Shown here piece by piece: positions 1 to 64,000 of a stretch of DNA of 64,000 nt (position 1 is the stretch's first letter; each line of letters starts with the position of its first letter). The notes under the pieces are model-generated. The model was not told the DNA's origin and ran no database searches. It was given only the letters and a program-made list of their open reading frames with translations. The translations under genes were made by a program, and so were the position numbers. The DNA is from Larkinella humicola (GTDB lineage: Bacteria; Bacteroidota; Bacteroidia; Cytophagales; Spirosomataceae). The stretch is from the NCBI RefSeq assembly GCF_008727875.1, contig NZ_VTWS01000007.1, positions 186,001 through 250,000 of the forward strand, given 5' to 3'.

Positions 1-62
1 CCGGCTCCCGCCCGACCGCCAACCAACAGACTTATCAGCAAAATCAGTACAAGTCGGTTCAT
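1..62 (-). CDS. Secreted protein, N-terminal fragment (runs off window)
   Basis: An ATG on the minus strand (complement of 60-62) opens a frame reading MNRLVLILLISLLVGGRAGA before the window ends. Positive residue, hydrophobic core and small-residue end look like a Sec signal peptide. It starts 18 nt after the stop of the MpaB-like gene on the same strand, so the two are probably co-transcribed. The mature protein lies outside the window and cannot be named. Confidence 0.6.
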   Translation of the reverse strand, partial: MNRLVLILLISLLVGGRAGA

Positions 63-80
63 AGAATGGGGGTTTACCGT

Positions 81-2057
81 TTATGAAATCGTCGGAAGCA
101 GGGCCGTTCGCAGCATCACGTCGACCTTGTGAGCCGTTGTACCAAATTCTTTTCGGGCTACATAGGCCAATGGCAGCCGCAAAAGCCAGGGAGGACGGGC
201 CACCAGACTGCCCATTTTAGCCGAACTGGCTTCTAATAAAGCCAATCGCTCTTTCCATTCGGTTTCGGACCGAGACTGGTGAAATCCGACGGTGTTGGCC
301 CAGGCCTGTTCGCGCCCCATCTTCATCACCGCCTTCTCAACGTTTTTAATTTTGTCCGAGAAATAGGTTACAAACGTTCCAAAGGGCCGAAAAATCCGGC
401 CAATGTCGTCGTTCATCTGGTCGTACATATCTTCAAATAACCCATTCATTTTATCAAAGTCATTCTTAAATAACTCCAGGTCTTTTCCTTTATAAACTTC
501 CGCCACCACAATCGGCAGATCGTAGGAAATGTGGGCGTTAGCTGCCGAAAAAATGTACTGGTTGGTGGTGATCACCGTTTTGGCAGCATCGAACGACAAC
601 TGCCAGGGAGCAGACGCCGGTTTGCCATCGAAATACTGATTGAGAGCCTCAAAATACCGGTTGCCAAAACCGACATCAACCTGCTCCATTTCTACCAGAT
701 TTTCGAAGATACCCGCCTTCAAACCGTCCTGGACGCGCAGCGTTACCAGTTTATAAACGGCAGCAAACAACCCGATCGGATTGTTCTGTGACCGCAGGTG
801 CCGGGCTACTTTATCCAAGTAAAAAATCACTTCTTCAATGGTCTGTGCGGGCGGGATCCGGAAGTCCGGAGCCTCAGACTGCCAGGTGTCGGTGAGGGCC
901 GAGGGCAGGTAAAACTGCTCGCTTTTGGCCCCGTTGTGATACGACATCACGAGATCGATCATCTGGTTGCTGAACGCCCGGCCCACCGCACCCATCAGCA
1001 AATGACGGTCGCCGACGGAGCGAAACCCTTTGTCGAGCCACTGAATGGCGTTCATCACCGGCGAATCATCCTTGTCGTCGTCTTTGGGAACCTCCAGCAG
1101 ATCGGCGTATTGATCACCAATAAAAAACCGTACAAACAGGGGTGACAGATTTTTGAGCGGCCCGAACGACAGCCGGGAGTTCATGAGGTCGATGCAGGCA
1201 TCGGTCAGTTCGGCACCTTCCCGACCGCCATCGGGCGACCGGCCGGCCTGCTGCTCCAGAATGGCGTTCATCAGATGCCGACAGTCGTCTTCGTTTTCCG
1301 AATTCAGGTCATCATCGACGCCGATCATGAACCCCACCACTTTCCAGAGGTGCAGATAGGCCTCCCGTTCCTCGGGCGTCAGTTCGATGTCCATCTGCTT
1401 CAGCCCGTCGATGATCACGACGCCAAACGACAGCAAGGTGCCAACCAGATCCTGCTGATTGATCGGAATGCCAAAATTCTCAACGTCCCAGCGGTGTTGC
1501 TGGGCGTGATACCGGATCACGGCGTGAATCAGCCGAACTTTCTGGATGGAAACAACGGCCAGGCCATCGTGTTCAAAACTATTCAGGGTCAGGATGTTGA
1601 CTACAAACTGGGCGGTTTCCATCAGCCGCCGGGTAAACGAATCGAGCGAACCATCGTGAACGCGCAGACGGCCGGTTCGGTACAACACCTTGGCCCCCCG
1701 CCAACAGGTGTAGCACAGTGGCAGCGATTTACAAAGCAGCAGCAGCAGAATTTTGGGGCCATATTGCTTGAAAACATCGGCCGCCACCATGAGTTTAAAC
1801 GGTTCGGCACAGTCGGGAAGCTGGCGGGTTTTGACAAAATACTCTTCCACAATCTGCTTCAACCGATCCGGCAACACGTCGAAAGCCGGGTTGGGGAAGT
1901 TGCGGTTTTGCACCAGCATCTGGAAAATCTGATCGACCTCCCCTTTCTGATTGTCCAGCAAAATGGCGGCAATGGTTCCGTCGGCGAGCGGGTCGCCCAT
2001 CCGTCGTTTGCTCCACAGAAAATCATCAGTCCAGGTAGCAAGGGAAGGGGTATTCAT
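81..2057 (-). CDS. Oxygenase of the MpaB / latex-clearing-protein family (DUF2236), long form
   Basis: About 658 aa. The N-terminal half (about residues 60-330) resembles the all-helical haem oxygenase fold of MpaB and rubber oxygenase Lcp (DUF2236): a basic helix reading KVRLIHAVIRYH, which in this family carries the haem-contacting Arg/His residues, followed by the GTLLSFGVVIIDGL segment. Family members oxidise hydrophobic or prenyl-type substrates; the substrate here is unknown. Most bacterial relatives are nearer 300-400 aa, so about 300 C-terminal residues are unassigned. I prefer the ATG at 2057; a TTG five codons upstream is possible. No signal peptide is visible, so it is probably cytoplasmic. 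Its promoter region is shared with the divergent kinase gene. Confidence 0.7.
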   Translation of the reverse strand: MNTPSLATWTDDFLWSKRRMGDPLADGTIAAILLDNQKGEVDQIFQMLVQNRNFPNPAFDVLPDRLKQIVEEYFVKTRQLPDCAEPFKLMVAADVFKQYGPKILLLLLCKSLPLCYTCWRGAKVLYRTGRLRVHDGSLDSFTRRLMETAQFVVNILTLNSFEHDGLAVVSIQKVRLIHAVIRYHAQQHRWDVENFGIPINQQDLVGTLLSFGVVIIDGLKQMDIELTPEEREAYLHLWKVVGFMIGVDDDLNSENEDDCRHLMNAILEQQAGRSPDGGREGAELTDACIDLMNSRLSFGPLKNLSPLFVRFFIGDQYADLLEVPKDDDKDDSPVMNAIQWLDKGFRSVGDRHLLMGAVGRAFSNQMIDLVMSYHNGAKSEQFYLPSALTDTWQSEAPDFRIPPAQTIEEVIFYLDKVARHLRSQNNPIGLFAAVYKLVTLRVQDGLKAGIFENLVEMEQVDVGFGNRYFEALNQYFDGKPASAPWQLSFDAAKTVITTNQYIFSAANAHISYDLPIVVAEVYKGKDLELFKNDFDKMNGLFEDMYDQMNDDIGRIFRPFGTFVTYFSDKIKNVEKAVMKMGREQAWANTVGFHQSRSETEWKERLALLEASSAKMGSLVARPPWLLRLPLAYVARKEFGTTAHKVDVMLRTALLPTIS

Positions 2058-2200
2058 CGGGAGGAAGGACAAACGTTAACGTTACCACAAATAACTATTT
2101 TAGTAACTCATTTCCAATTTCTCCGGCACATTCGCGCTTTCTACCGCAATCGTTTTCACCGGGTTACGGCATTTTGTAGTTTACGGTGAAAATCAATTCT

Positions 2201-3259
2201 ATGAAACGAACCATTCCGCCCATCCTGATTCATATTCTGCTTAGTCTGGCCTTTTTGTCTCTTCCTTATCTTTTTGCGCCCGACGGTTTTTCGGGCCTCA
2301 CCAAACTGACCAGCAACCCGCACGAACGAACTAATTTTCTGTCGTACCTCTTCATGCTGGTTTTCTTTTACGCCAACTATTATTACCTGATTCCAAAATT
2401 GTATTTAGAAGGAAAGTATATCCTTTATGTTACCAGCCTTGCGGGGAGTTTTTTGCTTCTGATCGGGGCCGTTGTGCTGGTCGATCGCGGGGATCTGGTT
2501 GCTGTTCCCATACCTGCGTTGCCCCATCCTCCCCGCCCCCAGGGGCCGGTTCCGGGCGGTCCGCAGGCCAAACCGCCTTTTGGGTTTGAGTTGAGTCATG
2601 CGCTGTTCCTGTATCTGGTAGGCATTTTCGTTTCCCTGTATCTCCAGATCAAAAACCGCTGGCGACAAACCGAACAGGAAAAACTATCGACCGAATTGTC
2701 GTACCTGAAAGCCCAGATTAATCCGCATTTTCTGTTCAACACGCTCAACAGCATCTATTCGCTGGCCATTGAAAAATCGGACAAAACCGCCGACGCTGTC
2801 GTAAAGCTCTCGTCGTTAATGCGTTACGTCATTCGGGATGCCGGAAGCCACGAGGTTCCTCTGGCGAAAGAAGTGGCCTACATCAGCGATTACATCGCCT
2901 TGCAGCAGTTGCGGCTGGACGATACGGTTCAGATTGAGTACGCCGTCAGCGGCTTCTTTAATGGGAAACAGATTGCACCCCTCATTTTGATTTCGTTTAT
3001 TGAAAACGCGTTCAAGTACGGCGTCAATCCGGAAGAAAAATCGATCATTCACATCACGATTTCGCTGAATGAGAACACCTTGCGGTTGTATGTGTTTAAC
3101 AAAAAAGTGCGGTTGTATCACAATGACGAAGCGTCGGGCGGTATTGGCATCGACAACACCAAAGCCCGGTTGAAACTGGTGTATCCCAACCAACATGTCC
3201 TGACCATCAACGACAACCCCACCGGGTTCGCCGTTGACCTAACCCTGAACCTGGCATGA
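2201..3259 (+). CDS. LytS-type sensor histidine kinase
   Basis: 352 aa from the ATG at 2201; a GTG five codons earlier is the less likely start. Four hydrophobic segments in the first 160 residues form a membrane sensor with little periplasmic domain. These are followed by a short coiled-coil and the His_kinase (PF06580) block: QINPHFLFNTLNS, with the phosphoacceptor His near residue 176, and the N-box FIENAFKYG near 266-274. The last codons overlap the next gene by ATGA, so kinase and LytTR regulator are translationally coupled. The signal sensed is not evident. Confidence 0.9.
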   Translation: MKRTIPPILIHILLSLAFLSLPYLFAPDGFSGLTKLTSNPHERTNFLSYLFMLVFFYANYYYLIPKLYLEGKYILYVTSLAGSFLLLIGAVVLVDRGDLVAVPIPALPHPPRPQGPVPGGPQAKPPFGFELSHALFLYLVGIFVSLYLQIKNRWRQTEQEKLSTELSYLKAQINPHFLFNTLNSIYSLAIEKSDKTADAVVKLSSLMRYVIRDAGSHEVPLAKEVAYISDYIALQQLRLDDTVQIEYAVSGFFNGKQIAPLILISFIENAFKYGVNPEEKSIIHITISLNENTLRLYVFNKKVRLYHNDEASGGIGIDNTKARLKLVYPNQHVLTINDNPTGFAVDLTLNLA

Positions 3260-3966
3260 TCCGAGCCATTGCATTAGACGATGAACCCCCTGCGCTGCGG
3301 GTACTGACCCATTTTTGCCGCCAGCTCAACACCATCGACTTGCAAAAGACGTTTTTGCGACCCGACGAAGCCCTTTCGCACCTGCACAAAGTACCCACCG
3401 ATCTGCTTTTTCTCGACATCAATATGCCGTCGGTATCCGGCATTGAATTTCACAAAGCGATTCCGGAACCCATACTGGTGATTTTCACCACGGCCTACGC
3501 CGAATACGCCGTGGAAGGCTTCACGCTCAATGCAGTCGATTACCTGTTGAAACCGTTTACCTTCGAGCGGTTTCAGCAAGCGGTTCAAAAAGCAAACACA
3601 CAGCACAAATTCCGGCAGACAACCGATCCGGCGATGGAAGCGTACCTCTATATCCGCGCCGATTATACGCTGCACAAAATTGCGTTGTCGGACATTCTGT
3701 TCATCGAAGGGTTGGACGACTACCTTAAGATTCACATCCACCAGGTCAACCGCCCGATTGTGGCCCGCATGACGATGAAAACCATGTTGCAAAAACTCCG
3801 GGAAGCCGACGGGGGAAGCGAGCGGTTTATTCGCGTTCATCGCTCCTACATCGTGGCTTTCAACCGGATCGAGACCGTTCGAAACCGGATGATCACCCTC
3901 GCCGGGGAGGAAATACCGGTCGGCATGAGCTACGAAGCCGAGTTTTTCAAGCGGTTTCAGGGCTAA
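3256..3966 (+). CDS. LytTR-family response regulator
   Basis: 236 aa. The N-terminal receiver domain (1 to about 120) has the acidic pair in LDDEPPALR, the phosphoacceptor Asp near residue 54 in LFLDINMPSVSG, the switch Thr in FTTAY and the Lys in LLKPF. The C-terminal LytTR DNA-binding domain (about 130-236) shows the typical FIRVHRSYIVAFNRIE stretch. It overlaps its kinase by 4 nt, so the pair acts as one two-component system. It converges on the caspase-like gene with a single base between the stops, so that gene is not in the same transcript. Confidence 0.92.
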   Translation: MIRAIALDDEPPALRVLTHFCRQLNTIDLQKTFLRPDEALSHLHKVPTDLLFLDINMPSVSGIEFHKAIPEPILVIFTTAYAEYAVEGFTLNAVDYLLKPFTFERFQQAVQKANTQHKFRQTTDPAMEAYLYIRADYTLHKIALSDILFIEGLDDYLKIHIHQVNRPIVARMTMKTMLQKLREADGGSERFIRVHRSYIVAFNRIETVRNRMITLAGEEIPVGMSYEAEFFKRFQG

Positions 3967-3967
3967 C

Positions 3968-6900
3968 TCAGACGCGTTCCTTTTCCATTTTTCCGATCAG
4001 TTGGGCGTATTTGGTGGCAATGCTCAGAAACCCTTTGTCGTTCGGGTGAAATTCATCGTACCAGTATTTCAACTGGCTGGTGGCCGGTCGGATACTCCCC
4101 CGCAAGTCGATGTAAATCACGTTGTCATACGCCGATGCGGCCCGTTGCAGTCGCTCGTTAAACCCGTCGATCATAAACCGGATCAGATTTTTCCGTTCCA
4201 CAGCATCTGTTATTCCCTTCTCGGTCAGGCATTTTTCCAAATTCCCCGGCTTCCCGGATTGCGTTTCGCTGGCGTCGGGCAGGAGGTAATCGTAGCCGTG
4301 GACCAGCACCCGGACTTTGGCATTTTGCAACCGGATCAGGCGAAAAAGGCGTTGAAAATCCGTTTCCAGTTCGTCCAGCGCAGCCGTGAATCCATCGGCT
4401 ACATACCGCTGTGGCGCGGGCAGGCTTTCCGCTGTTTGATCCCGGATATAGGTCGGAAATTCATCCCCAAAAAAATGCGTTCCTCCGCCACTCAGCAAAA
4501 AATAACGCGGACTGACCTGCGCAAGGATTTCCAGAAACTTCGATTTCTCGATGTAATTCTTCAGTGATTTCCCCACCGCCGGGGTGCTATTTACGGAGTA
4601 GACCCGCGCCAGGTAATCTACAATATCGCTCAGCAAGGGGTATTGAAACCACGAATCCCCACCCGCCACCAGCCGAACCCGATCCGGGTATTTGATCAGA
4701 TTTTGCATGTACTGCCGGTTTCGGATCTGGTAGGCGATCTGGTTGCTCACGAACGTTTTCACATCGCCCCACAGCCCGCGCTGTTCTTCGCCCGTCACGG
4801 CCAGATCGTCCCGCAGCACCAGCTCCGCATCGATCGGGTCCGGCTGAAAATATAGCCCGAGCGCAAAATCAGCCATCGGATTGGCCACCGGCACGCCCTC
4901 GACCAGCACCGGTTCCAGCATCCGGTTCAGTTCGCCCAGATCGACCCGGTTGAAAACCGGATTCGGAATGCGGAGCGTGACCAGTTGCGTACTCCAGTCC
5001 GGAAACTCCTCCTCGTCTTCTTCGGTGTCGAAGGCCGACGCGCGGTTCTCGTCAGCGTCCAATTTCTCATCCAGCGTGTGGGGCGATGGCAAGACATCCA
5101 GTGCCAGCATCGCCAGCGTCGATTCGGAGAGGGGATTCACGGAAACGATCACTTTAAAGTATTCCGTCACTTCCGGCCAGTTGTATTGCCGGACGGTTTC
5201 TTCCAGGCTCATCCGCACAAAATCATTCCGCCCCGTCAGCGATTTCCGGCTGGGCAATCCCAGCAGTTCCGATTTTCCGGGTTCGAGTCGGTAGTTTCCC
5301 GCCTGAAGACGCTCGTTCACCGGCAGAAAATCCTTCATTGCTATGAAATCCCGGGAAAGGTATAACACCGTGCAATACAGCACCTGAGCCGTTGGATTGA
5401 TCAGTTGGATGCTGACTTTATTGGCCCAGACGGTTTTGCCGGACGGCGTTGTGCTCTCCTGCAACGGGATCGTGACCGGCGTCGGTTGCGCGCCTTTCAA
5501 GACTACCGTTGGTGCGACTTCGGGCGTAACGGCAATGGTCAGAATCGGCTCCGGGGCTTCGGGATTGCGCAGTTCCTTGAGGTATTGCCAGGCAGCCAGA
5601 TGCCGCAGATACTGGGTCAACTGCTCATACGCCCGCTCCAGATTGTCTGCCGGTACGGTGCGGATAAGTGGACGGTTTTCGTCACCGGGCCGGGAAAAGT
5701 ACAACAGACCGTTGCGAACGTGCAGTGTGTAATCCGCCGTTTGTTCGTCTTCTTCCGGGATGAAAAACGCCCCAGCTTTTTCGGTCAGGGTTTTCAACAA
5801 GAGCGCCTGTTCGGCCACATCGCCGTTGTGGTTGATGAAATGGAGTTTGATGGGTTCGGTGAGCAGGCCCTCCACTTCGGCCCGGTAGGCCTTGCCCCGG
5901 TCGAGTCCGGCTTCCTGCTCCGCCCCGATTTTCAACAGCGTGTAATCGGCCCCGATTTTCAGCGGTGTCACCGAAAAAGACGGTTTTCCGCTATCGTCCA
6001 GTAATTGAATGGATTTCGTCGTCCGCCCTACCCCGTGAATGGCTCCGACATCGAGCAGCCACTGCCGTTTGTTCGGATTGAAGTTAATTTCGGCAACGGC
6101 GGTTTGGGTGTCGATCGGCCGGTTTAAAAAACCGGTCAGCAAGAGCTTGTCGGAAGCGTCGCCCGCTGCCGAAATGCGGGGGCGTTGTTCGTAGGCAAAC
6201 CGCATGTATTGCCGCACACGGTTGTGCAGGGCCTGGTACGAAATGGCGGAGTTGGCCGCTTTCAAAACCGCTACCAGATTTTTGGTAAAAACGCCCTCCT
6301 TGTTCTCCCGGTCTTCCACAGCCGCTTCGTCCGATTCGCAGGCCGCCAGCTGGATGTGGGTTCCCAGCGGAATGAGCTGATCGAGTCCCTGCTGCCGAAA
6401 ATCGTCTTCCGTAAACTGTTCCTGAAAAATAAAACCGGCGTACGGCCGCATGGGAGCCGATTGCGACAACCGACGCTCCTGCATTTTCTGCCCTTCGGGT
6501 GTTGCCGCGAGCAGATCAAAAAACCGGGTGTTATCCCCGGAATGGCAACAATCGAAGATCGTAACAACGTGCGCCCCGGTCTGGCTCAGTTCCGCAATCA
6601 GGCACCTTAACTCCTTGTCGGTCAGCAAATAATCCCAGGTATGGACCGCGTCGCCATCGAAACAGACGATGCTTTCGAGTTTGCCGTCGGCTTCGGTCGG
6701 CCAGAGCGTAGGGTCGGCGGCTTCCTGAGCACCGTGGCCCGCGAAATAGAACAAGGCCGTATCGTTCGGTCCGGCCTGTTTCAGGTGCGTTCGGAAGCCC
6801 GCGACGATGGCGGTTTTGGTAGCTTCCCGGTCGCTGAGGTGGAGCGAATGGTGCTCCACATCGGTCAGGCTTTCGAGATAATGTTCGATCGTGGCCGCGT

Positions 6901-7009
6901 CCTGCACGGCTCCGTTCAACGAGCGTACCTGCTGATAGGCGTTGATGCCTACCACAAAGGAATATAGTTTCGGAAGAGTTGCGGGAGGCACAGAGGTTGA
7001 AGGGTTCAT
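3968..7009 (-). CDS. Caspase-like (C14) protease fused to an SGNH/GDSL hydrolase-like domain
   Basis: 1013 aa, no signal peptide. Residues about 15-290 are a caspase/metacaspase p20-like domain: YFAGHGAQ gives the catalytic His near 92 and IFDCCHSGD the catalytic Cys near 155. The middle (about 290-770) is probably beta-rich with an acidic stretch (DTEEDEEEF) and no recognised domain. The C-terminus (about 775-1010) looks like an SGNH hydrolase: GGDSW near 785 as block I, a glycine-rich GGGTHFFGD that may replace block III, and DEFHPNDKGF near 985 supplying the Asp/His of block V. Caspase-like proteases are known effectors in bacterial stress and defence systems; the SGNH fusion and its target are inferred. 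It appears monocistronic, with a long hairpin upstream. Confidence 0.75.
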   Translation of the reverse strand: MNPSTSVPPATLPKLYSFVVGINAYQQVRSLNGAVQDAATIEHYLESLTDVEHHSLHLSDREATKTAIVAGFRTHLKQAGPNDTALFYFAGHGAQEAADPTLWPTEADGKLESIVCFDGDAVHTWDYLLTDKELRCLIAELSQTGAHVVTIFDCCHSGDNTRFFDLLAATPEGQKMQERRLSQSAPMRPYAGFIFQEQFTEDDFRQQGLDQLIPLGTHIQLAACESDEAAVEDRENKEGVFTKNLVAVLKAANSAISYQALHNRVRQYMRFAYEQRPRISAAGDASDKLLLTGFLNRPIDTQTAVAEINFNPNKRQWLLDVGAIHGVGRTTKSIQLLDDSGKPSFSVTPLKIGADYTLLKIGAEQEAGLDRGKAYRAEVEGLLTEPIKLHFINHNGDVAEQALLLKTLTEKAGAFFIPEEDEQTADYTLHVRNGLLYFSRPGDENRPLIRTVPADNLERAYEQLTQYLRHLAAWQYLKELRNPEAPEPILTIAVTPEVAPTVVLKGAQPTPVTIPLQESTTPSGKTVWANKVSIQLINPTAQVLYCTVLYLSRDFIAMKDFLPVNERLQAGNYRLEPGKSELLGLPSRKSLTGRNDFVRMSLEETVRQYNWPEVTEYFKVIVSVNPLSESTLAMLALDVLPSPHTLDEKLDADENRASAFDTEEDEEEFPDWSTQLVTLRIPNPVFNRVDLGELNRMLEPVLVEGVPVANPMADFALGLYFQPDPIDAELVLRDDLAVTGEEQRGLWGDVKTFVSNQIAYQIRNRQYMQNLIKYPDRVRLVAGGDSWFQYPLLSDIVDYLARVYSVNSTPAVGKSLKNYIEKSKFLEILAQVSPRYFLLSGGGTHFFGDEFPTYIRDQTAESLPAPQRYVADGFTAALDELETDFQRLFRLIRLQNAKVRVLVHGYDYLLPDASETQSGKPGNLEKCLTEKGITDAVERKNLIRFMIDGFNERLQRAASAYDNVIYIDLRGSIRPATSQLKYWYDEFHPNDKGFLSIATKYAQLIGKMEKERV

Positions 7010-7084
7010 CGTCAGAGTTTGGAGGAATTTCGTGGTACCACGGCCTAAACCGGTGATCGCCAGAAATATAGGAAAATAATCACA

Positions 7085-7146
7085 AATCCCGTCTTCCCTG
7101 AAAAAACCGGCTGGTATTCAAGCGGTTTTTCAGGAAAAACGGGATT
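7085..7146. repeat. Long imperfect hairpin between dehydrogenase and caspase-like genes
   Basis: Left arm 7085-7109 and right arm 7123-7146 are nearly perfect complements (AATCCCGT... outside, CTGAAAAA/TTTTTCAG inside) with a 13-nt loop. It lies between two minus-strand genes and could terminate the dehydrogenase transcript or protect an RNA end. There is no clean terminal U-run in either direction, so plain intrinsic termination is uncertain. Confidence 0.6.
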
Positions 7147-7209
7147 CGGCCAAACGATGCCTTCCGTTTTAAAGGCAGGATGCTCGGGTCAAAAGCAGAA
7201 CCTGGAAGC

Positions 7210-8430
7210 TTATTTTTTGTCGATCCGGTACAGCTTTCCCTGGTCGGTAATCGCGTACAAAGCACCATCTTTGCCCTGCGTCACATCCCGAAAACGCTGA
7301 GATTCGCCCGAGAGCAGCCGTTCTTCGCCCACAACTTTGTTGTTCTCAATCTTTAACCGGACGATGTGCATGCCACTCAGCGAACCCACAAAAAGGTTGT
7401 TCTTCCATTCCGGAATGCGATCACTGCTGTAGAACGTCATCCCGCTTGGCGACACGGACGGGTCCCAGTAATACACCGGTTGTTGCAGGCCGTCTTTCTG
7501 TTGAATGGCCTCACCGACTTGCTTTCCACTGTACTCGATGCCGTAGGTGATGGTTGGCCAGCCGTAGTTTTTGCCGGGCTCAATCCGGTTGATTTCATCC
7601 CCTCCTCTGGGGCCGAATTCAGCCTCCCACAGATCGCCGGTAACCGGATGGAAAGCCAGCCCCTGCACGTTGCGGTGTCCGTAGGAATACAATTCGGGCC
7701 GGGCATCGGCCTGTTTTGCAAACGGATTGCCGGCAGCGGGTTTGCCGTCTTTCGTGATGCGAATGACTTTTCCCAATCCCGAATTGACCGACTGGGCCTG
7801 CGGGCGGGTTACCAGATCCGACCGTTCGCCGGTGCTGATCACCAGATTACCGGCTTTATCGATCAAAATCCGGCCACCGTAGTGCAGATTTCCTTTGTAA
7901 GCGGGAGTGGCGCGGTAAATAACCGTTGCTCCCTCCACCGTTTTTTCATCGGCAGAGAGTTTCCCCTTGCCAACCGCTGTCAAATTCCCCTCGTCCAACG
8001 GTTCGGCAAATACCCAGTAGATCATGCGGTTGGTCGCAAAGGCGGGATCGACCCGAATGCCCAGCAGCCCACCCTGGCCCGCAGAATTTACCTTCGGCAG
8101 ACCCGTGATCGGTTCGCTCAGCTTTCCGTCGACGGTGGCGATGCGCAACGTACCTTTCTTTTCCGTGATGAGCAGCCTTCCATCGGGCAGGCTGGTAATT
8201 CCCCAGGGGCTCTTAAGGTCTTCCGTCAAGACCTTGCCTTCATAAGGGGTAGCGGATTTGATCCCGGCAACCCGGGTTTGTCCGGCAAAAGCCGATTTGT
8301 AGGCCGAATTGGGTTCTTTGGTTTCTACCGGCGCCTGTGCAGACGATGCGGTTTGAGCGGATACACTTGGACCACCCGCTAAAAAAGCGAGTGAAGTACC
8401 CGTCAGGATCATGATAAATCGATTGCTCAT
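7210..8430 (-). CDS. PQQ-dependent soluble aldose/glucose-sorbosone dehydrogenase family protein
   Basis: 406 aa, exported: residues 1-25 (MSNRFIMILTG... SVSAQ) form a signal peptide. From about 60 onward the six-bladed propeller of the GSDH/YliI family is recognisable: LKSPWGITSLPDGRLLITEK, then HYGGRI, SYGHRNVQGLAFHP and EFGPRGGDEINRIEPGKNYGWP, which hold the PQQ/calcium-binding positions of this family. It would oxidise aldose sugars in the periplasm; the exact sugar cannot be read. No partner cytochrome lies next to it. The start ATG fits the signal peptide. Confidence 0.85.
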   Translation of the reverse strand: MSNRFIMILTGTSLAFLAGGPSVSAQTASSAQAPVETKEPNSAYKSAFAGQTRVAGIKSATPYEGKVLTEDLKSPWGITSLPDGRLLITEKKGTLRIATVDGKLSEPITGLPKVNSAGQGGLLGIRVDPAFATNRMIYWVFAEPLDEGNLTAVGKGKLSADEKTVEGATVIYRATPAYKGNLHYGGRILIDKAGNLVISTGERSDLVTRPQAQSVNSGLGKVIRITKDGKPAAGNPFAKQADARPELYSYGHRNVQGLAFHPVTGDLWEAEFGPRGGDEINRIEPGKNYGWPTITYGIEYSGKQVGEAIQQKDGLQQPVYYWDPSVSPSGMTFYSSDRIPEWKNNLFVGSLSGMHIVRLKIENNKVVGEERLLSGESQRFRDVTQGKDGALYAITDQGKLYRIDKK

Positions 8431-8606
8431 GTTGGTTCAGCCCCAAGGCTTCTTTCAGTTCGAATGTAATTTACTACAATATTAAACCTGGTAACGCTAA
8501 ACACCTAATTTGGTTTCTTTCCGCTGAAATACTTCCTACAGACTTGGGCTCACAGGCGTTAAAAATTCTATTTGGTAATCACAGTGGCGGCTTATGTAAA
8601 CCCAAA
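8431..8606. other. Intergenic region upstream of the dehydrogenase
   Basis: This first part of a roughly 500-base stretch without an intact gene presumably holds the promoter of the minus-strand dehydrogenase. I see no convincing TAnnTTTG element, hairpin or small frame here. The remainder (8607-8937) is the decayed araC copy and duplicated regulatory DNA listed separately. Confidence 0.5.
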
Positions 8607-8728
8607 TCAATCCGAGTGGAGCATCCGGTATTCGTGGGGTGATTGCCCAACCCGCTGTTTGAACAAGCGGTTAAATTGCACGAGAATTGTTGAACAACGA
8701 TGGCCTTAAACCGGCGCAGCGTATCCAT
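8607..8728 (-). pseudogene. Decayed copy of the AraC regulator gene (internal deletion)
   Basis: Remnant of a gene homologous to the intact AraC regulator at 13204-14106. Its 5' end reads MDTLRRF, identical to the intact protein, and then runs into DNA that in another frame encodes the intact protein's C-terminus (FNRLFKQRVGQSP-EYRMLH followed by a stop). About 800 nt of the middle are missing and the two ends are out of frame, so no functional product is expected. The flanking upstream DNA (8729-8830) also matches that of the intact copy (14107-14210), so gene and promoter were duplicated together. Confidence 0.85.
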
Positions 8729-8804
8729 TTCATGATTGGTTTCGTTACCAAAATTACCGCGTTATTCACCCTTACCCAATCGATATCTCCTTATCAGGAA
8801 TATT

Positions 8805-8829
8805 GGTAGACAAAACCGTAATCTGTATA
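8805..8829 (+). promoter_or_regulatory. Candidate AraC operator, copy 1 of 3
   Basis: 25-bp motif: GGTA, three variable bases, AAAW, then CCGTAATYTGTATA. It recurs with identical spacing at 10336-10360 and 14185-14209. Here it is followed 21 nt later by GAGACCTTTGCA (from 8851), which resembles a TAnnTTTG -7 element and occurs at the same distance in copy 2. That placement fits an activator site next to the promoter of the gene at 8938. Binding by the AraC protein is inferred. Confidence 0.6.
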
Positions 8830-8937
8830 CCATCCGATAGAAGAAATGCAGAGACCTTTGCAAGACCACCTTCGTTGCAAACGATGCAAAAGGCTCGATT
8901 GACGAATGGATGACTTACCCGTTAAATCACGAAAACG

Positions 8938-9249
8938 ATGAACGCAATGAACAACTCTAAACGGATCAATACCGGCATGAAAGCGTCAATTTTCGGACTG
9001 TTTTTCTGTGGCATTGGCCTCCTGTCGTCCTTCGCTCAAATTAGTAAAGCCACTTCTTCAACAACAAAGACCTCAAAAGCTGAGCAGGAAATCATTGACC
9101 TCTCGAAGCAAAAGTGGCAATGGATGGCCGACAAGAATGTGGACAAACTGGCTGTTCTCTTCCACGATGAGTCAAAATTCGTCCACATGAGTGGTACCTG
9201 GAAAAAGGACGAAGAACTCGATATCATTAAAACCGGAAGAAATGGTTGA
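8938..9249 (+). pseudogene. Truncated secreted SnoaL-like (NTF2/DUF4440-type) protein
   Basis: Frame of 103 codons; the likely start is the ATG at 8977 (MKASIFGLFFCGIGLLSSFAQ, a signal peptide), with ATGs at 8938 and 8947 also possible. After the signal the sequence EQEIIDLSKQKWQWMADKNVDKLAVLF matches the first helix and strand of NTF2/SnoaL-like proteins. Those are normally about 130-160 aa; this one ends after DIIKTGRNG and the following DNA does not continue the fold in any frame. I read it as a 3'-truncated gene. It follows operator copy 1. Confidence 0.6.
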
Positions 9250-9295
9250 ATTTCGTTGTTTACCAATCGATCGATTCGGTAGTTTAACCCTGTAA

Positions 9296-10309
<1,014 letters not shown>

Positions 10310-10335
10310 GGTAACCGCAACAAATCAGTGAAAAT

Positions 10336-10360
10336 GGTAGGAAAATCCGTAATTTGTATA
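10336..10360 (+). promoter_or_regulatory. Candidate AraC operator, copy 2 of 3
   Basis: Same 25-bp motif as 8805-8829 with two changes in the conserved part (AAAT, and T for C in CCGTAATTTGTATA). GAGACCTTTGCA follows 21 nt later (10382-10393) as a probable -7 region. It precedes the 2Fe-2S subunit gene at 10446. Confidence 0.6.
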
Positions 10361-10390
10361 TCGATCTTTTCCAGCGTAAACGAGACCTTT

Positions 10391-10409
10391 GCAGGGATAC
10401 GATCCCTGC
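10391..10409 (+). promoter_or_regulatory. Short perfect hairpin in the leader of the molybdenum hydroxylase operon
   Basis: GCAGGGAT and ATCCCTGC form an 8-bp stem with a 3-nt loop immediately after the presumed -7 element and 36 nt before the start codon. There is no U-run. It may be a 5' stabilising structure or a second protein-binding palindrome. Confidence 0.45.
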
Positions 10410-10445
10410 TTAAGCGTTTACTGTCATCCCTGAATCCCATTCACT

Positions 10446-10901
10446 GTGGCCACCTATAACCTAAAAATCAACGGAAAAATCAGGCAGGTGAACGTCGACC
10501 CTTCGACGCCCCTGCTTTGGGTACTACGCGATCACCTGGACTTGCCCGGAACCAAATACGGATGCGGTGTCGCCCAGTGCGGGGCCTGCACCGTGCATTT
10601 GGATGGAACGGCAGTTCGCTCCTGTCAACTGCCTGCTTCGGCGATTGGTAAACAGGCCGTCACCACGATTGAAGGGTTGTCGGCCAAAGGCGACCATCCC
10701 GTCCAGAAGGCGTGGCTGGAACACGACGTGGCCCAGTGCGGTTACTGTCAGGCCGGGCAAATGATGAGTGCGGCCTCCCTGCTGAAAACCAATCCGAAAC
10801 CCACCGACGAGGAGATTGATGCGTACATGAGCGGAAACATCTGCCGCTGCGGCACCTACCTGCGCATCAAAGAAGCTATCAAATCAACGGCGAAGAAGTA
10901 A
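10446..10901 (+). CDS. (2Fe-2S) subunit of a xanthine dehydrogenase/isoquinoline oxidoreductase-type enzyme
   Basis: 151 aa with a GTG start. Two iron-sulfur clusters are visible: a plant-ferredoxin type cluster in [15 protein letters not shown] plus a downstream Cys, and the helical second cluster in CGYCQAG...NICRCGTY. Length and spacing match IorA/CoxS/XdhC-like small subunits, which pass electrons from the molybdenum centre. The large subunit begins about 36 nt downstream, so the two form one operon. With only two subunits and no FAD subunit, electrons probably go to a cytochrome or quinone, as in the IorAB group (family knowledge). Confidence 0.95.
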
Positions 10902-10937
10902 TCCCGTTGCTCTCCACGCGTTAACCAGACCTTGACC

Positions 10938-13190
10938 ATGAACACGACCAAAACAACCCATAACCGGCGTTCTTTCTTAAAAACTTCCCTGCTTTCGGGT
11001 GGCGGCATGATGCTCAGTGTTAGCTGGTTATCCAGCTTCAAGTCCGCGGACAAACGACAGGTCCTGAACCTGCCGGAGCAATGGGCCATGCTCAATGGCT
11101 ATATTCAGATTACCGCCGACAACGTGGTCAAACTCCTGTGCCCCAATCCTGAATTCGGGCAGAATGTGATGACGGCGCTGCCCATGATTGTCGCCGAGGA
11201 GTTGGATGTGGACTGGAAAAACGTGGTCGTTGAAATGGGTCCGCACGACAACACGAAGTTAGGTCCCCAGTTTACGGGAGGCAGTAATTCGATCCGCATG
11301 TACTGGAAACCGCTCCGGGAGGCCGGGGCAGCCGCCCGACACCTATTGCGACAGGCAGCCGCCCAAACGTGGAACGTGCCGGTGGAAGAGGTCGCGACCA
11401 AAGCAGGTGTGTTGAGTCATGCGAACGGAAAATCGGCGAACTACGGCGAAATGGCCGACAAAGCCGCTACCCTGGAGGTGCCGAAAGACCTGAAACTGAA
11501 GGCCCCGAAGGATTTTGCGATCGTTAGAAAATCGAAGAAAAATGTTGAGGGCCAAAAAATAATAACCGGCAAGCCGCTCTTCGGATTGGATTATCGGGTC
11601 GACGGAATGTTGATTGCCATGATTCAGCATCCGCCGGCCTTCGGCATGAAACTGAAATCGTTCGATGCGTCGCAAACCCTCAAAATGCCGGGCATCAAAG
11701 AGGTTTTCAGCCTGAAGTTATACGAAGACGGTTTTGAGCAGGGCGGTTTTGATACGCGGACGTTTAACGATTTGCTGGTCGTCGTGGGCAAAACGACCTG
11801 GGAGGTGATGAATGCCCGCAAAAAGTTACTTGCCCAGTGGGAACCGGTGGGCGACACCAAAGATACGATGAGTGGTCGGGGTGGAAAACGGGAGGTTGTG
11901 GTTCCGGGCGGGTTGGAAAGCACCAGCACCCAGCTTGAAAAAATGCAGGAACTGTCCCAAAAACCGGCACAGCAATTACGAAAAGACGGCGACCCCGAAA
12001 CGGCTTTCCAGCATGCGGCTCAGGTGATCGAACGTACCTACAATGCGCCTTTTCTGGCCCATAACTGCATGGAGCCGATGAATTTCTTTGCCCATGTGAC
12101 GGACGAAAAAGCGGTATTGGCAGGCCCTTTGCAGGCTCCCGGCTGGATCGAACCGACGCTCTCAAAAATCTTAAATCTGCCTGCCGACAAGATTGAAATC
12201 CAGATGACACGGATGGGTGGGGGCTTTGGTCGCCGGGCGTATGGCCATTACCTGACCGAAGCGGCCCTGATCTCTAAAAAAGCGAAAGCACCCGTTAAGC
12301 TCATCTACACCCGCGAGGATGACATGACCTACGGCATCTATCGCCCGATGTACACGGCAACGTATCGCGCGGCTCTGGATGCCAATAAAAACCTGATTGC
12401 GTTTCATGTGAAAGGGGGCGGCATCCCGGAACATGCGATCCATGCCAACCGGTTTCCGGCCGGGGCCGTGGAGAACTACCTGGCCGAAGGCTGGCAGATT
12501 CCGTCCAATATCACCATTGGGGCTTTCCGGGCTCCCCGCTCCAACTTTAACGCAGCCGCCGAACAATCCTTTCTGGACGAAGTGGCTGAGGTCATGGGCA
12601 AAGACCCCATTGCGTTCAGGCTGGAACTTTTGAAGCGTGCCAAGGAAAATCCGGTTGGCAAAAACAACGAGTATGACCCCGACCGGTATGCGGGCGTGCT
12701 CACGTTGGTACGGGACAAGTCGGGCTGGAACAAGCCGGGAAATGAGAAGTACAACCGGGGCGTGGCCGCTTATTTCTGCCATAATTCCTACGCGGCCCAT
12801 GTGGTCGACATCGTTACCAGGGATGGCCAGCCGTATGTCGAGCGGGTCTTCAGTGCGATGGACTGTGGCATTGTCATCAACCCCGATGCCGCCACCAACA
12901 TGGTGCAGGGAGCGGTGGTTGACGGAATTGGCAATGCGTTTTATGGGGCTTTAACCCATAAAAACGGGGCCGCCGAGCAAAGCAATTTCCACAATTACCG
13001 CCTGATTCGCCATAACGAAGCACCGAAATCAATTGACGTTCACTTTGTCGAAAATGACCTCGACCCGACCGGCCTGGGCGAACCGCCCTTCCCACCGGTG
13101 TTTGGTGCCGTGGCAAATGCGTTGTATAAAAACAAGGGAAAACGGTTTTACAACCAACCCTTTCAGAATGAGATGGATAAACGGATGTAG
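10938..13190 (+). CDS. Molybdopterin-binding large subunit, IorB/aldehyde-oxidase type
   Basis: 750 aa from the ATG at 10938. The N-terminus NRRSFLKTSLLSGGGMMLSVSW is a twin-arginine signal, so the folded cofactor-loaded enzyme is exported or membrane-attached. Molybdopterin-binding segments include GGFGRRAYGHYLTEAA and GAFRAPRSNFNAAAEQSFLDE; GLGEPPFPP near the C-terminus carries the probable catalytic Glu of xanthine oxidase relatives. It would hydroxylate N-heterocycles or oxidise aldehydes. It pairs with the 2Fe-2S subunit directly upstream. The stop lies 13 nt from the convergent AraC gene, with no obvious terminator between. Confidence 0.93.
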   Translation: MNTTKTTHNRRSFLKTSLLSGGGMMLSVSWLSSFKSADKRQVLNLPEQWAMLNGYIQITADNVVKLLCPNPEFGQNVMTALPMIVAEELDVDWKNVVVEMGPHDNTKLGPQFTGGSNSIRMYWKPLREAGAAARHLLRQAAAQTWNVPVEEVATKAGVLSHANGKSANYGEMADKAATLEVPKDLKLKAPKDFAIVRKSKKNVEGQKIITGKPLFGLDYRVDGMLIAMIQHPPAFGMKLKSFDASQTLKMPGIKEVFSLKLYEDGFEQGGFDTRTFNDLLVVVGKTTWEVMNARKKLLAQWEPVGDTKDTMSGRGGKREVVVPGGLESTSTQLEKMQELSQKPAQQLRKDGDPETAFQHAAQVIERTYNAPFLAHNCMEPMNFFAHVTDEKAVLAGPLQAPGWIEPTLSKILNLPADKIEIQMTRMGGGFGRRAYGHYLTEAALISKKAKAPVKLIYTREDDMTYGIYRPMYTATYRAALDANKNLIAFHVKGGGIPEHAIHANRFPAGAVENYLAEGWQIPSNITIGAFRAPRSNFNAAAEQSFLDEVAEVMGKDPIAFRLELLKRAKENPVGKNNEYDPDRYAGVLTLVRDKSGWNKPGNEKYNRGVAAYFCHNSYAAHVVDIVTRDGQPYVERVFSAMDCGIVINPDAATNMVQGAVVDGIGNAFYGALTHKNGAAEQSNFHNYRLIRHNEAPKSIDVHFVENDLDPTGLGEPPFPPVFGAVANALYKNKGKRFYNQPFQNEMDKRM

Positions 13191-13203
13191 CACCACACCG
13201 CAA

Positions 13204-14106
13204 TCAATTGTAATGGAGCATCCGGTATTCGTTGGGTGATTGACCAACACGCTGTTTGAACAAGCGGTTGAAGTGCTGGGGATATTTGAAGCCTAGTTCA
13301 TAGGCAATTTGACAAATGGATTTGGTAGGGTCAAAGACGCGTTCTTTGGCCACATCGATCACCTTCGACTGGATGTATTCCTGCGCGGTTTTGCCGGTTT
13401 CTTTCTTGATTAAATCGCCAAAATAGTTGGCCGACAAATTTAATTCACTGGCACAATAGGCGACCGAAGGCAAGCCAATGGTCTGGGGTTTGTCGGACTG
13501 GTAATAGGCATTCAGCAAATTCTCAAACCGTTCGAAAACGCCTTTGTGCGCATAGTCCCGGGTAATGAACTGGCGTTCGTAAAAACGGACGCAATAGTTC
13601 AGAAACAGCTCAATATTGGATACAATCAACCGCTTGCTGTGTTTGTCGATGGCATGCTCCAATTCGTAGTCGATTTTGGAAAAGCAATCCAGCACAATTT
13701 CCCGTTCCCGTTTCGATAAATGCAGGGCTTCGTAGGATTGGTAGCCAAAGAAGGTATACTCCTGAATGTGTCGTCCCAGGGCCGTGCCGTGGATGATATC
13801 CGGGTGAAAAACCAGCGCATAGCCTTTTGGCTGATACATTTCGCCATTGCTGTTCACCCCGGCGACCTGTCCCGGTGCCAGAAAAACCAGCGTTCCTTCC
13901 TGGTAATCATACGTATGCCGTCCATACACCAGATCACCGCATTTGACATCTTTCAGGAAAATGGTGTAAAAACCAAAAAACATCCGGGAACCTGGTCGGG
14001 GATCGGCCTTGGACAAGTCAACCACACTCACCAGCGGATGACGGGTTTCATTGTTATTGAAGACATTGTAGTCATTGATGGTTTCAAACCGGCGCAGCGT
14101 GTCCAT
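13204..14106 (-). CDS. AraC-family transcriptional regulator
   Basis: 300 aa. The N-terminal two-thirds is a cupin-like sensing domain (VFLAPGQVAGV region, about 70-110). The C-terminal about 100 residues form two helix-turn-helix units: LSANYFGDLIKKETGKTAQEYI, then SICQIAYELGFKYPQHFNRLFKQRVGQSPNEYR, the AraC signature. It is divergent from the ABM-domain gene with 130 nt between. Those 130 nt and a matching tract at 8729-8830 carry the 25-bp motif proposed as its operator. A deleted duplicate of this gene lies 5 kb away at 8607-8728. Confidence 0.93.
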   Translation of the reverse strand: MDTLRRFETINDYNVFNNNETRHPLVSVVDLSKADPRPGSRMFFGFYTIFLKDVKCGDLVYGRHTYDYQEGTLVFLAPGQVAGVNSNGEMYQPKGYALVFHPDIIHGTALGRHIQEYTFFGYQSYEALHLSKREREIVLDCFSKIDYELEHAIDKHSKRLIVSNIELFLNYCVRFYERQFITRDYAHKGVFERFENLLNAYYQSDKPQTIGLPSVAYCASELNLSANYFGDLIKKETGKTAQEYIQSKVIDVAKERVFDPTKSICQIAYELGFKYPQHFNRLFKQRVGQSPNEYRMLHYN

Positions 14107-14184
14107 ATCACGATTGGTTTAGTTACCCTAAAATTACCGCTTTATTCACCCTTCACCAATGGGCATACCTCAATCAGGAATTTT

Positions 14185-14209
14185 GGTACATAAAACCGTA
14201 ATCTGTATA
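14185..14209 (+). promoter_or_regulatory. Candidate AraC operator, copy 3 of 3
   Basis: Same 25-bp motif, between the divergent AraC gene (start 14106) and the ABM-domain gene (start 14237). Unlike copies 1 and 2, the spaced GACCTTTGCA element is missing here; only AGACCTG follows at once, as if about 20 nt had been deleted. Position suggests control of the ABM gene and/or autoregulation. Confidence 0.55.
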
Positions 14210-14236
14210 CTAGACCTGAATTTACCTGAAAAAACC

Positions 14237-14683
14237 ATGGACAAGCAAAAAACCGGTTTAAGAGCCAAAGCTCCAAAGTCAGTCATCTCTTTTTTAGTCG
14301 CTGTATTCGTGTTGGTTAGCTACCATACCGCTTTTGCGCAGCAACAGGAAAGGATGGTACGGATTTCAGAAATTGAAATAGATCCGGCTTTTCTGGAAGC
14401 GTATAAAACCATCCTGGCCGAAGAATCGGCGGCATCGGTGAAATTGGAGCCGGGAGTCATTGCCATCTTTCCGATGTACCAGAAAGAAAATCCCACATCG
14501 GTACGGATTTTGGAACTGTATGCCAGCAAAACCGCCTACGAGCAACACTTGAAAACAGCACACTTCCTAAAGTACAAAACCGCGACACTTAACATGGTAA
14601 AATCATTAAAGTTGGTGGATATGGGCGTGATCGACGTGGCAACCATGCCCCTGTTGTTCAGAAAACTGAAGGAAGATAAATGA
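14237..14683 (+). CDS. Secreted antibiotic-biosynthesis-monooxygenase (ABM) domain protein
   Basis: 148 aa from the ATG at 14237. Residues 1-37 (basic start, hydrophobic VISFLVAVFVLVSYHTAFAQ) are a signal peptide. The rest is one ABM/dimeric alpha-beta barrel domain: VRISEIEIDPAFLEAYKTIL, EPGVIAIFPMY, RILELYASKTAYEQHL and TAHFLKYKTAT, a pattern typical of YgiN-like quinol monooxygenases. Such proteins act on quinols or phenolics without a cofactor. Export is less usual for this fold and suggests periplasmic action. The candidate AraC operator lies 27 nt upstream of the start. Confidence 0.85.
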   Translation: MDKQKTGLRAKAPKSVISFLVAVFVLVSYHTAFAQQQERMVRISEIEIDPAFLEAYKTILAEESAASVKLEPGVIAIFPMYQKENPTSVRILELYASKTAYEQHLKTAHFLKYKTATLNMVKSLKLVDMGVIDVATMPLLFRKLKEDK

Positions 14684-14790
14684 TGAAGATCCATTAACCC
14701 ATCGTAACCCGATACGACAGCCTCGTTGAGCGTAATTCCCGCAAAAGTGGTCAGAACCGGGTAAGGCCGTCTCCAATGAATGGAATGGAT

Positions 14791-14821
14791 TTCAATAAAA
14801 CCGTGTTAAGCTGTATCTTTG
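14791..14821 (+). promoter_or_regulatory. Bacteroidota-type promoter for mnmA
   Basis: TATCTTTG at 14814-14821, followed by CA, is a textbook TAnnTTTG -7 element. The -33 position 19 nt upstream reads TTCA, a weak match to TTTG. It precedes the mnmA start by about 55 nt. Confidence 0.6.
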
Positions 14822-14875
14822 CAGTCAACCAATAAAACCAGTTATCGCAAGGCTTTGAACCTTGTCAGATACATC

Positions 14876-16057
14876 ATGAGCAAACACGGACGCATTTTAG
14901 TCGCCATGAGTGGCGGCATCGACTCCTCCCTGGCAGCGGTTCTGCTGCACGAAGAAGGCTACGAAGTCATCGGCATGACCATGAAAACATGGGATTATGC
15001 CTCTTCCGGCGGCAGTAAAAAAGAAACCGGCTGTTGCAGCCTCGATTCCATCAACGACGCCCGCAACATCGCCGTCAACCTCGGCTTTCCGCATTACATT
15101 CTCGACATCCGGGCCGAATTCGGCGATTCCGTCATCGACCACTTTACGGGTGAATACCTGGAAGGCCGGACGCCCAATCCCTGTGTTCTCTGCAACACCC
15201 ACATCAAATGGGACGCGCTGCTGCGCCGGGCTGATCGCCTTGATTGTGAATCTATTGCCACCGGCCATTATGCCAACATCCGGCAAATCAACGACGACAG
15301 TTCCGCCAACGGGCGGTTTGTCATCTCCCGCGGCATCGACACCCTGAAAGACCAGTCTTACGTGCTGTGGGGCGTTTCGCAGGATAGCCTGAGCCGGACC
15401 AAATTACCGTTGGGCCACCTCCGGAAATCCGAAATCTACGCGATGGCGACCGAACGCGGTTTTACGGAACTGGTCACCAAGTCCGAATCCTACGAAATCT
15501 GTTTCGTGCCCGATAACGATTACCGGGGCTTCCTGAAACGGCGCGTTCCGGGACTCGAACAGGAAGTGGCCGGTGGCAATTTCATTCTCGAAGACTCCTC
15601 AACCGGCACCCGGAAAGTGGTGGGCAAACACGAAGGCTATCCGTTTTATACCATCGGCCAACGGAAAGGGCTGGGCATTGCCTTCGGCTACCCGGTTTTT
15701 GTTACCGACATTCGGAAAGATACCAACGAAGTCATTCTCGGAATCGACAAGGATTTGTACCGCGACGGCATGATGGTCAGCCGGTTGAATCTCCAAAAAT
15801 ATACCTCGATCGAAAAACCACTCGAAACCGTTACCAAAGTTCGGTATAAAGACCCCGGCACCCCGGCGCTTATTTCGCAGGACGGTGACAAAATCAAGGT
15901 GCTGTTCGAGCAGGGCGTTTCGGCCATTGCGCCGGGCCAGGCTGCGGTTTTTTACGAAGGCGACGACGTCATCGGCGGGGGCTGGATCATGAAAAGTTTC
16001 CGCCAATCCGACGCCAATCAGGAAACGGCGGAGGTGGCTTTCCCATTGTTTGCCTAA
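14876..16057 (+). CDS. mnmA: tRNA-specific 2-thiouridylase MnmA
   Basis: 393 aa from the ATG at 14876, chosen because MSKHGRILVAMSGGIDSS is the usual start; upstream in-frame codons lie in the leader. PP-loop ATP pyrophosphatase: SGGIDSS binds ATP, the nucleophilic Cys is in NPCVLCN, the partner Cys in YEICFVPD, and GQRKGLGI belongs to the central domain. The enzyme adds sulfur to the wobble uridine (U34) of Lys, Glu and Gln tRNAs in the cytoplasm. Monocistronic, with its own promoter and a possible terminator behind it. Confidence 0.97.
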   Translation: MSKHGRILVAMSGGIDSSLAAVLLHEEGYEVIGMTMKTWDYASSGGSKKETGCCSLDSINDARNIAVNLGFPHYILDIRAEFGDSVIDHFTGEYLEGRTPNPCVLCNTHIKWDALLRRADRLDCESIATGHYANIRQINDDSSANGRFVISRGIDTLKDQSYVLWGVSQDSLSRTKLPLGHLRKSEIYAMATERGFTELVTKSESYEICFVPDNDYRGFLKRRVPGLEQEVAGGNFILEDSSTGTRKVVGKHEGYPFYTIGQRKGLGIAFGYPVFVTDIRKDTNEVILGIDKDLYRDGMMVSRLNLQKYTSIEKPLETVTKVRYKDPGTPALISQDGDKIKVLFEQGVSAIAPGQAAVFYEGDDVIGGGWIMKSFRQSDANQETAEVAFPLFA

Positions 16058-16072
16058 GCCATTTCTCTTCTT

Positions 16073-16116
16073 AAAACCGGAAAGTCATTCCTGATCAGGA
16101 GCGGCTTGCCGGTTTT
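16073..16116. terminator. Possible bidirectional terminator between mnmA and a convergent gene
   Basis: AAAACCGG and CCGGTTTT form an 8-bp stem around a 28-nt loop between two convergent genes, with T- and A-rich flanks on both sides. The long loop makes it a weak candidate. Confidence 0.4.
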
Positions 16117-16121
16117 ATTTC

Positions 16122-17192
16122 TTACCAGTTCAGTTGAATGTAGCAATCGGACCGGGGAGCGGCCGGGGCCTGCGTCTTAACAGGAAATTTTGTTTTCGTC
16201 ACATCATTTTCCAGTAACAACTCCCGCATACTCCCCGCAAAACCGCCGGTTGTGGAGGCCCGCATGAGTTCAACCGGAATGGTAAATTCCTTGCCCACGG
16301 TTTCGTCGAGTTGCAGACCCGTTACCATTGGAGGTCGCGAATCGACTTCAGCGTTAAAATCAGATCCCGACTGCCCCCACATCACCTGGTAGCCATCCTT
16401 AACCGGATAATTCGGTTTGTGGATTCGTTTGACAATCCATCTGGCGTCAAAAAACACATTGGGTCCTACGGTTTTCTTGGCTTCCTGATCGGCAATCTTG
16501 ATCGGTGCGCCTTTAACTTCGCTGGTCTCGTACAGCACGTTTCCATTTTTTCCCAGAATCTGGAACCTGACGGTTTGAAACTCGCACGGAATCGGTCTGA
16601 TGACCTGAAATTTTACCGAACAGGTGTTTGCCAAAATCGCCGACATGGGAATCGCGACCCGGACCGCATCGTGTGGATACACTTCGGTCGTGCTTATTTT
16701 TGGCGTTTTTTCGCCGGGTTTGAGCTTGCCAATCACCTTTTCGGTTCGCCCGATCCGGTATTCGACGTGGGTTGCATTGATCGAAATCGGCAAATCAGCC
16801 AGACTGGTGGCGGCAGCATTTTTGTTGATCGCCAGGTTTGTCGTTTGCAACACGTCAGTTTTTCCATCTTTGACCCGGAGAACCTGCCGACGGACAAACC
16901 AGTTTCCCTGCGTGGGTGGTTTGGTAATCGGATTGGCAGGCTTGAACGTTGGGTTGACCAGCACAACTTCCTGATAGAAAATATTTTGGCCTTCTATTTT
17001 CTTCGGATATACCAGAGACGGCATCGCAAGGTTGGTAACGCCAACGGGAACCGGGGATGTGCTGGTTTGCTTATCAAAACCGATCCAGGTGATGGTCGTC
17101 ATTCCCGTGAAGGGTGCTTTGGGGGCAATTTCAGGTTTTCTGGCAAAACCGAGGAGGCTGCATAAAAGCAAGCCACAGAACAGTACGTTCAT
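16122..17192 (-). CDS. Secreted hypothetical protein
   Basis: 356 aa from the ATG at 17192 (MNVLFCGLLLCSLLGFARK, a signal peptide); an upstream in-frame start would precede the signal with polar residues and is unlikely. The mature part is rich in beta-type sequence and paired Cys (NTCSVKF, IPCEFQ) and has no motif I recognise. KLKPGEKTPKISTTEVYPHDAVRVAIPMS resembles the middle of large Bacteroidota surface proteins, but not enough to name a family. It converges with mnmA. Upstream is a 360-nt gap before the next plus-strand gene. Confidence 0.75.
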   Translation of the reverse strand: MNVLFCGLLLCSLLGFARKPEIAPKAPFTGMTTITWIGFDKQTSTSPVPVGVTNLAMPSLVYPKKIEGQNIFYQEVVLVNPTFKPANPITKPPTQGNWFVRRQVLRVKDGKTDVLQTTNLAINKNAAATSLADLPISINATHVEYRIGRTEKVIGKLKPGEKTPKISTTEVYPHDAVRVAIPMSAILANTCSVKFQVIRPIPCEFQTVRFQILGKNGNVLYETSEVKGAPIKIADQEAKKTVGPNVFFDARWIVKRIHKPNYPVKDGYQVMWGQSGSDFNAEVDSRPPMVTGLQLDETVGKEFTIPVELMRASTTGGFAGSMRELLLENDVTKTKFPVKTQAPAAPRSDCYIQLNW

Positions 17193-17237
17193 GTACGAAG
17201 CAGGATTTAGATTTTCAGGATACCCGCAAGAAAGCAT

Positions 17238-17554
17238 ACCGTTCCTATATACGTTCAGAAAGGATTATTTAACGGTTATGGTGCTGGTAAATCGGAAACT
17301 CCCCTCCTGTTTTCGGCTGATTTGTTTTCCTTGAAACCATTTATATCTTGCAATACCAGGATCTCTTTTGCCGTTCTGAATCAGGCGGTTGTCCGATTGT
17401 CCGTACTTTTTCAACAAAATGGATTCAGTCTGGTTAATCAGAAGAAAGAGGAAAAATCAGTTGAGCGTGGATGAGATTAAAAAACCGTGCAACTTTGTAC
17501 GTCAAACCAAACACGTCGATAGCCGAAAAGCTGTTGCCGTGATCCACCCAGCCT
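17238..17554. other. Intergenic region with two possible promoters
   Basis: No convincing gene lies in these 317 nt. TTTG at 17321-17324 and TATCTTGC at 17344-17351 are separated by 19 nt, close to the consensus for the plus strand. A second possible -7 (CAACTTTG, 17490-17497) sits about 57 nt before the ATG at 17555 with no good -33. Confidence 0.45.
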
Positions 17555-18079
17555 ATGTTGTACCTGATTTGGACTTTACTGAATATTGCGTTAGGCGTTT
17601 ATTTCATTATCCTGTGTTTTCAGGCCGCTCGCTTACTAAAAGAACGAATTGGACTGTACGCTGCCGTTATTTTCACGTTTGGGCTTTTATCTTTTACCAC
17701 TAATTCAGGCAAAAAAAGTGTGGGTATCCGTGAAAATCCGGATGTAAAAAAGTGGACTTACGTTCCGAGAGATAGTATTATACCAGGCGGTTTAAAATTC
17801 GCCCATGCCAGGATTGATAAAACCTGGATTTCCCGAATCGAATTGACGGTTTCGTACGGGGTCAAAAAATCGTCAAACCAAACCGTACCTGTTGAAGCCA
17901 ATTCGGTGTGGTATGGTTCAGTTACTGGTTTCAATTGGGAGCCCATTTCAATTTCGGCTCATGCAACAACAGACCAGGAATACGCGTATACGGTAATAGG
18001 GACTTTGCAGTGGAAATTGCTGGGAATCTCCCTGTATTCGCAACCCAAAACGTACGAGGGCTCTATTGAATTAAAGTAA
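17555..18079 (+). CDS. Hypothetical membrane-anchored protein
   Basis: 174 aa, no recognised family. Two hydrophobic segments near the N-terminus (MLYLIWTLLNIALGVYFIILCF and IGLYAAVIFTFGLLSF) are followed by a soluble, beta-rich domain of about 120 residues (KTWISRIELTVSYGV, YAYTVIGTLQWKLLGISLY). Topology suggests an inner-membrane anchor with an exposed globular domain. An overlapping frame starting at 17389 is longer upstream but has no protein-like character. The subtilase gene follows 58 nt later on the same strand. Confidence 0.6.
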   Translation: MLYLIWTLLNIALGVYFIILCFQAARLLKERIGLYAAVIFTFGLLSFTTNSGKKSVGIRENPDVKKWTYVPRDSIIPGGLKFAHARIDKTWISRIELTVSYGVKKSSNQTVPVEANSVWYGSVTGFNWEPISISAHATTDQEYAYTVIGTLQWKLLGISLYSQPKTYEGSIELK

Positions 18080-18137
18080 GTGGCAGCTTGTCCTTCCTGA
18101 AAAAAGGTGGGATGAAAATTATATCCTGAATCGACGT

Positions 18138-19760
18138 ATGAAAAAAACCGTACTTTCCCTGCTTATTCTGGTTATCAGTGGCTTGTCGGCTCAGGCCCAA
18201 ACCCGCAAATACCTGATTCTGCTGAAGGATAAAGCCAACACGCCTTACTCGATCAGCCGACCGGAGCAATTCCTTTCTCAACGAGCCATTCAGCGACGGA
18301 GCAAACAGGGCATTTTGGTGCAGGAAAAAGACCTGCCCGTCAATCCGGCTTACGTTTCCGCCCTTCAGCAAACCGGGGCTAAAATCTGGTTCAGTTCGCG
18401 TTGGGCCAATGCCGTTTTGGTCGAAACGACCGAGGCCAATCTGGCCACGATTCGGGCGCTGGCCTTTGTGCAGGGCGTCGAGAGCAACCGTTCCATCGGC
18501 AACGCCCGGGTTGGCTATGCCCAGTTAACCTCCAATCCCCAAAAGAACAAACTCGAACAGGCCGATCCGAGCGTCTACGGTATTTCGAGCGAGCAGTTGA
18601 TCCAGATTGGCGTCGATAAAATGCACGCGCAGGGCTACCACGGCGAAGGCATGCTGGTCGCCATTCTGGATGCCGGTTTTCGGAATGCCAACCAGGTACC
18701 GTTTCTAAGCCCATTATTCCAGCAAAACCGCGTTGTTGGTACCTACGATTTTGTCCGGAAAGAAACCAGCGTTTACGAAGATGACTCCCACGGCCTGAAT
18801 GTGTTATCGATCATGGCCGGGTATCAGGCCAATCAGTTGGTAGGCCCGGCCTATCAGGCCTCTTACCTCCTGCTCCGAACCGAGGATGCTGCCAGCGAAA
18901 CGCCGGTTGAAGAAGCCAACTGGCTGTTCGGGGCCGAGTATGCCGACAGTACCGGGGTCGATGTCATCAACTCCTCCCTGGGCTACACCACCTTTGACGA
19001 TCCGACGCAAAGTCATACCTACAATGATCTAAACGGCCAAACGACGCTCGTCAGCCGGGCCGCCCGCTGGGCCGCTGAAGCCGGTATGCTGGTGGTTAAT
19101 TCCGCTGGAAATGAGGGCAATGACGCCTGGCGCTACATTGGCGCCCCCGCCGATGTGCCAACGGTTCTGGCCATTGGCTCCGTGGACCGGAATGGCGTCA
19201 AATCATCGTTCAGTTCATTTGGTCCCACCGCCGACGGTCGCGTCAAACCGGATTTGGTTGCCCTGGGATCCGGTACGGTTTTGGGTTCGCCGGTCGGTGT
19301 TGTTTCCACCGGAAGCGGAACGTCCTACTCCGCTCCCCTCGTCGCGGCTTTAGCAACCGGTTTCTGGCAAGCCAACCCCCGGTTGACCGCCCAACAGGTG
19401 ATTGCCTGCCTGCGCCAGTCGGGCAGTCAGTTTAGCCAGCCCAATAATGAATTAGGGTACGGTATTCCCAACTTTGAACGGGCTTCGGCCATTGCTGCCA
19501 ATGAGTATTCACTGCTGATTTACCCCAATCCGTTCACCAACGCCGACCGGCTGATGGTGCAGTGGAATGAAATCCCGTTGAATCAGACCATTGATGCGAT
19601 GGTGACCAATTCGGCGGGTCAGGTGGTGTGGCAACATAAATATTCGTCCGATCGGATTGCCAACTTTTCATTGCAGTCACTGAGCTTATCGCCCGGGCTG
19701 TATTTCCTAACGCTTTCAAGCGAAAGTGCCAAACGAACCGTGAAGTTGATGAAATACTGA
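18138..19760 (+). CDS. T9SS-secreted subtilisin-like (S8) serine protease
   Basis: 540 aa. A signal peptide (about 1-21) and a propeptide-like region precede the S8 catalytic domain: Asp near 178 in VAILDAGFRN, His near 218 in DDSHGLNVLS and Ser near 397 in GSGTSYSAPLVAALATG. The oxyanion Asn is in NSAGNEGNDAW. The last about 80 residues (YPNPFTNADRLMVQW to SAKRTVKLMKY) form a T9SS type A sorting domain, so the mature protease should be carried across the outer membrane and attached or released. The macro-domain gene follows after only 3 nt. Confidence 0.95.
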   Translation: MKKTVLSLLILVISGLSAQAQTRKYLILLKDKANTPYSISRPEQFLSQRAIQRRSKQGILVQEKDLPVNPAYVSALQQTGAKIWFSSRWANAVLVETTEANLATIRALAFVQGVESNRSIGNARVGYAQLTSNPQKNKLEQADPSVYGISSEQLIQIGVDKMHAQGYHGEGMLVAILDAGFRNANQVPFLSPLFQQNRVVGTYDFVRKETSVYEDDSHGLNVLSIMAGYQANQLVGPAYQASYLLLRTEDAASETPVEEANWLFGAEYADSTGVDVINSSLGYTTFDDPTQSHTYNDLNGQTTLVSRAARWAAEAGMLVVNSAGNEGNDAWRYIGAPADVPTVLAIGSVDRNGVKSSFSSFGPTADGRVKPDLVALGSGTVLGSPVGVVSTGSGTSYSAPLVAALATGFWQANPRLTAQQVIACLRQSGSQFSQPNNELGYGIPNFERASAIAANEYSLLIYPNPFTNADRLMVQWNEIPLNQTIDAMVTNSAGQVVWQHKYSSDRIANFSLQSLSLSPGLYFLTLSSESAKRTVKLMKY

Positions 19761-19763
19761 GGT

Positions 19764-20264
19764 ATGAAAGTTGTTCAGGGTGATATTACAAAATGCACCG
19801 TCGATGCCATCGTCAATGCCGCCAACTCGAGTCTGCTGGGTGGAGGAGGTGTCGATGGAGCGATTCACCGGGCGGCCGGACCGGAGCTTCTGGCCGAATG
19901 CCGCACGCTAAACGGTTGCCAAACCGGCGATGCGAAACTGACCAAAGGTTACCGCTTGCCAGCCCGCTACGTCATTCACACGGTTGGCCCGGTCTGGCAG
20001 GGTGGCACCAACGGTGAACCGGAGTTGCTGGCTAGTTGTTACCGCCGATCGCTGGAAATTGCGACGGAACACGGTTTGCATTCCATCGCCTTTCCCAACA
20101 TCAGCACCGGAATCTACGGTTTCCCGAAAGAGTTGGCCAGCCCAATTGCCATCGAAACCGTACGGAATTTTCTTGCGCAACGGGAAACGTCGATCCGGGA
20201 AATTCAGTTTGTTTGCTTCGATGACGACAATTTCCGGCTTTATTATCAAAAAGTAATGCACTGA
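19764..20264 (+). CDS. Macro-domain protein, probable O-acetyl-ADP-ribose deacetylase (YmdB type)
   Basis: 166 aa, the whole length being one macro domain. Ligand loops are clear: [24 protein letters not shown] around the ADP-ribose and [14 protein letters not shown] around the diphosphate. These match the MacroD/YmdB class, which hydrolyses O-acetyl-ADP-ribose and can remove mono-ADP-ribose from proteins or RNA. It starts 3 nt after the T9SS protease stop and so is likely co-transcribed with it, although the products act in different compartments. It converges within 3 nt of the next gene. Confidence 0.93.
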
Positions 20265-20267
20265 GCG

Positions 20268-21470
20268 TTAACGGCCAAACCGATACCACTGCAATTCATC
20301 GGCTTTTTTGCCCTGTAACACATCCCGAATCAGTTCAGCCGCCGTCACACTGAAGGTGATGCCGTTGCCGCCAAAGCCGAGCGCAAAATAACTGTGCGGA
20401 AAAGCCGGGTGTTCGCCAATGTAGGGAAGACCGTCCTTGGTTTCACCGAAGGTACCCGCCCACGCCAGATCCGGAATAAACGGCAGATCCGGGTATAATT
20501 GCCGCACTTTTTCGGTCAGCATTTCGCGTTTCCGGTCAATCAGTTTATCGCGCAGCAACGCGTTTTTGAACGGTTCGTCTCCCCCGCCGACCAATACTCG
20601 GTTGTCGTCGGTAGTCCGCAAATAGAGGTAGGGACTTTGCGTGTCCCAGAGCAAAACCGACCGCAGTTCCGGAGGAAGTTCGGCCAGCTGTTCGCTCACA
20701 ACGGCGAAGGTGCTTTTCAATTTGACCACTTTTTCCGGCAGCATTTCCTGCGCTTCGTACCCGGTGCAATACACCACTTTCCGGGTTTCGATCAACGCCA
20801 GATCGGTGGTCAACACCCGAACGCCGTTGGGTTCATAATCCGTGGCCTTGATTTCAACGTGATCAAAAACCCGTAAGCCTTTGGCAACGGAAGCCCGTAG
20901 CAGATCATGGGCGAAATGATAGGCGTCGATCTCGGCGGCATCAGACGAACAAATGGCCGCAACGGCCGCCAGTCCAAACCGTTTCCGCAGACTGGCCCGG
21001 TTGAGCCACTCCACCTTAAAACCGTGTTTCCGGCGGGATTCATATTCTTTCCGCAGAAATTCTTCGTCGTCCGGGATGGCCGCGAGATAAATGCTCTTCT
21101 TTTGTTTGAAACCCGACCGGCTTTTGAGTTTCCTGACCAATTGGTCAATTTTACCGATGGCATCCCGGCACGATTCGTAAGCCCGAATGGCCCCCTCCTC
21201 GCCAATCATTGGAATCAGCTCGTGCAAAGCAGTGTCGATTTCGTATTGCAGCATGGCCGTGCTGGCCGAAGTGCTGCCCGTTGCCACATCCCGTTTGTCG
21301 ATCACAACGGTATCGAAACCCGCCTGAACGAGGGAATAGGCCATGAGCGAACCCGTGATGCCGCCCCCCACAATGAGTACATCGCAGGAAATGGGTTGGC
21401 GTAGAGATGGATACGTGTGTAATAAGCCGTTTTTCAACAGCCAAAAAGGTTCCTGAGAGTGAACGTCCAT
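20268..21470 (-). CDS. FAD-dependent oxidoreductase (DAO family)
   Basis: 400 aa from the ATG at 21470 (MDVHSQEPFWLLKNGLLH). A longer frame would start at 21524, but its extra residues fall inside an inverted repeat and I do not trust them. The dinucleotide-binding motif is VLIVGGGITGSLMAYS, followed by VVIDKRDVATGSTSAST; the C-terminus AWAGTFGETKDGLPYIGEH...FALGFGGNGITFS closes the FAD site. It resembles the gamma-glutamylputrescine oxidase/glycine oxidase branch, which oxidises primary or secondary amines. No pathway neighbour identifies the amine. Confidence 0.85.
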   Translation of the reverse strand: MDVHSQEPFWLLKNGLLHTYPSLRQPISCDVLIVGGGITGSLMAYSLVQAGFDTVVIDKRDVATGSTSASTAMLQYEIDTALHELIPMIGEEGAIRAYESCRDAIGKIDQLVRKLKSRSGFKQKKSIYLAAIPDDEEFLRKEYESRRKHGFKVEWLNRASLRKRFGLAAVAAICSSDAAEIDAYHFAHDLLRASVAKGLRVFDHVEIKATDYEPNGVRVLTTDLALIETRKVVYCTGYEAQEMLPEKVVKLKSTFAVVSEQLAELPPELRSVLLWDTQSPYLYLRTTDDNRVLVGGGDEPFKNALLRDKLIDRKREMLTEKVRQLYPDLPFIPDLAWAGTFGETKDGLPYIGEHPAFPHSYFALGFGGNGITFSVTAAELIRDVLQGKKADELQWYRFGR

Positions 21471-21473
21471 AAA

Positions 21474-21540
21474 AGGGAGAAATGAGAAAATAGACAAGAG
21501 AAATAAGACAACGTCTGTATTCATTTCCCGTTTCTCCTGT
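21474..21540. repeat. Imperfect inverted repeat made of short words
   Basis: The left half carries GGGAGAAATGAGAAA and TAGACAAGAGAAATAAGACA; the right half carries TTTCCCGTTTCTCC, complementary to the outer left part with few mismatches. The word TAGACAAGAGA reappears in the repeat at 60174-60258. It lies directly upstream of the FAD oxidoreductase start. Confidence 0.5.
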
Positions 21541-21574
21541 TACAAGCATAACCGCTTGAGCAGGCTCAGGGTTT

Positions 21575-21605
21575 AAAGAAAAAGCCACCCCGTTTCGGAG
21601 GTGGC
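21575..21605 (-). terminator. Intrinsic terminator of the gene at 21625
   Basis: On the minus strand a stem of about 9 bp (GCCACC.CCG / CGG.GGTGGC) with a 3-4 nt loop is followed by TTTTTCTTT. It lies 20 nt past the stop of the hypothetical secreted protein. Confidence 0.8.
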
Positions 21606-21624
21606 CTGGATCGGACGGTTCATT

Positions 21625-22005
21625 CTAATTCCCAACGCTTTCTTCGGTTTCAGCCCGGTTGGCAACTTCGGGTTTGTTGGCCGGTGGAGGGCTGACCATT
21701 AAATTCTGCTGCTTATAATTTCGGTTAGCCATCGAGGGTTTCGCCGGAATGGCAATGGCCGGGTCTCCAAGGCCGCCCCGGCGTTGCTGTTCGCGGTAGC
21801 TGGCAATGTTCTGCGGCTGGCGTTTCCGAATTCGGAAGGTAATCCCCGACTCGGGTTCCCATTCGCGGGCTGCTTTTGCCTTATTTGGATGTTTGTAATT
21901 CGCTGTCGAATACGTAGGGTCTCGTTTCACTTTATCCTGTGAAGTCGCCGGCATAGCCAAAGCTATCGCCAGCAGACCCAGACAGGTCTTCCATATCGTC
22001 TTCAT
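21625..22005 (-). CDS. Small secreted hypothetical protein
   Basis: 126 aa from the ATG at 22005 (MKTIWKTCLGLLAIALAMPATSQ), which gives a clean signal peptide; the longer frame starts with polar residues. The mature about 100 residues are basic, rich in Arg, Lys, Asn and Pro, of low complexity and probably disordered. No family is recognised. A good intrinsic terminator follows, so it seems to be a real single-gene transcript. Confidence 0.7.
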   Translation of the reverse strand: MKTIWKTCLGLLAIALAMPATSQDKVKRDPTYSTANYKHPNKAKAAREWEPESGITFRIRKRQPQNIASYREQQRRGGLGDPAIAIPAKPSMANRNYKQQNLMVSPPPANKPEVANRAETEESVGN

Positions 22006-22096
22006 GGGAGCTGTGGTTTTGTTGTACCGGGAAAACAATAAAGTTGTTTCCGTTGCCAATATAACACCACAAATAATAACTACACTTTTCGTTATT

Positions 22097-22630
22097 CTAT
22101 TTTTTCTTTGTATTCATCCGAATTATCGATTTTTCAGTCGTCAATTTGCCAATTTCACGCACATCTACCCAACGAACCTCCTTCGTTTCTGCTGTCTGTA
22201 CAAATGGTTGGTCTGTTGTGGCTTCCAGTAAAAACCGAATATCGTAATGAAGGTGTTCAGGCTCTGAAACTCGCGCGGGAATCGTATGAACATCCACATC
22301 AAAAATAGCCCGGTTCACCACTTTCAGATCCCGAAGACCGGTTTCTTCCTCGGCTTCCCGCAGTGCCACCCCGAGAAGATCCGGATCACCGTCGGCGTGT
22401 CCGCCGGGTTGAAACCAGCGGTCGAGTTTGGCGTGATGGAGAAGAACCACCTGCCAGCGGTCGGGGCTGACGATCCAGGCCGAACCGGTCACATGGCCGA
22501 TGGTCAGTTGCCGCTCGAAGCAGTTGGGATGGTTCCTGACGAATTGAATACTGTGTTCCAGCATGGTCCTTTCATCTTCGTCGAAAGGCTGGTGGTGCTT
22601 TAACAAGTCTAGCAAGGGTTGACGGTGCAT
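22097..22630 (-). CDS. NUDIX hydrolase
   Basis: 177 aa. The Nudix box is GGHADGDPDLLGVALREAEEETGL (metal-binding REAEEE core), preceded by VLLHHAKLDRWFQPGG. NUDIX enzymes hydrolyse nucleoside diphosphates linked to other groups; the substrate cannot be told from sequence. The N-terminal about 40 residues (MHRQPLLDLLKHHQPFDEDERTML) are a helical extension often seen in NUDIX proteins of this group. The start ATG is well defined. It stands alone, upstream of a gene on the same strand. Confidence 0.93.
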   Translation of the reverse strand: MHRQPLLDLLKHHQPFDEDERTMLEHSIQFVRNHPNCFERQLTIGHVTGSAWIVSPDRWQVVLLHHAKLDRWFQPGGHADGDPDLLGVALREAEEETGLRDLKVVNRAIFDVDVHTIPARVSEPEHLHYDIRFLLEATTDQPFVQTAETKEVRWVDVREIGKLTTEKSIIRMNTKKK

Positions 22631-22711
22631 ATTTGATATTCAAGTTGGCAATGAAGAGAAAAAACTGCAATTTCGTCCTGATTTTACTACGACATACAAT
22701 TAACTGAAACT

Positions 22712-23629
22712 ATGAAAAAAATTTCCATTCTAGCCACACTGACGCTGGTTGCCCAGCTTGCCATCGCCCAGATTAAATTGCCGCAAGCCAGCCCGGGTGC
22801 AACAGTAATCCAGACGGTTGGAACCACTGATTTTACCATAACCTATTCCCGGCCCAGCCTGAAAGGACGCGCAGCCCTGGGTGCACAAACACCCCTGGCG
22901 CCATTCGGCCAGCTCTGGCGGACCGGTGCCAATAGCGCAACCACTTTTAAAACGACTACCGATGTCATGGTGCAGGGCCAGAAATTGCCTGCCGGTACTT
23001 ATTCGGTATTTACCATCCCGAACCAGAACGACTGGACCCTGATCTTTAATAAAAACCAGACCGCCAGTGCGGAAGAAGGCATTCCGAACGGATACAAAAA
23101 AGAAGAAGATGCCATTCGGGTGCAAATAAAAGCAGAAAAAGTCTCCCGCCCCCGCGAAACGTTCACCATCGACATCAGCGACCTGACCGATAGCACCGCC
23201 AATTTAAACTTCTACTGGGCAGATACGCGGGCCATCGCCAACCTCAAAGTCGACGTGCTGGCCAATGCGCAGGCTAACGTCGAGAAAGCCGTTGCCGACA
23301 AACCCGAGGATGCCGGTATTCTGCAAGCGGCCGCCAACTGGAACCTTTCCAAAAACCGCAATCTGGACCAGGCGCTGGCGTGGGCCGATAAGTCGATCGG
23401 GCTGAAACAAACCTATTCGAACCTGTGGATTAAAGCCCAAATCCTGTCAAAAATGGGCAAGGTAGCCGAGGCATTACCGCTGGCTCAAAAGGCATTGACG
23501 GTAGGTGAAGCGTCCAATGACCCGGTTTTCCGATTCTACAAAGACGGCATTCAAAAAGGGGTTTCCGATTACCAGGCACTGATTCCAGTGGACACTAAAG
23601 CCCTGAAAGGCAAGAAGAAAAAAGCATAA
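22712..23629 (+). CDS. Secreted DUF2911 protein with helical repeat tail
   Basis: 305 aa. The signal peptide is MKKISILATLTLVAQLAIAQ. Residues about 25-175 form a DUF2911 domain (TITYSRPSLKGRAALG, LAPFGQLWRTGANSATTF, LPAGTYSVFTIP, WTLIFNK), a beta-sandwich common in Bacteroidota whose function is unknown. Residues about 185-290 are tetratricopeptide-like helices (AAANWNLSKNRNLDQALAWADKSIGL, ILSKMGKVAEALPLAQKAL). It probably acts in the periplasm or on the outer membrane. It ends with a strong intrinsic terminator. Confidence 0.9.
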   Translation: MKKISILATLTLVAQLAIAQIKLPQASPGATVIQTVGTTDFTITYSRPSLKGRAALGAQTPLAPFGQLWRTGANSATTFKTTTDVMVQGQKLPAGTYSVFTIPNQNDWTLIFNKNQTASAEEGIPNGYKKEEDAIRVQIKAEKVSRPRETFTIDISDLTDSTANLNFYWADTRAIANLKVDVLANAQANVEKAVADKPEDAGILQAAANWNLSKNRNLDQALAWADKSIGLKQTYSNLWIKAQILSKMGKVAEALPLAQKALTVGEASNDPVFRFYKDGIQKGVSDYQALIPVDTKALKGKKKKA

Positions 23630-23651
23630 GCTTTTGACAAACAATACTCAT

Positions 23652-23696
23652 AAAAACCGCTTTCAATCATTGAAATTGAAAGCGGTTTTTATTTTT
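23652..23696 (+). terminator. Strong intrinsic terminator after the DUF2911 gene
   Basis: A 16-bp perfect stem (AAAAACCGCTTTCAAT and its complement, arms 23652-23667 and 23675-23690) with a 7-nt loop is followed by ATTTTT. The A-rich left flank may let it act on both strands. Confidence 0.9.
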
Positions 23697-23741
23697 ACAT
23701 ACAACTATACACCCCAAGGATAGTTTTCAGCATATTTGGAT

Positions 23742-24065
23742 ATGCCAACTGAACGCGTCCGTATTCAACAACTAGAACATCTCGCCATTGAGCAGGGACA
23801 AGCCATCGAGAGTGTGGCCCGGGGTTTAGCCAATCTGACCGTCACGGTCAAGTAGGAATTTGCCCAGGTTAACAACCGGCTTAATAGAATAGAAGGTGAT
23901 GTGGCCGAAATGAAAACCGACGTCGCTGGACTGAAAACCGACGTTGCCGAAATCAAAACCGATGTCGCCGGATTGAAAACCGATGTGGCTAGTTTAAAAG
24001 TCGGACAGGGTCGTATGCAACTGACACTCGATATGCTCTTGGCGTATCTCAGAGAGCGTCTTTAG
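23742..24065 (+). pseudogene. Heptad-repeat coiled-coil gene interrupted by an in-frame TAG
   Basis: One frame from the ATG at 23742 (MPTERVRIQQLEHLAIEQGQ) to TAG at 24063-24065 would give 107 codons, but codon 38 (23853-23855) is TAG. Beyond it the frame continues cleanly: EFAQVNNRLNRIEGDVAEMK, five seven-residue units of the type DVAxxKT, then MQLTLDMLLAYLRERL. The stop probably replaced CAG (Gln), so it is a young pseudogene or a site of readthrough. The intact product would be a small parallel coiled coil. No family is recognised. A terminator isolates it upstream. Confidence 0.65.
23898..23999 (+). repeat. Five 21-nt tandem units encoding heptads
   Basis: Units start at 23898, 23919, 23940, 23961 and 23982 (the last is 18 nt). 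Each encodes DVA, two varying residues, K and T, alternating GL with EM or EI. This is coding repetition in a coiled coil, in frame on both sides, not a CRISPR or satellite. Confidence 0.85.
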
Positions 24066-24074
24066 CCCTAAAAA

Positions 24075-25778
24075 TCAGGAGGGAGTTACCGTTTTCTGCG
24101 TAGGCACAACCTGTTCCAGTAACCAGGCAATTCCGATTAACAGGACGCAACCGATGACATTCAGCCACAGAAATGCGGTCAGTTCAGCCAGCCAGCACCA
24201 GACGACAAGCCCCTCGGTAATCACGGCGGCCCAGAAGGTGGCCTTCCCTCCTATGGATTTGAAATAAAAAGCCACCAAAAATATCCCCAGAATAACGCCG
24301 TAAAAAAGTGACCCCAGGATGTTGACGGCTTCGATCATGCTCCCCAGCTTGCTGGCAAATTGGGCCACAATGATGCAGAACACCCCCCAAATGATGGTCG
24401 CCACCTTTGACGCCTTCAAATAATGCCCATCGGAATAGTCTTTGCAAAAAAGTCGCTTGTAAATGTCGACCACGGTGGTGGAAGCCAGCGAACTGTAGGC
24501 CGCGGCAATCGACCCCATCGACGCACTGAAAATAACGGCAATCAGTAATCCAATCAACCCGTGGGGCAGAAAGTCGAGAACGAAACGGAGAAAAACATAA
24601 TTGACATCACTCGTATCGCCCACCGGGTTGTTCTTTTTAATCAGATTGACCACCTGCCCCTTCACCGCTTTGGCTTCTTCATCGGTTTTCAGGATTACCG
24701 CCTTGGTTTGTTCAACAGAAGCGTCGTTTTTTTCGGAAAGGGCCTTGTTTAAAGTCAAAACCGCCTTCTGGCGACGGGCCGCAATAGTTTGGTGTTCCGT
24801 TTCCAACTGCCGGTATTGATCCGCATACGGGCTTTTCAGCAGTTGATCGGTCTCTACTTTATTAAAAAAAACCGGGGAAGGGTTGAACTGGTAAAATACA
24901 AATACCAGCACACCCACCAGAAGGATCAAAAATTGCATCGGAACCTTCAACATTCCGTTGGCCAGCAACCCCAACCGGCTTTGCCCAATCGATTGACCCG
25001 TCAGATACCGCCCCACCTGCGACTGATCGGTACCGAAATAAGACAGTTGAAGGAAAAAACCGCCAATCAGTCCGGACCAAAGATTGTAGCGGCTGTCGGG
25101 GTCAAATTTGAGGTCGATGGTATTGAGCCGCCCGGCTTTTCCGGCCACTTCCAGCGCATCCATAAAACCGACATCCGCCGGAAGCAGATGCACCGTCATC
25201 CAGCCCGCAATAAACATGGCCACGGTAACAATCAGCATTTGCTGGAGGTGTGTATAGGAAATGGCTTTGGCGCCACCCGTCACGGTATACACCAGCACAA
25301 TGCCGCCCATGATGATGTTGGTCCAGAAGATGTTCCACCCCAGAATGGTCGACAAAATGATGGATGGTGCGTAGATGGAAAGGCCCGTCGATAATCCGCG
25401 TTGCAGCAGGAAGAGCAAAGCCGTAAAGACGCGAACCCGGGCGTCGAACCGGGATTCGAGGTACTCGTAGGCGGTAAAAACTTTCAGCCGGTGGAAAATG
25501 GGAACGAACGTGACGGCAAGCACCACCATCGCCAGCGGCAGGCCAAAATAAAACTGAACAAACCGCATCCCGTCCGTAAAAGCCTGCCCAGGCGTGGAGA
25601 GAAACGTAATGGCACTGGCCTGGGTGGCCATCACAGACAGGCAAACGTGGTACCACGGCAATGACTGGTTGGCCAGCAGGTAATCGCCCATATTGCGGTT
25701 TCCCCGGCTGCGAACCACCCCATAAACAATGATGATCGCCAGTGTGCCAGCCAGGATGAGCCAATCGAGACTGCTCAT
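24075..25778 (-). CDS. Sodium:solute symporter (SSS family)
   Basis: 567 aa with about 13-14 membrane segments. SSS features: GDYLLANQSLPWYHVCLSVMATQASAITFLSTPG in the first helices (sodium-site region) and AYEYLESRFDARVR. Substrates of the family include sugars, amino acids, nucleosides and anions; none is indicated here. A hydrophilic coiled-coil insert of about 80 residues (KVETDQLLKSPYADQYRQLE to VVNLIKKNNP) sits between two membrane segments, an addition compared with the classical fold. Its ATG overlaps the stop of a 41-aa membrane protein gene (ATGA), so the two are translationally coupled. Confidence 0.93.
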   Translation of the reverse strand: MSSLDWLILAGTLAIIIVYGVVRSRGNRNMGDYLLANQSLPWYHVCLSVMATQASAITFLSTPGQAFTDGMRFVQFYFGLPLAMVVLAVTFVPIFHRLKVFTAYEYLESRFDARVRVFTALLFLLQRGLSTGLSIYAPSIILSTILGWNIFWTNIIMGGIVLVYTVTGGAKAISYTHLQQMLIVTVAMFIAGWMTVHLLPADVGFMDALEVAGKAGRLNTIDLKFDPDSRYNLWSGLIGGFFLQLSYFGTDQSQVGRYLTGQSIGQSRLGLLANGMLKVPMQFLILLVGVLVFVFYQFNPSPVFFNKVETDQLLKSPYADQYRQLETEHQTIAARRQKAVLTLNKALSEKNDASVEQTKAVILKTDEEAKAVKGQVVNLIKKNNPVGDTSDVNYVFLRFVLDFLPHGLIGLLIAVIFSASMGSIAAAYSSLASTTVVDIYKRLFCKDYSDGHYLKASKVATIIWGVFCIIVAQFASKLGSMIEAVNILGSLFYGVILGIFLVAFYFKSIGGKATFWAAVITEGLVVWCWLAELTAFLWLNVIGCVLLIGIAWLLEQVVPTQKTVTPS

Positions 25779-25900
25779 GAAAAATACCGCATAAATCCGT
25801 AAAACAAGATAATTTCGAGCAGCAAACTGCCAATGACAATGCTGTATAACTGGCGCCAGGAACGCGCAAAAGGAGGCAAATCCGTAGATTTTTGGGTCAT
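25775..25900 (-). CDS. 41-aa small membrane protein coupled to the symporter
   Basis: The frame starts at the complement of 25898-25900: MTQKSTDLPPFARSWRQLYS, then IVIGSLLLEIILFYGFMRYF and S. A polar N-terminal half precedes one membrane helix of about 20 residues. The TGA shares bases with the symporter's ATG, the usual arrangement of co-translated partners. It may be an accessory subunit of the transporter, as small partner proteins occur beside some SSS carriers; this is inference. No known family is recognised. Confidence 0.7.
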   Translation of the reverse strand: MTQKSTDLPPFARSWRQLYSIVIGSLLLEIILFYGFMRYFS

Positions 25901-26073
25901 CGCAGAACGGTGGTTGGTTCTTTCTTCTTTATGGCAACGAAAATAGGCAAATCTCTCGTATACAATTTACCTTTCCCGTCATTAAAACTATCCTACCTTA
26001 TTTTTGAATTGTTCAATTTTAAAGATAGTTTGCAGGCAGGCTTTTCCCGATCCCCCACAAGATACGGTCAAAT

Positions 26074-26862
26074 ATGGCAAAACTACCCGGAAATGACGCG
26101 GAGAAATCCGTTTTTGGTTTGGACGGCAAAGTGGCACTGATCACGGGAGCCAGCAAAGGCATTGGCGAGGACATTGCCCGCATCTTTGCCCGTTTCGGTG
26201 CCAGAGTCGTGATTAGCAGCCGTCGGCAAAGTTCCCTCGACGGCGTCGTTGCCGAAATCCGGAAAGACGGTGGAGAAGCCTGCGGCATTGCCGCCCATGC
26301 CGGCGACCACGACCAGCTCCGGCACCTGGTCGATAAAACCGTGGAGGTATATGGCGGAATCGACATTTTGGTCAACAACGCAGCTACCAACCCCATTTTC
26401 GGACCGACGATTGACTGCGATCTGGCCGCTTTCGATAAAATCATGCAGGTGAACGTCAAGGCCCCTTTTGAGCTCAGTAAAATGGTATATCCGATAATGA
26501 AAGCCCGGGGCGGTGGCAGCATCATCATGATGAGCAGCATTGCCGGCGAAACGCCCGACCCCGGTTTGGGCATGTACAGCGTTAGCAAAGCGGGTCTGAA
26601 CATGCTGACCAAAGTTCTGGCCAAAGAATGGGGGCCCGACAACATCCGCGTCAACGCCATCTGCCCCGGCCTGATCAAAACCAAATTTAGTCAGGCGCTC
26701 TGGCAGGATGAAGCGATTCTGGCTCATTTTACGCACCGCTTGCCCATCGCCCGCATGGGTACCACCGACGAAATCAGCCCACTAGCCCTGTTTCTTGCCT
26801 CCAACGCATCGGCGTATTGTACAGGCAGTTTGTTTCACGCGGACGGCGGAACGTTGATTTGA
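26074..26862 (+). CDS. Short-chain dehydrogenase/reductase (SDR)
   Basis: 262 aa, classical SDR. The cofactor motif is TGASKGIGEDIA, with basic residues after strand 2 (VVISSRRQSSLD) favouring NADP(H). NNAATNP, the catalytic Ser in IIMMSSIAGETP, and Tyr/Lys in YSVSKAGLNML complete the site; FHADGGTLI ends the fold. SDRs of this type reduce 3-oxoacyl groups or alcohols and the substrate is not identifiable. It is monocistronic and convergent with the OmpA-family gene, separated by about 66 nt. Confidence 0.93.
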   Translation: MAKLPGNDAEKSVFGLDGKVALITGASKGIGEDIARIFARFGARVVISSRRQSSLDGVVAEIRKDGGEACGIAAHAGDHDQLRHLVDKTVEVYGGIDILVNNAATNPIFGPTIDCDLAAFDKIMQVNVKAPFELSKMVYPIMKARGGGSIIMMSSIAGETPDPGLGMYSVSKAGLNMLTKVLAKEWGPDNIRVNAICPGLIKTKFSQALWQDEAILAHFTHRLPIARMGTTDEISPLALFLASNASAYCTGSLFHADGGTLI

Positions 26863-26928
26863 GTCCTGACCACTGTACGTGTCAAAAGAATCTGACGGAA
26901 TGTTCAGGAACGTTTTTTTTGAGTTTCT

Positions 26929-29208
26929 TCACTGAACCGATACAATTTTAAACTCTGTTCGTCGGTTTTTTTGGTGTTTACTTTCGGGACAGGCAACTTC
27001 GTCGGTACAGCCATTCAGGATTTCAGTCTCACCATACCCCTGAGCATCCAGCCTTGAAGGGTCGATCCCATGGTTAACCAGATAATCGACCGTGGCTCTG
27101 GCCCGGTAGGTCGACAGTTGCAGGTTGTAGGCATCGTTGGCGCGGCTATCGGTGTGCGACCGGAGTTCAATTTTCATTTCCGGGTATTTTTTCAAAAGAA
27201 CGGCTAAATGATCCAGTTCCCGGGCGGCATCCGGGCGAATGAAAAACTTGTTGTAGTCATAATAGATGTTTTTCAGCTCAAATACATCGCCCTCACCATA
27301 GATCCCCTGCTGTTTTTCAATCAGCTTGGGATTTTTTCCAGCCTTCATTTTCGGGATTTGTTCACTGTTGGCTGTATAGCGGTTTTTCTGCGTGGTCAGC
27401 GTGTAGGGAGCCCCTGGTTTCATTTCGAATTCATATTTGCCATCCGTTCCGGTCACGACTTGCTGTTCCGATTTGTCTTTATCATTCCGCAAGGTCACCG
27501 TCACGCCCGGTGCGGGCTGCTGGTTTACTTCGGTTTTCACCGTTCCTTTCACCAGCGTATTTTCACTTTTTTCCAGGTAGATCGACACCGTCATCACCGG
27601 CCTTTCCGATTGCGTCATCGTCGAAAACCGGATGCTGTTGGGAGAGTACCCTTCCTTAATGGCCTTAAACTCGTAATCGACATTGGCATCGACACAAAAA
27701 CCGGTTTTCCCATCAACCCCGGTAAAGCGCAAATCCTGATTCACCCCGGCTTTGATCACCCGAACATCGGCCACGGCGATGGGTTCACTGGTTTTGGCAT
27801 CATAAACAAAAATGTTCAGTTGCTTGCAGGTTCGCCGGAAACTGTAAATATTGTCGTCACTGACACCCCGTTTCCGGTTGCTGCTGAAATACCCGGACGT
27901 CCGGTTTTTGGTGGTAATGAGGCCAAAGTCGTCTTTTTCCGAATTAATGGGATACCCCATATTCTGAACACCTTTAAAAGCGATTCCTTCCCGCAGTTCA
28001 GCATAAAACAGGTCGAGCCCCCCCAACCCTTCATGACCGTCCGAGGAGAAGTAGAGGTTGCTGTTTTCGTCAACAAACGGAAACATCTCGTTGCCTTCCG
28101 TATTGATTTCCTTGCCCATGTTCACCGGCGACGACCACTGCCCGTCCTTGAACTCGACCACATAAATATCGGTTCCGCCAAAACCGCCCGGCATATCCGA
28201 CACAAAATACAGTTTGGTATCATCCGGTGATAAAGCCGGATGTCCGACCGAATAATCGTTGCTGCAAAACGGAAGTTCCTCGACCTTCTGCCAACTCCCT
28301 TTGGCATTTTCAGCGATGTATAATTTCAGTTTCCGAATGCCATCGTTACTTTTTCCGCCTTTCCCTTTGGCGGTGTTGTTACGGGTGAAAATGATCCGGC
28401 TCTGGTCTTTGAAAAAAGTCATCGGCCCCTCGTGGTATTTCGTGTTGAGCGTCCGGCTGAACAATTCGGTTTTGGAAAGCGACTTTTCTTCCACGGGTGC
28501 TAGCTCAACCGCGTCAGCCGTCGCATTACTTCCACCCAGCGAAGCCGCCCGGGCCGCGAGTTCTGCATTATTTTGCAGTTCAGCCGTATCAGGATAAAAA
28601 TACAAGTCCAGAAACGGGGTTTGATTCCAGCCAAAAACCCGTTTGACCGGTCCCGTTTCGTCGCGCGCTGATACAAAAGCCAAACCGTTCTGGTAATACA
28701 TCGGGCTAAAATCGGCCTGGCGGGAGTTGACCGGCAGAAATTCCACTTTATAGGAAGAGGAATCCTGAAAAAACCGGTTCATGTCCATGTAGGAAACCGT
28801 AAATTTCCGGCCCCGCAAGTCTTCATTCTGTTTTTCTCCATATTTGCTGTATAGTTTTTGCGAATCGCGGTATTTGCCATTGGCGGCCAGTGCCTGGGCG
28901 TAGTAAAGGTAATTTTTGGAGTCGGTTTCGGGAAATTCCCGGATCAAATCGGCGTAGATTCGTTCGGCATTTTTAGTATCCTGCAACGCGCGGTAACTAT
29001 AGCCCAGTTTGGTGTAAGCCTCCTGCACTTCAGCGGGATCTTTCTTTTTGTCGAGTCGCAAAAAATCCTCATACGCCCGGGCCGCATTCACATAAGCCAG
29101 ATTCTCAAACTGTTTGTTAGCCGCCTTCAGTCGCGCACTTTGCGCCTGAACGGCCAACGCCACAATACTCAGGATGGCACTCAGCAGGAACAATCGTACG
29201 TATTTCAT
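26929..29208 (-). CDS. PorE-like OmpA-family protein (TPR, PD40 propeller, CarboxypepD_reg, OmpA)
   Basis: 759 aa. The signal peptide is MKYVRLFLLSAILSIVALAVQAQ. Domains in order: tetratricopeptide repeats (about 25-130, ANKQFENLAYVNAARAYEDFL); PD40/WD40-like strands (about 160-440, HPALSPDDTKLYFVSDMPGGFGGTDIYVV); a carboxypeptidase-regulatory-like fold (about 470-640); and an OmpA peptidoglycan-binding domain (about 650-755, MKIELRSHTDSRANDAYNLQLS). This order matches PorE of the type IX secretion system, which ties the outer-membrane ring to the cell wall; other Bacteroidota proteins share the layout, so the name is tentative. It fits the T9SS cargo found in this window. Confidence 0.85.
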   Translation of the reverse strand: MKYVRLFLLSAILSIVALAVQAQSARLKAANKQFENLAYVNAARAYEDFLRLDKKKDPAEVQEAYTKLGYSYRALQDTKNAERIYADLIREFPETDSKNYLYYAQALAANGKYRDSQKLYSKYGEKQNEDLRGRKFTVSYMDMNRFFQDSSSYKVEFLPVNSRQADFSPMYYQNGLAFVSARDETGPVKRVFGWNQTPFLDLYFYPDTAELQNNAELAARAASLGGSNATADAVELAPVEEKSLSKTELFSRTLNTKYHEGPMTFFKDQSRIIFTRNNTAKGKGGKSNDGIRKLKLYIAENAKGSWQKVEELPFCSNDYSVGHPALSPDDTKLYFVSDMPGGFGGTDIYVVEFKDGQWSSPVNMGKEINTEGNEMFPFVDENSNLYFSSDGHEGLGGLDLFYAELREGIAFKGVQNMGYPINSEKDDFGLITTKNRTSGYFSSNRKRGVSDDNIYSFRRTCKQLNIFVYDAKTSEPIAVADVRVIKAGVNQDLRFTGVDGKTGFCVDANVDYEFKAIKEGYSPNSIRFSTMTQSERPVMTVSIYLEKSENTLVKGTVKTEVNQQPAPGVTVTLRNDKDKSEQQVVTGTDGKYEFEMKPGAPYTLTTQKNRYTANSEQIPKMKAGKNPKLIEKQQGIYGEGDVFELKNIYYDYNKFFIRPDAARELDHLAVLLKKYPEMKIELRSHTDSRANDAYNLQLSTYRARATVDYLVNHGIDPSRLDAQGYGETEILNGCTDEVACPESKHQKNRRTEFKIVSVQ

Positions 29209-29351
29209 AGTGAATTGAAAGGGTTACTCATCCAAAGCATCAAAATGAATGCCAAAAATTGTTTGTACATCACATTTATACGTATTGAAATCGTATCTTT
29301 TAGCAACCGTTGACAAAAAAAGAAAACGGTTTTTAAAAAATAAAGGGATTG

Positions 29352-30719
29352 TTATCCGACAAGGAGACGCTCAATTTTCAGAATTTTTCGGGTCTGATCG
29401 GTCACGCGATACCGGTCGTCGGGCCGGTATCCGATGAGCCAGGCGATGGCATCACCCGCCACGACGACCCAGGCAGAACGCCGGTCGGTCAGGGAGACTT
29501 TCCGATTGGTCAGAAAATTGCCAACCGACAGCTTGCCTTTCATGCCGAGCGGCTGGAAGCGATCTCCGGTTTGCCACCGCCGAATGGTCAACGGCCCGGA
29601 AATCCGGTCTGCATCCAGGCAGGCGATATCCGGATTGGGTGGGATCTGGAAACCGGCTAACGACTCAATGATTTCGAATCGTAAACAAAAGTGATCAAAA
29701 ATAGACACAACGCCAGACGGCACGTTATTGAACCAAATCTCCTGATTCGCAACGGATTGTAATGCTGAAATGACTAGATAGTCACGATCGCGAAGCAATT
29801 GATGAGTCGCCGATGCAAATTTTTGCCCAAAACCGTCCCCCCGAACGGCTTCAGCAAGGGCATCCATCTGAACATACTGAAAACCGTACGGTTTCAGCCA
29901 TTCGGACAACCGAAAAGCCCACTCCCGCTGGTTGAGAAGTTGTTGAATCGAAAGAAAAACGCCTTCCGGACGGTTTTCGGCCATGATTTCCCACGACCGG
30001 CGCATTTCCTCATCAATCAGTTCATCCGCCGATTGCAAGCGCGCAACGGTGGTTGGGAGGGTTTGCAACAGGCTGGGGTTCATCTCTTTCAAAACGGGAA
30101 TCACCTGATGGCGAAGGCGGTTTCGGCGGTATTTGTCGGACGCATTGGAACTGTCGTCGCGCCAAACCAATTCCATTTCCCGCGCATAGTCGCCAATGGT
30201 TTCACGATCGGCAAACCAGAGTGGCCGGATGATGCGCCCCTGCCGAATGGGAATGCCCCGCAATCCGGTCAGGCCCGTACCGCGTACGAGGTTGATCAGG
30301 ATCGTTTCCAAAACATCATCCTGGTGGTGAGCCGTTGCAATACCGGCATAGCCGTTCTCCTCCGCCAGGTGCTCAAACCACGCATACCGCAGGTGCCGGG
30401 CCGCCATCTGCGTCGAAATCCCCTGCTCTTCGGCCTGCTGCTTTGCCGGTAAACGGGTCGTATGAAACCGGACGCTATGCCGCTCCGCGAGGGCTCTCAC
30501 AAAGGCCTCATCTTCATCGGATTCGGCCCCGCGCAACTGAAAATTGACGTGGGCGATCCCGTACTGAAACCCTGCCATTCGAAACAACTCTGCCATGACC
30601 ACCGAATCCAGCCCACCACTAACCGTCAGCAGGATGCAATCAGTTTGGTTAAAAAGTTGTTCTCTGTTAATAAAGCTTAAAAACTGGTGTTCTATCGCCC
30701 GGTTTCGCGTTAAAGCCAT
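29352..30719 (-). CDS. tilS: tRNA(Ile)-lysidine synthetase TilS
   Basis: 455 aa. The PP-loop SGGLDS near residues 35-40 binds ATP; HVNFQLRGAESDEDEAFV, TAHHQDDVLETILINLVRGTGLTGLRGI and RPLWFADRETI are hallmark TilS blocks. The C-terminal region ending RYRVTDQTRKIL is the tRNA-recognition domain, so this is the full-length form. The enzyme converts C34 of the CAU-anticodon Ile tRNA to lysidine, an essential step for reading AUA codons. It is divergent from the OstA-like gene. Confidence 0.96.
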   Translation of the reverse strand: MALTRNRAIEHQFLSFINREQLFNQTDCILLTVSGGLDSVVMAELFRMAGFQYGIAHVNFQLRGAESDEDEAFVRALAERHSVRFHTTRLPAKQQAEEQGISTQMAARHLRYAWFEHLAEENGYAGIATAHHQDDVLETILINLVRGTGLTGLRGIPIRQGRIIRPLWFADRETIGDYAREMELVWRDDSSNASDKYRRNRLRHQVIPVLKEMNPSLLQTLPTTVARLQSADELIDEEMRRSWEIMAENRPEGVFLSIQQLLNQREWAFRLSEWLKPYGFQYVQMDALAEAVRGDGFGQKFASATHQLLRDRDYLVISALQSVANQEIWFNNVPSGVVSIFDHFCLRFEIIESLAGFQIPPNPDIACLDADRISGPLTIRRWQTGDRFQPLGMKGKLSVGNFLTNRKVSLTDRRSAWVVVAGDAIAWLIGYRPDDRYRVTDQTRKILKIERLLVG

Positions 30720-30726
30720 AATTTTG
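30719..30726 (+). promoter_or_regulatory. Possible -7 element for the OstA-like gene
   Basis: TAATTTTG matches TAnnTTTG on the plus strand, about 110 nt before the ATG at 30835 and overlapping the tilS start region. No clear -33 lies at 19 nt. Confidence 0.35.
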
Positions 30727-30834
30727 TACCCGAAATGGTCTGAAATCCGTTGCGTCGGTTCAGTAGAAAAGTATTCCTAGTTAATCATTTAATCGGCGTA
30801 ATCCCAGTTTCGATTCGTTAGAAAATTTTTTTCC

Positions 30835-32970
30835 ATGCATCGCAACCCTTTGAATAAAACAAGCGTCTATAGCAATAAAGTGGTCCACAAACTCCTTGTC
30901 CTGCTCCTGGTTTTGCTGGTCAGTACGGCAAACGCCCAGATTAGCAATCCGGCAGCGGGGGGCGCAACCGATATTGTGATTCTGAAACGGGCCGACCAAC
31001 TGGAAGGCCTGCAATCGGGAACCGAAGAGATTCGTAAACTGACCGGTAACGTTGAGCTTCTGCACAATAATACGCTGATGTTTTGCGACCGGGCGGTTCA
31101 GAATCTGACCACCAACGTCATTGAAGCTTACGGCAATGTACGGATGATTCAGGGCGACACACTGAGTGTCAAGGGAGATACTTTGTTCTATTACGGGGCC
31201 AGTCGGCAAGCCAACGTCACAGGGCGAACGGTGGTACTGAAAGACCGGAAAATGACACTGACCACGCGTCGGCTGGATTACGACATGGCCAACGGAATCG
31301 CTCATTATCCGGTGAAAGGCCGGATTGTTGATCGGGAGAATATTCTGACGAGCCGGGAAGGTTATTACGACACGCGGACGAAACTGTTTACGTTTCATGA
31401 GAATGTCAAACTGGTCAACCCGCAGTATACGCTGACCGCTGATTCGTTGCTTTACAACTCGTTGAGTAAAATCGCCACGTTTCAGGGGCCAACCAAAATT
31501 GTGAGCAAGGAAGGAACGCTGCTTGCCAAAGACGGTGATTACAATACCGTCTCGCGCCTGTCGAACTTCCAGCGCCGGGCCACCATTGAAACGGAGAAAT
31601 ATACGCTGACGGGCGATACGTTGTTTGGGAATAACGCCAACGATTTTTATACCGCCCGTGGCAATGTGGTTCTTTTTGCGAAGGGAGATCAAACCATTCT
31701 GACGGGCGATTTTGGTCGATACAACCGAAAAGCCGGTGTAGCCCGCATGATTGGACACGCCCTGGTCAAGAGCATTTCACGTTCGGATACGCTGTTTATG
31801 CGGGCAGATACCCTCTGGTCGTTTGAACTCCCCAATCCGAAATACAAAAAGGGGAAGACCAACACGGATTCGACGTACCGGCGGTTGATCGGCCAGCGAA
31901 ATGTGCTGGTTTTCAAGAATGATTTGCAGAGCAAATGTGACTCGATCGTGTATGAAACAGCAGACTCTACCATCTACTTTTTCAAGGATCCCATAGTCTG
32001 GAGCACGAATTATCAGATGGAAGGTGACTCGATAACGGCATTGATGAAAAATAATCGCATCCATAAAATGTTACTTCGGGGCCATTCTTTCGTCATATCA
32101 CAAGATACATTGCTCAATTTTAACCAGGTGAAAGGCCGGACACTAACCAGCTATTTTGCGTATGACCGGAAAAGTGACCGATCTGACATCGATCATGTGG
32201 TGGTTGAAGGCAACGGGGAGAGTCTGTATTTTGCCGTCGATGACAAGAATAAAATGGTGGGTATGAACCGGGTGTTGTGCAGTAAAATGACGATCCGATT
32301 TGCGGACCGTAAGGTCAACAAAATTAGTTTTTATGGCCAGCCGGACTCCAAATTGGTTCCTCCGCAGGAATTGAAAGACGCTGACAAACAACTGGATGGT
32401 TTTAACTGGCGGATGGCCGAAAAACCAACCAAAGCCCGCATCCTGGGTTTACCGGAAACAGCACCCGCACCGACGACGGTTTTAAGTGCAACATCGGTAA
32501 AAAAAGCGGCAACAGCCGTTCTGCCCGAAGCATCAGCTACCACCAAACGGGAAGTTCCGGTAAACGAGTCAAAAATGAAAGGGTTGATTCGGAAAACGTC
32601 CGGAAACACCGTGGAATCCACAACTGTCAAAGAAGCGGTTTCGGTGAACAAGCCCGCCCCCGTTCCGACGGTTGAACCGAAAAAGGAAATTGAAAAAGTG
32701 AAAACGGCCGCCGTTCAGCCCGTTGATAGTGCTACCACTGCGGCCGTAAAAAGTGTACCGCTGAAAAAAACATCTGAGGCACCGAAAATCACGAAAAACC
32801 CGACCGTTGCCAGCCCGGAGAAGAAAGTGAAACCATTGGACAGCTTATCGACCGAAAACTCGAAAAATACCATTACAAAACCAGCGCTCCGTACCACGCC
32901 AGCGCCGGTAGAAGAAAGCGATCTGGAAAGAGAACTTAATAAAAAACCGGTCCGGAAAACCGGTAACTGA
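30835..32970 (+). CDS. OstA-like protein (LptA/LptD N-terminal-type fold) with long low-complexity tail
   Basis: 711 aa. The signal peptide is MHRNPLNKTSVYSNKVVHKLLVLLLVLLVSTANAQ, an extended n-region. Residues about 45-540 repeat the OstA beta-taco pattern (LTGNVELLHNNTLMFCDRAV, NVIEAYGNVRMIQGDTLSVKGDTL, LTADSLLYNSLS, FTARGNVV-like strands), the fold that carries lipopolysaccharide in LptA and LptD. The last about 160 residues are rich in Lys, Val, Thr, Pro and Ala and probably disordered. A role in LPS transport is inferred from the fold; there is no barrel, so it is not LptD itself. Confidence 0.85.
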   Translation: MHRNPLNKTSVYSNKVVHKLLVLLLVLLVSTANAQISNPAAGGATDIVILKRADQLEGLQSGTEEIRKLTGNVELLHNNTLMFCDRAVQNLTTNVIEAYGNVRMIQGDTLSVKGDTLFYYGASRQANVTGRTVVLKDRKMTLTTRRLDYDMANGIAHYPVKGRIVDRENILTSREGYYDTRTKLFTFHENVKLVNPQYTLTADSLLYNSLSKIATFQGPTKIVSKEGTLLAKDGDYNTVSRLSNFQRRATIETEKYTLTGDTLFGNNANDFYTARGNVVLFAKGDQTILTGDFGRYNRKAGVARMIGHALVKSISRSDTLFMRADTLWSFELPNPKYKKGKTNTDSTYRRLIGQRNVLVFKNDLQSKCDSIVYETADSTIYFFKDPIVWSTNYQMEGDSITALMKNNRIHKMLLRGHSFVISQDTLLNFNQVKGRTLTSYFAYDRKSDRSDIDHVVVEGNGESLYFAVDDKNKMVGMNRVLCSKMTIRFADRKVNKISFYGQPDSKLVPPQELKDADKQLDGFNWRMAEKPTKARILGLPETAPAPTTVLSATSVKKAATAVLPEASATTKREVPVNESKMKGLIRKTSGNTVESTTVKEAVSVNKPAPVPTVEPKKEIEKVKTAAVQPVDSATTAAVKSVPLKKTSEAPKITKNPTVASPEKKVKPLDSLSTENSKNTITKPALRTTPAPVEESDLERELNKKPVRKTGN

Positions 32971-33087
32971 TTAGGTGTCCAGCGGTTTACAAAATAAATT
33001 TTTGAATCTGTTTTAAACCTTTGGGGTACCATTCGGTTCTAACTGACAAAAAAGGGATTGAATTGCAATTTTTTGAGGAAGTGGTCG

Positions 33088-33117
33088 TTGACTTTCTCAT
33101 TTTTTTAAATATGTTTG
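33088..33117 (+). promoter_or_regulatory. Consensus promoter for the T9SS-tail protein
   Basis: TTG at 33088-33090, 19 nt, then TATGTTTG at 33110-33117: both Bacteroidota sigma-A elements at ideal spacing. Transcription would start about 33 nt before the ATG at 33159. Confidence 0.7.
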
Positions 33118-33158
33118 TGATGGGGTATTATATCCACCCAGTTACCGAATGAAATTAT

Positions 33159-33800
33159 ATGAAACAACCTGTACGTTTATATGCCTGGTTAACTGGATTG
33201 GCACTTCTGGTATCGCAGAGCCTACTGGCTCAGAGCGATAGCAGCAAGCCCAAAAGTCGGTTGGAGTTGGGGCAAAAACCCGCACCGACAAGCCGTGTCA
33301 TTCATTCCCGCAACTTCCCATTCCTGAAGCATCCCAGCGTTTCCAGTCTGGATCGTGGTGTCACCGCTCAGAAAAATACGGCCATCAACCAATTTTATCG
33401 CAATCAACTTCTGCACACCTCGGCGGGTAAAACCCCGGCTCGCACAGCCAGTTCGGATACCGGCAACTTGCCTGCACCGGAAGCCCGGGTGTCGGCGGAA
33501 GAAACCCGGAAAATTGAAGATTGGATGTACGCCAGTGACCGGATCACGGTATCGAATATTTACCCGAATCCGGCCAATGAAAGAGCTGAAATCGATTACC
33601 AGATATTCGGTGGGGTAAAAGACGCGAAACTCATCTTTTACAATGTGTTAGGTGCTCAGGTGAAAGAGTATGTTCTGGATCGGAATGAGCGAAAAATCCG
33701 GATTGCAACCAGCGAAATGAATTCCGGGATGTACTTTTATCAACTGTCTTTGGAAGGACAGAAAATCGCAACCAAAAAGTTAATGGTCAGTCATCAATGA
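33159..33800 (+). CDS. Small secreted protein with T9SS sorting domain
   Basis: 213 aa. The signal peptide (about 1-25, ending SQSLLAQ) is followed by about 100 residues of polar, probably disordered sequence without a known domain. The last about 80 residues are a T9SS type A sorting domain: SNIYPNPANERAEIDYQI, AKLIFYNVLGAQVKEY, MNSGMYFYQLSLEGQKIATKKLMV. Cargo with almost nothing besides the sorting domain is unusual; it may be a surface or biofilm component. It has the clearest promoter in the window and a downstream terminator. Confidence 0.85.
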   Translation: MKQPVRLYAWLTGLALLVSQSLLAQSDSSKPKSRLELGQKPAPTSRVIHSRNFPFLKHPSVSSLDRGVTAQKNTAINQFYRNQLLHTSAGKTPARTASSDTGNLPAPEARVSAEETRKIEDWMYASDRITVSNIYPNPANERAEIDYQIFGGVKDAKLIFYNVLGAQVKEYVLDRNERKIRIATSEMNSGMYFYQLSLEGQKIATKKLMVSHQ

Positions 33801-33821
33801 CGATCGATATAAAGTTTGATA

Positions 33822-33858
33822 GGCAGTAGGCAGTTTTTCTGTTTACTGCTTATTTTTT
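33822..33858 (+). terminator. Probable terminator after the T9SS-tail gene
   Basis: GCAGT (33824-33828) pairs with ACTGC (33845-33849); the alternative left arm in AGGCAGT also pairs. TATTTTTTT follows. The left side is a doubled AGGCAGT word, like the other word-built inverted repeats. Confidence 0.6.
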
Positions 33859-33905
33859 TGCCTGCCAGCCCCCTCAACGTCAGCACTATTTACAGGGAAT
33901 GATCG

Positions 33906-33935
33906 TTAGTCTTACAGAGATTTTTATTAATTTTG
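33906..33935 (+). promoter_or_regulatory. Promoter of the bamD operon, almost leaderless
   Basis: TAATTTTG at 33928-33935 followed by CA is a good -7; TTAG at 33906-33909 lies 18 nt upstream as a moderate -33. The ATG at 33943 starts only 7 nt after the -7 element, so the transcript would have little or no 5' leader. Confidence 0.55.
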
Positions 33936-33942
33936 CATCCTT

Positions 33943-34827
33943 ATGCAGCATTGTTTGAAAGCAGGTACATTAGCGGTTGTGTTGTTGGTGTTGATTACGT
34001 CATGCAGCCCATTTCAGAAATTACAGAAAACGGGAACCGATGATCAAAAATATCAGGCGGCCGTCACGTACTTTAAAAAAGGAGAATTTTACCGGGCGGG
34101 CCTGTTGTTTGAAGAATTGATCCCTATTCTGAAAGGAAGCACGGAATCGGAAATGGCTCAGTTTTACCGGGCTCACTGCGAATACCAGCAGCAGAACTAT
34201 CAGTTGTCGTCGTTTCACTTCAAGCAATTTTACGAAACCTTTGCCCGAAGCGATTACGCCCACGAAGCGATGTATTTCTACGCGCTTTCGCTGTACAAAG
34301 ATTCGCCGAACTACAATTTGGATCAATCCAATACGCTGACAGCCATGGCCGCTTTGCAGGACTTTATCAATGCCCACCCGCAGAGCCCTTTTCGGCAGGA
34401 ATGTACCCAGTATATCGCCGTTCTGCGCGACAAGCTGGAACTGAAGGCCTACGATAAAGCCAAGCAATACTACAAGACCAGTGCCGCCAACATTGCCAAT
34501 TACCGGTCGTCGGTGGTTTCCATTACCAATTTTCTCCGCGAATACCCGGATTCGAAATACAACGAAGAACTGGCCTATCTGCGCGTCGATGCGCAATACA
34601 ACCTGGCAAAAAACAGCTTTGCCGACAAGCTGAAAGAACGGCATCAGGAAGTGGTGACCTATTACCTGGCACTGGTAGACAAGTTCCCGAAAAGCCCGGA
34701 TCTAAAAAAAGCCGAGCGGATGTATGAAGACAGCCGCAAGGAACTGGAAACCATCGCCAATCAGGAAAAAGAAAAATTGAATCAGCAACAGAAACCGGCC
34801 AAAGTCACTGCGACGACGGCCAATTAA
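33943..34827 (+). CDS. bamD: Outer-membrane assembly lipoprotein BamD
   Basis: 294 aa. A lipoprotein signal ends LLVLITSC with the lipid-bearing Cys near 21. The rest is five tetratricopeptide-type helix pairs typical of BamD/ComL: DQKYQAAVTYFKKGEFYRAGLLFEELIP, FAREYPDSKYNEE-like FLREYPDSKYNEELAYLRVDAQYNLAKNSF. It anchors to the inner leaflet of the outer membrane and helps BamA insert beta-barrel proteins. It is first in an operon with the omega subunit, coaBC, porD and recN. Confidence 0.93.
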   Translation: MQHCLKAGTLAVVLLVLITSCSPFQKLQKTGTDDQKYQAAVTYFKKGEFYRAGLLFEELIPILKGSTESEMAQFYRAHCEYQQQNYQLSSFHFKQFYETFARSDYAHEAMYFYALSLYKDSPNYNLDQSNTLTAMAALQDFINAHPQSPFRQECTQYIAVLRDKLELKAYDKAKQYYKTSAANIANYRSSVVSITNFLREYPDSKYNEELAYLRVDAQYNLAKNSFADKLKERHQEVVTYYLALVDKFPKSPDLKKAERMYEDSRKELETIANQEKEKLNQQQKPAKVTATTAN

Positions 34828-34896
34828 TCACTAAACAGTTGTCCGAATTTACCAGCATTCGGCGGCTGAAAACCGAGTTGAGAAAACCAAAAAACT

Positions 34897-35217
34897 ATGG
34901 CAAATAATCCTTCGATCATCACCCGCGATACCGATAAAATTGCGGCCGCAACAGGTAATCTGTACGAATCAGTATCGATCATTTCAAAACGGGCGCGGCA
35001 GATTTCGAGCAAAATGAAAGAAGAACTGAGCAACAAACTTTCAGAATTTGCGTCGGCCGTCGACAACCTGGAAGAAGTGTTCGAAAACCGGGAGCAGATT
35101 GAAATTTCAAAATACTACGAACGTCTTCCCAAACCGACTACGGTGGCAACGGATGAGTTTCTGGAAGGGAAACTGCAATGGCGCACGGTTGAAGAAGACA
35201 CGAGCAACTCGCTGTAA
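34897..35217 (+). CDS. rpoZ: RNA polymerase omega/Rpb6-type subunit
   Basis: 106 aa. The sequence IITRDTDKIAAATGNLYESVSIISKRARQISSKMKEEL contains the omega/Rpb6 core helices that wrap the beta-prime C-terminus. The longer C-terminal part (NLEEVFENREQIEISKYYERLPKPT) is the form found in Bacteroidota. It stabilises assembly of RNA polymerase. It lies 69 nt after bamD on the same strand, the usual order in this phylum. Confidence 0.9.
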   Translation: MANNPSIITRDTDKIAAATGNLYESVSIISKRARQISSKMKEELSNKLSEFASAVDNLEEVFENREQIEISKYYERLPKPTTVATDEFLEGKLQWRTVEEDTSNSL

Positions 35218-35233
35218 TTCTTTACGTTAGATC

Positions 35234-35322
35234 CAAAACGAACCGGGAAAGCACCGAGACCACGGAGAAAATCGCACCGGCGACCTCTCTCTGTGTCCTT
35301 TGTGCTTCTTCGGTTCGTTTTG
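35234..35322. repeat. Long imperfect inverted repeat between omega and coaBC
   Basis: Arms 35234-35269 and 35285-35322 pair strongly at the outside (CAAAACGAACCG with its complement), then at AAGCAC/GTGCTT and less well inward (CACGGAGA opposite TCTCTGTG). The loop is about 15 nt. The inner arm is built of GAG/CAC words. It sits inside a probable operon and ends 20 nt before the coaBC start. Confidence 0.65.
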
Positions 35323-35341
35323 CATGTTTATCCTGCTTATC

Positions 35342-36562
35342 ATGTCCAAATTGACCGGAAAAAAGATACTGCTGGGCGTAACGGGTAGTATCGCTGCGTA
35401 TAAATCAGCCCTGCTGATCCGGCTTTTGATCAAGTCGGGAGCCGAAGTGCAGGTGATCATGACACCCGCAGCCAAAGATTTCATTACGCCCCTGACGCTG
35501 GCTACGCTGTCGAAACGCCCCGTTTTTTCGGAGTTCATCCACTCTGGCGGACAGGGCGAAGGGCAGTGGAACAACCACGTCGAGCTGGCTCTTTGGGCCG
35601 ATTTGCTGGTCATTGCGCCGGTGTCGGCTCATACGTTGGCGAAATTGGCCCACGGATTTTGTGACGATTTACTGTCGGCGGTTTATCTATCAGCGAAATG
35701 CCCGGTTTTTCTGGCACCCGCCATGGATCTGGACATGTACCGCCACCCCACGACTCTGGAAAACCTTCGGCGGCTGGAATCTTTTGGCAATCACCTCATT
35801 CAGGCCGAACACGGCGAACTGGCGAGCGGGCTGGTGGGCGAAGGACGGCTGGCAGAGCCAGAACACATTGTGAATGACCTGGAACGGCATTTTGCCCACC
35901 GCCCGGTTTTTAGACACAAACGAATATTGATTACCGCAGGCCCTACGCAAGAGCCCATCGATCCGGTTCGCTTTATCAGCAACCACTCGAGCGGCAAGAT
36001 GGGCTATGCCATTGCCCGCGCTTTTGCCCAGGCCGGAGCCGACGTTACGCTCGTCAGCGGCCCCACGGTGCAACCCCTCCCCGATCCGGCCATCCGGCGC
36101 ATTGCGGTGCGCTCGGCCCGGGAAATGTTTGAAGCAACGGCGGAAGAGTTTTCGAAAGCCCACGTAGTTGTGTTGGCGGCCGCCGTGGCTGATTACACCC
36201 CATTGCAACCCGCCGATCAGAAAATAAAGAAAAAGGAAACGGTTTTTGGTTTGGAAATGACCAAAACCGTCGATATTGCCGCTACCCTGGGGCAGCAGAA
36301 ACGCCCCGATCAGATCACGGTCGGTTTTGCACTGGAAACCAACGATGAACTGGCCAATGCACTGGGAAAACTCCGGACCAAAAATTTCGATTTGATCGTT
36401 CTGAATTCTTTGCGCGATCCGGGTGCCGGTTTTGGACACGATACCAACAAAATTACCGTTATTGACAAAGACGAGCGGATGTATGAATTTGATCTGAAAT
36501 CGAAGGACAAAGTGGCCGAAGATTTGCTCAATCTCATTCAGGAACAGTTATCGATGGTATGA
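35342..36562 (+). CDS. coaBC: Bifunctional phosphopantothenoylcysteine decarboxylase/synthase
   Basis: 406 aa from the ATG at 35342 ([23 protein letters not shown]). The N-terminal flavin decarboxylase (CoaC, 1 to about 185) has VTGSIAAYK and [11 protein letters not shown], where the classical PxMNxxMW has Asp for Asn. The position of the substrate-clamping Cys of the E. coli enzyme reads Ser in [12 protein letters not shown]. Both look like lineage variants rather than defects. The C-terminal synthase (CoaB) has [25 protein letters not shown] and AAAVADYTP. It makes 4'-phosphopantetheine for CoA synthesis. It overlaps porD by ATGA. Confidence 0.95.
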
Positions 36563-37479
36563 AATTTCAATCCTTATTGCGAAGCGCTGCGGTATTCATT
36601 GGCCTGTCGACCCAACCCGGTCTGGCCCAGGAGCTCAATTGCCAGGTAACGGTAAATTTCAACCAGGCCCAGTCGACGCAGGTCACCGACCGTCAGGTTT
36701 TTCCCCAGCTTCAGAGTTTCATTACGGATTTTATCAACACCCGCCGGTGGACTACCGATGCGTTCAATCCGGAAGAACGCATCAACTGCAAACTGATTAT
36801 TGACATTCTGAAGGTTCCCGCTCAGAACTACTACGAGGGCCGTGCCCAGATCATTGTTACCCGACCGGTGTATGGGACTAATTATGAAACCGTTACGCTG
36901 CGCTACATCGACAATTCGTTTGATTTCCCCTACCGCCCGAACGATGCGATGTTTTTCAACGAAAATACCAATTCCAGTGAATTAACGTCTTTGCTTGCTT
37001 TTCACGCGCTCATCATGTTGGGTGTCGATTACAATACATTTAGCAAGCAGGGCGGAAAACCGTTTTTTCAACGGGCCTATAACGTGATGACCCTGGCGAA
37101 TCAACGGGCCGATGCCGGTGGGGCGTGGGCTGCCAAAGGTGACATCCGCAACCGGTACTGGCTGATCGAAAATCTGCAAAGCCAGCAGTTTATTCCCTAT
37201 CACGAAGCCTTGTATACCTACCACCGCCAGGCCTTAGATACCTTTACAACCAATCCCGCAGGGGCGCGCCAGCAGGTCTTAGGCGTTTTGTCGACCCTCC
37301 AGCAGGTCAGTCAGCAGCGGCTCAATTCCGTGGTGATCAACACATTTTTTGACGCCAAGGGCGAGGAACTTTTTAACATCATGAACGAAGGCCCGCGCGA
37401 TGAACGGCAAAAGGCCTTCACGCTTCTTTCCACCCTCGACCCGGCTAAAACAGAAGTTTACCGGAAGTTACTCAGATAA
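36559..37479 (+). CDS. DUF4835 protein, PorD-like
   Basis: 306 aa with a signal peptide (about 1-24, ending GLAQ) and a mature start ELNCQVTVNFNQAQSTQVTD typical of DUF4835, which some annotations call T9SS protein PorD (I recall this name but cannot check it here). FINTRRWTTDAFNPEERINCKLIIDI and FDFPYRPNDAMFF are family blocks. It is expected in the periplasm or outer membrane. The 4-nt overlap with coaBC and the recN gene downstream form a conserved Bacteroidota gene order. Confidence 0.82.
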   Translation: MKFQSLLRSAAVFIGLSTQPGLAQELNCQVTVNFNQAQSTQVTDRQVFPQLQSFITDFINTRRWTTDAFNPEERINCKLIIDILKVPAQNYYEGRAQIIVTRPVYGTNYETVTLRYIDNSFDFPYRPNDAMFFNENTNSSELTSLLAFHALIMLGVDYNTFSKQGGKPFFQRAYNVMTLANQRADAGGAWAAKGDIRNRYWLIENLQSQQFIPYHEALYTYHRQALDTFTTNPAGARQQVLGVLSTLQQVSQQRLNSVVINTFFDAKGEELFNIMNEGPRDERQKAFTLLSTLDPAKTEVYRKLLR

Positions 37480-37482
37480 TTC

Positions 37483-37725
37483 ATGGGTAAACGTTTAATT
37501 CGCATTCGGGCTATGGAGCTTCTCAACCAGTGGACATCCGCATCGGCCGCCAGACTCGTAAATGCTGAAGTCAATGTGGTTTTCCTTGACGGACGGACCT
37601 TGCACGGTCGGCTGGTCGGCATTCAGGGTTCAGAATTATCGATTCGTGATAACATTGGTCACAATCATACGGTTCTGATCCAAACCGTTGACGAAGTCAT
37701 CCTGGATGAAAAAGCTCCTTTTTAG
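37483..37725 (+). CDS. Small Sm-like-fold hypothetical protein
   Basis: 80 aa, 3 nt after porD and 9 nt before recN, so surely in the operon. A second start at 37513 (MELLNQWTSAS) is possible. After a short helix come five predicted strands: AEVNVVFLDG, TLHGRLVGIQG, ELSIRDNIG, HNHTVLIQ, VDEVILDE. The order helix-plus-strands with DGR...GRLVGI recalls Sm/Hfq-like small barrels, though the diagnostic Hfq motifs are not evident. Function is unknown; nucleic-acid binding is a guess from the fold. Confidence 0.7.
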   Translation: MGKRLIRIRAMELLNQWTSASAARLVNAEVNVVFLDGRTLHGRLVGIQGSELSIRDNIGHNHTVLIQTVDEVILDEKAPF

Positions 37726-37734
37726 AATTTTGCC

Positions 37735-39399
37735 ATGCTTTCGCATTTACTGATCAAGAATTACGCCCTGATTGAACATCTGGAAATGGATCCCGATACT
37801 GCCCTGAACACCATTACGGGTGAAACGGGGGCGGGGAAATCCATCATGCTGGGTGCCATTGGTTTACTGATGGGCAATCGGGCCGATACCAAAGCACTCT
37901 ACAATCCGGACGAAAAATGCGTGATCGAGGGTTTTTTCAAGGTATCAGGCTACCTCATCGAGAATTTATTCGAAGAGGCTGACCTCGATTACGACTCAAC
38001 CTGCATGGTTCGGCGGGAGATCAGCCCCAGTGGAAAGTCCCGCGCTTTCGTGAACGACACACCGGTGACCCTCGATATTCTCCGGCGGGTGACGAGCCAT
38101 TTAATGGACATTCATTCGCAGCATGACTCCGTTTTGCTGGGGTCCAATGAATACCAACTGGAAATTGTCGATACCTACGCCCAAAACGACGCCCTGTTGC
38201 GTCAATACCGCACCGATTACCGCACGTACCGACTCAAACAGGAAGCCTACGAACAACTGTTGACTGAAACAGCAACGATGAAAAAGGAGTTCGATTACAA
38301 TAGTTTCCTGTATGAAGAACTTCACAAACTGGAGTTGCAAACCGACGAACAGGAATTGCTGGAACAGGAACTCACGATTCTGGAAAACGCCGAAGACATC
38401 AAAGAGCGGCTTCAGCTCTCGTCGGATTACCTCGACAATGCGGAGCAATCGGTGGTGGTGTACCTCAAAAATGTGGTCAATAACCTGAACTACGTTACCC
38501 GTCTGACGGATCGGTTCAGCCAGCTCAGGGATCGGGCTCAAAGCGCACTGATCGAGCTGCGTGACCTGGCCAATGAAATTAACACTGAAGAAGATAACAT
38601 TGAGACCAGTGATGCGCGGGTCGAGGTCATTCGGGAACGGCTGAATCTGATTTATCAGTTGCAAACCAAACACGCCGTAAAAACCATCGCCGAACTGCTG
38701 GATATTCAGGCGGATCTGGAGAAGAAAGTAAGTAAAATCCTGAATTCCGACGCCGAACTGGCTTTGGCCAAAGCCGAGAATGAAGCCGCTTTTCAACAAC
38801 TCATGACAAGCGCCGATGCCCTTTCTGCTTCACGCCGGGAAGCGAGTCCGGAAATTGAGGAGCGGGTGGGCAGTTTGCTGGCCGATCTGGGCATGCCCAA
38901 TGCTTCGTTAAAGATCAACATGGAAACCGGCAAGCCGACCTATACGGGCGTCGATACGGTTTCTTTCCTGTTCAGTGCCAACAAAGGCATTAAGAACCAG
39001 CAATTGAAAAATGTCGCTTCAGGGGGTGAGTTTTCCCGGTTAATGATGGCGATCAAGTACATTCTGGCCAGCAAACGTTCGCTGCCGACGATTATCTTTG
39101 ACGAAATTGATACGGGCGTCTCCGGCGAAATCGCGATCAAGATGGGAAACATGATGCGTGACATGGCGCACAGCCACCAGATCATCGCCATTACGCACCT
39201 GCACCAGATTGCTGCGCAGGGAAAAGCCCATTATTTTGTGTACAAAGACAATTCAGGAAACCGCACCGTGAGCCGGGTGAAAAAACTCACTTTTAACGAA
39301 CGGGTTCAGGAAATCGCCCAGATGATCGGCGGGAATAACCCCTCCGCCAGTGTTCTGAAAAATGCGAAAGAATTGCTGTCGCAGAAAGCGTCGTCCTGA
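37735..39399 (+). CDS. recN: DNA repair protein RecN
   Basis: 554 aa, SMC-like ATPase. The N-terminal Walker A is TGETGAGKSIMLGAIGLLMG, then MDIHSQHDSVLLG. Two long coiled-coil arms (about 155-365) follow. The C-terminal half has the signature NVASGGEFSRLMMAIKYIL and Walker B TIIFDEIDTGVSG, and the switch His in IAITHLHQIAAQG. RecN binds broken DNA ends and holds sister chromosomes during double-strand-break repair. It is the sixth gene of the bamD-coaBC cluster, with a lipoprotein gene 37 nt downstream. Confidence 0.96.
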   Translation: MLSHLLIKNYALIEHLEMDPDTALNTITGETGAGKSIMLGAIGLLMGNRADTKALYNPDEKCVIEGFFKVSGYLIENLFEEADLDYDSTCMVRREISPSGKSRAFVNDTPVTLDILRRVTSHLMDIHSQHDSVLLGSNEYQLEIVDTYAQNDALLRQYRTDYRTYRLKQEAYEQLLTETATMKKEFDYNSFLYEELHKLELQTDEQELLEQELTILENAEDIKERLQLSSDYLDNAEQSVVVYLKNVVNNLNYVTRLTDRFSQLRDRAQSALIELRDLANEINTEEDNIETSDARVEVIRERLNLIYQLQTKHAVKTIAELLDIQADLEKKVSKILNSDAELALAKAENEAAFQQLMTSADALSASRREASPEIEERVGSLLADLGMPNASLKINMETGKPTYTGVDTVSFLFSANKGIKNQQLKNVASGGEFSRLMMAIKYILASKRSLPTIIFDEIDTGVSGEIAIKMGNMMRDMAHSHQIIAITHLHQIAAQGKAHYFVYKDNSGNRTVSRVKKLTFNERVQEIAQMIGGNNPSASVLKNAKELLSQKASS

Positions 39400-39436
39400 A
39401 TAAAAACCTACTGCTTGAACTTCCTCCATCAATACC

Positions 39437-39859
39437 ATGAAAAAATTACTGATTTGCCTTGTTACACTGGCGGGTTGCCAGTCATCCGGTGACAAAAAAA
39501 GCATTGAACAGATTCAGGATCAGGTTATGGTCGTACATGACGAGATCATGCCCCGCACCGGTGAGCTGATGGATCTTAAGGAAAAGATAAGTCACCAGAT
39601 TGATAGTTTGTCCAAAATTACGCCGGTTTCAGCCGGCATCCAGGCCCGTCAGGAAGAAGGCCTAAAAATCAATAAAAGCCTGACCGAAACCGACAGCCTG
39701 ATGTATGCCTGGATGAACCATTACAACGCCGATTCGGTCAAAGGTCTAGACGAAACGCAGGCGAAGGCATATCTGGATCAGGAATTGAAGAAAATCAGTG
39801 AGGTGAAAGCGAAAATAAATGGCGGAATTACGCAGGCGAAAGAATTCCTGCGTAACTAA
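39437..39859 (+). CDS. Helical lipoprotein of unknown function
   Basis: 140 aa. The signal MKKLLICLVTLAGC ends with a lipobox Cys at 14. The mature part is all-helical: IEQIQDQVMVVHDEIMPRTGEL, DLKEKISHQIDSLS and DQELKKISEVKAKINGGI. Similar proteins in Bacteroidota are sometimes labelled viral A-type inclusion protein, which says nothing about function. It follows recN on the same strand and precedes the SCO gene by about 70 nt. Confidence 0.78.
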   Translation: MKKLLICLVTLAGCQSSGDKKSIEQIQDQVMVVHDEIMPRTGELMDLKEKISHQIDSLSKITPVSAGIQARQEEGLKINKSLTETDSLMYAWMNHYNADSVKGLDETQAKAYLDQELKKISEVKAKINGGITQAKEFLRN

Positions 39860-39930
39860 TTCCGAACGTGGGCTGTTGAACCAGTAGGCGGTTTCGCGAT
39901 CCCGGTTTTCCAATTAAACTAATTTTCAGA

Positions 39931-40578
39931 ATGTATTCAGTGCTAAAAAGCAGTATTTCGCTGGCCGTCTTCCTTTTTTTAGCGGCTTGCTCATCAACAG
40001 AAAACCGGTTACCCATCATGGGCGAACGGGATGTCATCACGAAAGAAGTCGACGGTAAAACCGTTACGGATACGGCCTATTATCAGATTCCGGGTTTTCG
40101 GTTTACCAACCAGGACAGCCTGCCGGTAACGGACAAAACCTTTGATGGAAAGATCTACGTGGCCGATTTCTTTTTCATCACCTGCCCGACCATTTGTCCA
40201 AAGATGAAAACCCAGATGAAGCGGGTTTACGACCAATTCAAGAACAATCCGGACGTGATGTTGCTGTCGTATACCATCGATCCGAAACACGACACACCGG
40301 CGGTGCTGAAAGAGTTTGCGACCAGTCTGGGAATTACCGGCTCGCAATGGCAATTTGCCACCGGCCCGAAAGAAGAGATTTTTAAAACCGGCAAGAGTTA
40401 CATGGTGGTGGCTCAGGAAGACGCCGGAGCGCCGGGCGGTCTTCTCCACAGCGGTCATTTCGTATTGGTAGACAAAGAAAAGCACGTTCGGGGCATGTAT
40501 GACGGCACCACGGAAGAAGGCGCGGACAAACTGATGGCTGACATGGACCGGTTACTCGCCGAATATAAAACGAAATGA
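39931..40578 (+). CDS. SCO1/SenC-family copper protein
   Basis: 215 aa lipoprotein (Cys near 20 in FLFLAACSS). A thioredoxin-like fold with copper ligands: two Cys in CPTICPK and the His in LLHSGHFVLVD. SCO proteins deliver copper to the CuA site of cytochrome oxidase or act as thiol reductases. It overlaps the following cytochrome c gene by ATGA, supporting a role in respiratory copper or haem handling in the periplasm. Confidence 0.95.
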   Translation: MYSVLKSSISLAVFLFLAACSSTENRLPIMGERDVITKEVDGKTVTDTAYYQIPGFRFTNQDSLPVTDKTFDGKIYVADFFFITCPTICPKMKTQMKRVYDQFKNNPDVMLLSYTIDPKHDTPAVLKEFATSLGITGSQWQFATGPKEEIFKTGKSYMVVAQEDAGAPGGLLHSGHFVLVDKEKHVRGMYDGTTEEGADKLMADMDRLLAEYKTK

Positions 40579-41003
40579 GAAGACGAACGCTGGGATGGCT
40601 GCTCGTACCGTTTCTCCTCCAAACCGCTTGCCAGAGCCAGGAGGAGTTAAAGCAGGAAAAATATTTTGTGGAGGGCTACCAGCTTTATACCGAACATTGT
40701 GCCAATTGCCACCAAACCGACGGCAAGGGTCTTGAGGCACTGTATCCGCCCATCAACGGGTCTGATTACCTGAAAAACAAAGAAAAAGTCATCTGCCTGA
40801 TTCGGTACGGCCAAAACGAACCCATTGTGGTGAATGGCCGGCGATTCAACCGGCCAATGCCCTCCAATCCGCAATTAACCGACATTGATGTGGCGGAAAT
40901 CACGACTTATATTTACAACAAGTGGGGCGGAGAAACCGTGATTACGGATGTGAAAGAAGCCAGCAAAGTGCTGGATACGTGTCGGGTGCAACGTCAACGC
41001 TAA
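40575..41003 (+). CDS. Class I cytochrome c lipoprotein
   Basis: 142 aa. The lipoprotein signal has Cys near 19 (LLQTACQS). CANCHQTDGKGLEALYPPINGSDYL provides the haem-binding CxxCH; the Met ligand is in RFNRPMPS. It is a small electron carrier in the periplasm. It starts within the SCO stop codon, so the two proteins are made together. It ends 15 nt from the convergent lptC gene, with no clear terminator. Confidence 0.95.
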   Translation: MRRRTLGWLLVPFLLQTACQSQEELKQEKYFVEGYQLYTEHCANCHQTDGKGLEALYPPINGSDYLKNKEKVICLIRYGQNEPIVVNGRRFNRPMPSNPQLTDIDVAEITTYIYNKWGGETVITDVKEASKVLDTCRVQRQR

Positions 41004-41018
41004 GCGGGCAATTCAGCG

Positions 41019-41573
41019 TTAATTTCCGCTACCCGACATCCGGAAGATCCCCGACGTTTTTCGAATAAAGTAGTGCGAGAACGTTTGATCCGTGTCTAAT
41101 CCCACTCCTTCCAGTCGTTCATTCGAGTTTTTACTCAGAATTTTGACCTTTTTTTCGGTATACACCTTCTTGGTGGTCGGGTTCCAGTTGAGTTCCGGCG
41201 TGTAGAGTTCCTGATTTTTTTTCTTGTTGACCACCACCACGTTCCCCATAACGCGGTAATAATTCTGGGCTTGCACGTAGCGGCCCGAATCCGCCCGCAA
41301 GGTGGTCTCGACCTGTTGGTCAGGGCCGTAGAACTCGATGTTGACGGTTTTGGGATAAACGCGGTCGTTGGATTGGTACTTGTACTGCAAGGGCGTTTTC
41401 ATCTTGACCTTCAACAACCCCATCTCGCTGTACAGAATCTGAACGTCGTTGATTTCTTCCAGCGGGCCGGTATACGGTTTTGATTTTTTCGCAGCCGGTT
41501 CTTCCGTACAATTCATCAAAGCACTCCCAAACAGGCCCAAAAAGATGGCCCGAAAAATATACTTACTCATCAT
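41019..41573 (-). CDS. lptC: LPS export protein LptC (lipoprotein form)
   Basis: 184 aa with a membrane segment and a lipobox-like Cys near 22 (FGSALMNCTEEP). The mature part is a single beta-jellyroll: VQILYSEMGLLKVKMKTPLQYKY, NIEFYGPDQQVETTLRADSGRYVQAQNYYRVMGNVVVVNK, ELNWNPTTKKVYTEKKVKI, LEGVGLDTDQTFSHY, the LptC pattern. It passes LPS from the ABC transporter to LptA in the periplasm. It is the last gene of the coaX-OMP-lptC group. Confidence 0.9.
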   Translation of the reverse strand: MMSKYIFRAIFLGLFGSALMNCTEEPAAKKSKPYTGPLEEINDVQILYSEMGLLKVKMKTPLQYKYQSNDRVYPKTVNIEFYGPDQQVETTLRADSGRYVQAQNYYRVMGNVVVVNKKKNQELYTPELNWNPTTKKVYTEKKVKILSKNSNERLEGVGLDTDQTFSHYFIRKTSGIFRMSGSGN

Positions 41574-41674
41574 GGTTTTCAGTGTGCATCATTCCAATCC
41601 TTAGAACGAAAGTCTGAGCGCCCTGGTTCGCAGCTTTGACTGAACGGCAACGGCTTCGTTGGGACTTTCATCGG

Positions 41675-42961
41675 TTAATCAACCTTCTGACGCACAAACC
41701 AGGGCTGATTGAGCGACAGACCCAGGCCAATTTTGAAATACCGCTCCTGAATCTGACCGTTCGTAACCGTCCCCCGCTGACCACCGATCAACGAGATCGA
41801 AACTGAGTTTACATATTGACCCACGGGCAGGGAAACGCCTAAACTGACGTTCACATCGTTGGGTTGTTTCCCTCCTATCGAATACGGCAGCTTGGAATAA
41901 TTGAACCCTAACCGGTACGGAATGAGATCCAGATAGCGCGTCGACCGGGTTTTCGGCGTGTATTCCAGCCCGGCACCGATCGAATAACTGTCTTTCAAAC
42001 TCCCCGAATTGCCCTCCAGATCCGAAAATTTTGACCAGGGCTGGTACCCAAATTCAACCCCAACGGCTAATTTCTGCGATTTTTCTAACACGATCCCCCC
42101 TCTAAATTGAGTAGGCAGCGTAACCGAACCGCCATTCCGGGTGCTAACCGTATCCGGATTCGAAATCTGCGTCCCACTGGCGTCGATTTGCTGGTACGTA
42201 TCGATCGACTTCCCGCTCAGTTTTGTCATCGGATCAATGGTCGCACCGACATTCAGGAACCAGTCGTTTTTCAGCTTTGGTCGCCAGGCAGCTCCAAACC
42301 GCCATACCACATCGCTGTAACTCGTTTGTGTTGAACGTTTTACAGTAATGTCATCTCCCCCAATCAGCAAGCGGGAGTCGGAATCTTTGGTGGTGTTTCC
42401 AAAGAGAAAAGCCGCTTCAAAGCCGAAGAAGAGGCTCTTGGTCAGGCTAAAACCGTTGGTAAATGTTGCCTTGTTGAGCCCACCCCGTCCCCGGTAAATG
42501 TATTCGGATTCGTAGATGGTGCCCGGCACTTTCTGGTATTGTGTGGTTTGGTAGTCCACATAGCTGTAGGGCCGCAAGCCGATTCCCGTCGACCAATACC
42601 GGGTGACGGGAAACGTAAACGTCAGGTAGCTGAGGTTGGCCCCAAAATCCTGCTGTTTTTGTCCACGACTATCAGAAAGTCCTTTGCTTTGCCCCAGTAA
42701 ACCCACTTCAAACAAGGTGTAACGGTTCCGAACCAGCAAAGCCGGGTTGACACTATTCAGAAAAAAACTGTTGGCGTATGCGGTTCCCATGCCGCCCATG
42801 CCCAGGTTGGTGACGTTGCTGTTGCCGTAGATTTCACCAATACCCAGCGAAGAATAAGGAGAATTGCCTAAACCTTGTGCCTGAGCGGTCAATTGAGCCG
42901 TTCCAAACAGGAGAAGGCCGGTAAATAAGACGGAATACCATCCGTTACGAGAGGTCGACAT
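41675..42961 (-). CDS. Outer-membrane beta-barrel protein (FadL/OmpP1-like)
   Basis: 428 aa. The signal peptide (about 1-28) ends LTAQAQG. NSPYSSLGIGEIYGNSNVTNLGMGGMGTAYANSFFLNSVNPALL is typical of Bacteroidota barrels related to the OmpP1/FadL family; amphipathic strands such as YRLGFNYSKLPYSIGG and YFKIGLGLSLN continue to the C-terminus. It may carry hydrophobic compounds across the outer membrane; the substrate is unknown. Its start lies 17 nt inside coaX, so it is coupled to it. Confidence 0.85.
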   Translation of the reverse strand: MSTSRNGWYSVLFTGLLLFGTAQLTAQAQGLGNSPYSSLGIGEIYGNSNVTNLGMGGMGTAYANSFFLNSVNPALLVRNRYTLFEVGLLGQSKGLSDSRGQKQQDFGANLSYLTFTFPVTRYWSTGIGLRPYSYVDYQTTQYQKVPGTIYESEYIYRGRGGLNKATFTNGFSLTKSLFFGFEAAFLFGNTTKDSDSRLLIGGDDITVKRSTQTSYSDVVWRFGAAWRPKLKNDWFLNVGATIDPMTKLSGKSIDTYQQIDASGTQISNPDTVSTRNGGSVTLPTQFRGGIVLEKSQKLAVGVEFGYQPWSKFSDLEGNSGSLKDSYSIGAGLEYTPKTRSTRYLDLIPYRLGFNYSKLPYSIGGKQPNDVNVSLGVSLPVGQYVNSVSISLIGGQRGTVTNGQIQERYFKIGLGLSLNQPWFVRQKVD

Positions 42962-43676
42962 TATGTTGTAAAATACGATTCAATCCGATCAGTACCAGTT
43001 CCGGTACTGCAAAGATGGGTGGTTTCAGGCTACTTTCAAAAAACGGGGCATCTCCTCCGCAGATTAGTACCTTCACATCCGGGTGTTCCCGTCGATGTGC
43101 GTCGATAATGCCGTTCAATTCGGCGAGCAATCCATTGACCACACCGGCCTGCATGGCCTGCCGGGTATTTTTTCCCAACAGCGAGGGTCTCAACTCATCC
43201 GGCTCGACCATAGGCAACCTTTCTGTAAACGAATGCATCGCCCGGAATCGCATACGGAAGCCGGGAGAAATCATTCCGCCGTGAAAGACCGAAGCCGCAT
43301 CGACATAGTCATACGTGATGCAGGTACCCATGTCAATCACCAGACAGGCATCGTCCGGAAACCGGACTTTGGCCCCAACAGCCGACGCAATCCGGTCGGT
43401 GCCCAGCGTGTTGGGCGTATCATACCGCTTTTCCATCGGCACCGGCGTATAGCCATCGACCGCCAGCCAGAACGTTCCCGGTTTTAACGGAAGCTGGTCC
43501 CGCAACTGGTCGGCCGGGCGGTTGGTCGACGAAACGACGACCGCATCGGGCGGAGCATTCTGAATCAGGGTTTGCAGGTTCTCGACCGATAACTGCGAAT
43601 AGACTTCCATGGACTTTCCATGCTCGAAAATTCCGGCTTTGATGGCACTGTTCCCCCAGTCGATGGCGATGTTCAT
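42945..43676 (-). CDS. coaX: Type III pantothenate kinase
   Basis: 243 aa. ASKHA-fold motifs: MNIAIDWGNSAIKAGIF (phosphate 1), LGTDRIASAVGA, CLVIDMGTCITYDYVD (catalytic Asp region) and ICGGDAPFFES. The enzyme phosphorylates pantothenate using ATP and potassium, the first step of CoA synthesis; together with coaBC it covers two steps of the pathway in this window. It is first in a three-gene minus-strand group with the OMP and lptC. Confidence 0.95.
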   Translation of the reverse strand: MNIAIDWGNSAIKAGIFEHGKSMEVYSQLSVENLQTLIQNAPPDAVVVSSTNRPADQLRDQLPLKPGTFWLAVDGYTPVPMEKRYDTPNTLGTDRIASAVGAKVRFPDDACLVIDMGTCITYDYVDAASVFHGGMISPGFRMRFRAMHSFTERLPMVEPDELRPSLLGKNTRQAMQAGVVNGLLAELNGIIDAHRREHPDVKVLICGGDAPFFESSLKPPIFAVPELVLIGLNRILQHNVDLS

Positions 43677-43744
43677 TGCTGCAAAAATTGCAAATAGAGA
43701 CCAGATTCCTCACTCTTATGTGTTAAAAATGCTTAAAATGCGGC

Positions 43745-44890
43745 ATGGAATCGGTAAAAACGTGGTTTGAGCAGCAGTTGATGGGCAATTCCGTCGGCAA
43801 TCTGGTCCTGTTCGCTCTCCTTATTCTGTTGGGTTTGTGGCTGAAACGCATTCTATCGATGCTGCTGAGCCGATTTTTCTACCGGCTCGTCAAGCCCGAA
43901 TCCAATGCCATTCCGATCAGCGATTTTCTTCGGTTGATGCGCCAACCGATTGAATTCCTCATTCTGCTGATCATGCTTTTCCTGGCCTTCGATCGACTGG
44001 CCATTCCCGATCAGTGGGGATTTGTTCCCCGCACCGAGTTCGGCTACCGCCTGGTGGTGATCCGGCTGTACCAAACGACACTGATGATTACGCTGGCCTG
44101 GATTGCCATCCGGTTTGTGAAGTTCGTGGGCCTGATTTTTCAGAAACGGGCCGAACAAACGGAAACCAAGCTGGACGACCAACTGGTGCCGTTTGTGCGC
44201 GATCTGATGATTCTAACCGTTTCAGCGATTGCGTTTTTCTCGATTCTAAGTGTCGTTTTCGATGTCAATGTCATTGCGCTCGTAACCAGTCTGGGCATCG
44301 GTGGCCTGGCCATTGCGCTGGCTGCCCGCGAAACGCTCGAAAATTTATTTGCTTCCTTTGCCATTCTGCTCGATCGTCCTTTTGTTACGGGTGACACCGT
44401 GACCGCCGGAACCGGTCCCAATCAGGTTACCGGCACCGTGGAGAAAATCGGTTTCCGAAGTACCAGACTCCGTACGGACGACGGCAGCCGCATCGCCGTT
44501 CCCAACCGCCTGATGATTTCGCAATCCCTCGATAACCTGACCCAGCGGAGCCAGCGCCGGGCTAAGTTCTATCTTCGTCTTGCCCTCGATACGCCGGCCG
44601 AGACGTTGCGGGGAATCGTTGACGACACACGTCAATGGCTTGAAAACCAGCCCAAAACCAATCAATCCCCTCCCCTCATTCAATTTGACACCTTCGGTGA
44701 AAGTTCGCTCGATATTCTGATTCAGTACTACGTGGCTACCAGCGATTACCGGGAATTTAACGCCATAAAGGAAGAAGTGAACTATCAGTTGATGGCCATT
44801 GTTAAGAAACATAGCGGCCGGTTTGCATTTCCATCCAGAAACATTTATCTTCGGTCACAGGCCGGTTTCCCGCTCGAAAGTGAAAAATAA
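43745..44890 (+). CDS. MscS-type mechanosensitive channel
   Basis: 381 aa with four or five membrane helices in the first about 180 residues. The pore-lining helix and following beta domain are clear: VTSLGIGGLAIALAARETLENLFASFAILLDRPFVTGDTV, then GTVEKIGFRSTRLRTDDGSRIAVPNRLM. The C-terminal alpha-beta domain (about 275-375) is present. It opens under membrane tension to release solutes. It is divergent from coaX, with 68 nt between. Confidence 0.93.
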   Translation: MESVKTWFEQQLMGNSVGNLVLFALLILLGLWLKRILSMLLSRFFYRLVKPESNAIPISDFLRLMRQPIEFLILLIMLFLAFDRLAIPDQWGFVPRTEFGYRLVVIRLYQTTLMITLAWIAIRFVKFVGLIFQKRAEQTETKLDDQLVPFVRDLMILTVSAIAFFSILSVVFDVNVIALVTSLGIGGLAIALAARETLENLFASFAILLDRPFVTGDTVTAGTGPNQVTGTVEKIGFRSTRLRTDDGSRIAVPNRLMISQSLDNLTQRSQRRAKFYLRLALDTPAETLRGIVDDTRQWLENQPKTNQSPPLIQFDTFGESSLDILIQYYVATSDYREFNAIKEEVNYQLMAIVKKHSGRFAFPSRNIYLRSQAGFPLESEK

Positions 44891-45280
44891 TTCCTGACTA
44901 CTTTTGAATACTTTCTAAAACATTTGCATCTTTTGGTCGTTCTTGTTGACAAAGCGGGATTAAACTATTAACATTGTGGTCATATAGGTTCTGACCCGAT
45001 ATCACAGGTGTTCTGCCTTTATCCATGTAATCTGAGGCCGCAAGCCAAATCCACCTGAACAAACTGTCCCTGTTGAACCCTCCACGCACCAGCGTAGTTG
45101 TGTTATTACACTGAAACAGTTGCTGCAAGTGCATAGGTCAAGCAAATATCTGACTTGTAATCAATCGTACCATTAAAGCACTACTTTTCCTCATTTGGAT
45201 TCATTCATCCACGGCTTGCCGTAGCGACAATTATCTCACACATTATCAAGTAAAGCCCTCTTTGCTTACTCTGGCTTTTT
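44891..45280. other. Long intergenic region/leader before rho
   Basis: 390 nt without a convincing gene; a 78-codon minus-strand frame at 44898-45134 lacks protein character. Near 44919-44926 AACATTTG followed by CA resembles a -7 element, with TTCCTG about 20 nt upstream; if real, rho would have a leader of about 350 nt, which would suit autoregulation. No strong hairpin stands out. Confidence 0.4.
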
Positions 45281-47332
45281 ATGTACAATAAGGAAGAACT
45301 CGATCTGAAACTCTTATCAGAATTAAAAGCGATTGCTGAATCATTCAGTATTCGTGACATTAGTAAATTCAACAAAAAGGAATTGGTTTATAAAATTTTA
45401 GACCAGCAATCCTTACTCCCTGACCCCGTTCCGGCAGCCACTGAAAATGGGAAAAGTGCGGAAGCCACCCCGGCTGCTGTTGCCGAAGCCCCGCGCCGGG
45501 GTCGCCGTCCGCGCCCGGAACCCTCACCGGTAGCCGAGGCTGTTCCCGCTGCTCAGCCCACTCCTGATGCCCCGGAAACGCCGGTTTCGGTTTCGGCTCC
45601 GGAACCTGTTCAGTCTGAAGTAGTAGCGCCAGCGCCGGAAGTCCGGACGGAAGAACCACGCGTTCCGGTGGTGCGCCCCAATCGGGACAATACGATCCGA
45701 AATGGCCGACCCGATGCGGCAGCTACCCGTCCTCAAAACCGGCGTGGTCCGGAACAAACCGGCCCCATTCGCCCCACCCGAAACGAAAACTCCGATTCCC
45801 ATGATCCCCGGCGGGTGCGTCAGCGGATTCGCAAAGACGAGGAAATTGGCGAAGATATTATCCCTGCAGCCCCCTCTGCAGAGAAATCCAGTGAAAAAAA
45901 GGGACTTCCCAACCAGCCCCAGCGCCCGGAGCAACTTCGGAACCGCAAAGGAGAATTGGAACAACCCGCACTGGATCTATCGATTGAAACCGACTCCGAC
46001 GACTTTTATACCGCCCCCGCCGAGACTGAAGGCGAGCCATCAGAGGGAACTGCTCCAAGCCCGGAAACACCGGAAACACCGGTTCAGGCTGATCAACCCG
46101 AAGCAACCAGTCAAACACCCGCACAGCAACCCGAACGCCAGCAGCGTGACGTAGTGCGCCCGGATGAATATACCAACCGCATTCGCCGGCAGTATAATCA
46201 GCATGTGCGGGAATTCGACGGGATCATTGAAAACGAGGGCGTTCTGGAAATCATGTCCGATGGTGGCTATGGCTTCCTGCGCTCAGCCGATTACAATTAT
46301 CTGGCCAGCCCCGACGACATATATGTATCACCGTCACAAATCAAGCTCTTTGGTCTGAAAACCGGGGACACTGTACGTGGCCAGATCCGCCCACCTAAAG
46401 AAGGTGAAAAATATTTCGCCCTGCTGCGTGTTTCATCGGTCAATGGCAAAACGACTGAGGAAATCCGCGACCGGATCCCGTTTGAATACCTGACTCCGCT
46501 TTTTCCGGAAGAAAAACTGAACCTGAGCTACCGTTCCGATCAGTATTCAACCCGGATCGTGGACCTCTTTGCGCCGATTGGGAAAGGCCAGCGGGGGATG
46601 ATCGTGGCCCAGCCTAAAACCGGTAAAACCGTGTTGCTGAAAGACATCGCCAACGCCATCACGAAAAACCACCCGGAAGTTTATCTCATCATTCTGCTCA
46701 TCGACGAACGCCCGGAAGAGGTGACGGACATGGCCCGGAGCGTGAACGCCGAAGTTATTTCATCAACTTTTGACGAACAGGCTGAGCGGCACGTTAAAGT
46801 AGCCTCGATGGTACTGGAAAAAGCGAAACGGATGGTCGAGTGCGGTCATGATGTGGTTATTCTGCTCGATTCGATCACGCGTCTGGCGCGGGCCTACAAC
46901 ACGGTGGTGCCTTCGTCCGGTAAGATTCTGTCGGGTGGTGTCGATGCCAACGCTCTCCACAAACCGAAACGCTTTTTTGGGGCTGCCCGAAACGTTGAAT
47001 TTGGCGGCTCGTTAACCATCATCGCCACGGCGCTGATCGACACCGGTTCGAAGATGGACGAAGTAATTTTTGAAGAATTTAAAGGGACCGGTAACATGGA
47101 ACTCCAGCTCGACCGGAAACTGTCCAACAAACGCGTTTATCCGGCAGTTGACGTTCTGTCGTCCGGTACGCGTCGGGAAGACCTGCTGCTTGACAAAGAA
47201 ACTTTGCAACGCATCTGGATTCTTCGCAAGCACATGGCTGATATGAACGCCATGGAGTCAATGGACTTCCTGCTCGACCGCATGCGCGGAACCCGCAACA
47301 ACGAAGAATTTCTGGTGTCGATGAACCGTTAA
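45281..47332 (+). CDS. rho: Transcription termination factor Rho with long disordered insertion
   Basis: 683 aa, against about 420 for E. coli Rho. The N-terminal helical domain is about 1-45 ([30 protein letters not shown]). Residues about 46-300 are rich in Pro, Glu, Ala and Arg and probably disordered, as usual in Bacteroidota. The cold-shock RNA-binding domain follows (about 315-385, [19 protein letters not shown]). The ATPase core has Walker A AQPKTGKT near 444-451, Walker [17 protein letters not shown] and the Q/R-loop region [20 protein letters not shown]. It is monocistronic, with a terminator behind. Confidence 0.96.
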
Positions 47333-47363
47333 CGTTCACCTTCCCTCCGTCTTTTTATTCAGC

Positions 47364-47406
47364 AAAACCGTGTTGCAGCCCGAAAGGATCGCGACACGGT
47401 TTTTTG
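47364..47406 (+). terminator. Intrinsic terminator of rho
   Basis: AAAACCGTGT pairs with ACACGGTTTT, loop about 20 nt, followed by TT. It lies 31 nt after the rho stop. Confidence 0.75.
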
Positions 47407-47510
47407 GTTACCAGACAAACCCACCCTGTTTGGAAAGGCGTTGCGACGGACGGAGTTTATCAAAAAATAATTTCGGGTTTGCATGACTTCACGGCCCTTT
47501 CCGAGTCTCA

Positions 47511-48479
47511 ATGAAGGAATACAAACTTCAAACCCGTCGTTATTTCATGTTCACCAATAAAACTCCCTGGGTTGTGCTGCTCCTTGTCTGGATGGGCGGT
47601 TCAACCTATTGGCACGTCTGCCACATCAAACAATTGTGCGCCGATGATACTACCCCCCATTCCGGTGTTTCTGCCGGCACAAAAACGGCTCCCGCCTTTA
47701 CAGTTCCCGGTTTGCAGATTGCGGATGGAGCAAACGCATCCTTCCAGTCGGCGGGTCATCTGGCCTTTGCCAAATCCGGAGCCGAAGTCAACCCGGCTGG
47801 CGTTCAGTCTTTGCTGGATTCTCTGGCTCTCTATCTGAAAGCGAACCCCGGCAAACGCGTGCAACTGACGGGTTTCTATGATCCGAATGAGCAAAATCCA
47901 TCGACTGACGCCAATCTGGGGCTGGCCCGCGCCAACAGCGTCCGCGCTTATCTGAAAACGCTGGGTGTAGCGGATACGCTCTTCACACTACAAGGCGAAT
48001 CAACAGGCGATCTGGCCTTCACGCCGGCCGGTGATTCGCTCTATGGCGGCATTCGGTTTGCGTTTTTGGAAGAAGTACTGGTGAAAGCACCCAAACCGGC
48101 CGAAGAAAAATTAGCTGACAGTCAGAAGTTTGCATCCATTTTCGAACCCATGGACTTGTACTTCAACACCGGCAAGATCGACTACATCAAAACCGCCGGT
48201 ACCCGTGAATTTCTGGAGAAGACCCGGACCTACCTGAAAGAACATCCGGATCAGAAACTGGTCATTACCGGCCATACCGATAATGTTGGTCCCGATGCGC
48301 TCAATCTGGCCCTGTCCAAGAAGCGGGCCACCGCCGTGAAAATGCAATTGGTGAACGAGGGTATTCCGGCCCGTCAGGTGGAAGTTCAGGGCAAAGGCGA
48401 AATCCAGCCCGTCGGCACCAATGAAACTGAAGACGGTCGCCGGGCCAACCGCCGGGCCTCGATCGTTGTGAAACCCTAA
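47511..48479 (+). CDS. OmpA-family cell-wall-binding protein
   Basis: 322 aa. A cytoplasmic N-terminus and hydrophobic segment (WVVLLLVWMGGSTYW) form an uncleaved anchor or signal; an internal ATG at 47547 (MFTNKTPW) is possible. Residues about 70-190 are a degenerate OmpA-like unit (SLALYLKANPGKRVQLTGFYDP). The C-terminal OmpA domain (about 205-320) has LYFNTGKIDYIKTAG, LVITGHTDNVGPDALNLALSKKRA and RRANRRASI, the peptidoglycan-binding residues. It is followed by two membrane-anchored paralogues on the same strand. Confidence 0.88.
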   Translation: MKEYKLQTRRYFMFTNKTPWVVLLLVWMGGSTYWHVCHIKQLCADDTTPHSGVSAGTKTAPAFTVPGLQIADGANASFQSAGHLAFAKSGAEVNPAGVQSLLDSLALYLKANPGKRVQLTGFYDPNEQNPSTDANLGLARANSVRAYLKTLGVADTLFTLQGESTGDLAFTPAGDSLYGGIRFAFLEEVLVKAPKPAEEKLADSQKFASIFEPMDLYFNTGKIDYIKTAGTREFLEKTRTYLKEHPDQKLVITGHTDNVGPDALNLALSKKRATAVKMQLVNEGIPARQVEVQGKGEIQPVGTNETEDGRRANRRASIVVKP

Positions 48480-48510
48480 TGTCCTCCGCTCCCAAAAACG
48501 CATTACCACT

Positions 48511-48996
48511 ATGTTTGAAATGAATCCCCATCAGTTGCCTGACGCCGTCCTGCAACACTGGATTATGTTACTGGTTTGTGGAACCCTGGGTTTCATCATT
48601 GGCTACATCGGGCGAAAGGTTACGATTCGCCAGCTCGAAAGCCAGCTCAATGCCACCGAAAGCCAGGTGGAAGAGTGCCTGAAATCGAGCCAGGCGCAGC
48701 AGGAAGACATCGTTCTCCAACGCATCTCCTCCCGGGCGAATGAACTGAATTTCACACGGATCGGCCATTCCTCGCTCGCGAAAGCCGATGACCTGAAGGA
48801 AATCAACGGGATTGGTCCGTTTTTCGAGAAAAAACTGCACAGCCTCCGAATCTATACATTTCAGCAGTTGGCCAATTGCACCACGGAAGACACCAACCAG
48901 ATTGCCAATATCATTGAGTTCTTCCCCGACCGCATCGAGCGGGAGGACTGGATCGGTCAGGCAAAAAAGTTACACCGCAAAAAATACGGCGTTTAG
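48511..48996 (+). CDS. Membrane-anchored helix-hairpin-helix protein, paralogue 1
   Basis: 161 aa. One membrane helix (WIMLLVCGTLGFIIGYIGRKV, about 15-35), a short coiled coil (RQLESQLNATESQVEECLK), then a domain from about 75: DDLKEINGIGPFFEKKLHSL, a helix-hairpin-helix with the GIGP turn, and IIEFFPDRIEREDWIGQAKKL. Related soluble domains occur in predicted DNA-binding proteins and beside ribosomal L21-like sequences; here it faces the cytoplasm from the inner membrane. The OmpA gene lies 31 nt upstream and a close paralogue 35 nt downstream. Confidence 0.8.
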   Translation: MFEMNPHQLPDAVLQHWIMLLVCGTLGFIIGYIGRKVTIRQLESQLNATESQVEECLKSSQAQQEDIVLQRISSRANELNFTRIGHSSLAKADDLKEINGIGPFFEKKLHSLRIYTFQQLANCTTEDTNQIANIIEFFPDRIEREDWIGQAKKLHRKKYGV

Positions 48997-49031
48997 AATC
49001 CACCTGTTTGACCTAATAAAGCACTCATACT

Positions 49032-49619
49032 ATGTTCAATTTTGATCCGTTTAGCCGGGGCGTTGCCATTACTGAAATCCTGATCTTGCTGGCCTTTGCC
49101 GCCCTGGTGGGTTATGTCCTCGCCCGGTTGATCACCAACAGCCGCATCAACGAATTACGAGCCGCTCTGGCCGATCAGGAAGCGGCCCTGGATGACTGCC
49201 ATCGCAAGCGGAAAGCGACGGTAGCAATGGCTTCCTCCCCCGCAACCAAAACCGTCGAGTATACAAACACCAAAACAATTGCATCGACAAGCAACATCAG
49301 CGCAACATCCGAAAGCGAAGAAGAAACGGTTTTCCGTAAAATTGCGTCACGCGCTTCGGAATTAAATTTTAGTCGCATTGGCTACGCCACCCTGAATGAC
49401 GCGGACGACCTGAAGGAAATCGTGGGCGTTGGTCCGTTTTTTGAACGGAAACTGCACACACTCGGCATCTTCAGCTTCCGCCAGCTGGCCAACTTTACGA
49501 CCGAAGATGTGGAAAAAGTGAGTGATATTATTGAATTTTTCCCCGACCGCATCGAGCGCGAAGACTGGGTTGGGCAAGCCAAACAACTGTATAAGGATAA
49601 GTACGGGCGGGAGGTATAA
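49032..49619 (+). CDS. Membrane-anchored helix-hairpin-helix protein, paralogue 2
   Basis: 195 aa with the same layout as the preceding gene: membrane helix (ITEILILLAFAALVGYVLARL), helical stalk, a Ser/Thr-rich linker about 30 residues longer, then the conserved domain ADDLKEIVGVGPFFERKLHTL...QLANFTTEDVEKVSDIIEFFPDRIEREDWVGQAK. Roughly 70 C-terminal residues are very similar between the two, pointing to tandem duplication. Function is unknown. A perfect 34-bp inverted repeat follows its stop. Confidence 0.8.
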   Translation: MFNFDPFSRGVAITEILILLAFAALVGYVLARLITNSRINELRAALADQEAALDDCHRKRKATVAMASSPATKTVEYTNTKTIASTSNISATSESEEETVFRKIASRASELNFSRIGYATLNDADDLKEIVGVGPFFERKLHTLGIFSFRQLANFTTEDVEKVSDIIEFFPDRIEREDWVGQAKQLYKDKYGREV

Positions 49620-49636
49620 AGACGGTTTATGATATT

Positions 49637-49716
49637 CGGTTTTCCGTATACGGTTTACGGTGGCTGACGCGTGCATCTGAATGCGTCAGCCACCGTAAAC
49701 CGTATACGGAAAACCG
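49637..49716. repeat. Perfect 34-bp inverted repeat between convergent genes
   Basis: Arms 49637-49670 and 49683-49716 are exact reverse complements with a 12-nt loop. The arms contain repeated words (CGTATACGG, GTTTACGGT) and end inward with GGCTGACGC. It lies between the stop of paralogue 2 (49619) and the stop of htpG (49727) and could terminate both transcripts, though it lacks U-runs. Confidence 0.9.
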
Positions 49717-49726
49717 TAAAACCATT

Positions 49727-51556
49727 TTACAACGTCTCGACCGTCCGGCGGATGAACGCGGTCAGGTCAGAGCCGGAAAGCATGCCCTGTGCCAGTTTGG
49801 CCAGATCCAGACTTTGTTTGACCAGTACCTTTTGCTCCTCCGTATCGCTTAATTTCAAAATGCGGTCGGCCAATGGGTGGTTGGCGTTCACGGCAATGTT
49901 ATAACTGTCCGGCATCGCACCGAACATGCCGCGCTCCCCACTCAACGCAGACATATCTTTCATCCGACGGAAAAACTCAGGCAGGGTAATGATCACCGGC
50001 AATTCGTCCGTCGGCATTGCTTCGACGGAAACCGTGCCGGTTTTTGAATCCAACGCTTCCTCGAACAACGTTTTCAGTTTCGTTCTGTCGTCTTCCGACA
50101 GCACACTTTCGTTGTTGATTCCCTTGTCGATCAGCTTATCGAAGGTATCAGCATCGACGCGTTTCAGACTGGTTTTTTCGAGTTTGTATTCCAGTTGGTT
50201 GATGAAGTGGCTGTCGATCACCGTGTCGAACAGCAAAACCTCGTACCCGCGTTTCCGGGCCGATTCGATGAAACCGTCCTGTTTTTGCAGATCGTTCGTA
50301 TACAACCAGACAACCGAGCCGTTTTTATCCGTCTGGTTTTCTTTAACGGCCGCGCTGAACTCCTCAAACGTGAAGTATTTCCCGTCTACGTTTTTCACCA
50401 GACAGAAGTCTTTGGCTTTTTCGTAGAACTTCTCGTCGCTGATGATACCGTATTTGACAAACAGACCGATGTCATCGAATTTCTGTTCAAAACCGGCGCG
50501 GTCGTTGCGGAACAGTTCTCCTAGTTTATCAGCGACTTTACGCGTGATGTACCCATTGATTTTCTTGACATTGCTGTCGGCTTGCAGAAAACTCCGAGAC
50601 ACGTTGAGCGGAATATCCGGCGAGTCGATCACGCCGTGCAGCATCATCAGGAAGTCCGGTACAATGTCTTTGACCTCGTCGGTGATGAACACCTGGCGGC
50701 TGTACAATTGAATTTTTTCGCGCCGGATCTGAAAATCGTTTTTAACCCTTGGGAAATAGAGCACACCCGTCAGGTTAAACGGATAATCGACATTCAGATG
50801 AATCCAGAACAGGGGCTCTTCCGACATTGGATAGAGTTCCTTGTAAAAATTCAGGTAATCTTCGTCGGTCAGATCGGAAGGCGACTTGGTCCAGATCGGG
50901 GCCGTATTGTTGATGATAGCACCATCAAACTCGATGTCGATGGGCAGAAAACGGCCGTATTTCTCCAGAATCGACCGAAGGCGGTCTTTATCGAGAAACT
51001 CTTCCGAATCAGCGGCAATGTGCAAAATGATGTCCGTTCCGTGTTCCGCGCGCTCGGCTTCCGTAATTTCAAACTCGGTCGAACCATCACAAATCCAGCG
51101 GGCTGCTTCTGAGCCTTCCCGATACGATTTGGTGATAATTTCTACATGATCCGAAACCATGAAGGCCGAATAGAAACCCAGGCCAAAATGACCGATAATG
51201 GCGCCTTTTTCATCCAGCTTGTCTTTGTACTTTTCCAGAAATTCCGACGCACCGGAAAACGCGATCTGGTTGATGTACTTCTTGATTTCTTCCGCCGTCA
51301 TCCCGATGCCCCGGTCGCTGACGGTAATGGTTTTGGCTTCTTCGTCGAGGGTGACGGTCACTTTCAAATCGCCCAGCTCACCGTTGAATTCGCCGAATCC
51401 AGCCAGTTTTTTCAGTTTCTGTGATGCATCGACGGCATTTGAAACCAGTTCCCGTAAAAAAATCTCGTGATCGGAATAGAGAAATTTTTTGATGATCGGA
51501 AAGATGTTTTCCGTATGAATCGAAATTTGACCTTTTTCCTGAATGGTCGAGCTCAT
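49727..51556 (-). CDS. htpG: Hsp90-family chaperone HtpG
   Basis: 609 aa. The N-terminal ATPase is clear: KGQISIHTENIFPIIKKFLYSDHEIFLRELVSNAVDAS with catalytic Glu and the nucleotide-binding Asn/Asp, DRGIGMT, and GHFGLGFYSAFMV. The middle domain includes GVLYFPRVKNDFQIRREKIQLYSRQVFITD; the C-terminal dimerisation domain is present. It folds or stabilises client proteins in the cytoplasm, especially in stress. The length is near normal for HtpG. It is divergent from the rhodanese gene. Confidence 0.97.
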   Translation of the reverse strand: MSSTIQEKGQISIHTENIFPIIKKFLYSDHEIFLRELVSNAVDASQKLKKLAGFGEFNGELGDLKVTVTLDEEAKTITVSDRGIGMTAEEIKKYINQIAFSGASEFLEKYKDKLDEKGAIIGHFGLGFYSAFMVSDHVEIITKSYREGSEAARWICDGSTEFEITEAERAEHGTDIILHIAADSEEFLDKDRLRSILEKYGRFLPIDIEFDGAIINNTAPIWTKSPSDLTDEDYLNFYKELYPMSEEPLFWIHLNVDYPFNLTGVLYFPRVKNDFQIRREKIQLYSRQVFITDEVKDIVPDFLMMLHGVIDSPDIPLNVSRSFLQADSNVKKINGYITRKVADKLGELFRNDRAGFEQKFDDIGLFVKYGIISDEKFYEKAKDFCLVKNVDGKYFTFEEFSAAVKENQTDKNGSVVWLYTNDLQKQDGFIESARKRGYEVLLFDTVIDSHFINQLEYKLEKTSLKRVDADTFDKLIDKGINNESVLSEDDRTKLKTLFEEALDSKTGTVSVEAMPTDELPVIITLPEFFRRMKDMSALSGERGMFGAMPDSYNIAVNANHPLADRILKLSDTEEQKVLVKQSLDLAKLAQGMLSGSDLTAFIRRTVETL

Positions 51557-51741
51557 GACAATAAAAATTAGAGTATGATTGACGCAATAAACTGATGCCC
51601 AGACGGCACCAACAACTGTTCCAGAGCGTCAAAATGTGACAAGTTGGCAGTAAAAAGCCGACGGAAAATAAAAGATCGCGGATCCTCCACTATTTTCCGG
51701 ACTGAGAAAACACCCTTTCCTATTTTCGTGTTTCGTATGCA

Positions 51742-52092
51742 ATGACACCGATTGAACCACCCATCTACACCGCCCTATCGCCTGTGAACCCAAAAACATA
51801 TACCGACATCACAACGGAAGAAATGGAGTCACTGGTGATGGAACCGGAAACCGTCATTGTCGACGTGCGCGACGAATGGGAATTTGAAGAATTTAACATC
51901 GGTGGCCTGAACATTCCACTAGCCGAAATCCGCAGCAAACGGCATTATCTTTTGCCGTATGACAACGTGATTGTGGTCTGCACCAATGGCGTCCGAAGCC
52001 GGGTGGCGGTGAAGGATTTCTGCCGCCATCCCGAAATGGAAGAAAAACAGTTGTATCACCTCAAAGGTGGTATTCTGGGGGCTGAAGAGTAA
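51742..52092 (+). CDS. Rhodanese-like domain protein
   Basis: 116 aa, a single rhodanese domain: ITTEEMESLV, VIVDVRDEWEFEEFNIGGLNIPLAEI, then the active-site loop VVCTNGVRSRVAVKDF with the persulfide-forming Cys. It probably moves sulfur or acts as a redox sensor in the cytoplasm. The ATG lies very close to a TATTTTCG tract that may be the -7 element, so the leader may be very short. It converges with dapF, 4 nt between stops. Confidence 0.92.
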   Translation: MTPIEPPIYTALSPVNPKTYTDITTEEMESLVMEPETVIVDVRDEWEFEEFNIGGLNIPLAEIRSKRHYLLPYDNVIVVCTNGVRSRVAVKDFCRHPEMEEKQLYHLKGGILGAEE

Positions 52093-52096
52093 ACGT

Positions 52097-52870
52097 TTAA
52101 ACCGCTATCGAACCGGTGAATACCCGAATCGCAGGACCGATCAAATACAGATCGCTAAAACCGCCGTCGGCCCTGGCAATGAAAGATACCCGCAAAGTAC
52201 CGCCCAGCGTCTGAATCGAAACCGGGCTGCTCATGCCCAGTTGCCGGTGCGCGACCAAAGCCGAAGCCGTTACGCCCGTACCGCAGGAATACGTTTCATC
52301 CTCAACACCCCGCTCGTAGGTCCTGACAAACAAGGCATTTGCGCCGGTGGGCTGCATAAAATTGGCATTGGTTCCGCCGGGGGCAAACCGGCTGTCGTAA
52401 CGAACCGGCCGACCTTCCGCAACAACATCCATCGATTCGACGTCTTCTACCACTTTCACGTAATGCGGAGAACCGGTATTTAGAAAAGCGTAATCCGCGT
52501 GCTGTTCGATACCGGCAATCTCATTCATTTTGAGCGAAACTTCCGCGTCGTTCACCGATGCCTGGTGTTCGCCATCAACGGCCAGAAAGCGGGTTTCTGT
52601 TTCAAACAAGCCTAAATCGTGCGCAAACCGAACGATGCAGCGTCCGCCATTGCCACACATGCTGCCTTCGGCACCATCCGCGTTGAAATACACCATCTGA
52701 AAGTCATACTCCGGGTGATTACGGAGCAAAATCAGGCCGTCGGCACCAATTCCGAACCGACGGTGACAAAGCCGGGCAATGCGTTCCTGCGAAACCGGGA
52801 AGGTTTCGGCGCGGTCATCGATCAGAATGAAATCGTTGCCGGTTCCCTGGTATTTGAAGAAATCGATCAT
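52097..52870 (-). CDS. dapF: Diaminopimelate epimerase
   Basis: 257 aa. The two catalytic Cys are in MCGNGGRCIVRFA and SCGTGVTASALVA; FFKYQGTGNDFILID is the usual N-terminus. It converts LL- to meso-diaminopimelate for lysine and peptidoglycan synthesis. The upstream space to rplS holds an AT-rich inverted repeat (52877-52955) and the rplS terminator. Confidence 0.96.
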   Translation of the reverse strand: MIDFFKYQGTGNDFILIDDRAETFPVSQERIARLCHRRFGIGADGLILLRNHPEYDFQMVYFNADGAEGSMCGNGGRCIVRFAHDLGLFETETRFLAVDGEHQASVNDAEVSLKMNEIAGIEQHADYAFLNTGSPHYVKVVEDVESMDVVAEGRPVRYDSRFAPGGTNANFMQPTGANALFVRTYERGVEDETYSCGTGVTASALVAHRQLGMSSPVSIQTLGGTLRVSFIARADGGFSDLYLIGPAIRVFTGSIAV

Positions 52871-52876
52871 TTTATG

Positions 52877-52955
52877 AGTTAAGAGTTAAGAGTTAAAAAT
52901 TAAGAGTTGGCTGACGCATACAGAACTCTTAACTCTTAACTCTTAATTCTTAATT
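52877..52955. repeat. AT-rich inverted repeat of GAGTTAA words
   Basis: The left arm (52877-52908) repeats GAGTTAA; the right arm (from 52924) repeats AACTCTTA. About 28 of 32 positions pair. The 15-nt loop reads GGCTGACGCATACAG, starting with the same GGCTGACGC as the inner arm of the perfect repeat at 49637-49716. It lies between dapF and rplS, upstream of the dapF start. Confidence 0.8.
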
Positions 52956-52984
52956 AATCATTCTTAACTCTTTTTTGGGGATAC

Positions 52985-53010
52985 AAAAAAAGCCGTCCGG
53001 ACAGACAGCT
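52985..53010 (-). terminator. Intrinsic terminator of rplS
   Basis: On the minus strand AGCTGTC pairs with GACGGCT (one G-U pair) around a 6-nt loop, followed by TTTTTT. It lies 25 nt past the rplS stop. Confidence 0.75.
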
Positions 53011-53034
53011 TTCTTACTGATACGATGGAAAGTA

Positions 53035-53412
53035 CTACGCCTGTGGCTGTTTTACTTTTACCTTGCGTTCCTTAATCCGTGCTGCTTTACCCTGACGACC
53101 ACGCAGATAGAACAAACGTGCCCGACGAACGCGGCCCAGACGAACCAATTCAACTTTGTCGATATTCGGCGACAGAATCGGGAAAATCCGCTCAACACCG
53201 ATACCATTTGAGATCTTGCGTACTGTAAACGTTTCTCCGTTGGTGTTCGGATTCCGGCGCTGGATTACCGTTCCCGAGTAAACCTGAATCCGCTCTTTGT
53301 TTCCTTCACGGATCTTAACATGTACATTGACTGTGTCGCCTGAATGGAAGTCCGGAAAATTGTTCCGCCGACCAGCATTTTCAGCTTCGACCAGTTTAAT
53401 TAATTCACTCAT
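53035..53412 (-). CDS. rplS: 50S ribosomal protein L19
   Basis: 125 aa from the ATG at 53412 ([22 protein letters not shown]), the family's normal start; upstream in-frame codons belong to the leader and promoter. [29 protein letters not shown], the [17 protein letters not shown] block and [23 protein letters not shown] are standard L19. It sits at the interface between the ribosomal subunits. It is the only gene before its terminator, so it appears as a single-gene transcript here. Confidence 0.97.
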
Positions 53413-53455
53413 GACCGTAGATATCTTCGGGGGTATGAAATTTCCTAATAAGCCG

Positions 53456-53486
53456 CAAATATAACCAAAAGATTCCGTTTTATAAA
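53456..53486 (-). promoter_or_regulatory. Promoter of rplS
   Basis: On the minus strand TATATTTG (complement of 53456-53463) fits TAnnTTTG, and TTTA (complement of 53483-53486) sits exactly 19 nt upstream as the -33. The ATG follows about 44 nt after the -7. Confidence 0.65.
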
Positions 53487-53597
53487 TAGTTGTCCTCAAA
53501 ATAAATTGATTGACCCGCGAACCGTTGAAAGTTAACGGGTTTTTAGCTAATTCGCCATCGAAGACCCAAACCAGCTCGTCCCATTTGATCCATCCTG

Positions 53598-55097
53598 ATG
53601 AAGATTCTGACCGTTGAACAAACCCGAACCCTCGATCAATATACCATCGAACATGAACCCATTGCGCCCATCAACCTCATGGAACGGGCGGCACAGGCGT
53701 TTACCGACTGGTATACAGCCCGGTTTGACAAAAGCCGCCCCGTTCGGGTTTTCTGCGGATTGGGCAACAACGGCGGTGACGGGTTGGCGATTGCGCGTTT
53801 GCTAACCCAGTTGGAATATTCCGTGCAGACGTACGTGGTCCGCTACGCTCCCCGCGAATCCGATGACTTCATGCACAACCACCGGCGGCTGAAGCTCATT
53901 TCTTCCATCAATTACATTGAAAATGAACGCGATATTCCGGTGATCCGAAACCGGGAAGTGGTGATCGACGCCATTCTGGGCTCGGGGCTCTCCCGAACTA
54001 CCGAGGGCATTGTTCAGGCGGTGATCGACGCCATCAACCACAGTCCGGCCACGGTGGTTGCGGTCGATATCGCCAGCGGTCTCTTTACCGACACGGCCAA
54101 CGGCCCCAATTCCACGATTATTCAGCCGGATTATACCGTCGCCTTTCACCTGCCGAAACTGGCTTTTCTGCAACCGACCCTGGGGCTTTACGTGGGCGAA
54201 TGGCATTGGGTCGATATTGGGCTGAGCCGGGTCTTTATCGAACGAACGCCGACGACGTATTTTTACACCACCGAACAGGAAGCCCGCCATTTGCTACGCC
54301 CACGAAACCGGTTTTCACACAAAGGGTCGTTCGGGCATGCCCTGCTGCTGGTCGGTAGTTACGGAAAAATTGGGGCTGGTGTTCTCTCGGCTAGAGCGTG
54401 TTTGCGGTCGGGGGTTGGGCTGCTGACCGTACAAATGCCCCGCTGTGGCTATGAAATACTCCAAACCACGGTCCCGGAAGCCATGTGCCTGCCCGATGGC
54501 CATTTGCACATCCTGTCTGGACAGTCGGAACTGGAAGCCCCCGAGCTAAGCAGCTACTCCGCCATCGGTGTTGGCCCCGGCATTGGCACCGCCCCCGAAA
54601 CGCTGGCGATGTTGCGCAAACTGCTGTCGGAAGCCAAAAAACCGATGGTGATCGACGCCGATGCGCTTAACTTAATTGCCCGGAATCGCGATCTGATCGA
54701 TAAGATCCCGAAGAACAGCATTTTAACACCGCACCCCAAAGAATTTGAGCGCCTGACGCGACGCTGGTCGAGTGATTATGATAAGTTGGGCATCCTGCGG
54801 GATTTTGCCCAGCGCAACCAGTTTGTCGTCGTTTTGAAAGGTGCTCATACGGCGATTGCAACACCGGACGGTACTACCCATTTTAACTCGACCGGCAATC
54901 CGGGGATGAGTACCGGCGGAACCGGCGACGTTCTGACGGGCATTCTGACGGCTTTGATTGCCCAGGGTTATGACCCGGTGGAAGCGGCTGTGCTGGGTGT
55001 TTTTGAACACGGGCGGGCGGGCGACCGGGCCGCCGAACATCATGGTCCGATTGGCCTGACGGCTTCCGACATCATCGAAGCCCTGCGTTGGGATTAA
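53598..55097 (+). CDS. nnr: Bifunctional NAD(P)H-hydrate epimerase / ADP-dependent dehydratase
   Basis: 499 aa. The N-terminal YjeF_N epimerase (1 to about 215) has [31 protein letters not shown] and [13 protein letters not shown]. The C-terminal ribokinase-like dehydratase (about 230-499) has [45 protein letters not shown] and [24 protein letters not shown]. It repairs NADH and NADPH that have become hydrated. It is divergent from rplS. A 450-nt gap follows before the next small gene. Confidence 0.96.
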
Positions 55098-55547
55098 TGC
55101 CAATGCGGGGCGTTTCAGGCGATCGTTCGGTCGTAATAATACCCGCCTTTAAAAAAGATTTCTTCTTCTCCATCTATTTTCTTACAACCATCGTAGATAC
55201 AAGCGGGTCTAACGCTGTGTAATACGTTCCCAACCGGTGTAGAAAAAAGTCCACAACTACTCGTTTTTTCGCGGTTCACAGGAAGGTCAGAATTGCTTTT
55301 TAGAACTTTTTAATCGGATAACCGTCTGTAAATCAGGCGGCATTTTCTATTAATCAGTCAGACCCAAAAAACGGTTCTCACTGGAATAGTATTTGATTAA
55401 ATGGTAGGTAATTAAGCCGATTTGAAAGGCGAAAACTACCTGTTTTGAAAATCGCGTAGTTGTACGCATTCCAAAATCGCCCGGATTGCCGAATTTTGTA
55501 GCCTATATCCAGCATATCCTATATCAACACCATAATTGAACGTTACC
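55098..55547. other. Intergenic region without recognisable gene
   Basis: 450 nt of AT-richer sequence. A possible -7-like tract (GAATTTTG) lies near 55493-55500, about 50 nt before the small gene at 55548, with no convincing -33. No tRNA, riboswitch-like pairing or strong terminator stands out. Confidence 0.4.
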
Positions 55548-55715
55548 ATGAGAAATGTTGTCCCGAAAGAATGGAGAGCGAATCGTACAGGAGGCCGCCG
55601 TGCTCGATTTGAAATTGACCAGATTTCACTCTTAGGCGTCTTGACCGTAATGATTTTTGCTTATATTCTTTTCCACTTCGTTTACCCGATCATTTCGAAA
55701 GGGCTCTTCTGGTAA
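55548..55715 (+). CDS. 55-aa small membrane protein
   Basis: The frame ATG to TAA encodes MRNVVPKEWRANRTGGRRAR, a strongly basic N-terminus, then FEIDQISLLGVLTVMIFAYI and LFHFVYPIISKGLFW, one membrane helix ending in an aromatic-rich tail. A positive-inside N-terminus and single helix suggest an inner-membrane peptide, possibly a small subunit of a larger complex. A near-perfect intrinsic terminator lies 28 nt behind, supporting a real transcript. No family is recognised. Confidence 0.6.
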   Translation: MRNVVPKEWRANRTGGRRARFEIDQISLLGVLTVMIFAYILFHFVYPIISKGLFW

Positions 55716-55742
55716 CTTATACCAAGCAAACCACACCAGATA

Positions 55743-55799
55743 GATTTCATCAGGAAAAGCGGATTTCAAAACCGGCGGCTCCTGATGAAATCTTTTTTT
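55743..55799 (+). terminator. Strong intrinsic terminator before feoB
   Basis: Perfect 13-bp outer stem (GATTTCATCAGGA and complement, 55743-55755 and 55780-55792) followed by TTTTTTT. It ends the transcript of the 55-aa gene and just touches the feoB stop on the other strand. Confidence 0.9.
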
Positions 55800-57936
55800 A
55801 TTTCATCAGTTGGTAAACCAGGAAAGCGGAACCATACGCCAGAATGCTCATGTAGGCTAACTGAATCATGGGCCACTTCCACCCTTTCGTCTCGCGGTAA
55901 ACGGTCGCAATCGTGCTCATGCACATCATCGCAAATACGTAGAACACCAGTAACGAAAAGGCTACTGCGGGAGTATACATCGGTCCGCCCGTCTCCGGGT
56001 TGATTTCTGCTGCCAGTTTTTCCCGAATCGTACTGTCGTTCCCTTCATCAGCACTCCCGATGCTGTAGATGGTCGCAATGGTTCCGACGAATACTTCGCG
56101 GGCCGCAAACGAACTGATGAGGGCAATTCCGATTTTCCAGTCGTAGCCCAGCGGTTTGATCACGGGCTCCAGAATTTTACCGAACCGACCGGCATACGAG
56201 GCTTCCAGTTTCTCTGAAGCGACCCGGTTTTCCACCTGTTCAGCCGACTGGTTGGCATATTCACTCCGTACCCGGTTTTCGGCCTGCTCCAGCGAATCGC
56301 CGGGGCCATAGGACGCCAGCACCCACAGCACAATGGAGATCGCGACGATGACCCGACCGGCCTGCCAGACGAACGACGTGACACTGTCCCAAACCGTGAT
56401 CCCGACGTGGTTCCAGCGTGGCCATTTATAGGTCGGCAGTTCCATCACAAACAGGCTCCGTTCTTTGGCTTTGATAATAAGTTTAAACACATAGGCCGCC
56501 ACCAGAGCCGCCACCAGCCCGAGGAGATACAACCCCATCATCACAACGCCTTGCAAGTTTAGAAAGCCCAATACGGTTTTTTCCGGGACCACCAGCGCGA
56601 TCAGAATGGTGTAAATCGGCAAGCGGGCGGAACAACTCATCAGGGGCGTTACCAGAATAGTAATCAGTCGCTCGCGCCAGGAACCGATGCTGCGGGTGGC
56701 CATGATGGCCGGAACGGCACAGGCCACACCCGAAATCAGCGGCACCACACTCCGGCCGTTTAACCCGAATTGCCGCATGATGCGATCCATCAGCACCATC
56801 ACGCGCGACATGTAGCCGGATTCTTCGAGCAACGAAACCAGCAGAAACAGAAAGGCAATCTGCGGAATGAAAACGACGACGCCACCCACCCCGGCAATGA
56901 TTCCGTCCGTTAGCAAATCAGTTAGGGGACTGTCGGGAAGTTGTTCGTGCAAAGTGCCGTTGAGCCAGGCCACGCCCGCGTCGATGCCATCGACAAACGG
57001 CTGGGCCCAGGCAAAAATCGCCTGAAAGATCAGGAGCAGAACCGTGGCAAAAATGGCATACCCCCAGACCGGGTGCAGCAGAATCCGATCGATTCGCTGG
57101 CTCCAGGTCGACTGGTTGAGCGGCCGTTTGTCTGTTACAACGGTTTTGACCACTTCGCCGATCCGTTGGTAACGACCGATGGTTTCCTTTGCCTGAAAAT
57201 CAATTTCGTCGAACTGGTATTTTTCAATCAGGCCATCCAGTTTAACCCGTTGCGGTCGCCCGAGAAACGAAAAACCGTCGTGTTGAATGAGGTATTGCAG
57301 CGCGAGGTAGTTGTTGGTGAGCTGGTACTGCTGCCGAACATCGGAAATCAGCCCTTTCATGTCGTGGCCCGCTAAAACCGTCTGCTGGCCGGGATCGAAA
57401 AAAAGCGTTTCCGAAACCGTCGGCTGGCCGATTTGCTGCTCGATAGCCACCTTCAACAGCTCCAGCCCCTCCCCGATCCGTGCATTGATTTTCACCACCG
57501 GCACGCCCAGTTGCATCGACAGCCGAACGGCGTTGATTTCCAGGTGCTGCTGCCTGGCGATGTCCAGCATATTGAGGGCCATGATAACCGGCACGCCCAA
57601 ATCCTGAATCTGACTGAACAACAACAGGTTGCGGTTCAGATTGGAGGCATCGACCACCACCACAGCCACATCCGGGTAATCAGGGTGCTGCGGATTGGCC
57701 AGAATATCCGTTACGACCTGCTCGTCGACAGACTTGGGATAAATGCTATAAACGCCCGGCAAATCGATAATTGAAATTTCGGTGGTTTCATTTAGAAAAG
57801 CCGTTCCCGATTTTTTATCGACGGTTACACCGGGAAAGTTGCCCACTTTCTGGCGAAGGCCGGTTAATTGATTAAACAGCGATGATTTTCCGGAATTCGG
57901 ATTGCCCACAAGGGCGATGACAGGTTTTGATTTCAA
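55798..57936 (-). CDS. feoB: Ferrous iron transporter FeoB
   Basis: 712 aa. The N-terminal GTPase has G1 GNPNSGKSSL, G3 DLPGVYSI and G4 ALNMLDIA; a helical GDI-like domain is followed by two Gate domains with SGVACAVPAIMATRSI and CSARLPIYTIL (metal-path Cys) and about 8-10 membrane helices. It imports Fe(II) with GTP hydrolysis. The start is a TTG at 57936: no ATG or GTG lies in frame upstream, and the next candidates are inside the G1 motif. FeoA is encoded 59 nt upstream on the same strand. Confidence 0.95.
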   Translation of the reverse strand: MKSKPVIALVGNPNSGKSSLFNQLTGLRQKVGNFPGVTVDKKSGTAFLNETTEISIIDLPGVYSIYPKSVDEQVVTDILANPQHPDYPDVAVVVVDASNLNRNLLLFSQIQDLGVPVIMALNMLDIARQQHLEINAVRLSMQLGVPVVKINARIGEGLELLKVAIEQQIGQPTVSETLFFDPGQQTVLAGHDMKGLISDVRQQYQLTNNYLALQYLIQHDGFSFLGRPQRVKLDGLIEKYQFDEIDFQAKETIGRYQRIGEVVKTVVTDKRPLNQSTWSQRIDRILLHPVWGYAIFATVLLLIFQAIFAWAQPFVDGIDAGVAWLNGTLHEQLPDSPLTDLLTDGIIAGVGGVVVFIPQIAFLFLLVSLLEESGYMSRVMVLMDRIMRQFGLNGRSVVPLISGVACAVPAIMATRSIGSWRERLITILVTPLMSCSARLPIYTILIALVVPEKTVLGFLNLQGVVMMGLYLLGLVAALVAAYVFKLIIKAKERSLFVMELPTYKWPRWNHVGITVWDSVTSFVWQAGRVIVAISIVLWVLASYGPGDSLEQAENRVRSEYANQSAEQVENRVASEKLEASYAGRFGKILEPVIKPLGYDWKIGIALISSFAAREVFVGTIATIYSIGSADEGNDSTIREKLAAEINPETGGPMYTPAVAFSLLVFYVFAMMCMSTIATVYRETKGWKWPMIQLAYMSILAYGSAFLVYQLMK

Positions 57937-57995
57937 GGGTACTATAGAATGAAAAAGCCGGGAACTGTCTTACAACCCCCGGCCCCCTGGCGATA

Positions 57996-58238
57996 TTATG
58001 GTTCGATTAATATGGTAGCCGCTTCAGATTTCCGCATCGATAAACAATATCCGGAAACATTCAGACAAATGGGATCTCCCAAGGGTGCCTTGCAGTGCAG
58101 ACACACTTCCGTGCCGGGTAAACATCCCATCTCAAGCAACTTCAGCGACATCCATTGGTCACTAAATGACTCGATTACCGCTTTTTCGCCAACCTTTAAA
58201 TCGGCGACACTGCGCTTCTGTATTTTTCGGTGGGGCAT
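57996..58238 (-). CDS. feoA: FeoA-family protein
   Basis: 80 aa, an SH3-like FeoA domain: SVADLKVGEKAVIESFSD, LKLLEMGCLPGTEVCLHCKAPLGDPICLNVSGYCLSMRKSEAATI. FeoA regulates or assembles with FeoB at the inner membrane. It is the first gene of the feoAB operon. A possible minus-strand promoter tract (TTAATTTG, complement of 58264-58271) precedes it, without a good -33. Confidence 0.93.
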   Translation of the reverse strand: MPHRKIQKRSVADLKVGEKAVIESFSDQWMSLKLLEMGCLPGTEVCLHCKAPLGDPICLNVSGYCLSMRKSEAATILIEP

Positions 58239-58548
58239 GCGCGTACGATATTTAGACTTATTACAAATTAATGCAAGTTAACGGATATCCGTTCGCTTTT
58301 ACAAGAAATGTTTCAAAAAAACCGGGGTTTTCCGGCAGGGCGCGTAAACGAAATAATTAGTTAAAACAGATAGATCCCACAAACCGGATTAATTCCGGGG
58401 ATCCCTCTCTCCTGCCCGTGAAAAAACCGCCCTGGTATCAAGCTGAACTGGGGTTTGTGTTGTAATTTTGTAGAATCTGGTACAAACAGTCGAAATTCAT
58501 ACATTTTGGCCGGATAACGGAGGGTAAAATCCCTCAGGCGACAGCGCG
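58239..58548. other. Divergent intergenic region feoA/ccmB
   Basis: 310 nt. On the plus strand TAATTTTG at 58463-58470 fits the -7 consensus for the ccm operon, about 80 nt before the ccmB start, but the -33 position is poor. A weak -7-like tract faces feoA. An iron box cannot be identified with confidence. No small gene is seen. Confidence 0.45.
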
Positions 58549-59217
58549 ATGCAACAGATCAGAGTATTAATCGGCAAAGAATTTCGGTTGGAATGGCGGC
58601 AGCGCTATGCCCTGAATGGGATGCTGCTGTACATCGTCAGCACGGTTTTCGTTTGTTTTCTGAGCTTCAGCCTGCGCCGGAACCAACTGACGCCGATGGT
58701 CTGGAACGCCTTGTTCTGGATTATCCTGTTGTTTACGGCCATCAATGCCATTGCCAAAAGTTTTGTGCAGGAACGCGCCGGGCGGCTTCTGTACTATTAC
58801 ACGCTGGTCAGTCCGCAGAAAATCATCCTGTCCAAAATTGTGTATAACACCCTGCTGATGTTGGTGTTGGCCGGTTTGGGGTTCGGGATTTACACGCTGG
58901 TGATGGGCGTTCCCGGGGAGGGGATGGACATGCCGCTGTTTGTGGTCAATCTGCTGCTGGGTGCCATCGGCTTTGCGGCTTCGCTGACGCTGGTTGCGGG
59001 CATTGCCTCCAAAGCCGAAAATAGTGCGACACTCATGGCGGTTTTGAGTTTTCCGGTGGTGCTTCCTTTGCTGCTTATGCTGATTCGGGTGTCAAAAAAT
59101 GCACTTGATGGCTTGGACCGTAGCGTTAGTCTGGACGAAATCGGAACTTTGCTGGCCATCGATGCCATTGTGCTGGTGTTGTCGGTGTTGTTATTTCCCT
59201 ATTTGTGGAGAAGTTAA
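58549..59217 (+). CDS. ccmB: Haem exporter/cytochrome c maturation permease CcmB
   Basis: 222 aa with six membrane helices. IRVLIGKEFRLEWRQRYALNGMLLYIVSTVFVCFL at the N-terminus, FVQERAGRLLYYYTLVSPQKIILSKIVYNTLLML and SKAENSATLMAVLSFPVVLPLLLML are CcmB blocks. In System I it works with the ATPase CcmA; ccmA is not in this window. It is first in the operon ccmB-C-D-E-F. Confidence 0.93.
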   Translation: MQQIRVLIGKEFRLEWRQRYALNGMLLYIVSTVFVCFLSFSLRRNQLTPMVWNALFWIILLFTAINAIAKSFVQERAGRLLYYYTLVSPQKIILSKIVYNTLLMLVLAGLGFGIYTLVMGVPGEGMDMPLFVVNLLLGAIGFAASLTLVAGIASKAENSATLMAVLSFPVVLPLLLMLIRVSKNALDGLDRSVSLDEIGTLLAIDAIVLVLSVLLFPYLWRS

Positions 59218-59218
59218 T

Positions 59219-59923
59219 ATGACTATGAAAAAAAACTGGTGGAAAGCCCTGGCCGTCGTCATCATGACGTATGTGATCTGGGTCGGTCTTCTGGGAACGG
59301 TTCCCCGTCAACCCATTCTGAATGAGAGCATTCGCAACGTCTATTTTCACGTTCCTTTGTGGTTTTCGATGATCATCCTGATGCTGACGTCCATGATCTA
59401 CTCGATCCGGTATCTGCGAAAAGGGCGCATGGACGACGATCATATTTCCGTAGAATTTGCCAACAGCGCCATTCTCTACGGTATTTTGGGGTGCGCCACC
59501 GGCTCACTCTGGGCCAGCGTCACCTGGGGAGATCCGTGGCCCAACGACCCCAAACTGAATAGCGTTGCGGTCGGAATGCTGATGTATTTTGCCTACCTGA
59601 TTCTGCGAAACTCGTTTGACGACGAATTGCGTCGGGCCCGGATTTCGGCAATCTACAACATTTTTGCCTTTGCGGTTTTTGTGCCGCTCATCTTTATCCT
59701 GCCCCGGCTCACCGATTCGCTGCATCCGGGCAACGGCGGCAACCCGGCTTTTGGCAAATACGACATGGACAGCGGCATGCGGCTGGTGCTGTATCCGTCC
59801 GTGATCGGGATGACGTTACTGGGCGTCTGGATTACCCAACTGCGGGTGCGGCTGCGTCGGCTGCGCGACCGGCTGGATCATGTCAACGATGCCCTGCCCA
59901 AAGCCCATTCCACTGCGGAATGA
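59219..59923 (+). CDS. ccmC: Cytochrome c maturation protein CcmC
   Basis: 234 aa from the ATG at 59219 (second ATG at 59225), just after ccmB. Six membrane helices. NVYFHVPLWFSMI holds the first haem-ligand His, and the tryptophan-rich WASVTWGDPWPNDPKLNSVAVGMLMYFAYLIL corresponds to the WWD haem-binding segment, with fewer Trp than the E. coli motif. LRLTDSLHPGNG holds the second His. It presents haem to CcmE on the periplasmic side. Confidence 0.93.
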   Translation: MTMKKNWWKALAVVIMTYVIWVGLLGTVPRQPILNESIRNVYFHVPLWFSMIILMLTSMIYSIRYLRKGRMDDDHISVEFANSAILYGILGCATGSLWASVTWGDPWPNDPKLNSVAVGMLMYFAYLILRNSFDDELRRARISAIYNIFAFAVFVPLIFILPRLTDSLHPGNGGNPAFGKYDMDSGMRLVLYPSVIGMTLLGVWITQLRVRLRRLRDRLDHVNDALPKAHSTAE

Positions 59924-59965
59924 TTAGCCGACCAAACTTGTTACCACTTTACACTACTCACTATT

Positions 59966-60175
59966 ATGATACCTAAATTCCTAGTCCTTTGCTTTTTGGT
60001 ATTGCTGTCGTTCAGCAGTCAGGCTCAGGAAATTGAGATGGCTGACCGGCTTCGGGCCGATGGTAAAATCTGGGTCGTTGTGGCCGTTTTCCTGGTTACC
60101 TTTGCGGGGGTCATTGCTTATCTCATCCGACTGGATACGAAAATTAGTAAACTGGAAAAAGAGATTTCTAAATAG
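59966..60175 (+). CDS. ccmD: CcmD-like small membrane protein
   Basis: 69 aa. A signal-like first hydrophobic segment (MIPKFLVLCFLVLLSFSSQAQ) precedes ADGKIWVVVAVFLVTFAGVIAYLIRLDTKISKLEKEI, the CcmD-type single helix with a charged cytoplasmic tail. In System I CcmD stabilises the CcmC-CcmE complex. The extra N-terminal segment is a Bacteroidota-type addition. It lies between ccmC and ccmE. Confidence 0.8.
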   Translation: MIPKFLVLCFLVLLSFSSQAQEIEMADRLRADGKIWVVVAVFLVTFAGVIAYLIRLDTKISKLEKEISK

Positions 60176-60258
60176 ACAAGAGAGGTTAGACAAAAGAGTA
60201 AAGACTAAAATGCATCCTGCATTTCTTTATTCTCTTGTCTCACTTCTTTCCTCTCAAT
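60174..60258. repeat. Inverted repeat of GACAAGAGA words between ccmD and ccmE
   Basis: Inner arms 60188-60214 and 60218-60240 pair well (AGACAA.AGA.TAAAG ... AATGCA with TGCATT...). Outer words GACAAGAGAGG and CTTTCCTCTC pair imperfectly. The loop is TCC. The word TAGACAAGAGA is shared with 21474-21540. It occupies almost the whole gap and ends just before the ccmE ATG. Confidence 0.7.
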
Positions 60259-60259
60259 C

Positions 60260-60700
60260 ATGAAAAAAACACATATTCTCGGTATTGTCGTGATTGCCCT
60301 GGCAATCGGTATCATCATCTCCACCGCAGGGGATGCCAGTTCCTACGTGACTTTCACCCAGGCGGCTGAACTGGCTAAAAGTGGTGAATCCGACGGCGTT
60401 CACGTTGTGGGTACGCTGACAAAAGACGCGCAGGGCAAGATCATCAACATGGTGTATCAACCCCAGGTCGACCCCAACCGTTTCGAATTCACGCTGGTCG
60501 ACACCGAAAACCACCTCCAGAAAGTGGTCTACAACTCGCCCAAACCCCAGGATTTCGACCGTTCCGAACAGGTGGTGGTCATCGGCAGTATGCAGGGCGA
60601 TCATTTCCGCGCCGATAAAATCCTGCTGAAATGCCCGTCGAAATACCAGGATAACAAGCTGGAAACGAAGGAATACGAAGCGAAAACGGCAAAGTTATAA
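60260..60700 (+). CDS. ccmE: Haem chaperone CcmE, CxxxY variant
   Basis: 146 aa: a membrane anchor (ILGIVVIALAIGIIISTAG) and a periplasmic OB-fold (about 30-125). The haem-attachment site in classical CcmE is HxxxY; here the aligned tail reads KCPSKY, with Cys near 125 and Tyr near 129. CxxxY forms define a variant System I known from some archaea and bacteria that lack CcmH (family knowledge). CcmE carries haem from CcmC to CcmF. No ccmG or ccmH is seen nearby. Confidence 0.93.
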   Translation: MKKTHILGIVVIALAIGIIISTAGDASSYVTFTQAAELAKSGESDGVHVVGTLTKDAQGKIINMVYQPQVDPNRFEFTLVDTENHLQKVVYNSPKPQDFDRSEQVVVIGSMQGDHFRADKILLKCPSKYQDNKLETKEYEAKTAKL

Positions 60701-60705
60701 ATACA

Positions 60706-60862
60706 TGGTTTTGATGGTTGGATAGGGTTGAATGGTTTTGATGGTTAAAATGGTTAGGTGATCGAACGCTTTCAATCATGACCAATCCATTCAACCATTT
60801 TCAACCATTAGAACCATTTTTAACCATAAAACCACCCCTTTAGCCATTCGAACCATTCAATC
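60706..60862. repeat. Inverted repeat of GATGGTT/AACCATT words between ccmE and ccmF
   Basis: The left half (about 60706-60757) repeats ATGGTT seven times with varying linkers; the right half (about 60787-60860) repeats AACCATT six times. The best-pairing core is TGGTTTTGATGGTTAAAATGG against its near complement at about 60815-60832. The element fills the whole gap up to the ccmF ATG. Confidence 0.7.
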
Positions 60863-63499
60863 ATGATTCATACAACCGTCGGTAATATCGGCCACCTTTT
60901 TGTTATTATATCCTTTGTTACGGCCCTGATGTCCACGTTCGCCTACCTGCGGATTTCGCTGGCGGGTAACGAGCTGTTGCAAAACAAACGGGAAATTACG
61001 CAGTGGCGCTGGCTGGCCCGGGGTGCTTTTTATCTCCACGGCGTCGCCATTTTCGGTATCGTCGCCTGTTTGTTCTACATCATTTCCAATCATTATTACG
61101 AATACCATTACGCCTGGAGTTACTCGTCGCGCGCGTTGCCAGCTGAATACATCATCTCAAGTTTCTGGCACGGACAGGAAGGCAGTTTTCTGCTCTGGCT
61201 GTTCTGGAACGTAATTTTGGGCATCGTCCTGATTCAAACCAACCGCGACGACCGCTCGAAAAGCCTGAGTTCGCGCCAGTGGGAAGCGCCCATGATGACG
61301 GTTTTTGCGTTAGTTCAGGCGTTTCTGGCATCGATGATTCTGGGTGTGGTGTTTGGCGACACCTTCAAAGTGGGCAGTTCGCCGTTCCTGTTGCTGCGGG
61401 ATGCGATGGCCGATGCGCCGATTTTCACCAGCAATCCCAATTACATTCCGGAAGACGGCAAGGGCATGAACCCCCTGCTGCAAAATTACTGGATGGTCAT
61501 TCACCCACCGACCCTGTTTCTGGGCTACGCTACGACGTTGATTCCGTTTGCTTTTTGCATCGCCGGTTTGTGGAAAAACGAGCCGAAAGAATGGATGCGT
61601 CCCGCCCTTCCCTGGGCGTTGTTCTCGGCCATGGTGCTGGGCGTCGGGATTCTGATGGGGGGTTACTGGGCTTACGAAACCCTTAATTTCGGGGGGTACT
61701 GGAACTGGGATCCGGTCGAAAACTCGGTGTTGGTGCCCTGGATGGTTCTGATTGCGTCTATTCACGCCATGCTGATTGCCAAAAAGAGTTCGACCGGGTT
61801 GAAAACCGCCATCATTCTTTCCGTAGCCACGTTCCTGCTGATTCTCTATTCGACCTTCCTGACCCGCAGCGGTATTCTGGGCAATGCCTCGGTTCACTCC
61901 TTTACGGATTTAGGACTTTCCGGCCAGTTGCTGATTTACATGCTGGTTTTCGTGGCCATGGCTGTGGTGCTAATCAGTTTCAAATGGAAATTGATCGAGA
62001 AAGACGAAGAAGAAACTTCCGTGTATTCCAAAGAATTCTGGCTGTTCATCGGTGCCATCGTGCTCTGTCTGGCCGGTTTTCAGGTTCTGAACACCACCTC
62101 GTTTCCGGTGTACAACAAAATTGGCGAAGCCTTCGGATTTAGCCCCAACATCGCCATGCCCGCCGATCAGGTGGCGCACTACAACAAATTCCAGATCTGG
62201 TTTTTCTCGGCCATTGCGCTGTTGACGGGGATCGGGCAATTCATCTGGTGGCGGAAAGTGGGCAAAGGCAACCTGAATTCCCTCATAACTTCCGGCATCA
62301 TTACAATGTTCATCAGTGGCGGTTTGATTGCCTACGGTGATATTACGAAACCGGCTTTTATGGTGCTGCTTACGACATCGGTTTTTGCCATTGTTGCGAA
62401 CGCCAGCATTCTGTGGGGTGTCATTCGGGGGAATTACAAGCTGTCGGGTGGCGCGGTGGCCCACATTGGTGTGGCCCTGATGCTGATCGGGATTTTGTTT
62501 TCATCGGGCTATTCCAAAATTGTCTCCCTGAACAACACCGGTTTGCTGATTTCGAAAGGGGAAGATTTCACGAAAAACGACAACAAGGAAAACAAGGAAA
62601 ACGTCATCCTGTGGCTGAATCAGCCGCAGAAAATGAGTGGTTATTTGCTGACCTACCGGGGCCAGCGGATCGAGATTCGGGATGTGCCGGATTACGTTCC
62701 CCGCAACTGGGTCGAGCCGATTGTGGGCGCCACGCCGGAGCTGAGTTTTCACGGCATTGCGACCCGGGATATTGAACAGAACGGCAAGCTGTATCACAAA
62801 AAAGGCGATACCGTTGCCCTGCATCCCGAAAACACCTACTACGAAGTGGAATACCGCGAACCGGGTGGCAAAATTTTCACCTTGTATCCGCGCGGTCAGA
62901 TCAACGAGCAAATGGGTGCGGGCGGTTTTCTGCCCTCGCCGGATATTCGCCGGATGCCGGGCAAAGACCTCTATACCTACGTTGCGACGGTTCCCGACCC
63001 CAGCAGCGAAGGCACCTGGAGCCCGACGGAAACGTACCGGATTGCGCCCAAAGACACCTTCTTTGTGAACGATTACGTAGCGGTTTTTGACAATGTCATT
63101 CAAACCCGCGAAATCGAAGGAACACCCCTCGGACCAAACGATGCGGCTGTCAAAGCCGTGGTTCGCGTGCTGGACAAGGAGCGGGAATATACCCTGTCAC
63201 CGGCCTTCATCATTAAAGACCGCATGGTGGGCCGCAAAGCCGAAACCAACGAAGAACTCGGCTTACGGCTTCAGTTGAACGAAATTGATCCGCGAACCGG
63301 CCTGTTTACCTTCACGGCCAACACGACCCAGCGCGATTACATCGTGATGAAAGCCAAGGAGATGCCGCTCATCAATCTGCTCTGGATCGGGACGTTTGTG
63401 CTTGTCATCGGTTTTTCAATGGCTGCAATCCGTCGCTACCGGGAATTCACCAAGATGCGGGACAAAAAGAAGCCGACGCTGGTGGGCAGTTCACAGTAG
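60863..63499 (+). CDS. ccmF: Cytochrome c haem lyase subunit CcmF
   Basis: 878 aa, longer than E. coli CcmF (about 650). Many membrane helices. The WWD haem motif reads GYWAYETLNFGGYWNWDPVENSVLVPW; haem His are in YIISSFWHGQEGSFLLW, WMVIHPPTLFLGY and HAMLIAKK. A large periplasmic domain (about residues 560-830) before the last helix is expanded relative to E. coli. It attaches haem to apocytochromes. With the CxxxY CcmE and no CcmH it likely forms the simplified System I. Confidence 0.95.
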   Translation: MIHTTVGNIGHLFVIISFVTALMSTFAYLRISLAGNELLQNKREITQWRWLARGAFYLHGVAIFGIVACLFYIISNHYYEYHYAWSYSSRALPAEYIISSFWHGQEGSFLLWLFWNVILGIVLIQTNRDDRSKSLSSRQWEAPMMTVFALVQAFLASMILGVVFGDTFKVGSSPFLLLRDAMADAPIFTSNPNYIPEDGKGMNPLLQNYWMVIHPPTLFLGYATTLIPFAFCIAGLWKNEPKEWMRPALPWALFSAMVLGVGILMGGYWAYETLNFGGYWNWDPVENSVLVPWMVLIASIHAMLIAKKSSTGLKTAIILSVATFLLILYSTFLTRSGILGNASVHSFTDLGLSGQLLIYMLVFVAMAVVLISFKWKLIEKDEEETSVYSKEFWLFIGAIVLCLAGFQVLNTTSFPVYNKIGEAFGFSPNIAMPADQVAHYNKFQIWFFSAIALLTGIGQFIWWRKVGKGNLNSLITSGIITMFISGGLIAYGDITKPAFMVLLTTSVFAIVANASILWGVIRGNYKLSGGAVAHIGVALMLIGILFSSGYSKIVSLNNTGLLISKGEDFTKNDNKENKENVILWLNQPQKMSGYLLTYRGQRIEIRDVPDYVPRNWVEPIVGATPELSFHGIATRDIEQNGKLYHKKGDTVALHPENTYYEVEYREPGGKIFTLYPRGQINEQMGAGGFLPSPDIRRMPGKDLYTYVATVPDPSSEGTWSPTETYRIAPKDTFFVNDYVAVFDNVIQTREIEGTPLGPNDAAVKAVVRVLDKEREYTLSPAFIIKDRMVGRKAETNEELGLRLQLNEIDPRTGLFTFTANTTQRDYIVMKAKEMPLINLLWIGTFVLVIGFSMAAIRRYREFTKMRDKKKPTLVGSSQ

Positions 63500-63506
63500 G
63501 CATTTT

Positions 63507-63734
63507 ATGAAAATCAGAGAAACCGTTCTTATTTCCCTTTCCATTGGCTGCCTCATTCTCTGGGTTCTGGAGTTCCGGCGGACGCGTACGTTTGGCGAAC
63601 ATTACTGGCTAATTATGCTGTGTCTGGCGTTTTTGCTGGCTTTTATGTATGTTCGTGGCGTACACCTGAATTCGGTCAAACAAAAACCGGCGGTTCCGGT
63701 GAAACCAACCCGAAAAAAGAAGAAAAAGTCTTGA
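63507..63734 (+). CDS. 75-aa small membrane protein after ccmF
   Basis: ATG at 63507, 7 nt after the ccmF stop, so co-transcribed. MKIRETVLISLSIGCLILWV and HYWLIMLCLAFLLAFMYV are two membrane helices with a short loop; the tail is basic (PTRKKKKKS). A charged hairpin protein of unknown family. Its place directly after ccmF suggests a helper in cytochrome maturation or a general membrane protein; neither can be shown. Confidence 0.65.
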   Translation: MKIRETVLISLSIGCLILWVLEFRRTRTFGEHYWLIMLCLAFLLAFMYVRGVHLNSVKQKPAVPVKPTRKKKKKS

Positions 63735-63807
63735 ACTCGGATTACACAGATTAAAGGATTAACCAGGATCGCTGACACGGTCTTTTAATCCGCGTAATCC
63801 GAGTTCA
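63732..63807. repeat. Inverted repeat of GGATTAC words before the last gene
   Basis: Arms 63732-63758 and 63781-63807 match as reverse complements at 24 of 27 positions; each repeats GATTA/GGATTA words. The 22-nt loop contains GCTGACAC, similar to the GGCTGACGC of the repeats near 49.6 and 52.9 kb. Confidence 0.8.
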
Positions 63808-63815
63808 GAAACCCT

Positions 63816-64000
63816 ATGGAATCCTACAGTATTCTCCTCGGAGCATTCGTGGCACTGGTGCTGGCCGGTTTTTTCTCGGCGGTCGAGATGGCCTACCAAT
63901 CGGTGAACCGGCTTTATTTTGAACTGCACAGTAAACAGGGGCCCCTAGGCGAGAAGCTGGTATCGGCCTTTCTGAAACAACCCATTCTGTTTGTCGGCAC
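63816..64000 (+). CDS. CNNM/CorC-type (DUF21) membrane protein, 5' part
   Basis: 61 codons before the window ends. MESYSILLGAFVALVLAGFF followed by SAVEMAYQSVNRLYFELHSK and QGPLGEKLV matches the first helix and conserved FFS-x-E-x-A...R...L segment of CNNM/HlyC-CorC proteins, which usually continue with CBS domains and a CorC domain. Such proteins influence magnesium or cobalt efflux; the GldE gliding protein belongs to the same family. Which one this is cannot be told from the fragment. Confidence 0.8.
   Translation, partial: MESYSILLGAFVALVLAGFFSAVEMAYQSVNRLYFELHSKQGPLGEKLVSAFLKQPILFVG

Follow-up and report, generated by a model that had tools for sequence, protein, structure and literature searches.

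Word-built hairpins at gene 3' ends in Larkinella humicola, with template switching as a probable means of keeping their arms complementary

Several gene gaps in a 64,000-nt stretch of Larkinella humicola DNA (contig NZ_VTWS01000007.1, positions 186,001 to 250,000; hereafter the window) are filled by inverted repeats whose arms are runs of a short degenerate word, raising the question of how stems that differ in sequence from gap to gap stay self-complementary. A sequence-only reading had listed seven such sites as long inverted repeats, each built from a word of its own. We found clear hairpins at six of the seven, two of the six being imperfect, while the repeat at 21474 is weak (Table 1). 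An ungapped search returned 35234, 49637, 52877, 60706 and 63732, with arms of 27-39 nt and complementarity of 76-95%. A stricter detector (arm of at least 18 nt, at least 80% paired) recovered four of the seven (49637, 52877, 60706 and 63732); 35234 (76%), 60174 and 21474 lie below its limits, and 21474 was reported by neither search. Arm periodicity was significant at 49637, 52877 and 63732 and not significant at 60706 (p=0.095).

Table 1. Inverted repeats at the seven sites of the window.
Position	Feature	Stem	Context
21474..21540	weak imperfect inverted repeat	folds only with breaks, broken stem; GACAAGAGA-type words mainly in left arm	
35234..35322	hairpin, CACGGAG/CACCGAG words	arms 38 nt, 76%	between Rpb6/omega-like and CoaBC-like genes, co-directional
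49637..49716	perfect hairpin, CGGTTTA/CGGTATA words around core GGCTGACGC	34/34 paired	convergent gap adjoining Hsp90 gene
52877..52955	GAGTTAA hairpin, core GGCTGACGC in spacer	period 7, 0/200 shuffles	between rplS and dapF, co-directional
60174..60258	GACAAGAGA-type hairpin	clear imperfect stem; fold -35.7 kcal/mol (30-nt flanks included)	ends one base short of ccmE-like start codon
60706..60862	ATGGTT-word hairpin		whole gap between ccmE-like and ccmF-like genes, co-directional
63732..63807	GGATTACACAGATTA-word hairpin	period 9, 0/200 shuffles	3' of ccmF-like gene

A genome-wide population at gene 3' ends

Cataloguing the gaps of 864 kb of the host genome showed that the phenomenon is wider than first noted. 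The called gaps carried 95 inverted repeats, whereas none appeared in any of 20 dinucleotide shuffles, and the arms of 52 of 106 repeats were periodic (p<=0.05; 5.3 expected), with words mostly of 7 nt, the commonest period, and also of 8-10 nt. Tandem GAGTTAA with up to 2 mismatches occurs at 96 + 92 places in the whole genome (0 for reversed-pattern controls), and one spacer core joins arms made of different words. The words thus form a vocabulary common to the loci, and the view that each locus uses another word was too strong. It is hardly credible that the repeats arose by chance, or are terminators, with no relation to one another: the window repeats at 7085, 16072 and 23650 fit none of the word classes that we defined, but the excess over shuffled gaps, the shared words and core and the periodic arms refute this explanation for the word-built class. 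Searching the window against Rfam gave 0 matches at the gathering score, and none of the word strings (n=17) was found in PMC full text. In two inverted-repeat surveys (PMC13155455, PMC10434271), searched for a few terms, Spirosoma, Cytophag- and heptamer were not found where tried; Bacteroidetes appears once, in a table.

Repeats occupied 32 of 94 convergent gaps, 61 of 277 co-directional gaps and 7 of 107 divergent gaps, and the word hairpins among them were distributed as 16, 32 and 3, respectively. From the upstream stop codon to the word hairpin the median distance was 9.5 nt (n=32). This niche bears on whether the hairpins work at the RNA level, as common terminators or 3' stabilisers whose pairing is selected and restored by compensatory point mutations, an explanation that we consider unlikely. 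Their scarcity in divergent gaps is in its favor, but a T-rich tail followed just 6 of the 32 co-directional word hairpins (and 4 of 31 other hairpins), indicating that most co-directional hairpins lack the T tract expected 3' of an intrinsic terminator stem and bearing out the proposal that not all can be simple terminators.

Paired rewriting of the arms in related species

Comparison with two sister species of 92% identity (G002 and G006) showed that the slots stay mostly occupied while the arms are rewritten together, so that, as proposed from the sequence, architecture is kept without conservation of sequence. Anchored word-hairpin slots still carried a hairpin in 20 of 21 cases in G002 and 15 of 16 in G006, three of these being judged by eye. 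Among more distant relatives, a repeat was detected in 2 of 5 anchored gaps in G005, 4 of 5 in G003 and 2 of 5 in G008. Some slots had changed word family entirely; the numbers are small, and it is only suggestive that slots remain occupied after such a swap. Within the window, the gap at 21474 is near-identical in G002 but differs in both G006 and G008, and it lacks an anchor in G005 and G003. The hairpin at 49637 is rewritten in relatives, its core GGCTGACGC being replaced in G005; the counterpart of 60174 in G006 is a long, near-perfect stem; and at 63732 the inside is replaced in G002 while the foot TTGAAC/GTTCA is retained.

Positions changed on both sides of a stem to a new Watson-Crick pair exceeded expectation in all five relatives (observed/expected: G002 25/3.6, G006 22/6.1, G005 23/6.1, G003 9/0.9, G008 12/3.7), confirming that the stems of orthologous gaps change in a compensated way. 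These counts cover all intergenic repeats of the compared regions, word-built or not, and the expectations treat sites as independent and rest on the MAFFT alignments. Double changes that were not Watson-Crick (24 of 46 in G006, 7 of 32 in G002) arose partly because swapped word families were aligned. At L122:6350 in G002, three units of one arm had changed from GAGTTAA-type to GAGTGAA and the opposite arm had changed to match. At 35234, 90.7% of cells were paired across six species; 11 cells (0/500 shuffles as high) and 8 pairs (30/500) had changed on both sides, with the structure taken from the G002 fold, a choice in its favour. At 60174, 8 pairs (7/500) and 8 cells (43/500) had changed on both sides in five species, G005 being excluded and the structure taken from the G006 fold.

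The sequence-only reading had left compensatory change and copying side by side as causes; compensated change is observed, and of the two copying is better supported. In G002 and G006 alignments with identity of at least 0.7, the 26 double changes comprised 16 transversions and 10 transitions and the single changes 34 and 30, respectively. Transitions made up no larger share of the double changes than of the single ones, and therefore there is no sign of a route through G-U intermediates, which argues against compensatory point mutation in RNA elements. Spacers were also inverted: the alignment-score rule called 3 inverted, 12 same and 23 unclear in 38 comparisons, and four loci overall, three of them word-built, carry an inverted spacer in a relative. 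At 60706 the spacer is inverted in G002, where an exact 27-mer is reverse-complemented; the 27-mer is in forward orientation in G006, in which the spacer contains a second hairpin element. Finally, one 9-nt word is missing from a single arm in a Bacteroides pair. The transversion-rich double changes, the four spacer inversions and this one-arm word difference favor copying, and inverted spacers and whole-word changes likewise speak against RNA elements. On the other side, mismatches on the transcript strand were GT in 40 cases and AC in 25 (24 and 14 for word hairpins alone), a weak wobble bias that is not significant (p=0.08) and still leaves room for RNA-level selection, and pairs at 35234 are maintained with G-U across six species. 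The GT excess and the conserved tip of 35234 together are a hint of such selection.

Mobility and comparison with known repeats

The hairpins might instead be ready-made, non-autonomous mobile elements inserted by a transposase, with differences between sisters arising when slots are refilled by other copies. We regard this as quite improbable. Consistent with it are the CGGTTTA hairpin at C11 ~1,059,106 of the host genome, which is missing from both sisters, the swaps of word family within one slot, the patchy distribution among genera, and a nonamer element that is found in many phyla with a shared foot, ATCC|RCRGATTAC. Against it, the C11 case is the single presence/absence difference among the anchored word hairpins (21 in G002, 16 in G006), and its absent site has no clear target duplication; nor did 42 nonamer element pairs, some of them drawn from a single locus, show a clear duplication of at least 3 nt. 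The feet of these pairs matched over 2 nt in 18 cases (10.7 by chance), as expected if the foot is itself palindromic. Mobilisation by RAYT proteins was unsupported: all 9 genus genomes carry the RAYT domain, but the repeats adjoining the 12 RAYT loci examined, from 28 matches listed and including one of the host's seven, belong to other families. GTAG lay near the foot of 13 of 106 repeats (2.6 expected), in varying positions; 93 of the 106, including 47 of 53 word hairpins, lacked it, and CGTC was found near 2 of 106 (3.9 expected), so that neither forms a constant REP/REPIN foot tag. Separately, SbcCD loss was rejected as an explanation of the long inverted repeats, since SbcD, the subunit searched, was found in 9 of 9 genus genomes.

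MITEs are non-autonomous, hairpin-forming elements. The word hairpins resemble them in forming hairpins, and the CCCCTAAATCCCC element of the host genome behaves as a MITE, but target duplication was not found for the word hairpins. The STRR heptanucleotide repeats of cyanobacteria are tandem heptamers, as are many words here; to our knowledge they do not occur as self-complementary arms.

REP/REPIN sequences with RAYT, as far as the available text describes them (PMC3733652), are likewise numerous extragenic palindromes mainly 3' of genes; the word hairpins differ in having longer, word-built arms and no constant GTAG/CGTC foot, and none was seen next to the RAYT genes examined. TAACTGA heptamer repeats of Beggiatoaceae, Cyanobacteria and Bacteroidetes are, in the part of the source available (PMC4679880), also intergenic arrays of mixed heptamers with a patchy distribution across phyla, but they are direct repeats with one inverted case, usually precede start codons in the main genome and have no predicted structure. 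Our own sequence comparison showed that TAACTCT is a phase of the GAGTTAA complement.

Of 20 stretches from other genera, one of them all N and dropped, only two (G033 and G016) carried clear word hairpins. At least 16 phyla share one nonamer word, which is rare in the host genome; there the tandem nonamer pattern had 0 matches; in the 864 kb sample its two-unit form occurred twice (control 0) and CACRGAGRACACRGAG was absent. Independence of the nonamer from host GC is largely built into the search pattern, and at the four R positions, which alone are informative, no correlation with host GC was found. Sharing of GAGTTAA across phyla was not supported: the heptamer occurred in 8 of 49 genomes and the reversed pattern in 12 of 49, no excess. 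It is doubtful, given the weak link between nonamer and window, that all these hairpins form one class in many phyla with a partly common vocabulary (nonamers CRCRGATTA and CACRGAGRA), written or copied with its complements into gene 3' ends by a hypothetical horizontally moving enzyme, the heptamers of the genus being a local dialect.

Probable template switching between the arms

We favor, with a probability of about 0.6, a genome-wide inverted-repeat population at gene 3' ends in which template switching between arms keeps the word hairpins self-complementary. That both arms are rewritten jointly suggests that one serves as the template for the other. Arm homogenisation and spacer inversion are a described mark of template switching in yeast (PMC8604942, in the part available), and both marks, concerted two-arm change in 5 of 5 relatives and spacer inversion at four loci, are found here. 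Nematomorph mitochondrial palindromes are described, in the available text, as inverted repeats homogenised in the same way (PMC6649704). Relative to both systems as far as these sources go, the word hairpins differ in their tandem words, shared vocabulary, many intergenic copies and rapid length change.

The sites are members of a non-coding population located mainly just 3' of stop codons, about half with arms that are tandem arrays of a short word. Under template switching, DNA synthesis would switch template between the arms and copy one from the other, homogenising them and sometimes flipping the spacer; slippage by units would gain or drop whole words, a change in one arm would thereby be written into the opposite arm, and a complete hairpin could be gained or lost as one unit. 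At gene 3' ends the word hairpins would be tolerated and might even be maintained; a possible role there is to form barriers at mRNA 3' ends. Template switching accounts for upkeep and not for the origin of the words; complete swaps of word family within slots are likewise not given by arm copying alone. The double changes without Watson-Crick pairing and the lower occupancy of gaps in the more distant relatives also weigh against it.

The nonamer shared across phyla points to a spreading process, undescribed in the literature searched. A hairpin conserved in place and pairing but not in sequence is normally taken as proof of RNA selection. The inverted spacers found here, and the many transversions among double changes, suggest that the same covariation can come from DNA copying between arms, a caution for RNA discovery that relies on covariation.

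Inverted repeats in gene gaps

The sequence-only reading had described seven gene gaps of the window as filled by long inverted repeats whose arms are runs of a short word. Folding and scanning bore this out at five sites with ungapped arms of 27-39 nt, and revealed an imperfect repeat at a sixth and a weak one at the seventh (table); a stricter detector reported four of the seven. We then catalogued inverted repeats (arm of at least 18 nt, pairing at least 80%, spacer up to 120 nt) in 864 kb, comprising the window and 40 regularly placed 20-kb stretches, with gaps defined by a simple longest-ORF rule for gene calling. Gaps make up just 8.4% of this sequence, yet 106 of the 125 repeats found were mostly intergenic, while 19 lay mostly within called ORFs; by proportion, 7.86 Mb would hold about 960 intergenic repeats. 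Called gaps contained 95 inverted repeats vs 0 in each of 20 dinucleotide shuffles.

Periodic arms (p≤0.05) were found in 52 of the 106 intergenic repeats vs 5.3 expected, with a period of 7 in 39. Sorted manually, the words form classes that include GAGTTAA/GAGTGAA, CGGTTTA, GAATGAT/GAACGAT, AAATGTAAAATG, GATTGAC, AATATTGAAT, ACGGATT/GGATTAC, GACAAGAGA, CGGAGTTAAG and ATGGTT; 25 of the 106 repeats fall outside every class, and classes intergrade within a single arm (locus L033). Genome-wide, GAGTTAA in tandem, with up to 2 mismatches allowed, gave 96 forward and 92 reverse matches, and the reversed-pattern control 0. Hairpins built from different words share a 12-nt spacer core, TTGGCTGACGCA, that occurred 28 + 21 times vs 0 + 1 in controls; the 30 of these 49 loci that were fetched all lie within an inverted repeat, and some of them are opposite halves of the same hairpin. 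A looser core occurred 49 times in the 864-kb sample, 33 times within a reported repeat, and was present in 20 of the 106 hairpins, 13 with GAGTTAA-type and seven with CGGTTTA-type arms.

Repeats occupied 32 of 94 convergent, 61 of 277 co-directional and 7 of 107 divergent gaps (convergent vs divergent, p=7e-7; co-directional vs divergent, p=2e-4); for word hairpins alone the numbers were 16, 32 and 3. The median distance from the upstream stop to the word hairpin was 9.5 nt (n=32), and 6 of 32 had a T-rich tail. Gene pairs parted by window hairpins are Rpb6/omega-like and CoaBC-like, rplS and dapF, and ccmE-like and ccmF-like.

Hairpin loci and other features (window start positions; L, fetched loci; C11, contig of this genome)
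Locus	Feature	Detail
Window 21474	Intergenic hairpin	Weak
Window 35234	Intergenic hairpin	Ungapped
Window 49637	Intergenic hairpin	Ungapped
Window 52877	Intergenic hairpin	Ungapped
Window 60174	Intergenic hairpin	Imperfect
Window 60706	Intergenic hairpin	Ungapped; inverted spacer, word-built; CCCCTAAATCCCCTAAAGGGGACTT element in G006 orthologue
Window 63732	Intergenic hairpin	Ungapped
L121:11974	Inverted spacer	Word-built
L369:4943	Inverted spacer	Word-built; converted coordinate
L121:3116	Inverted spacer	Not word-built
L122:17452-17544	CCCCTAAATCCCCTAAAGGGGACTT element	
L368 ~2632	CCCCTAAATCCCCTAAAGGGGACTT element	In G006 orthologue
C11 ~1,059,106	Word hairpin	
Window 8431-15000	Broken, partly repeated stretches (e.g. 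near 8700, 14107)	By eye resembling decayed copies of one gene family

Paired change and retention in relatives

Identity to the window is 92.5% in the sister species G002 and 92.1% in the sister species G006, and the two sisters share 93.2% identity. Their orthologous gaps mostly keep a hairpin with rewritten arms, and both-side Watson-Crick changes exceeded expectation in all five relatives, in line with the compensatory change or copying process suggested earlier. Comparing own stem pairs with relatives over every intergenic repeat in the window, L121 and L122, gapped pairs excluded, we observed 25 such changes vs 3.6 expected in G002, 22 vs 6.1 in G006 and, in the three less closely related genomes G005, G003 and G008, 23 vs 6.1, 9 vs 0.9 and 12 vs 3.7; non-Watson-Crick double changes were, in the same order, 7 of 32, 24 of 46, 7 of 30, 1 of 10 and 5 of 17. 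A repeat was detected in 2 of 5 anchored gaps in G005, 4 of 5 in G003 and 2 of 5 in G008. At window 35234, across six species, 11 cells were double-changed, a count that none of 500 shuffles reached, as were 8 pairs, a count reached in 30 of 500. At 60174, across five species without G005, there were 8 double-changed pairs (count reached in 7 of 500 shuffles) and 8 such cells (43 of 500). Each structure was derived from one of the compared sequences, which biases the counts in its favour. In alignments with identity of at least 0.7, transversions outnumbered transitions by 16 to 10 among double changes and by 34 to 30 among single changes. Transcript-strand mismatches in 63 co-directional hairpins were GT in 40 cases and AC in 25 (p=0.08), and in word hairpins 24 and 14.

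Over 224 kb of own sequence, 21 word hairpins were anchored in G002 (one was not), with 13 the same, 5 other or strongly diverged and 3 without a detected repeat; in G006, 16 were anchored (six were not), with 9, 5 and 2, respectively. Inspection by eye found a hairpin still there in 2 of 3 misses in G002 and 1 of 2 in G006. The remaining miss, the C11 word hairpin, is cleanly absent from both sisters, which is a gain in the own lineage or a loss before they split. Non-word repeats showed weaker retention, with 2 kept of the 6 anchored in G002 and 5 of the 7 in G006. Spacer orientation over 38 comparisons was inverted in 3, the same in 12 and unclear in 23; overall, four loci have inverted spacers.

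Words beyond the genus and other hairpin families

The GAGTTAA pattern was present in all nine genomes of the genus (with a single match in one), was strong in one other genus (G033), and was found overall in 18 of 59 genomes vs 8 of 59 for the reversed control, itself strong in G002 and G055. AATTGAG, the heptamer read backwards, is itself abundant in a Chloroflexaceae genome (G457, locus L156), with 85 + 52 control matches.

The nonamer pattern GATTACRCRGATTACRCRGATT was found in at least 120 stretches from at least 16 phyla (assigned from record titles) vs ~0.5 expected at random, in a scan without reversed control; among 395 Bacteroidota genomes it occurred in 18 and the reversed control in 2. 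Given that the own genome had 0 matches to the pattern and the 864-kb sample two two-unit copies, resemblance is all that links window hairpin 63732 to this element. The 144 nonamer sites share a 5' foot, with C at position -5 in 71% of them, T at -6 in 58% and A at -7 in 64%, and 80 of them lie within an inverted repeat. In local folds, 81 of 141 sites had at least 16 of the 22 bases paired. CACRGAGRACACRGAGRACACRGAG (up to 2 mismatches) co-occurs in 22 of 49 genomes chosen by the nonamer word (376 forward and 359 reverse matches summed over the 49, control 0), a co-occurrence that is not independent because CRCRGA is common to both words. The two members of a Bacteroides pair are distinguished by one 9-nt unit in a single arm. 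In Bacteroides locus L226, nonamer words and 7-nt GTTAGTA/GCTAGTA words stand within the same hairpin arm, so both kinds can coexist in one arm.

CCCCTAAATCCCC is a separate class with MITE-like behaviour. The CCCCTAAATCCCCTAAAGGGGACTT hairpin element is missing from sisters at some sites and lies within word-hairpin spacers at others; in the G006 orthologue of the L368 site, TGACTTCG flanks it on both sides, resembling a target duplication. Hairpins near RAYT-domain genes of the genus (L304-L315) belong to other families, e.g. GTCGCGTTAGCGACC and ACCCACGGTT.

Possible mechanism and role

Polymerase template switching between inverted repeats is reported to leave arm homogenisation and spacer inversion as its mark (PMC8604942). 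Combined with unit slippage, it would account for word-built, self-complementary, fast-changing hairpins; the vocabulary and the gain or loss of whole units are outside what these two processes explain. Within PMC full text, which leaves subscription papers and preprints outside its coverage, the word strings and the 12-nt core matched only one unrelated paper containing the core, and the nearest published work found is on TAACTGA heptamers, REPs and template switching. An RNA role of the hairpins at gene 3' ends is plausible but unproven.
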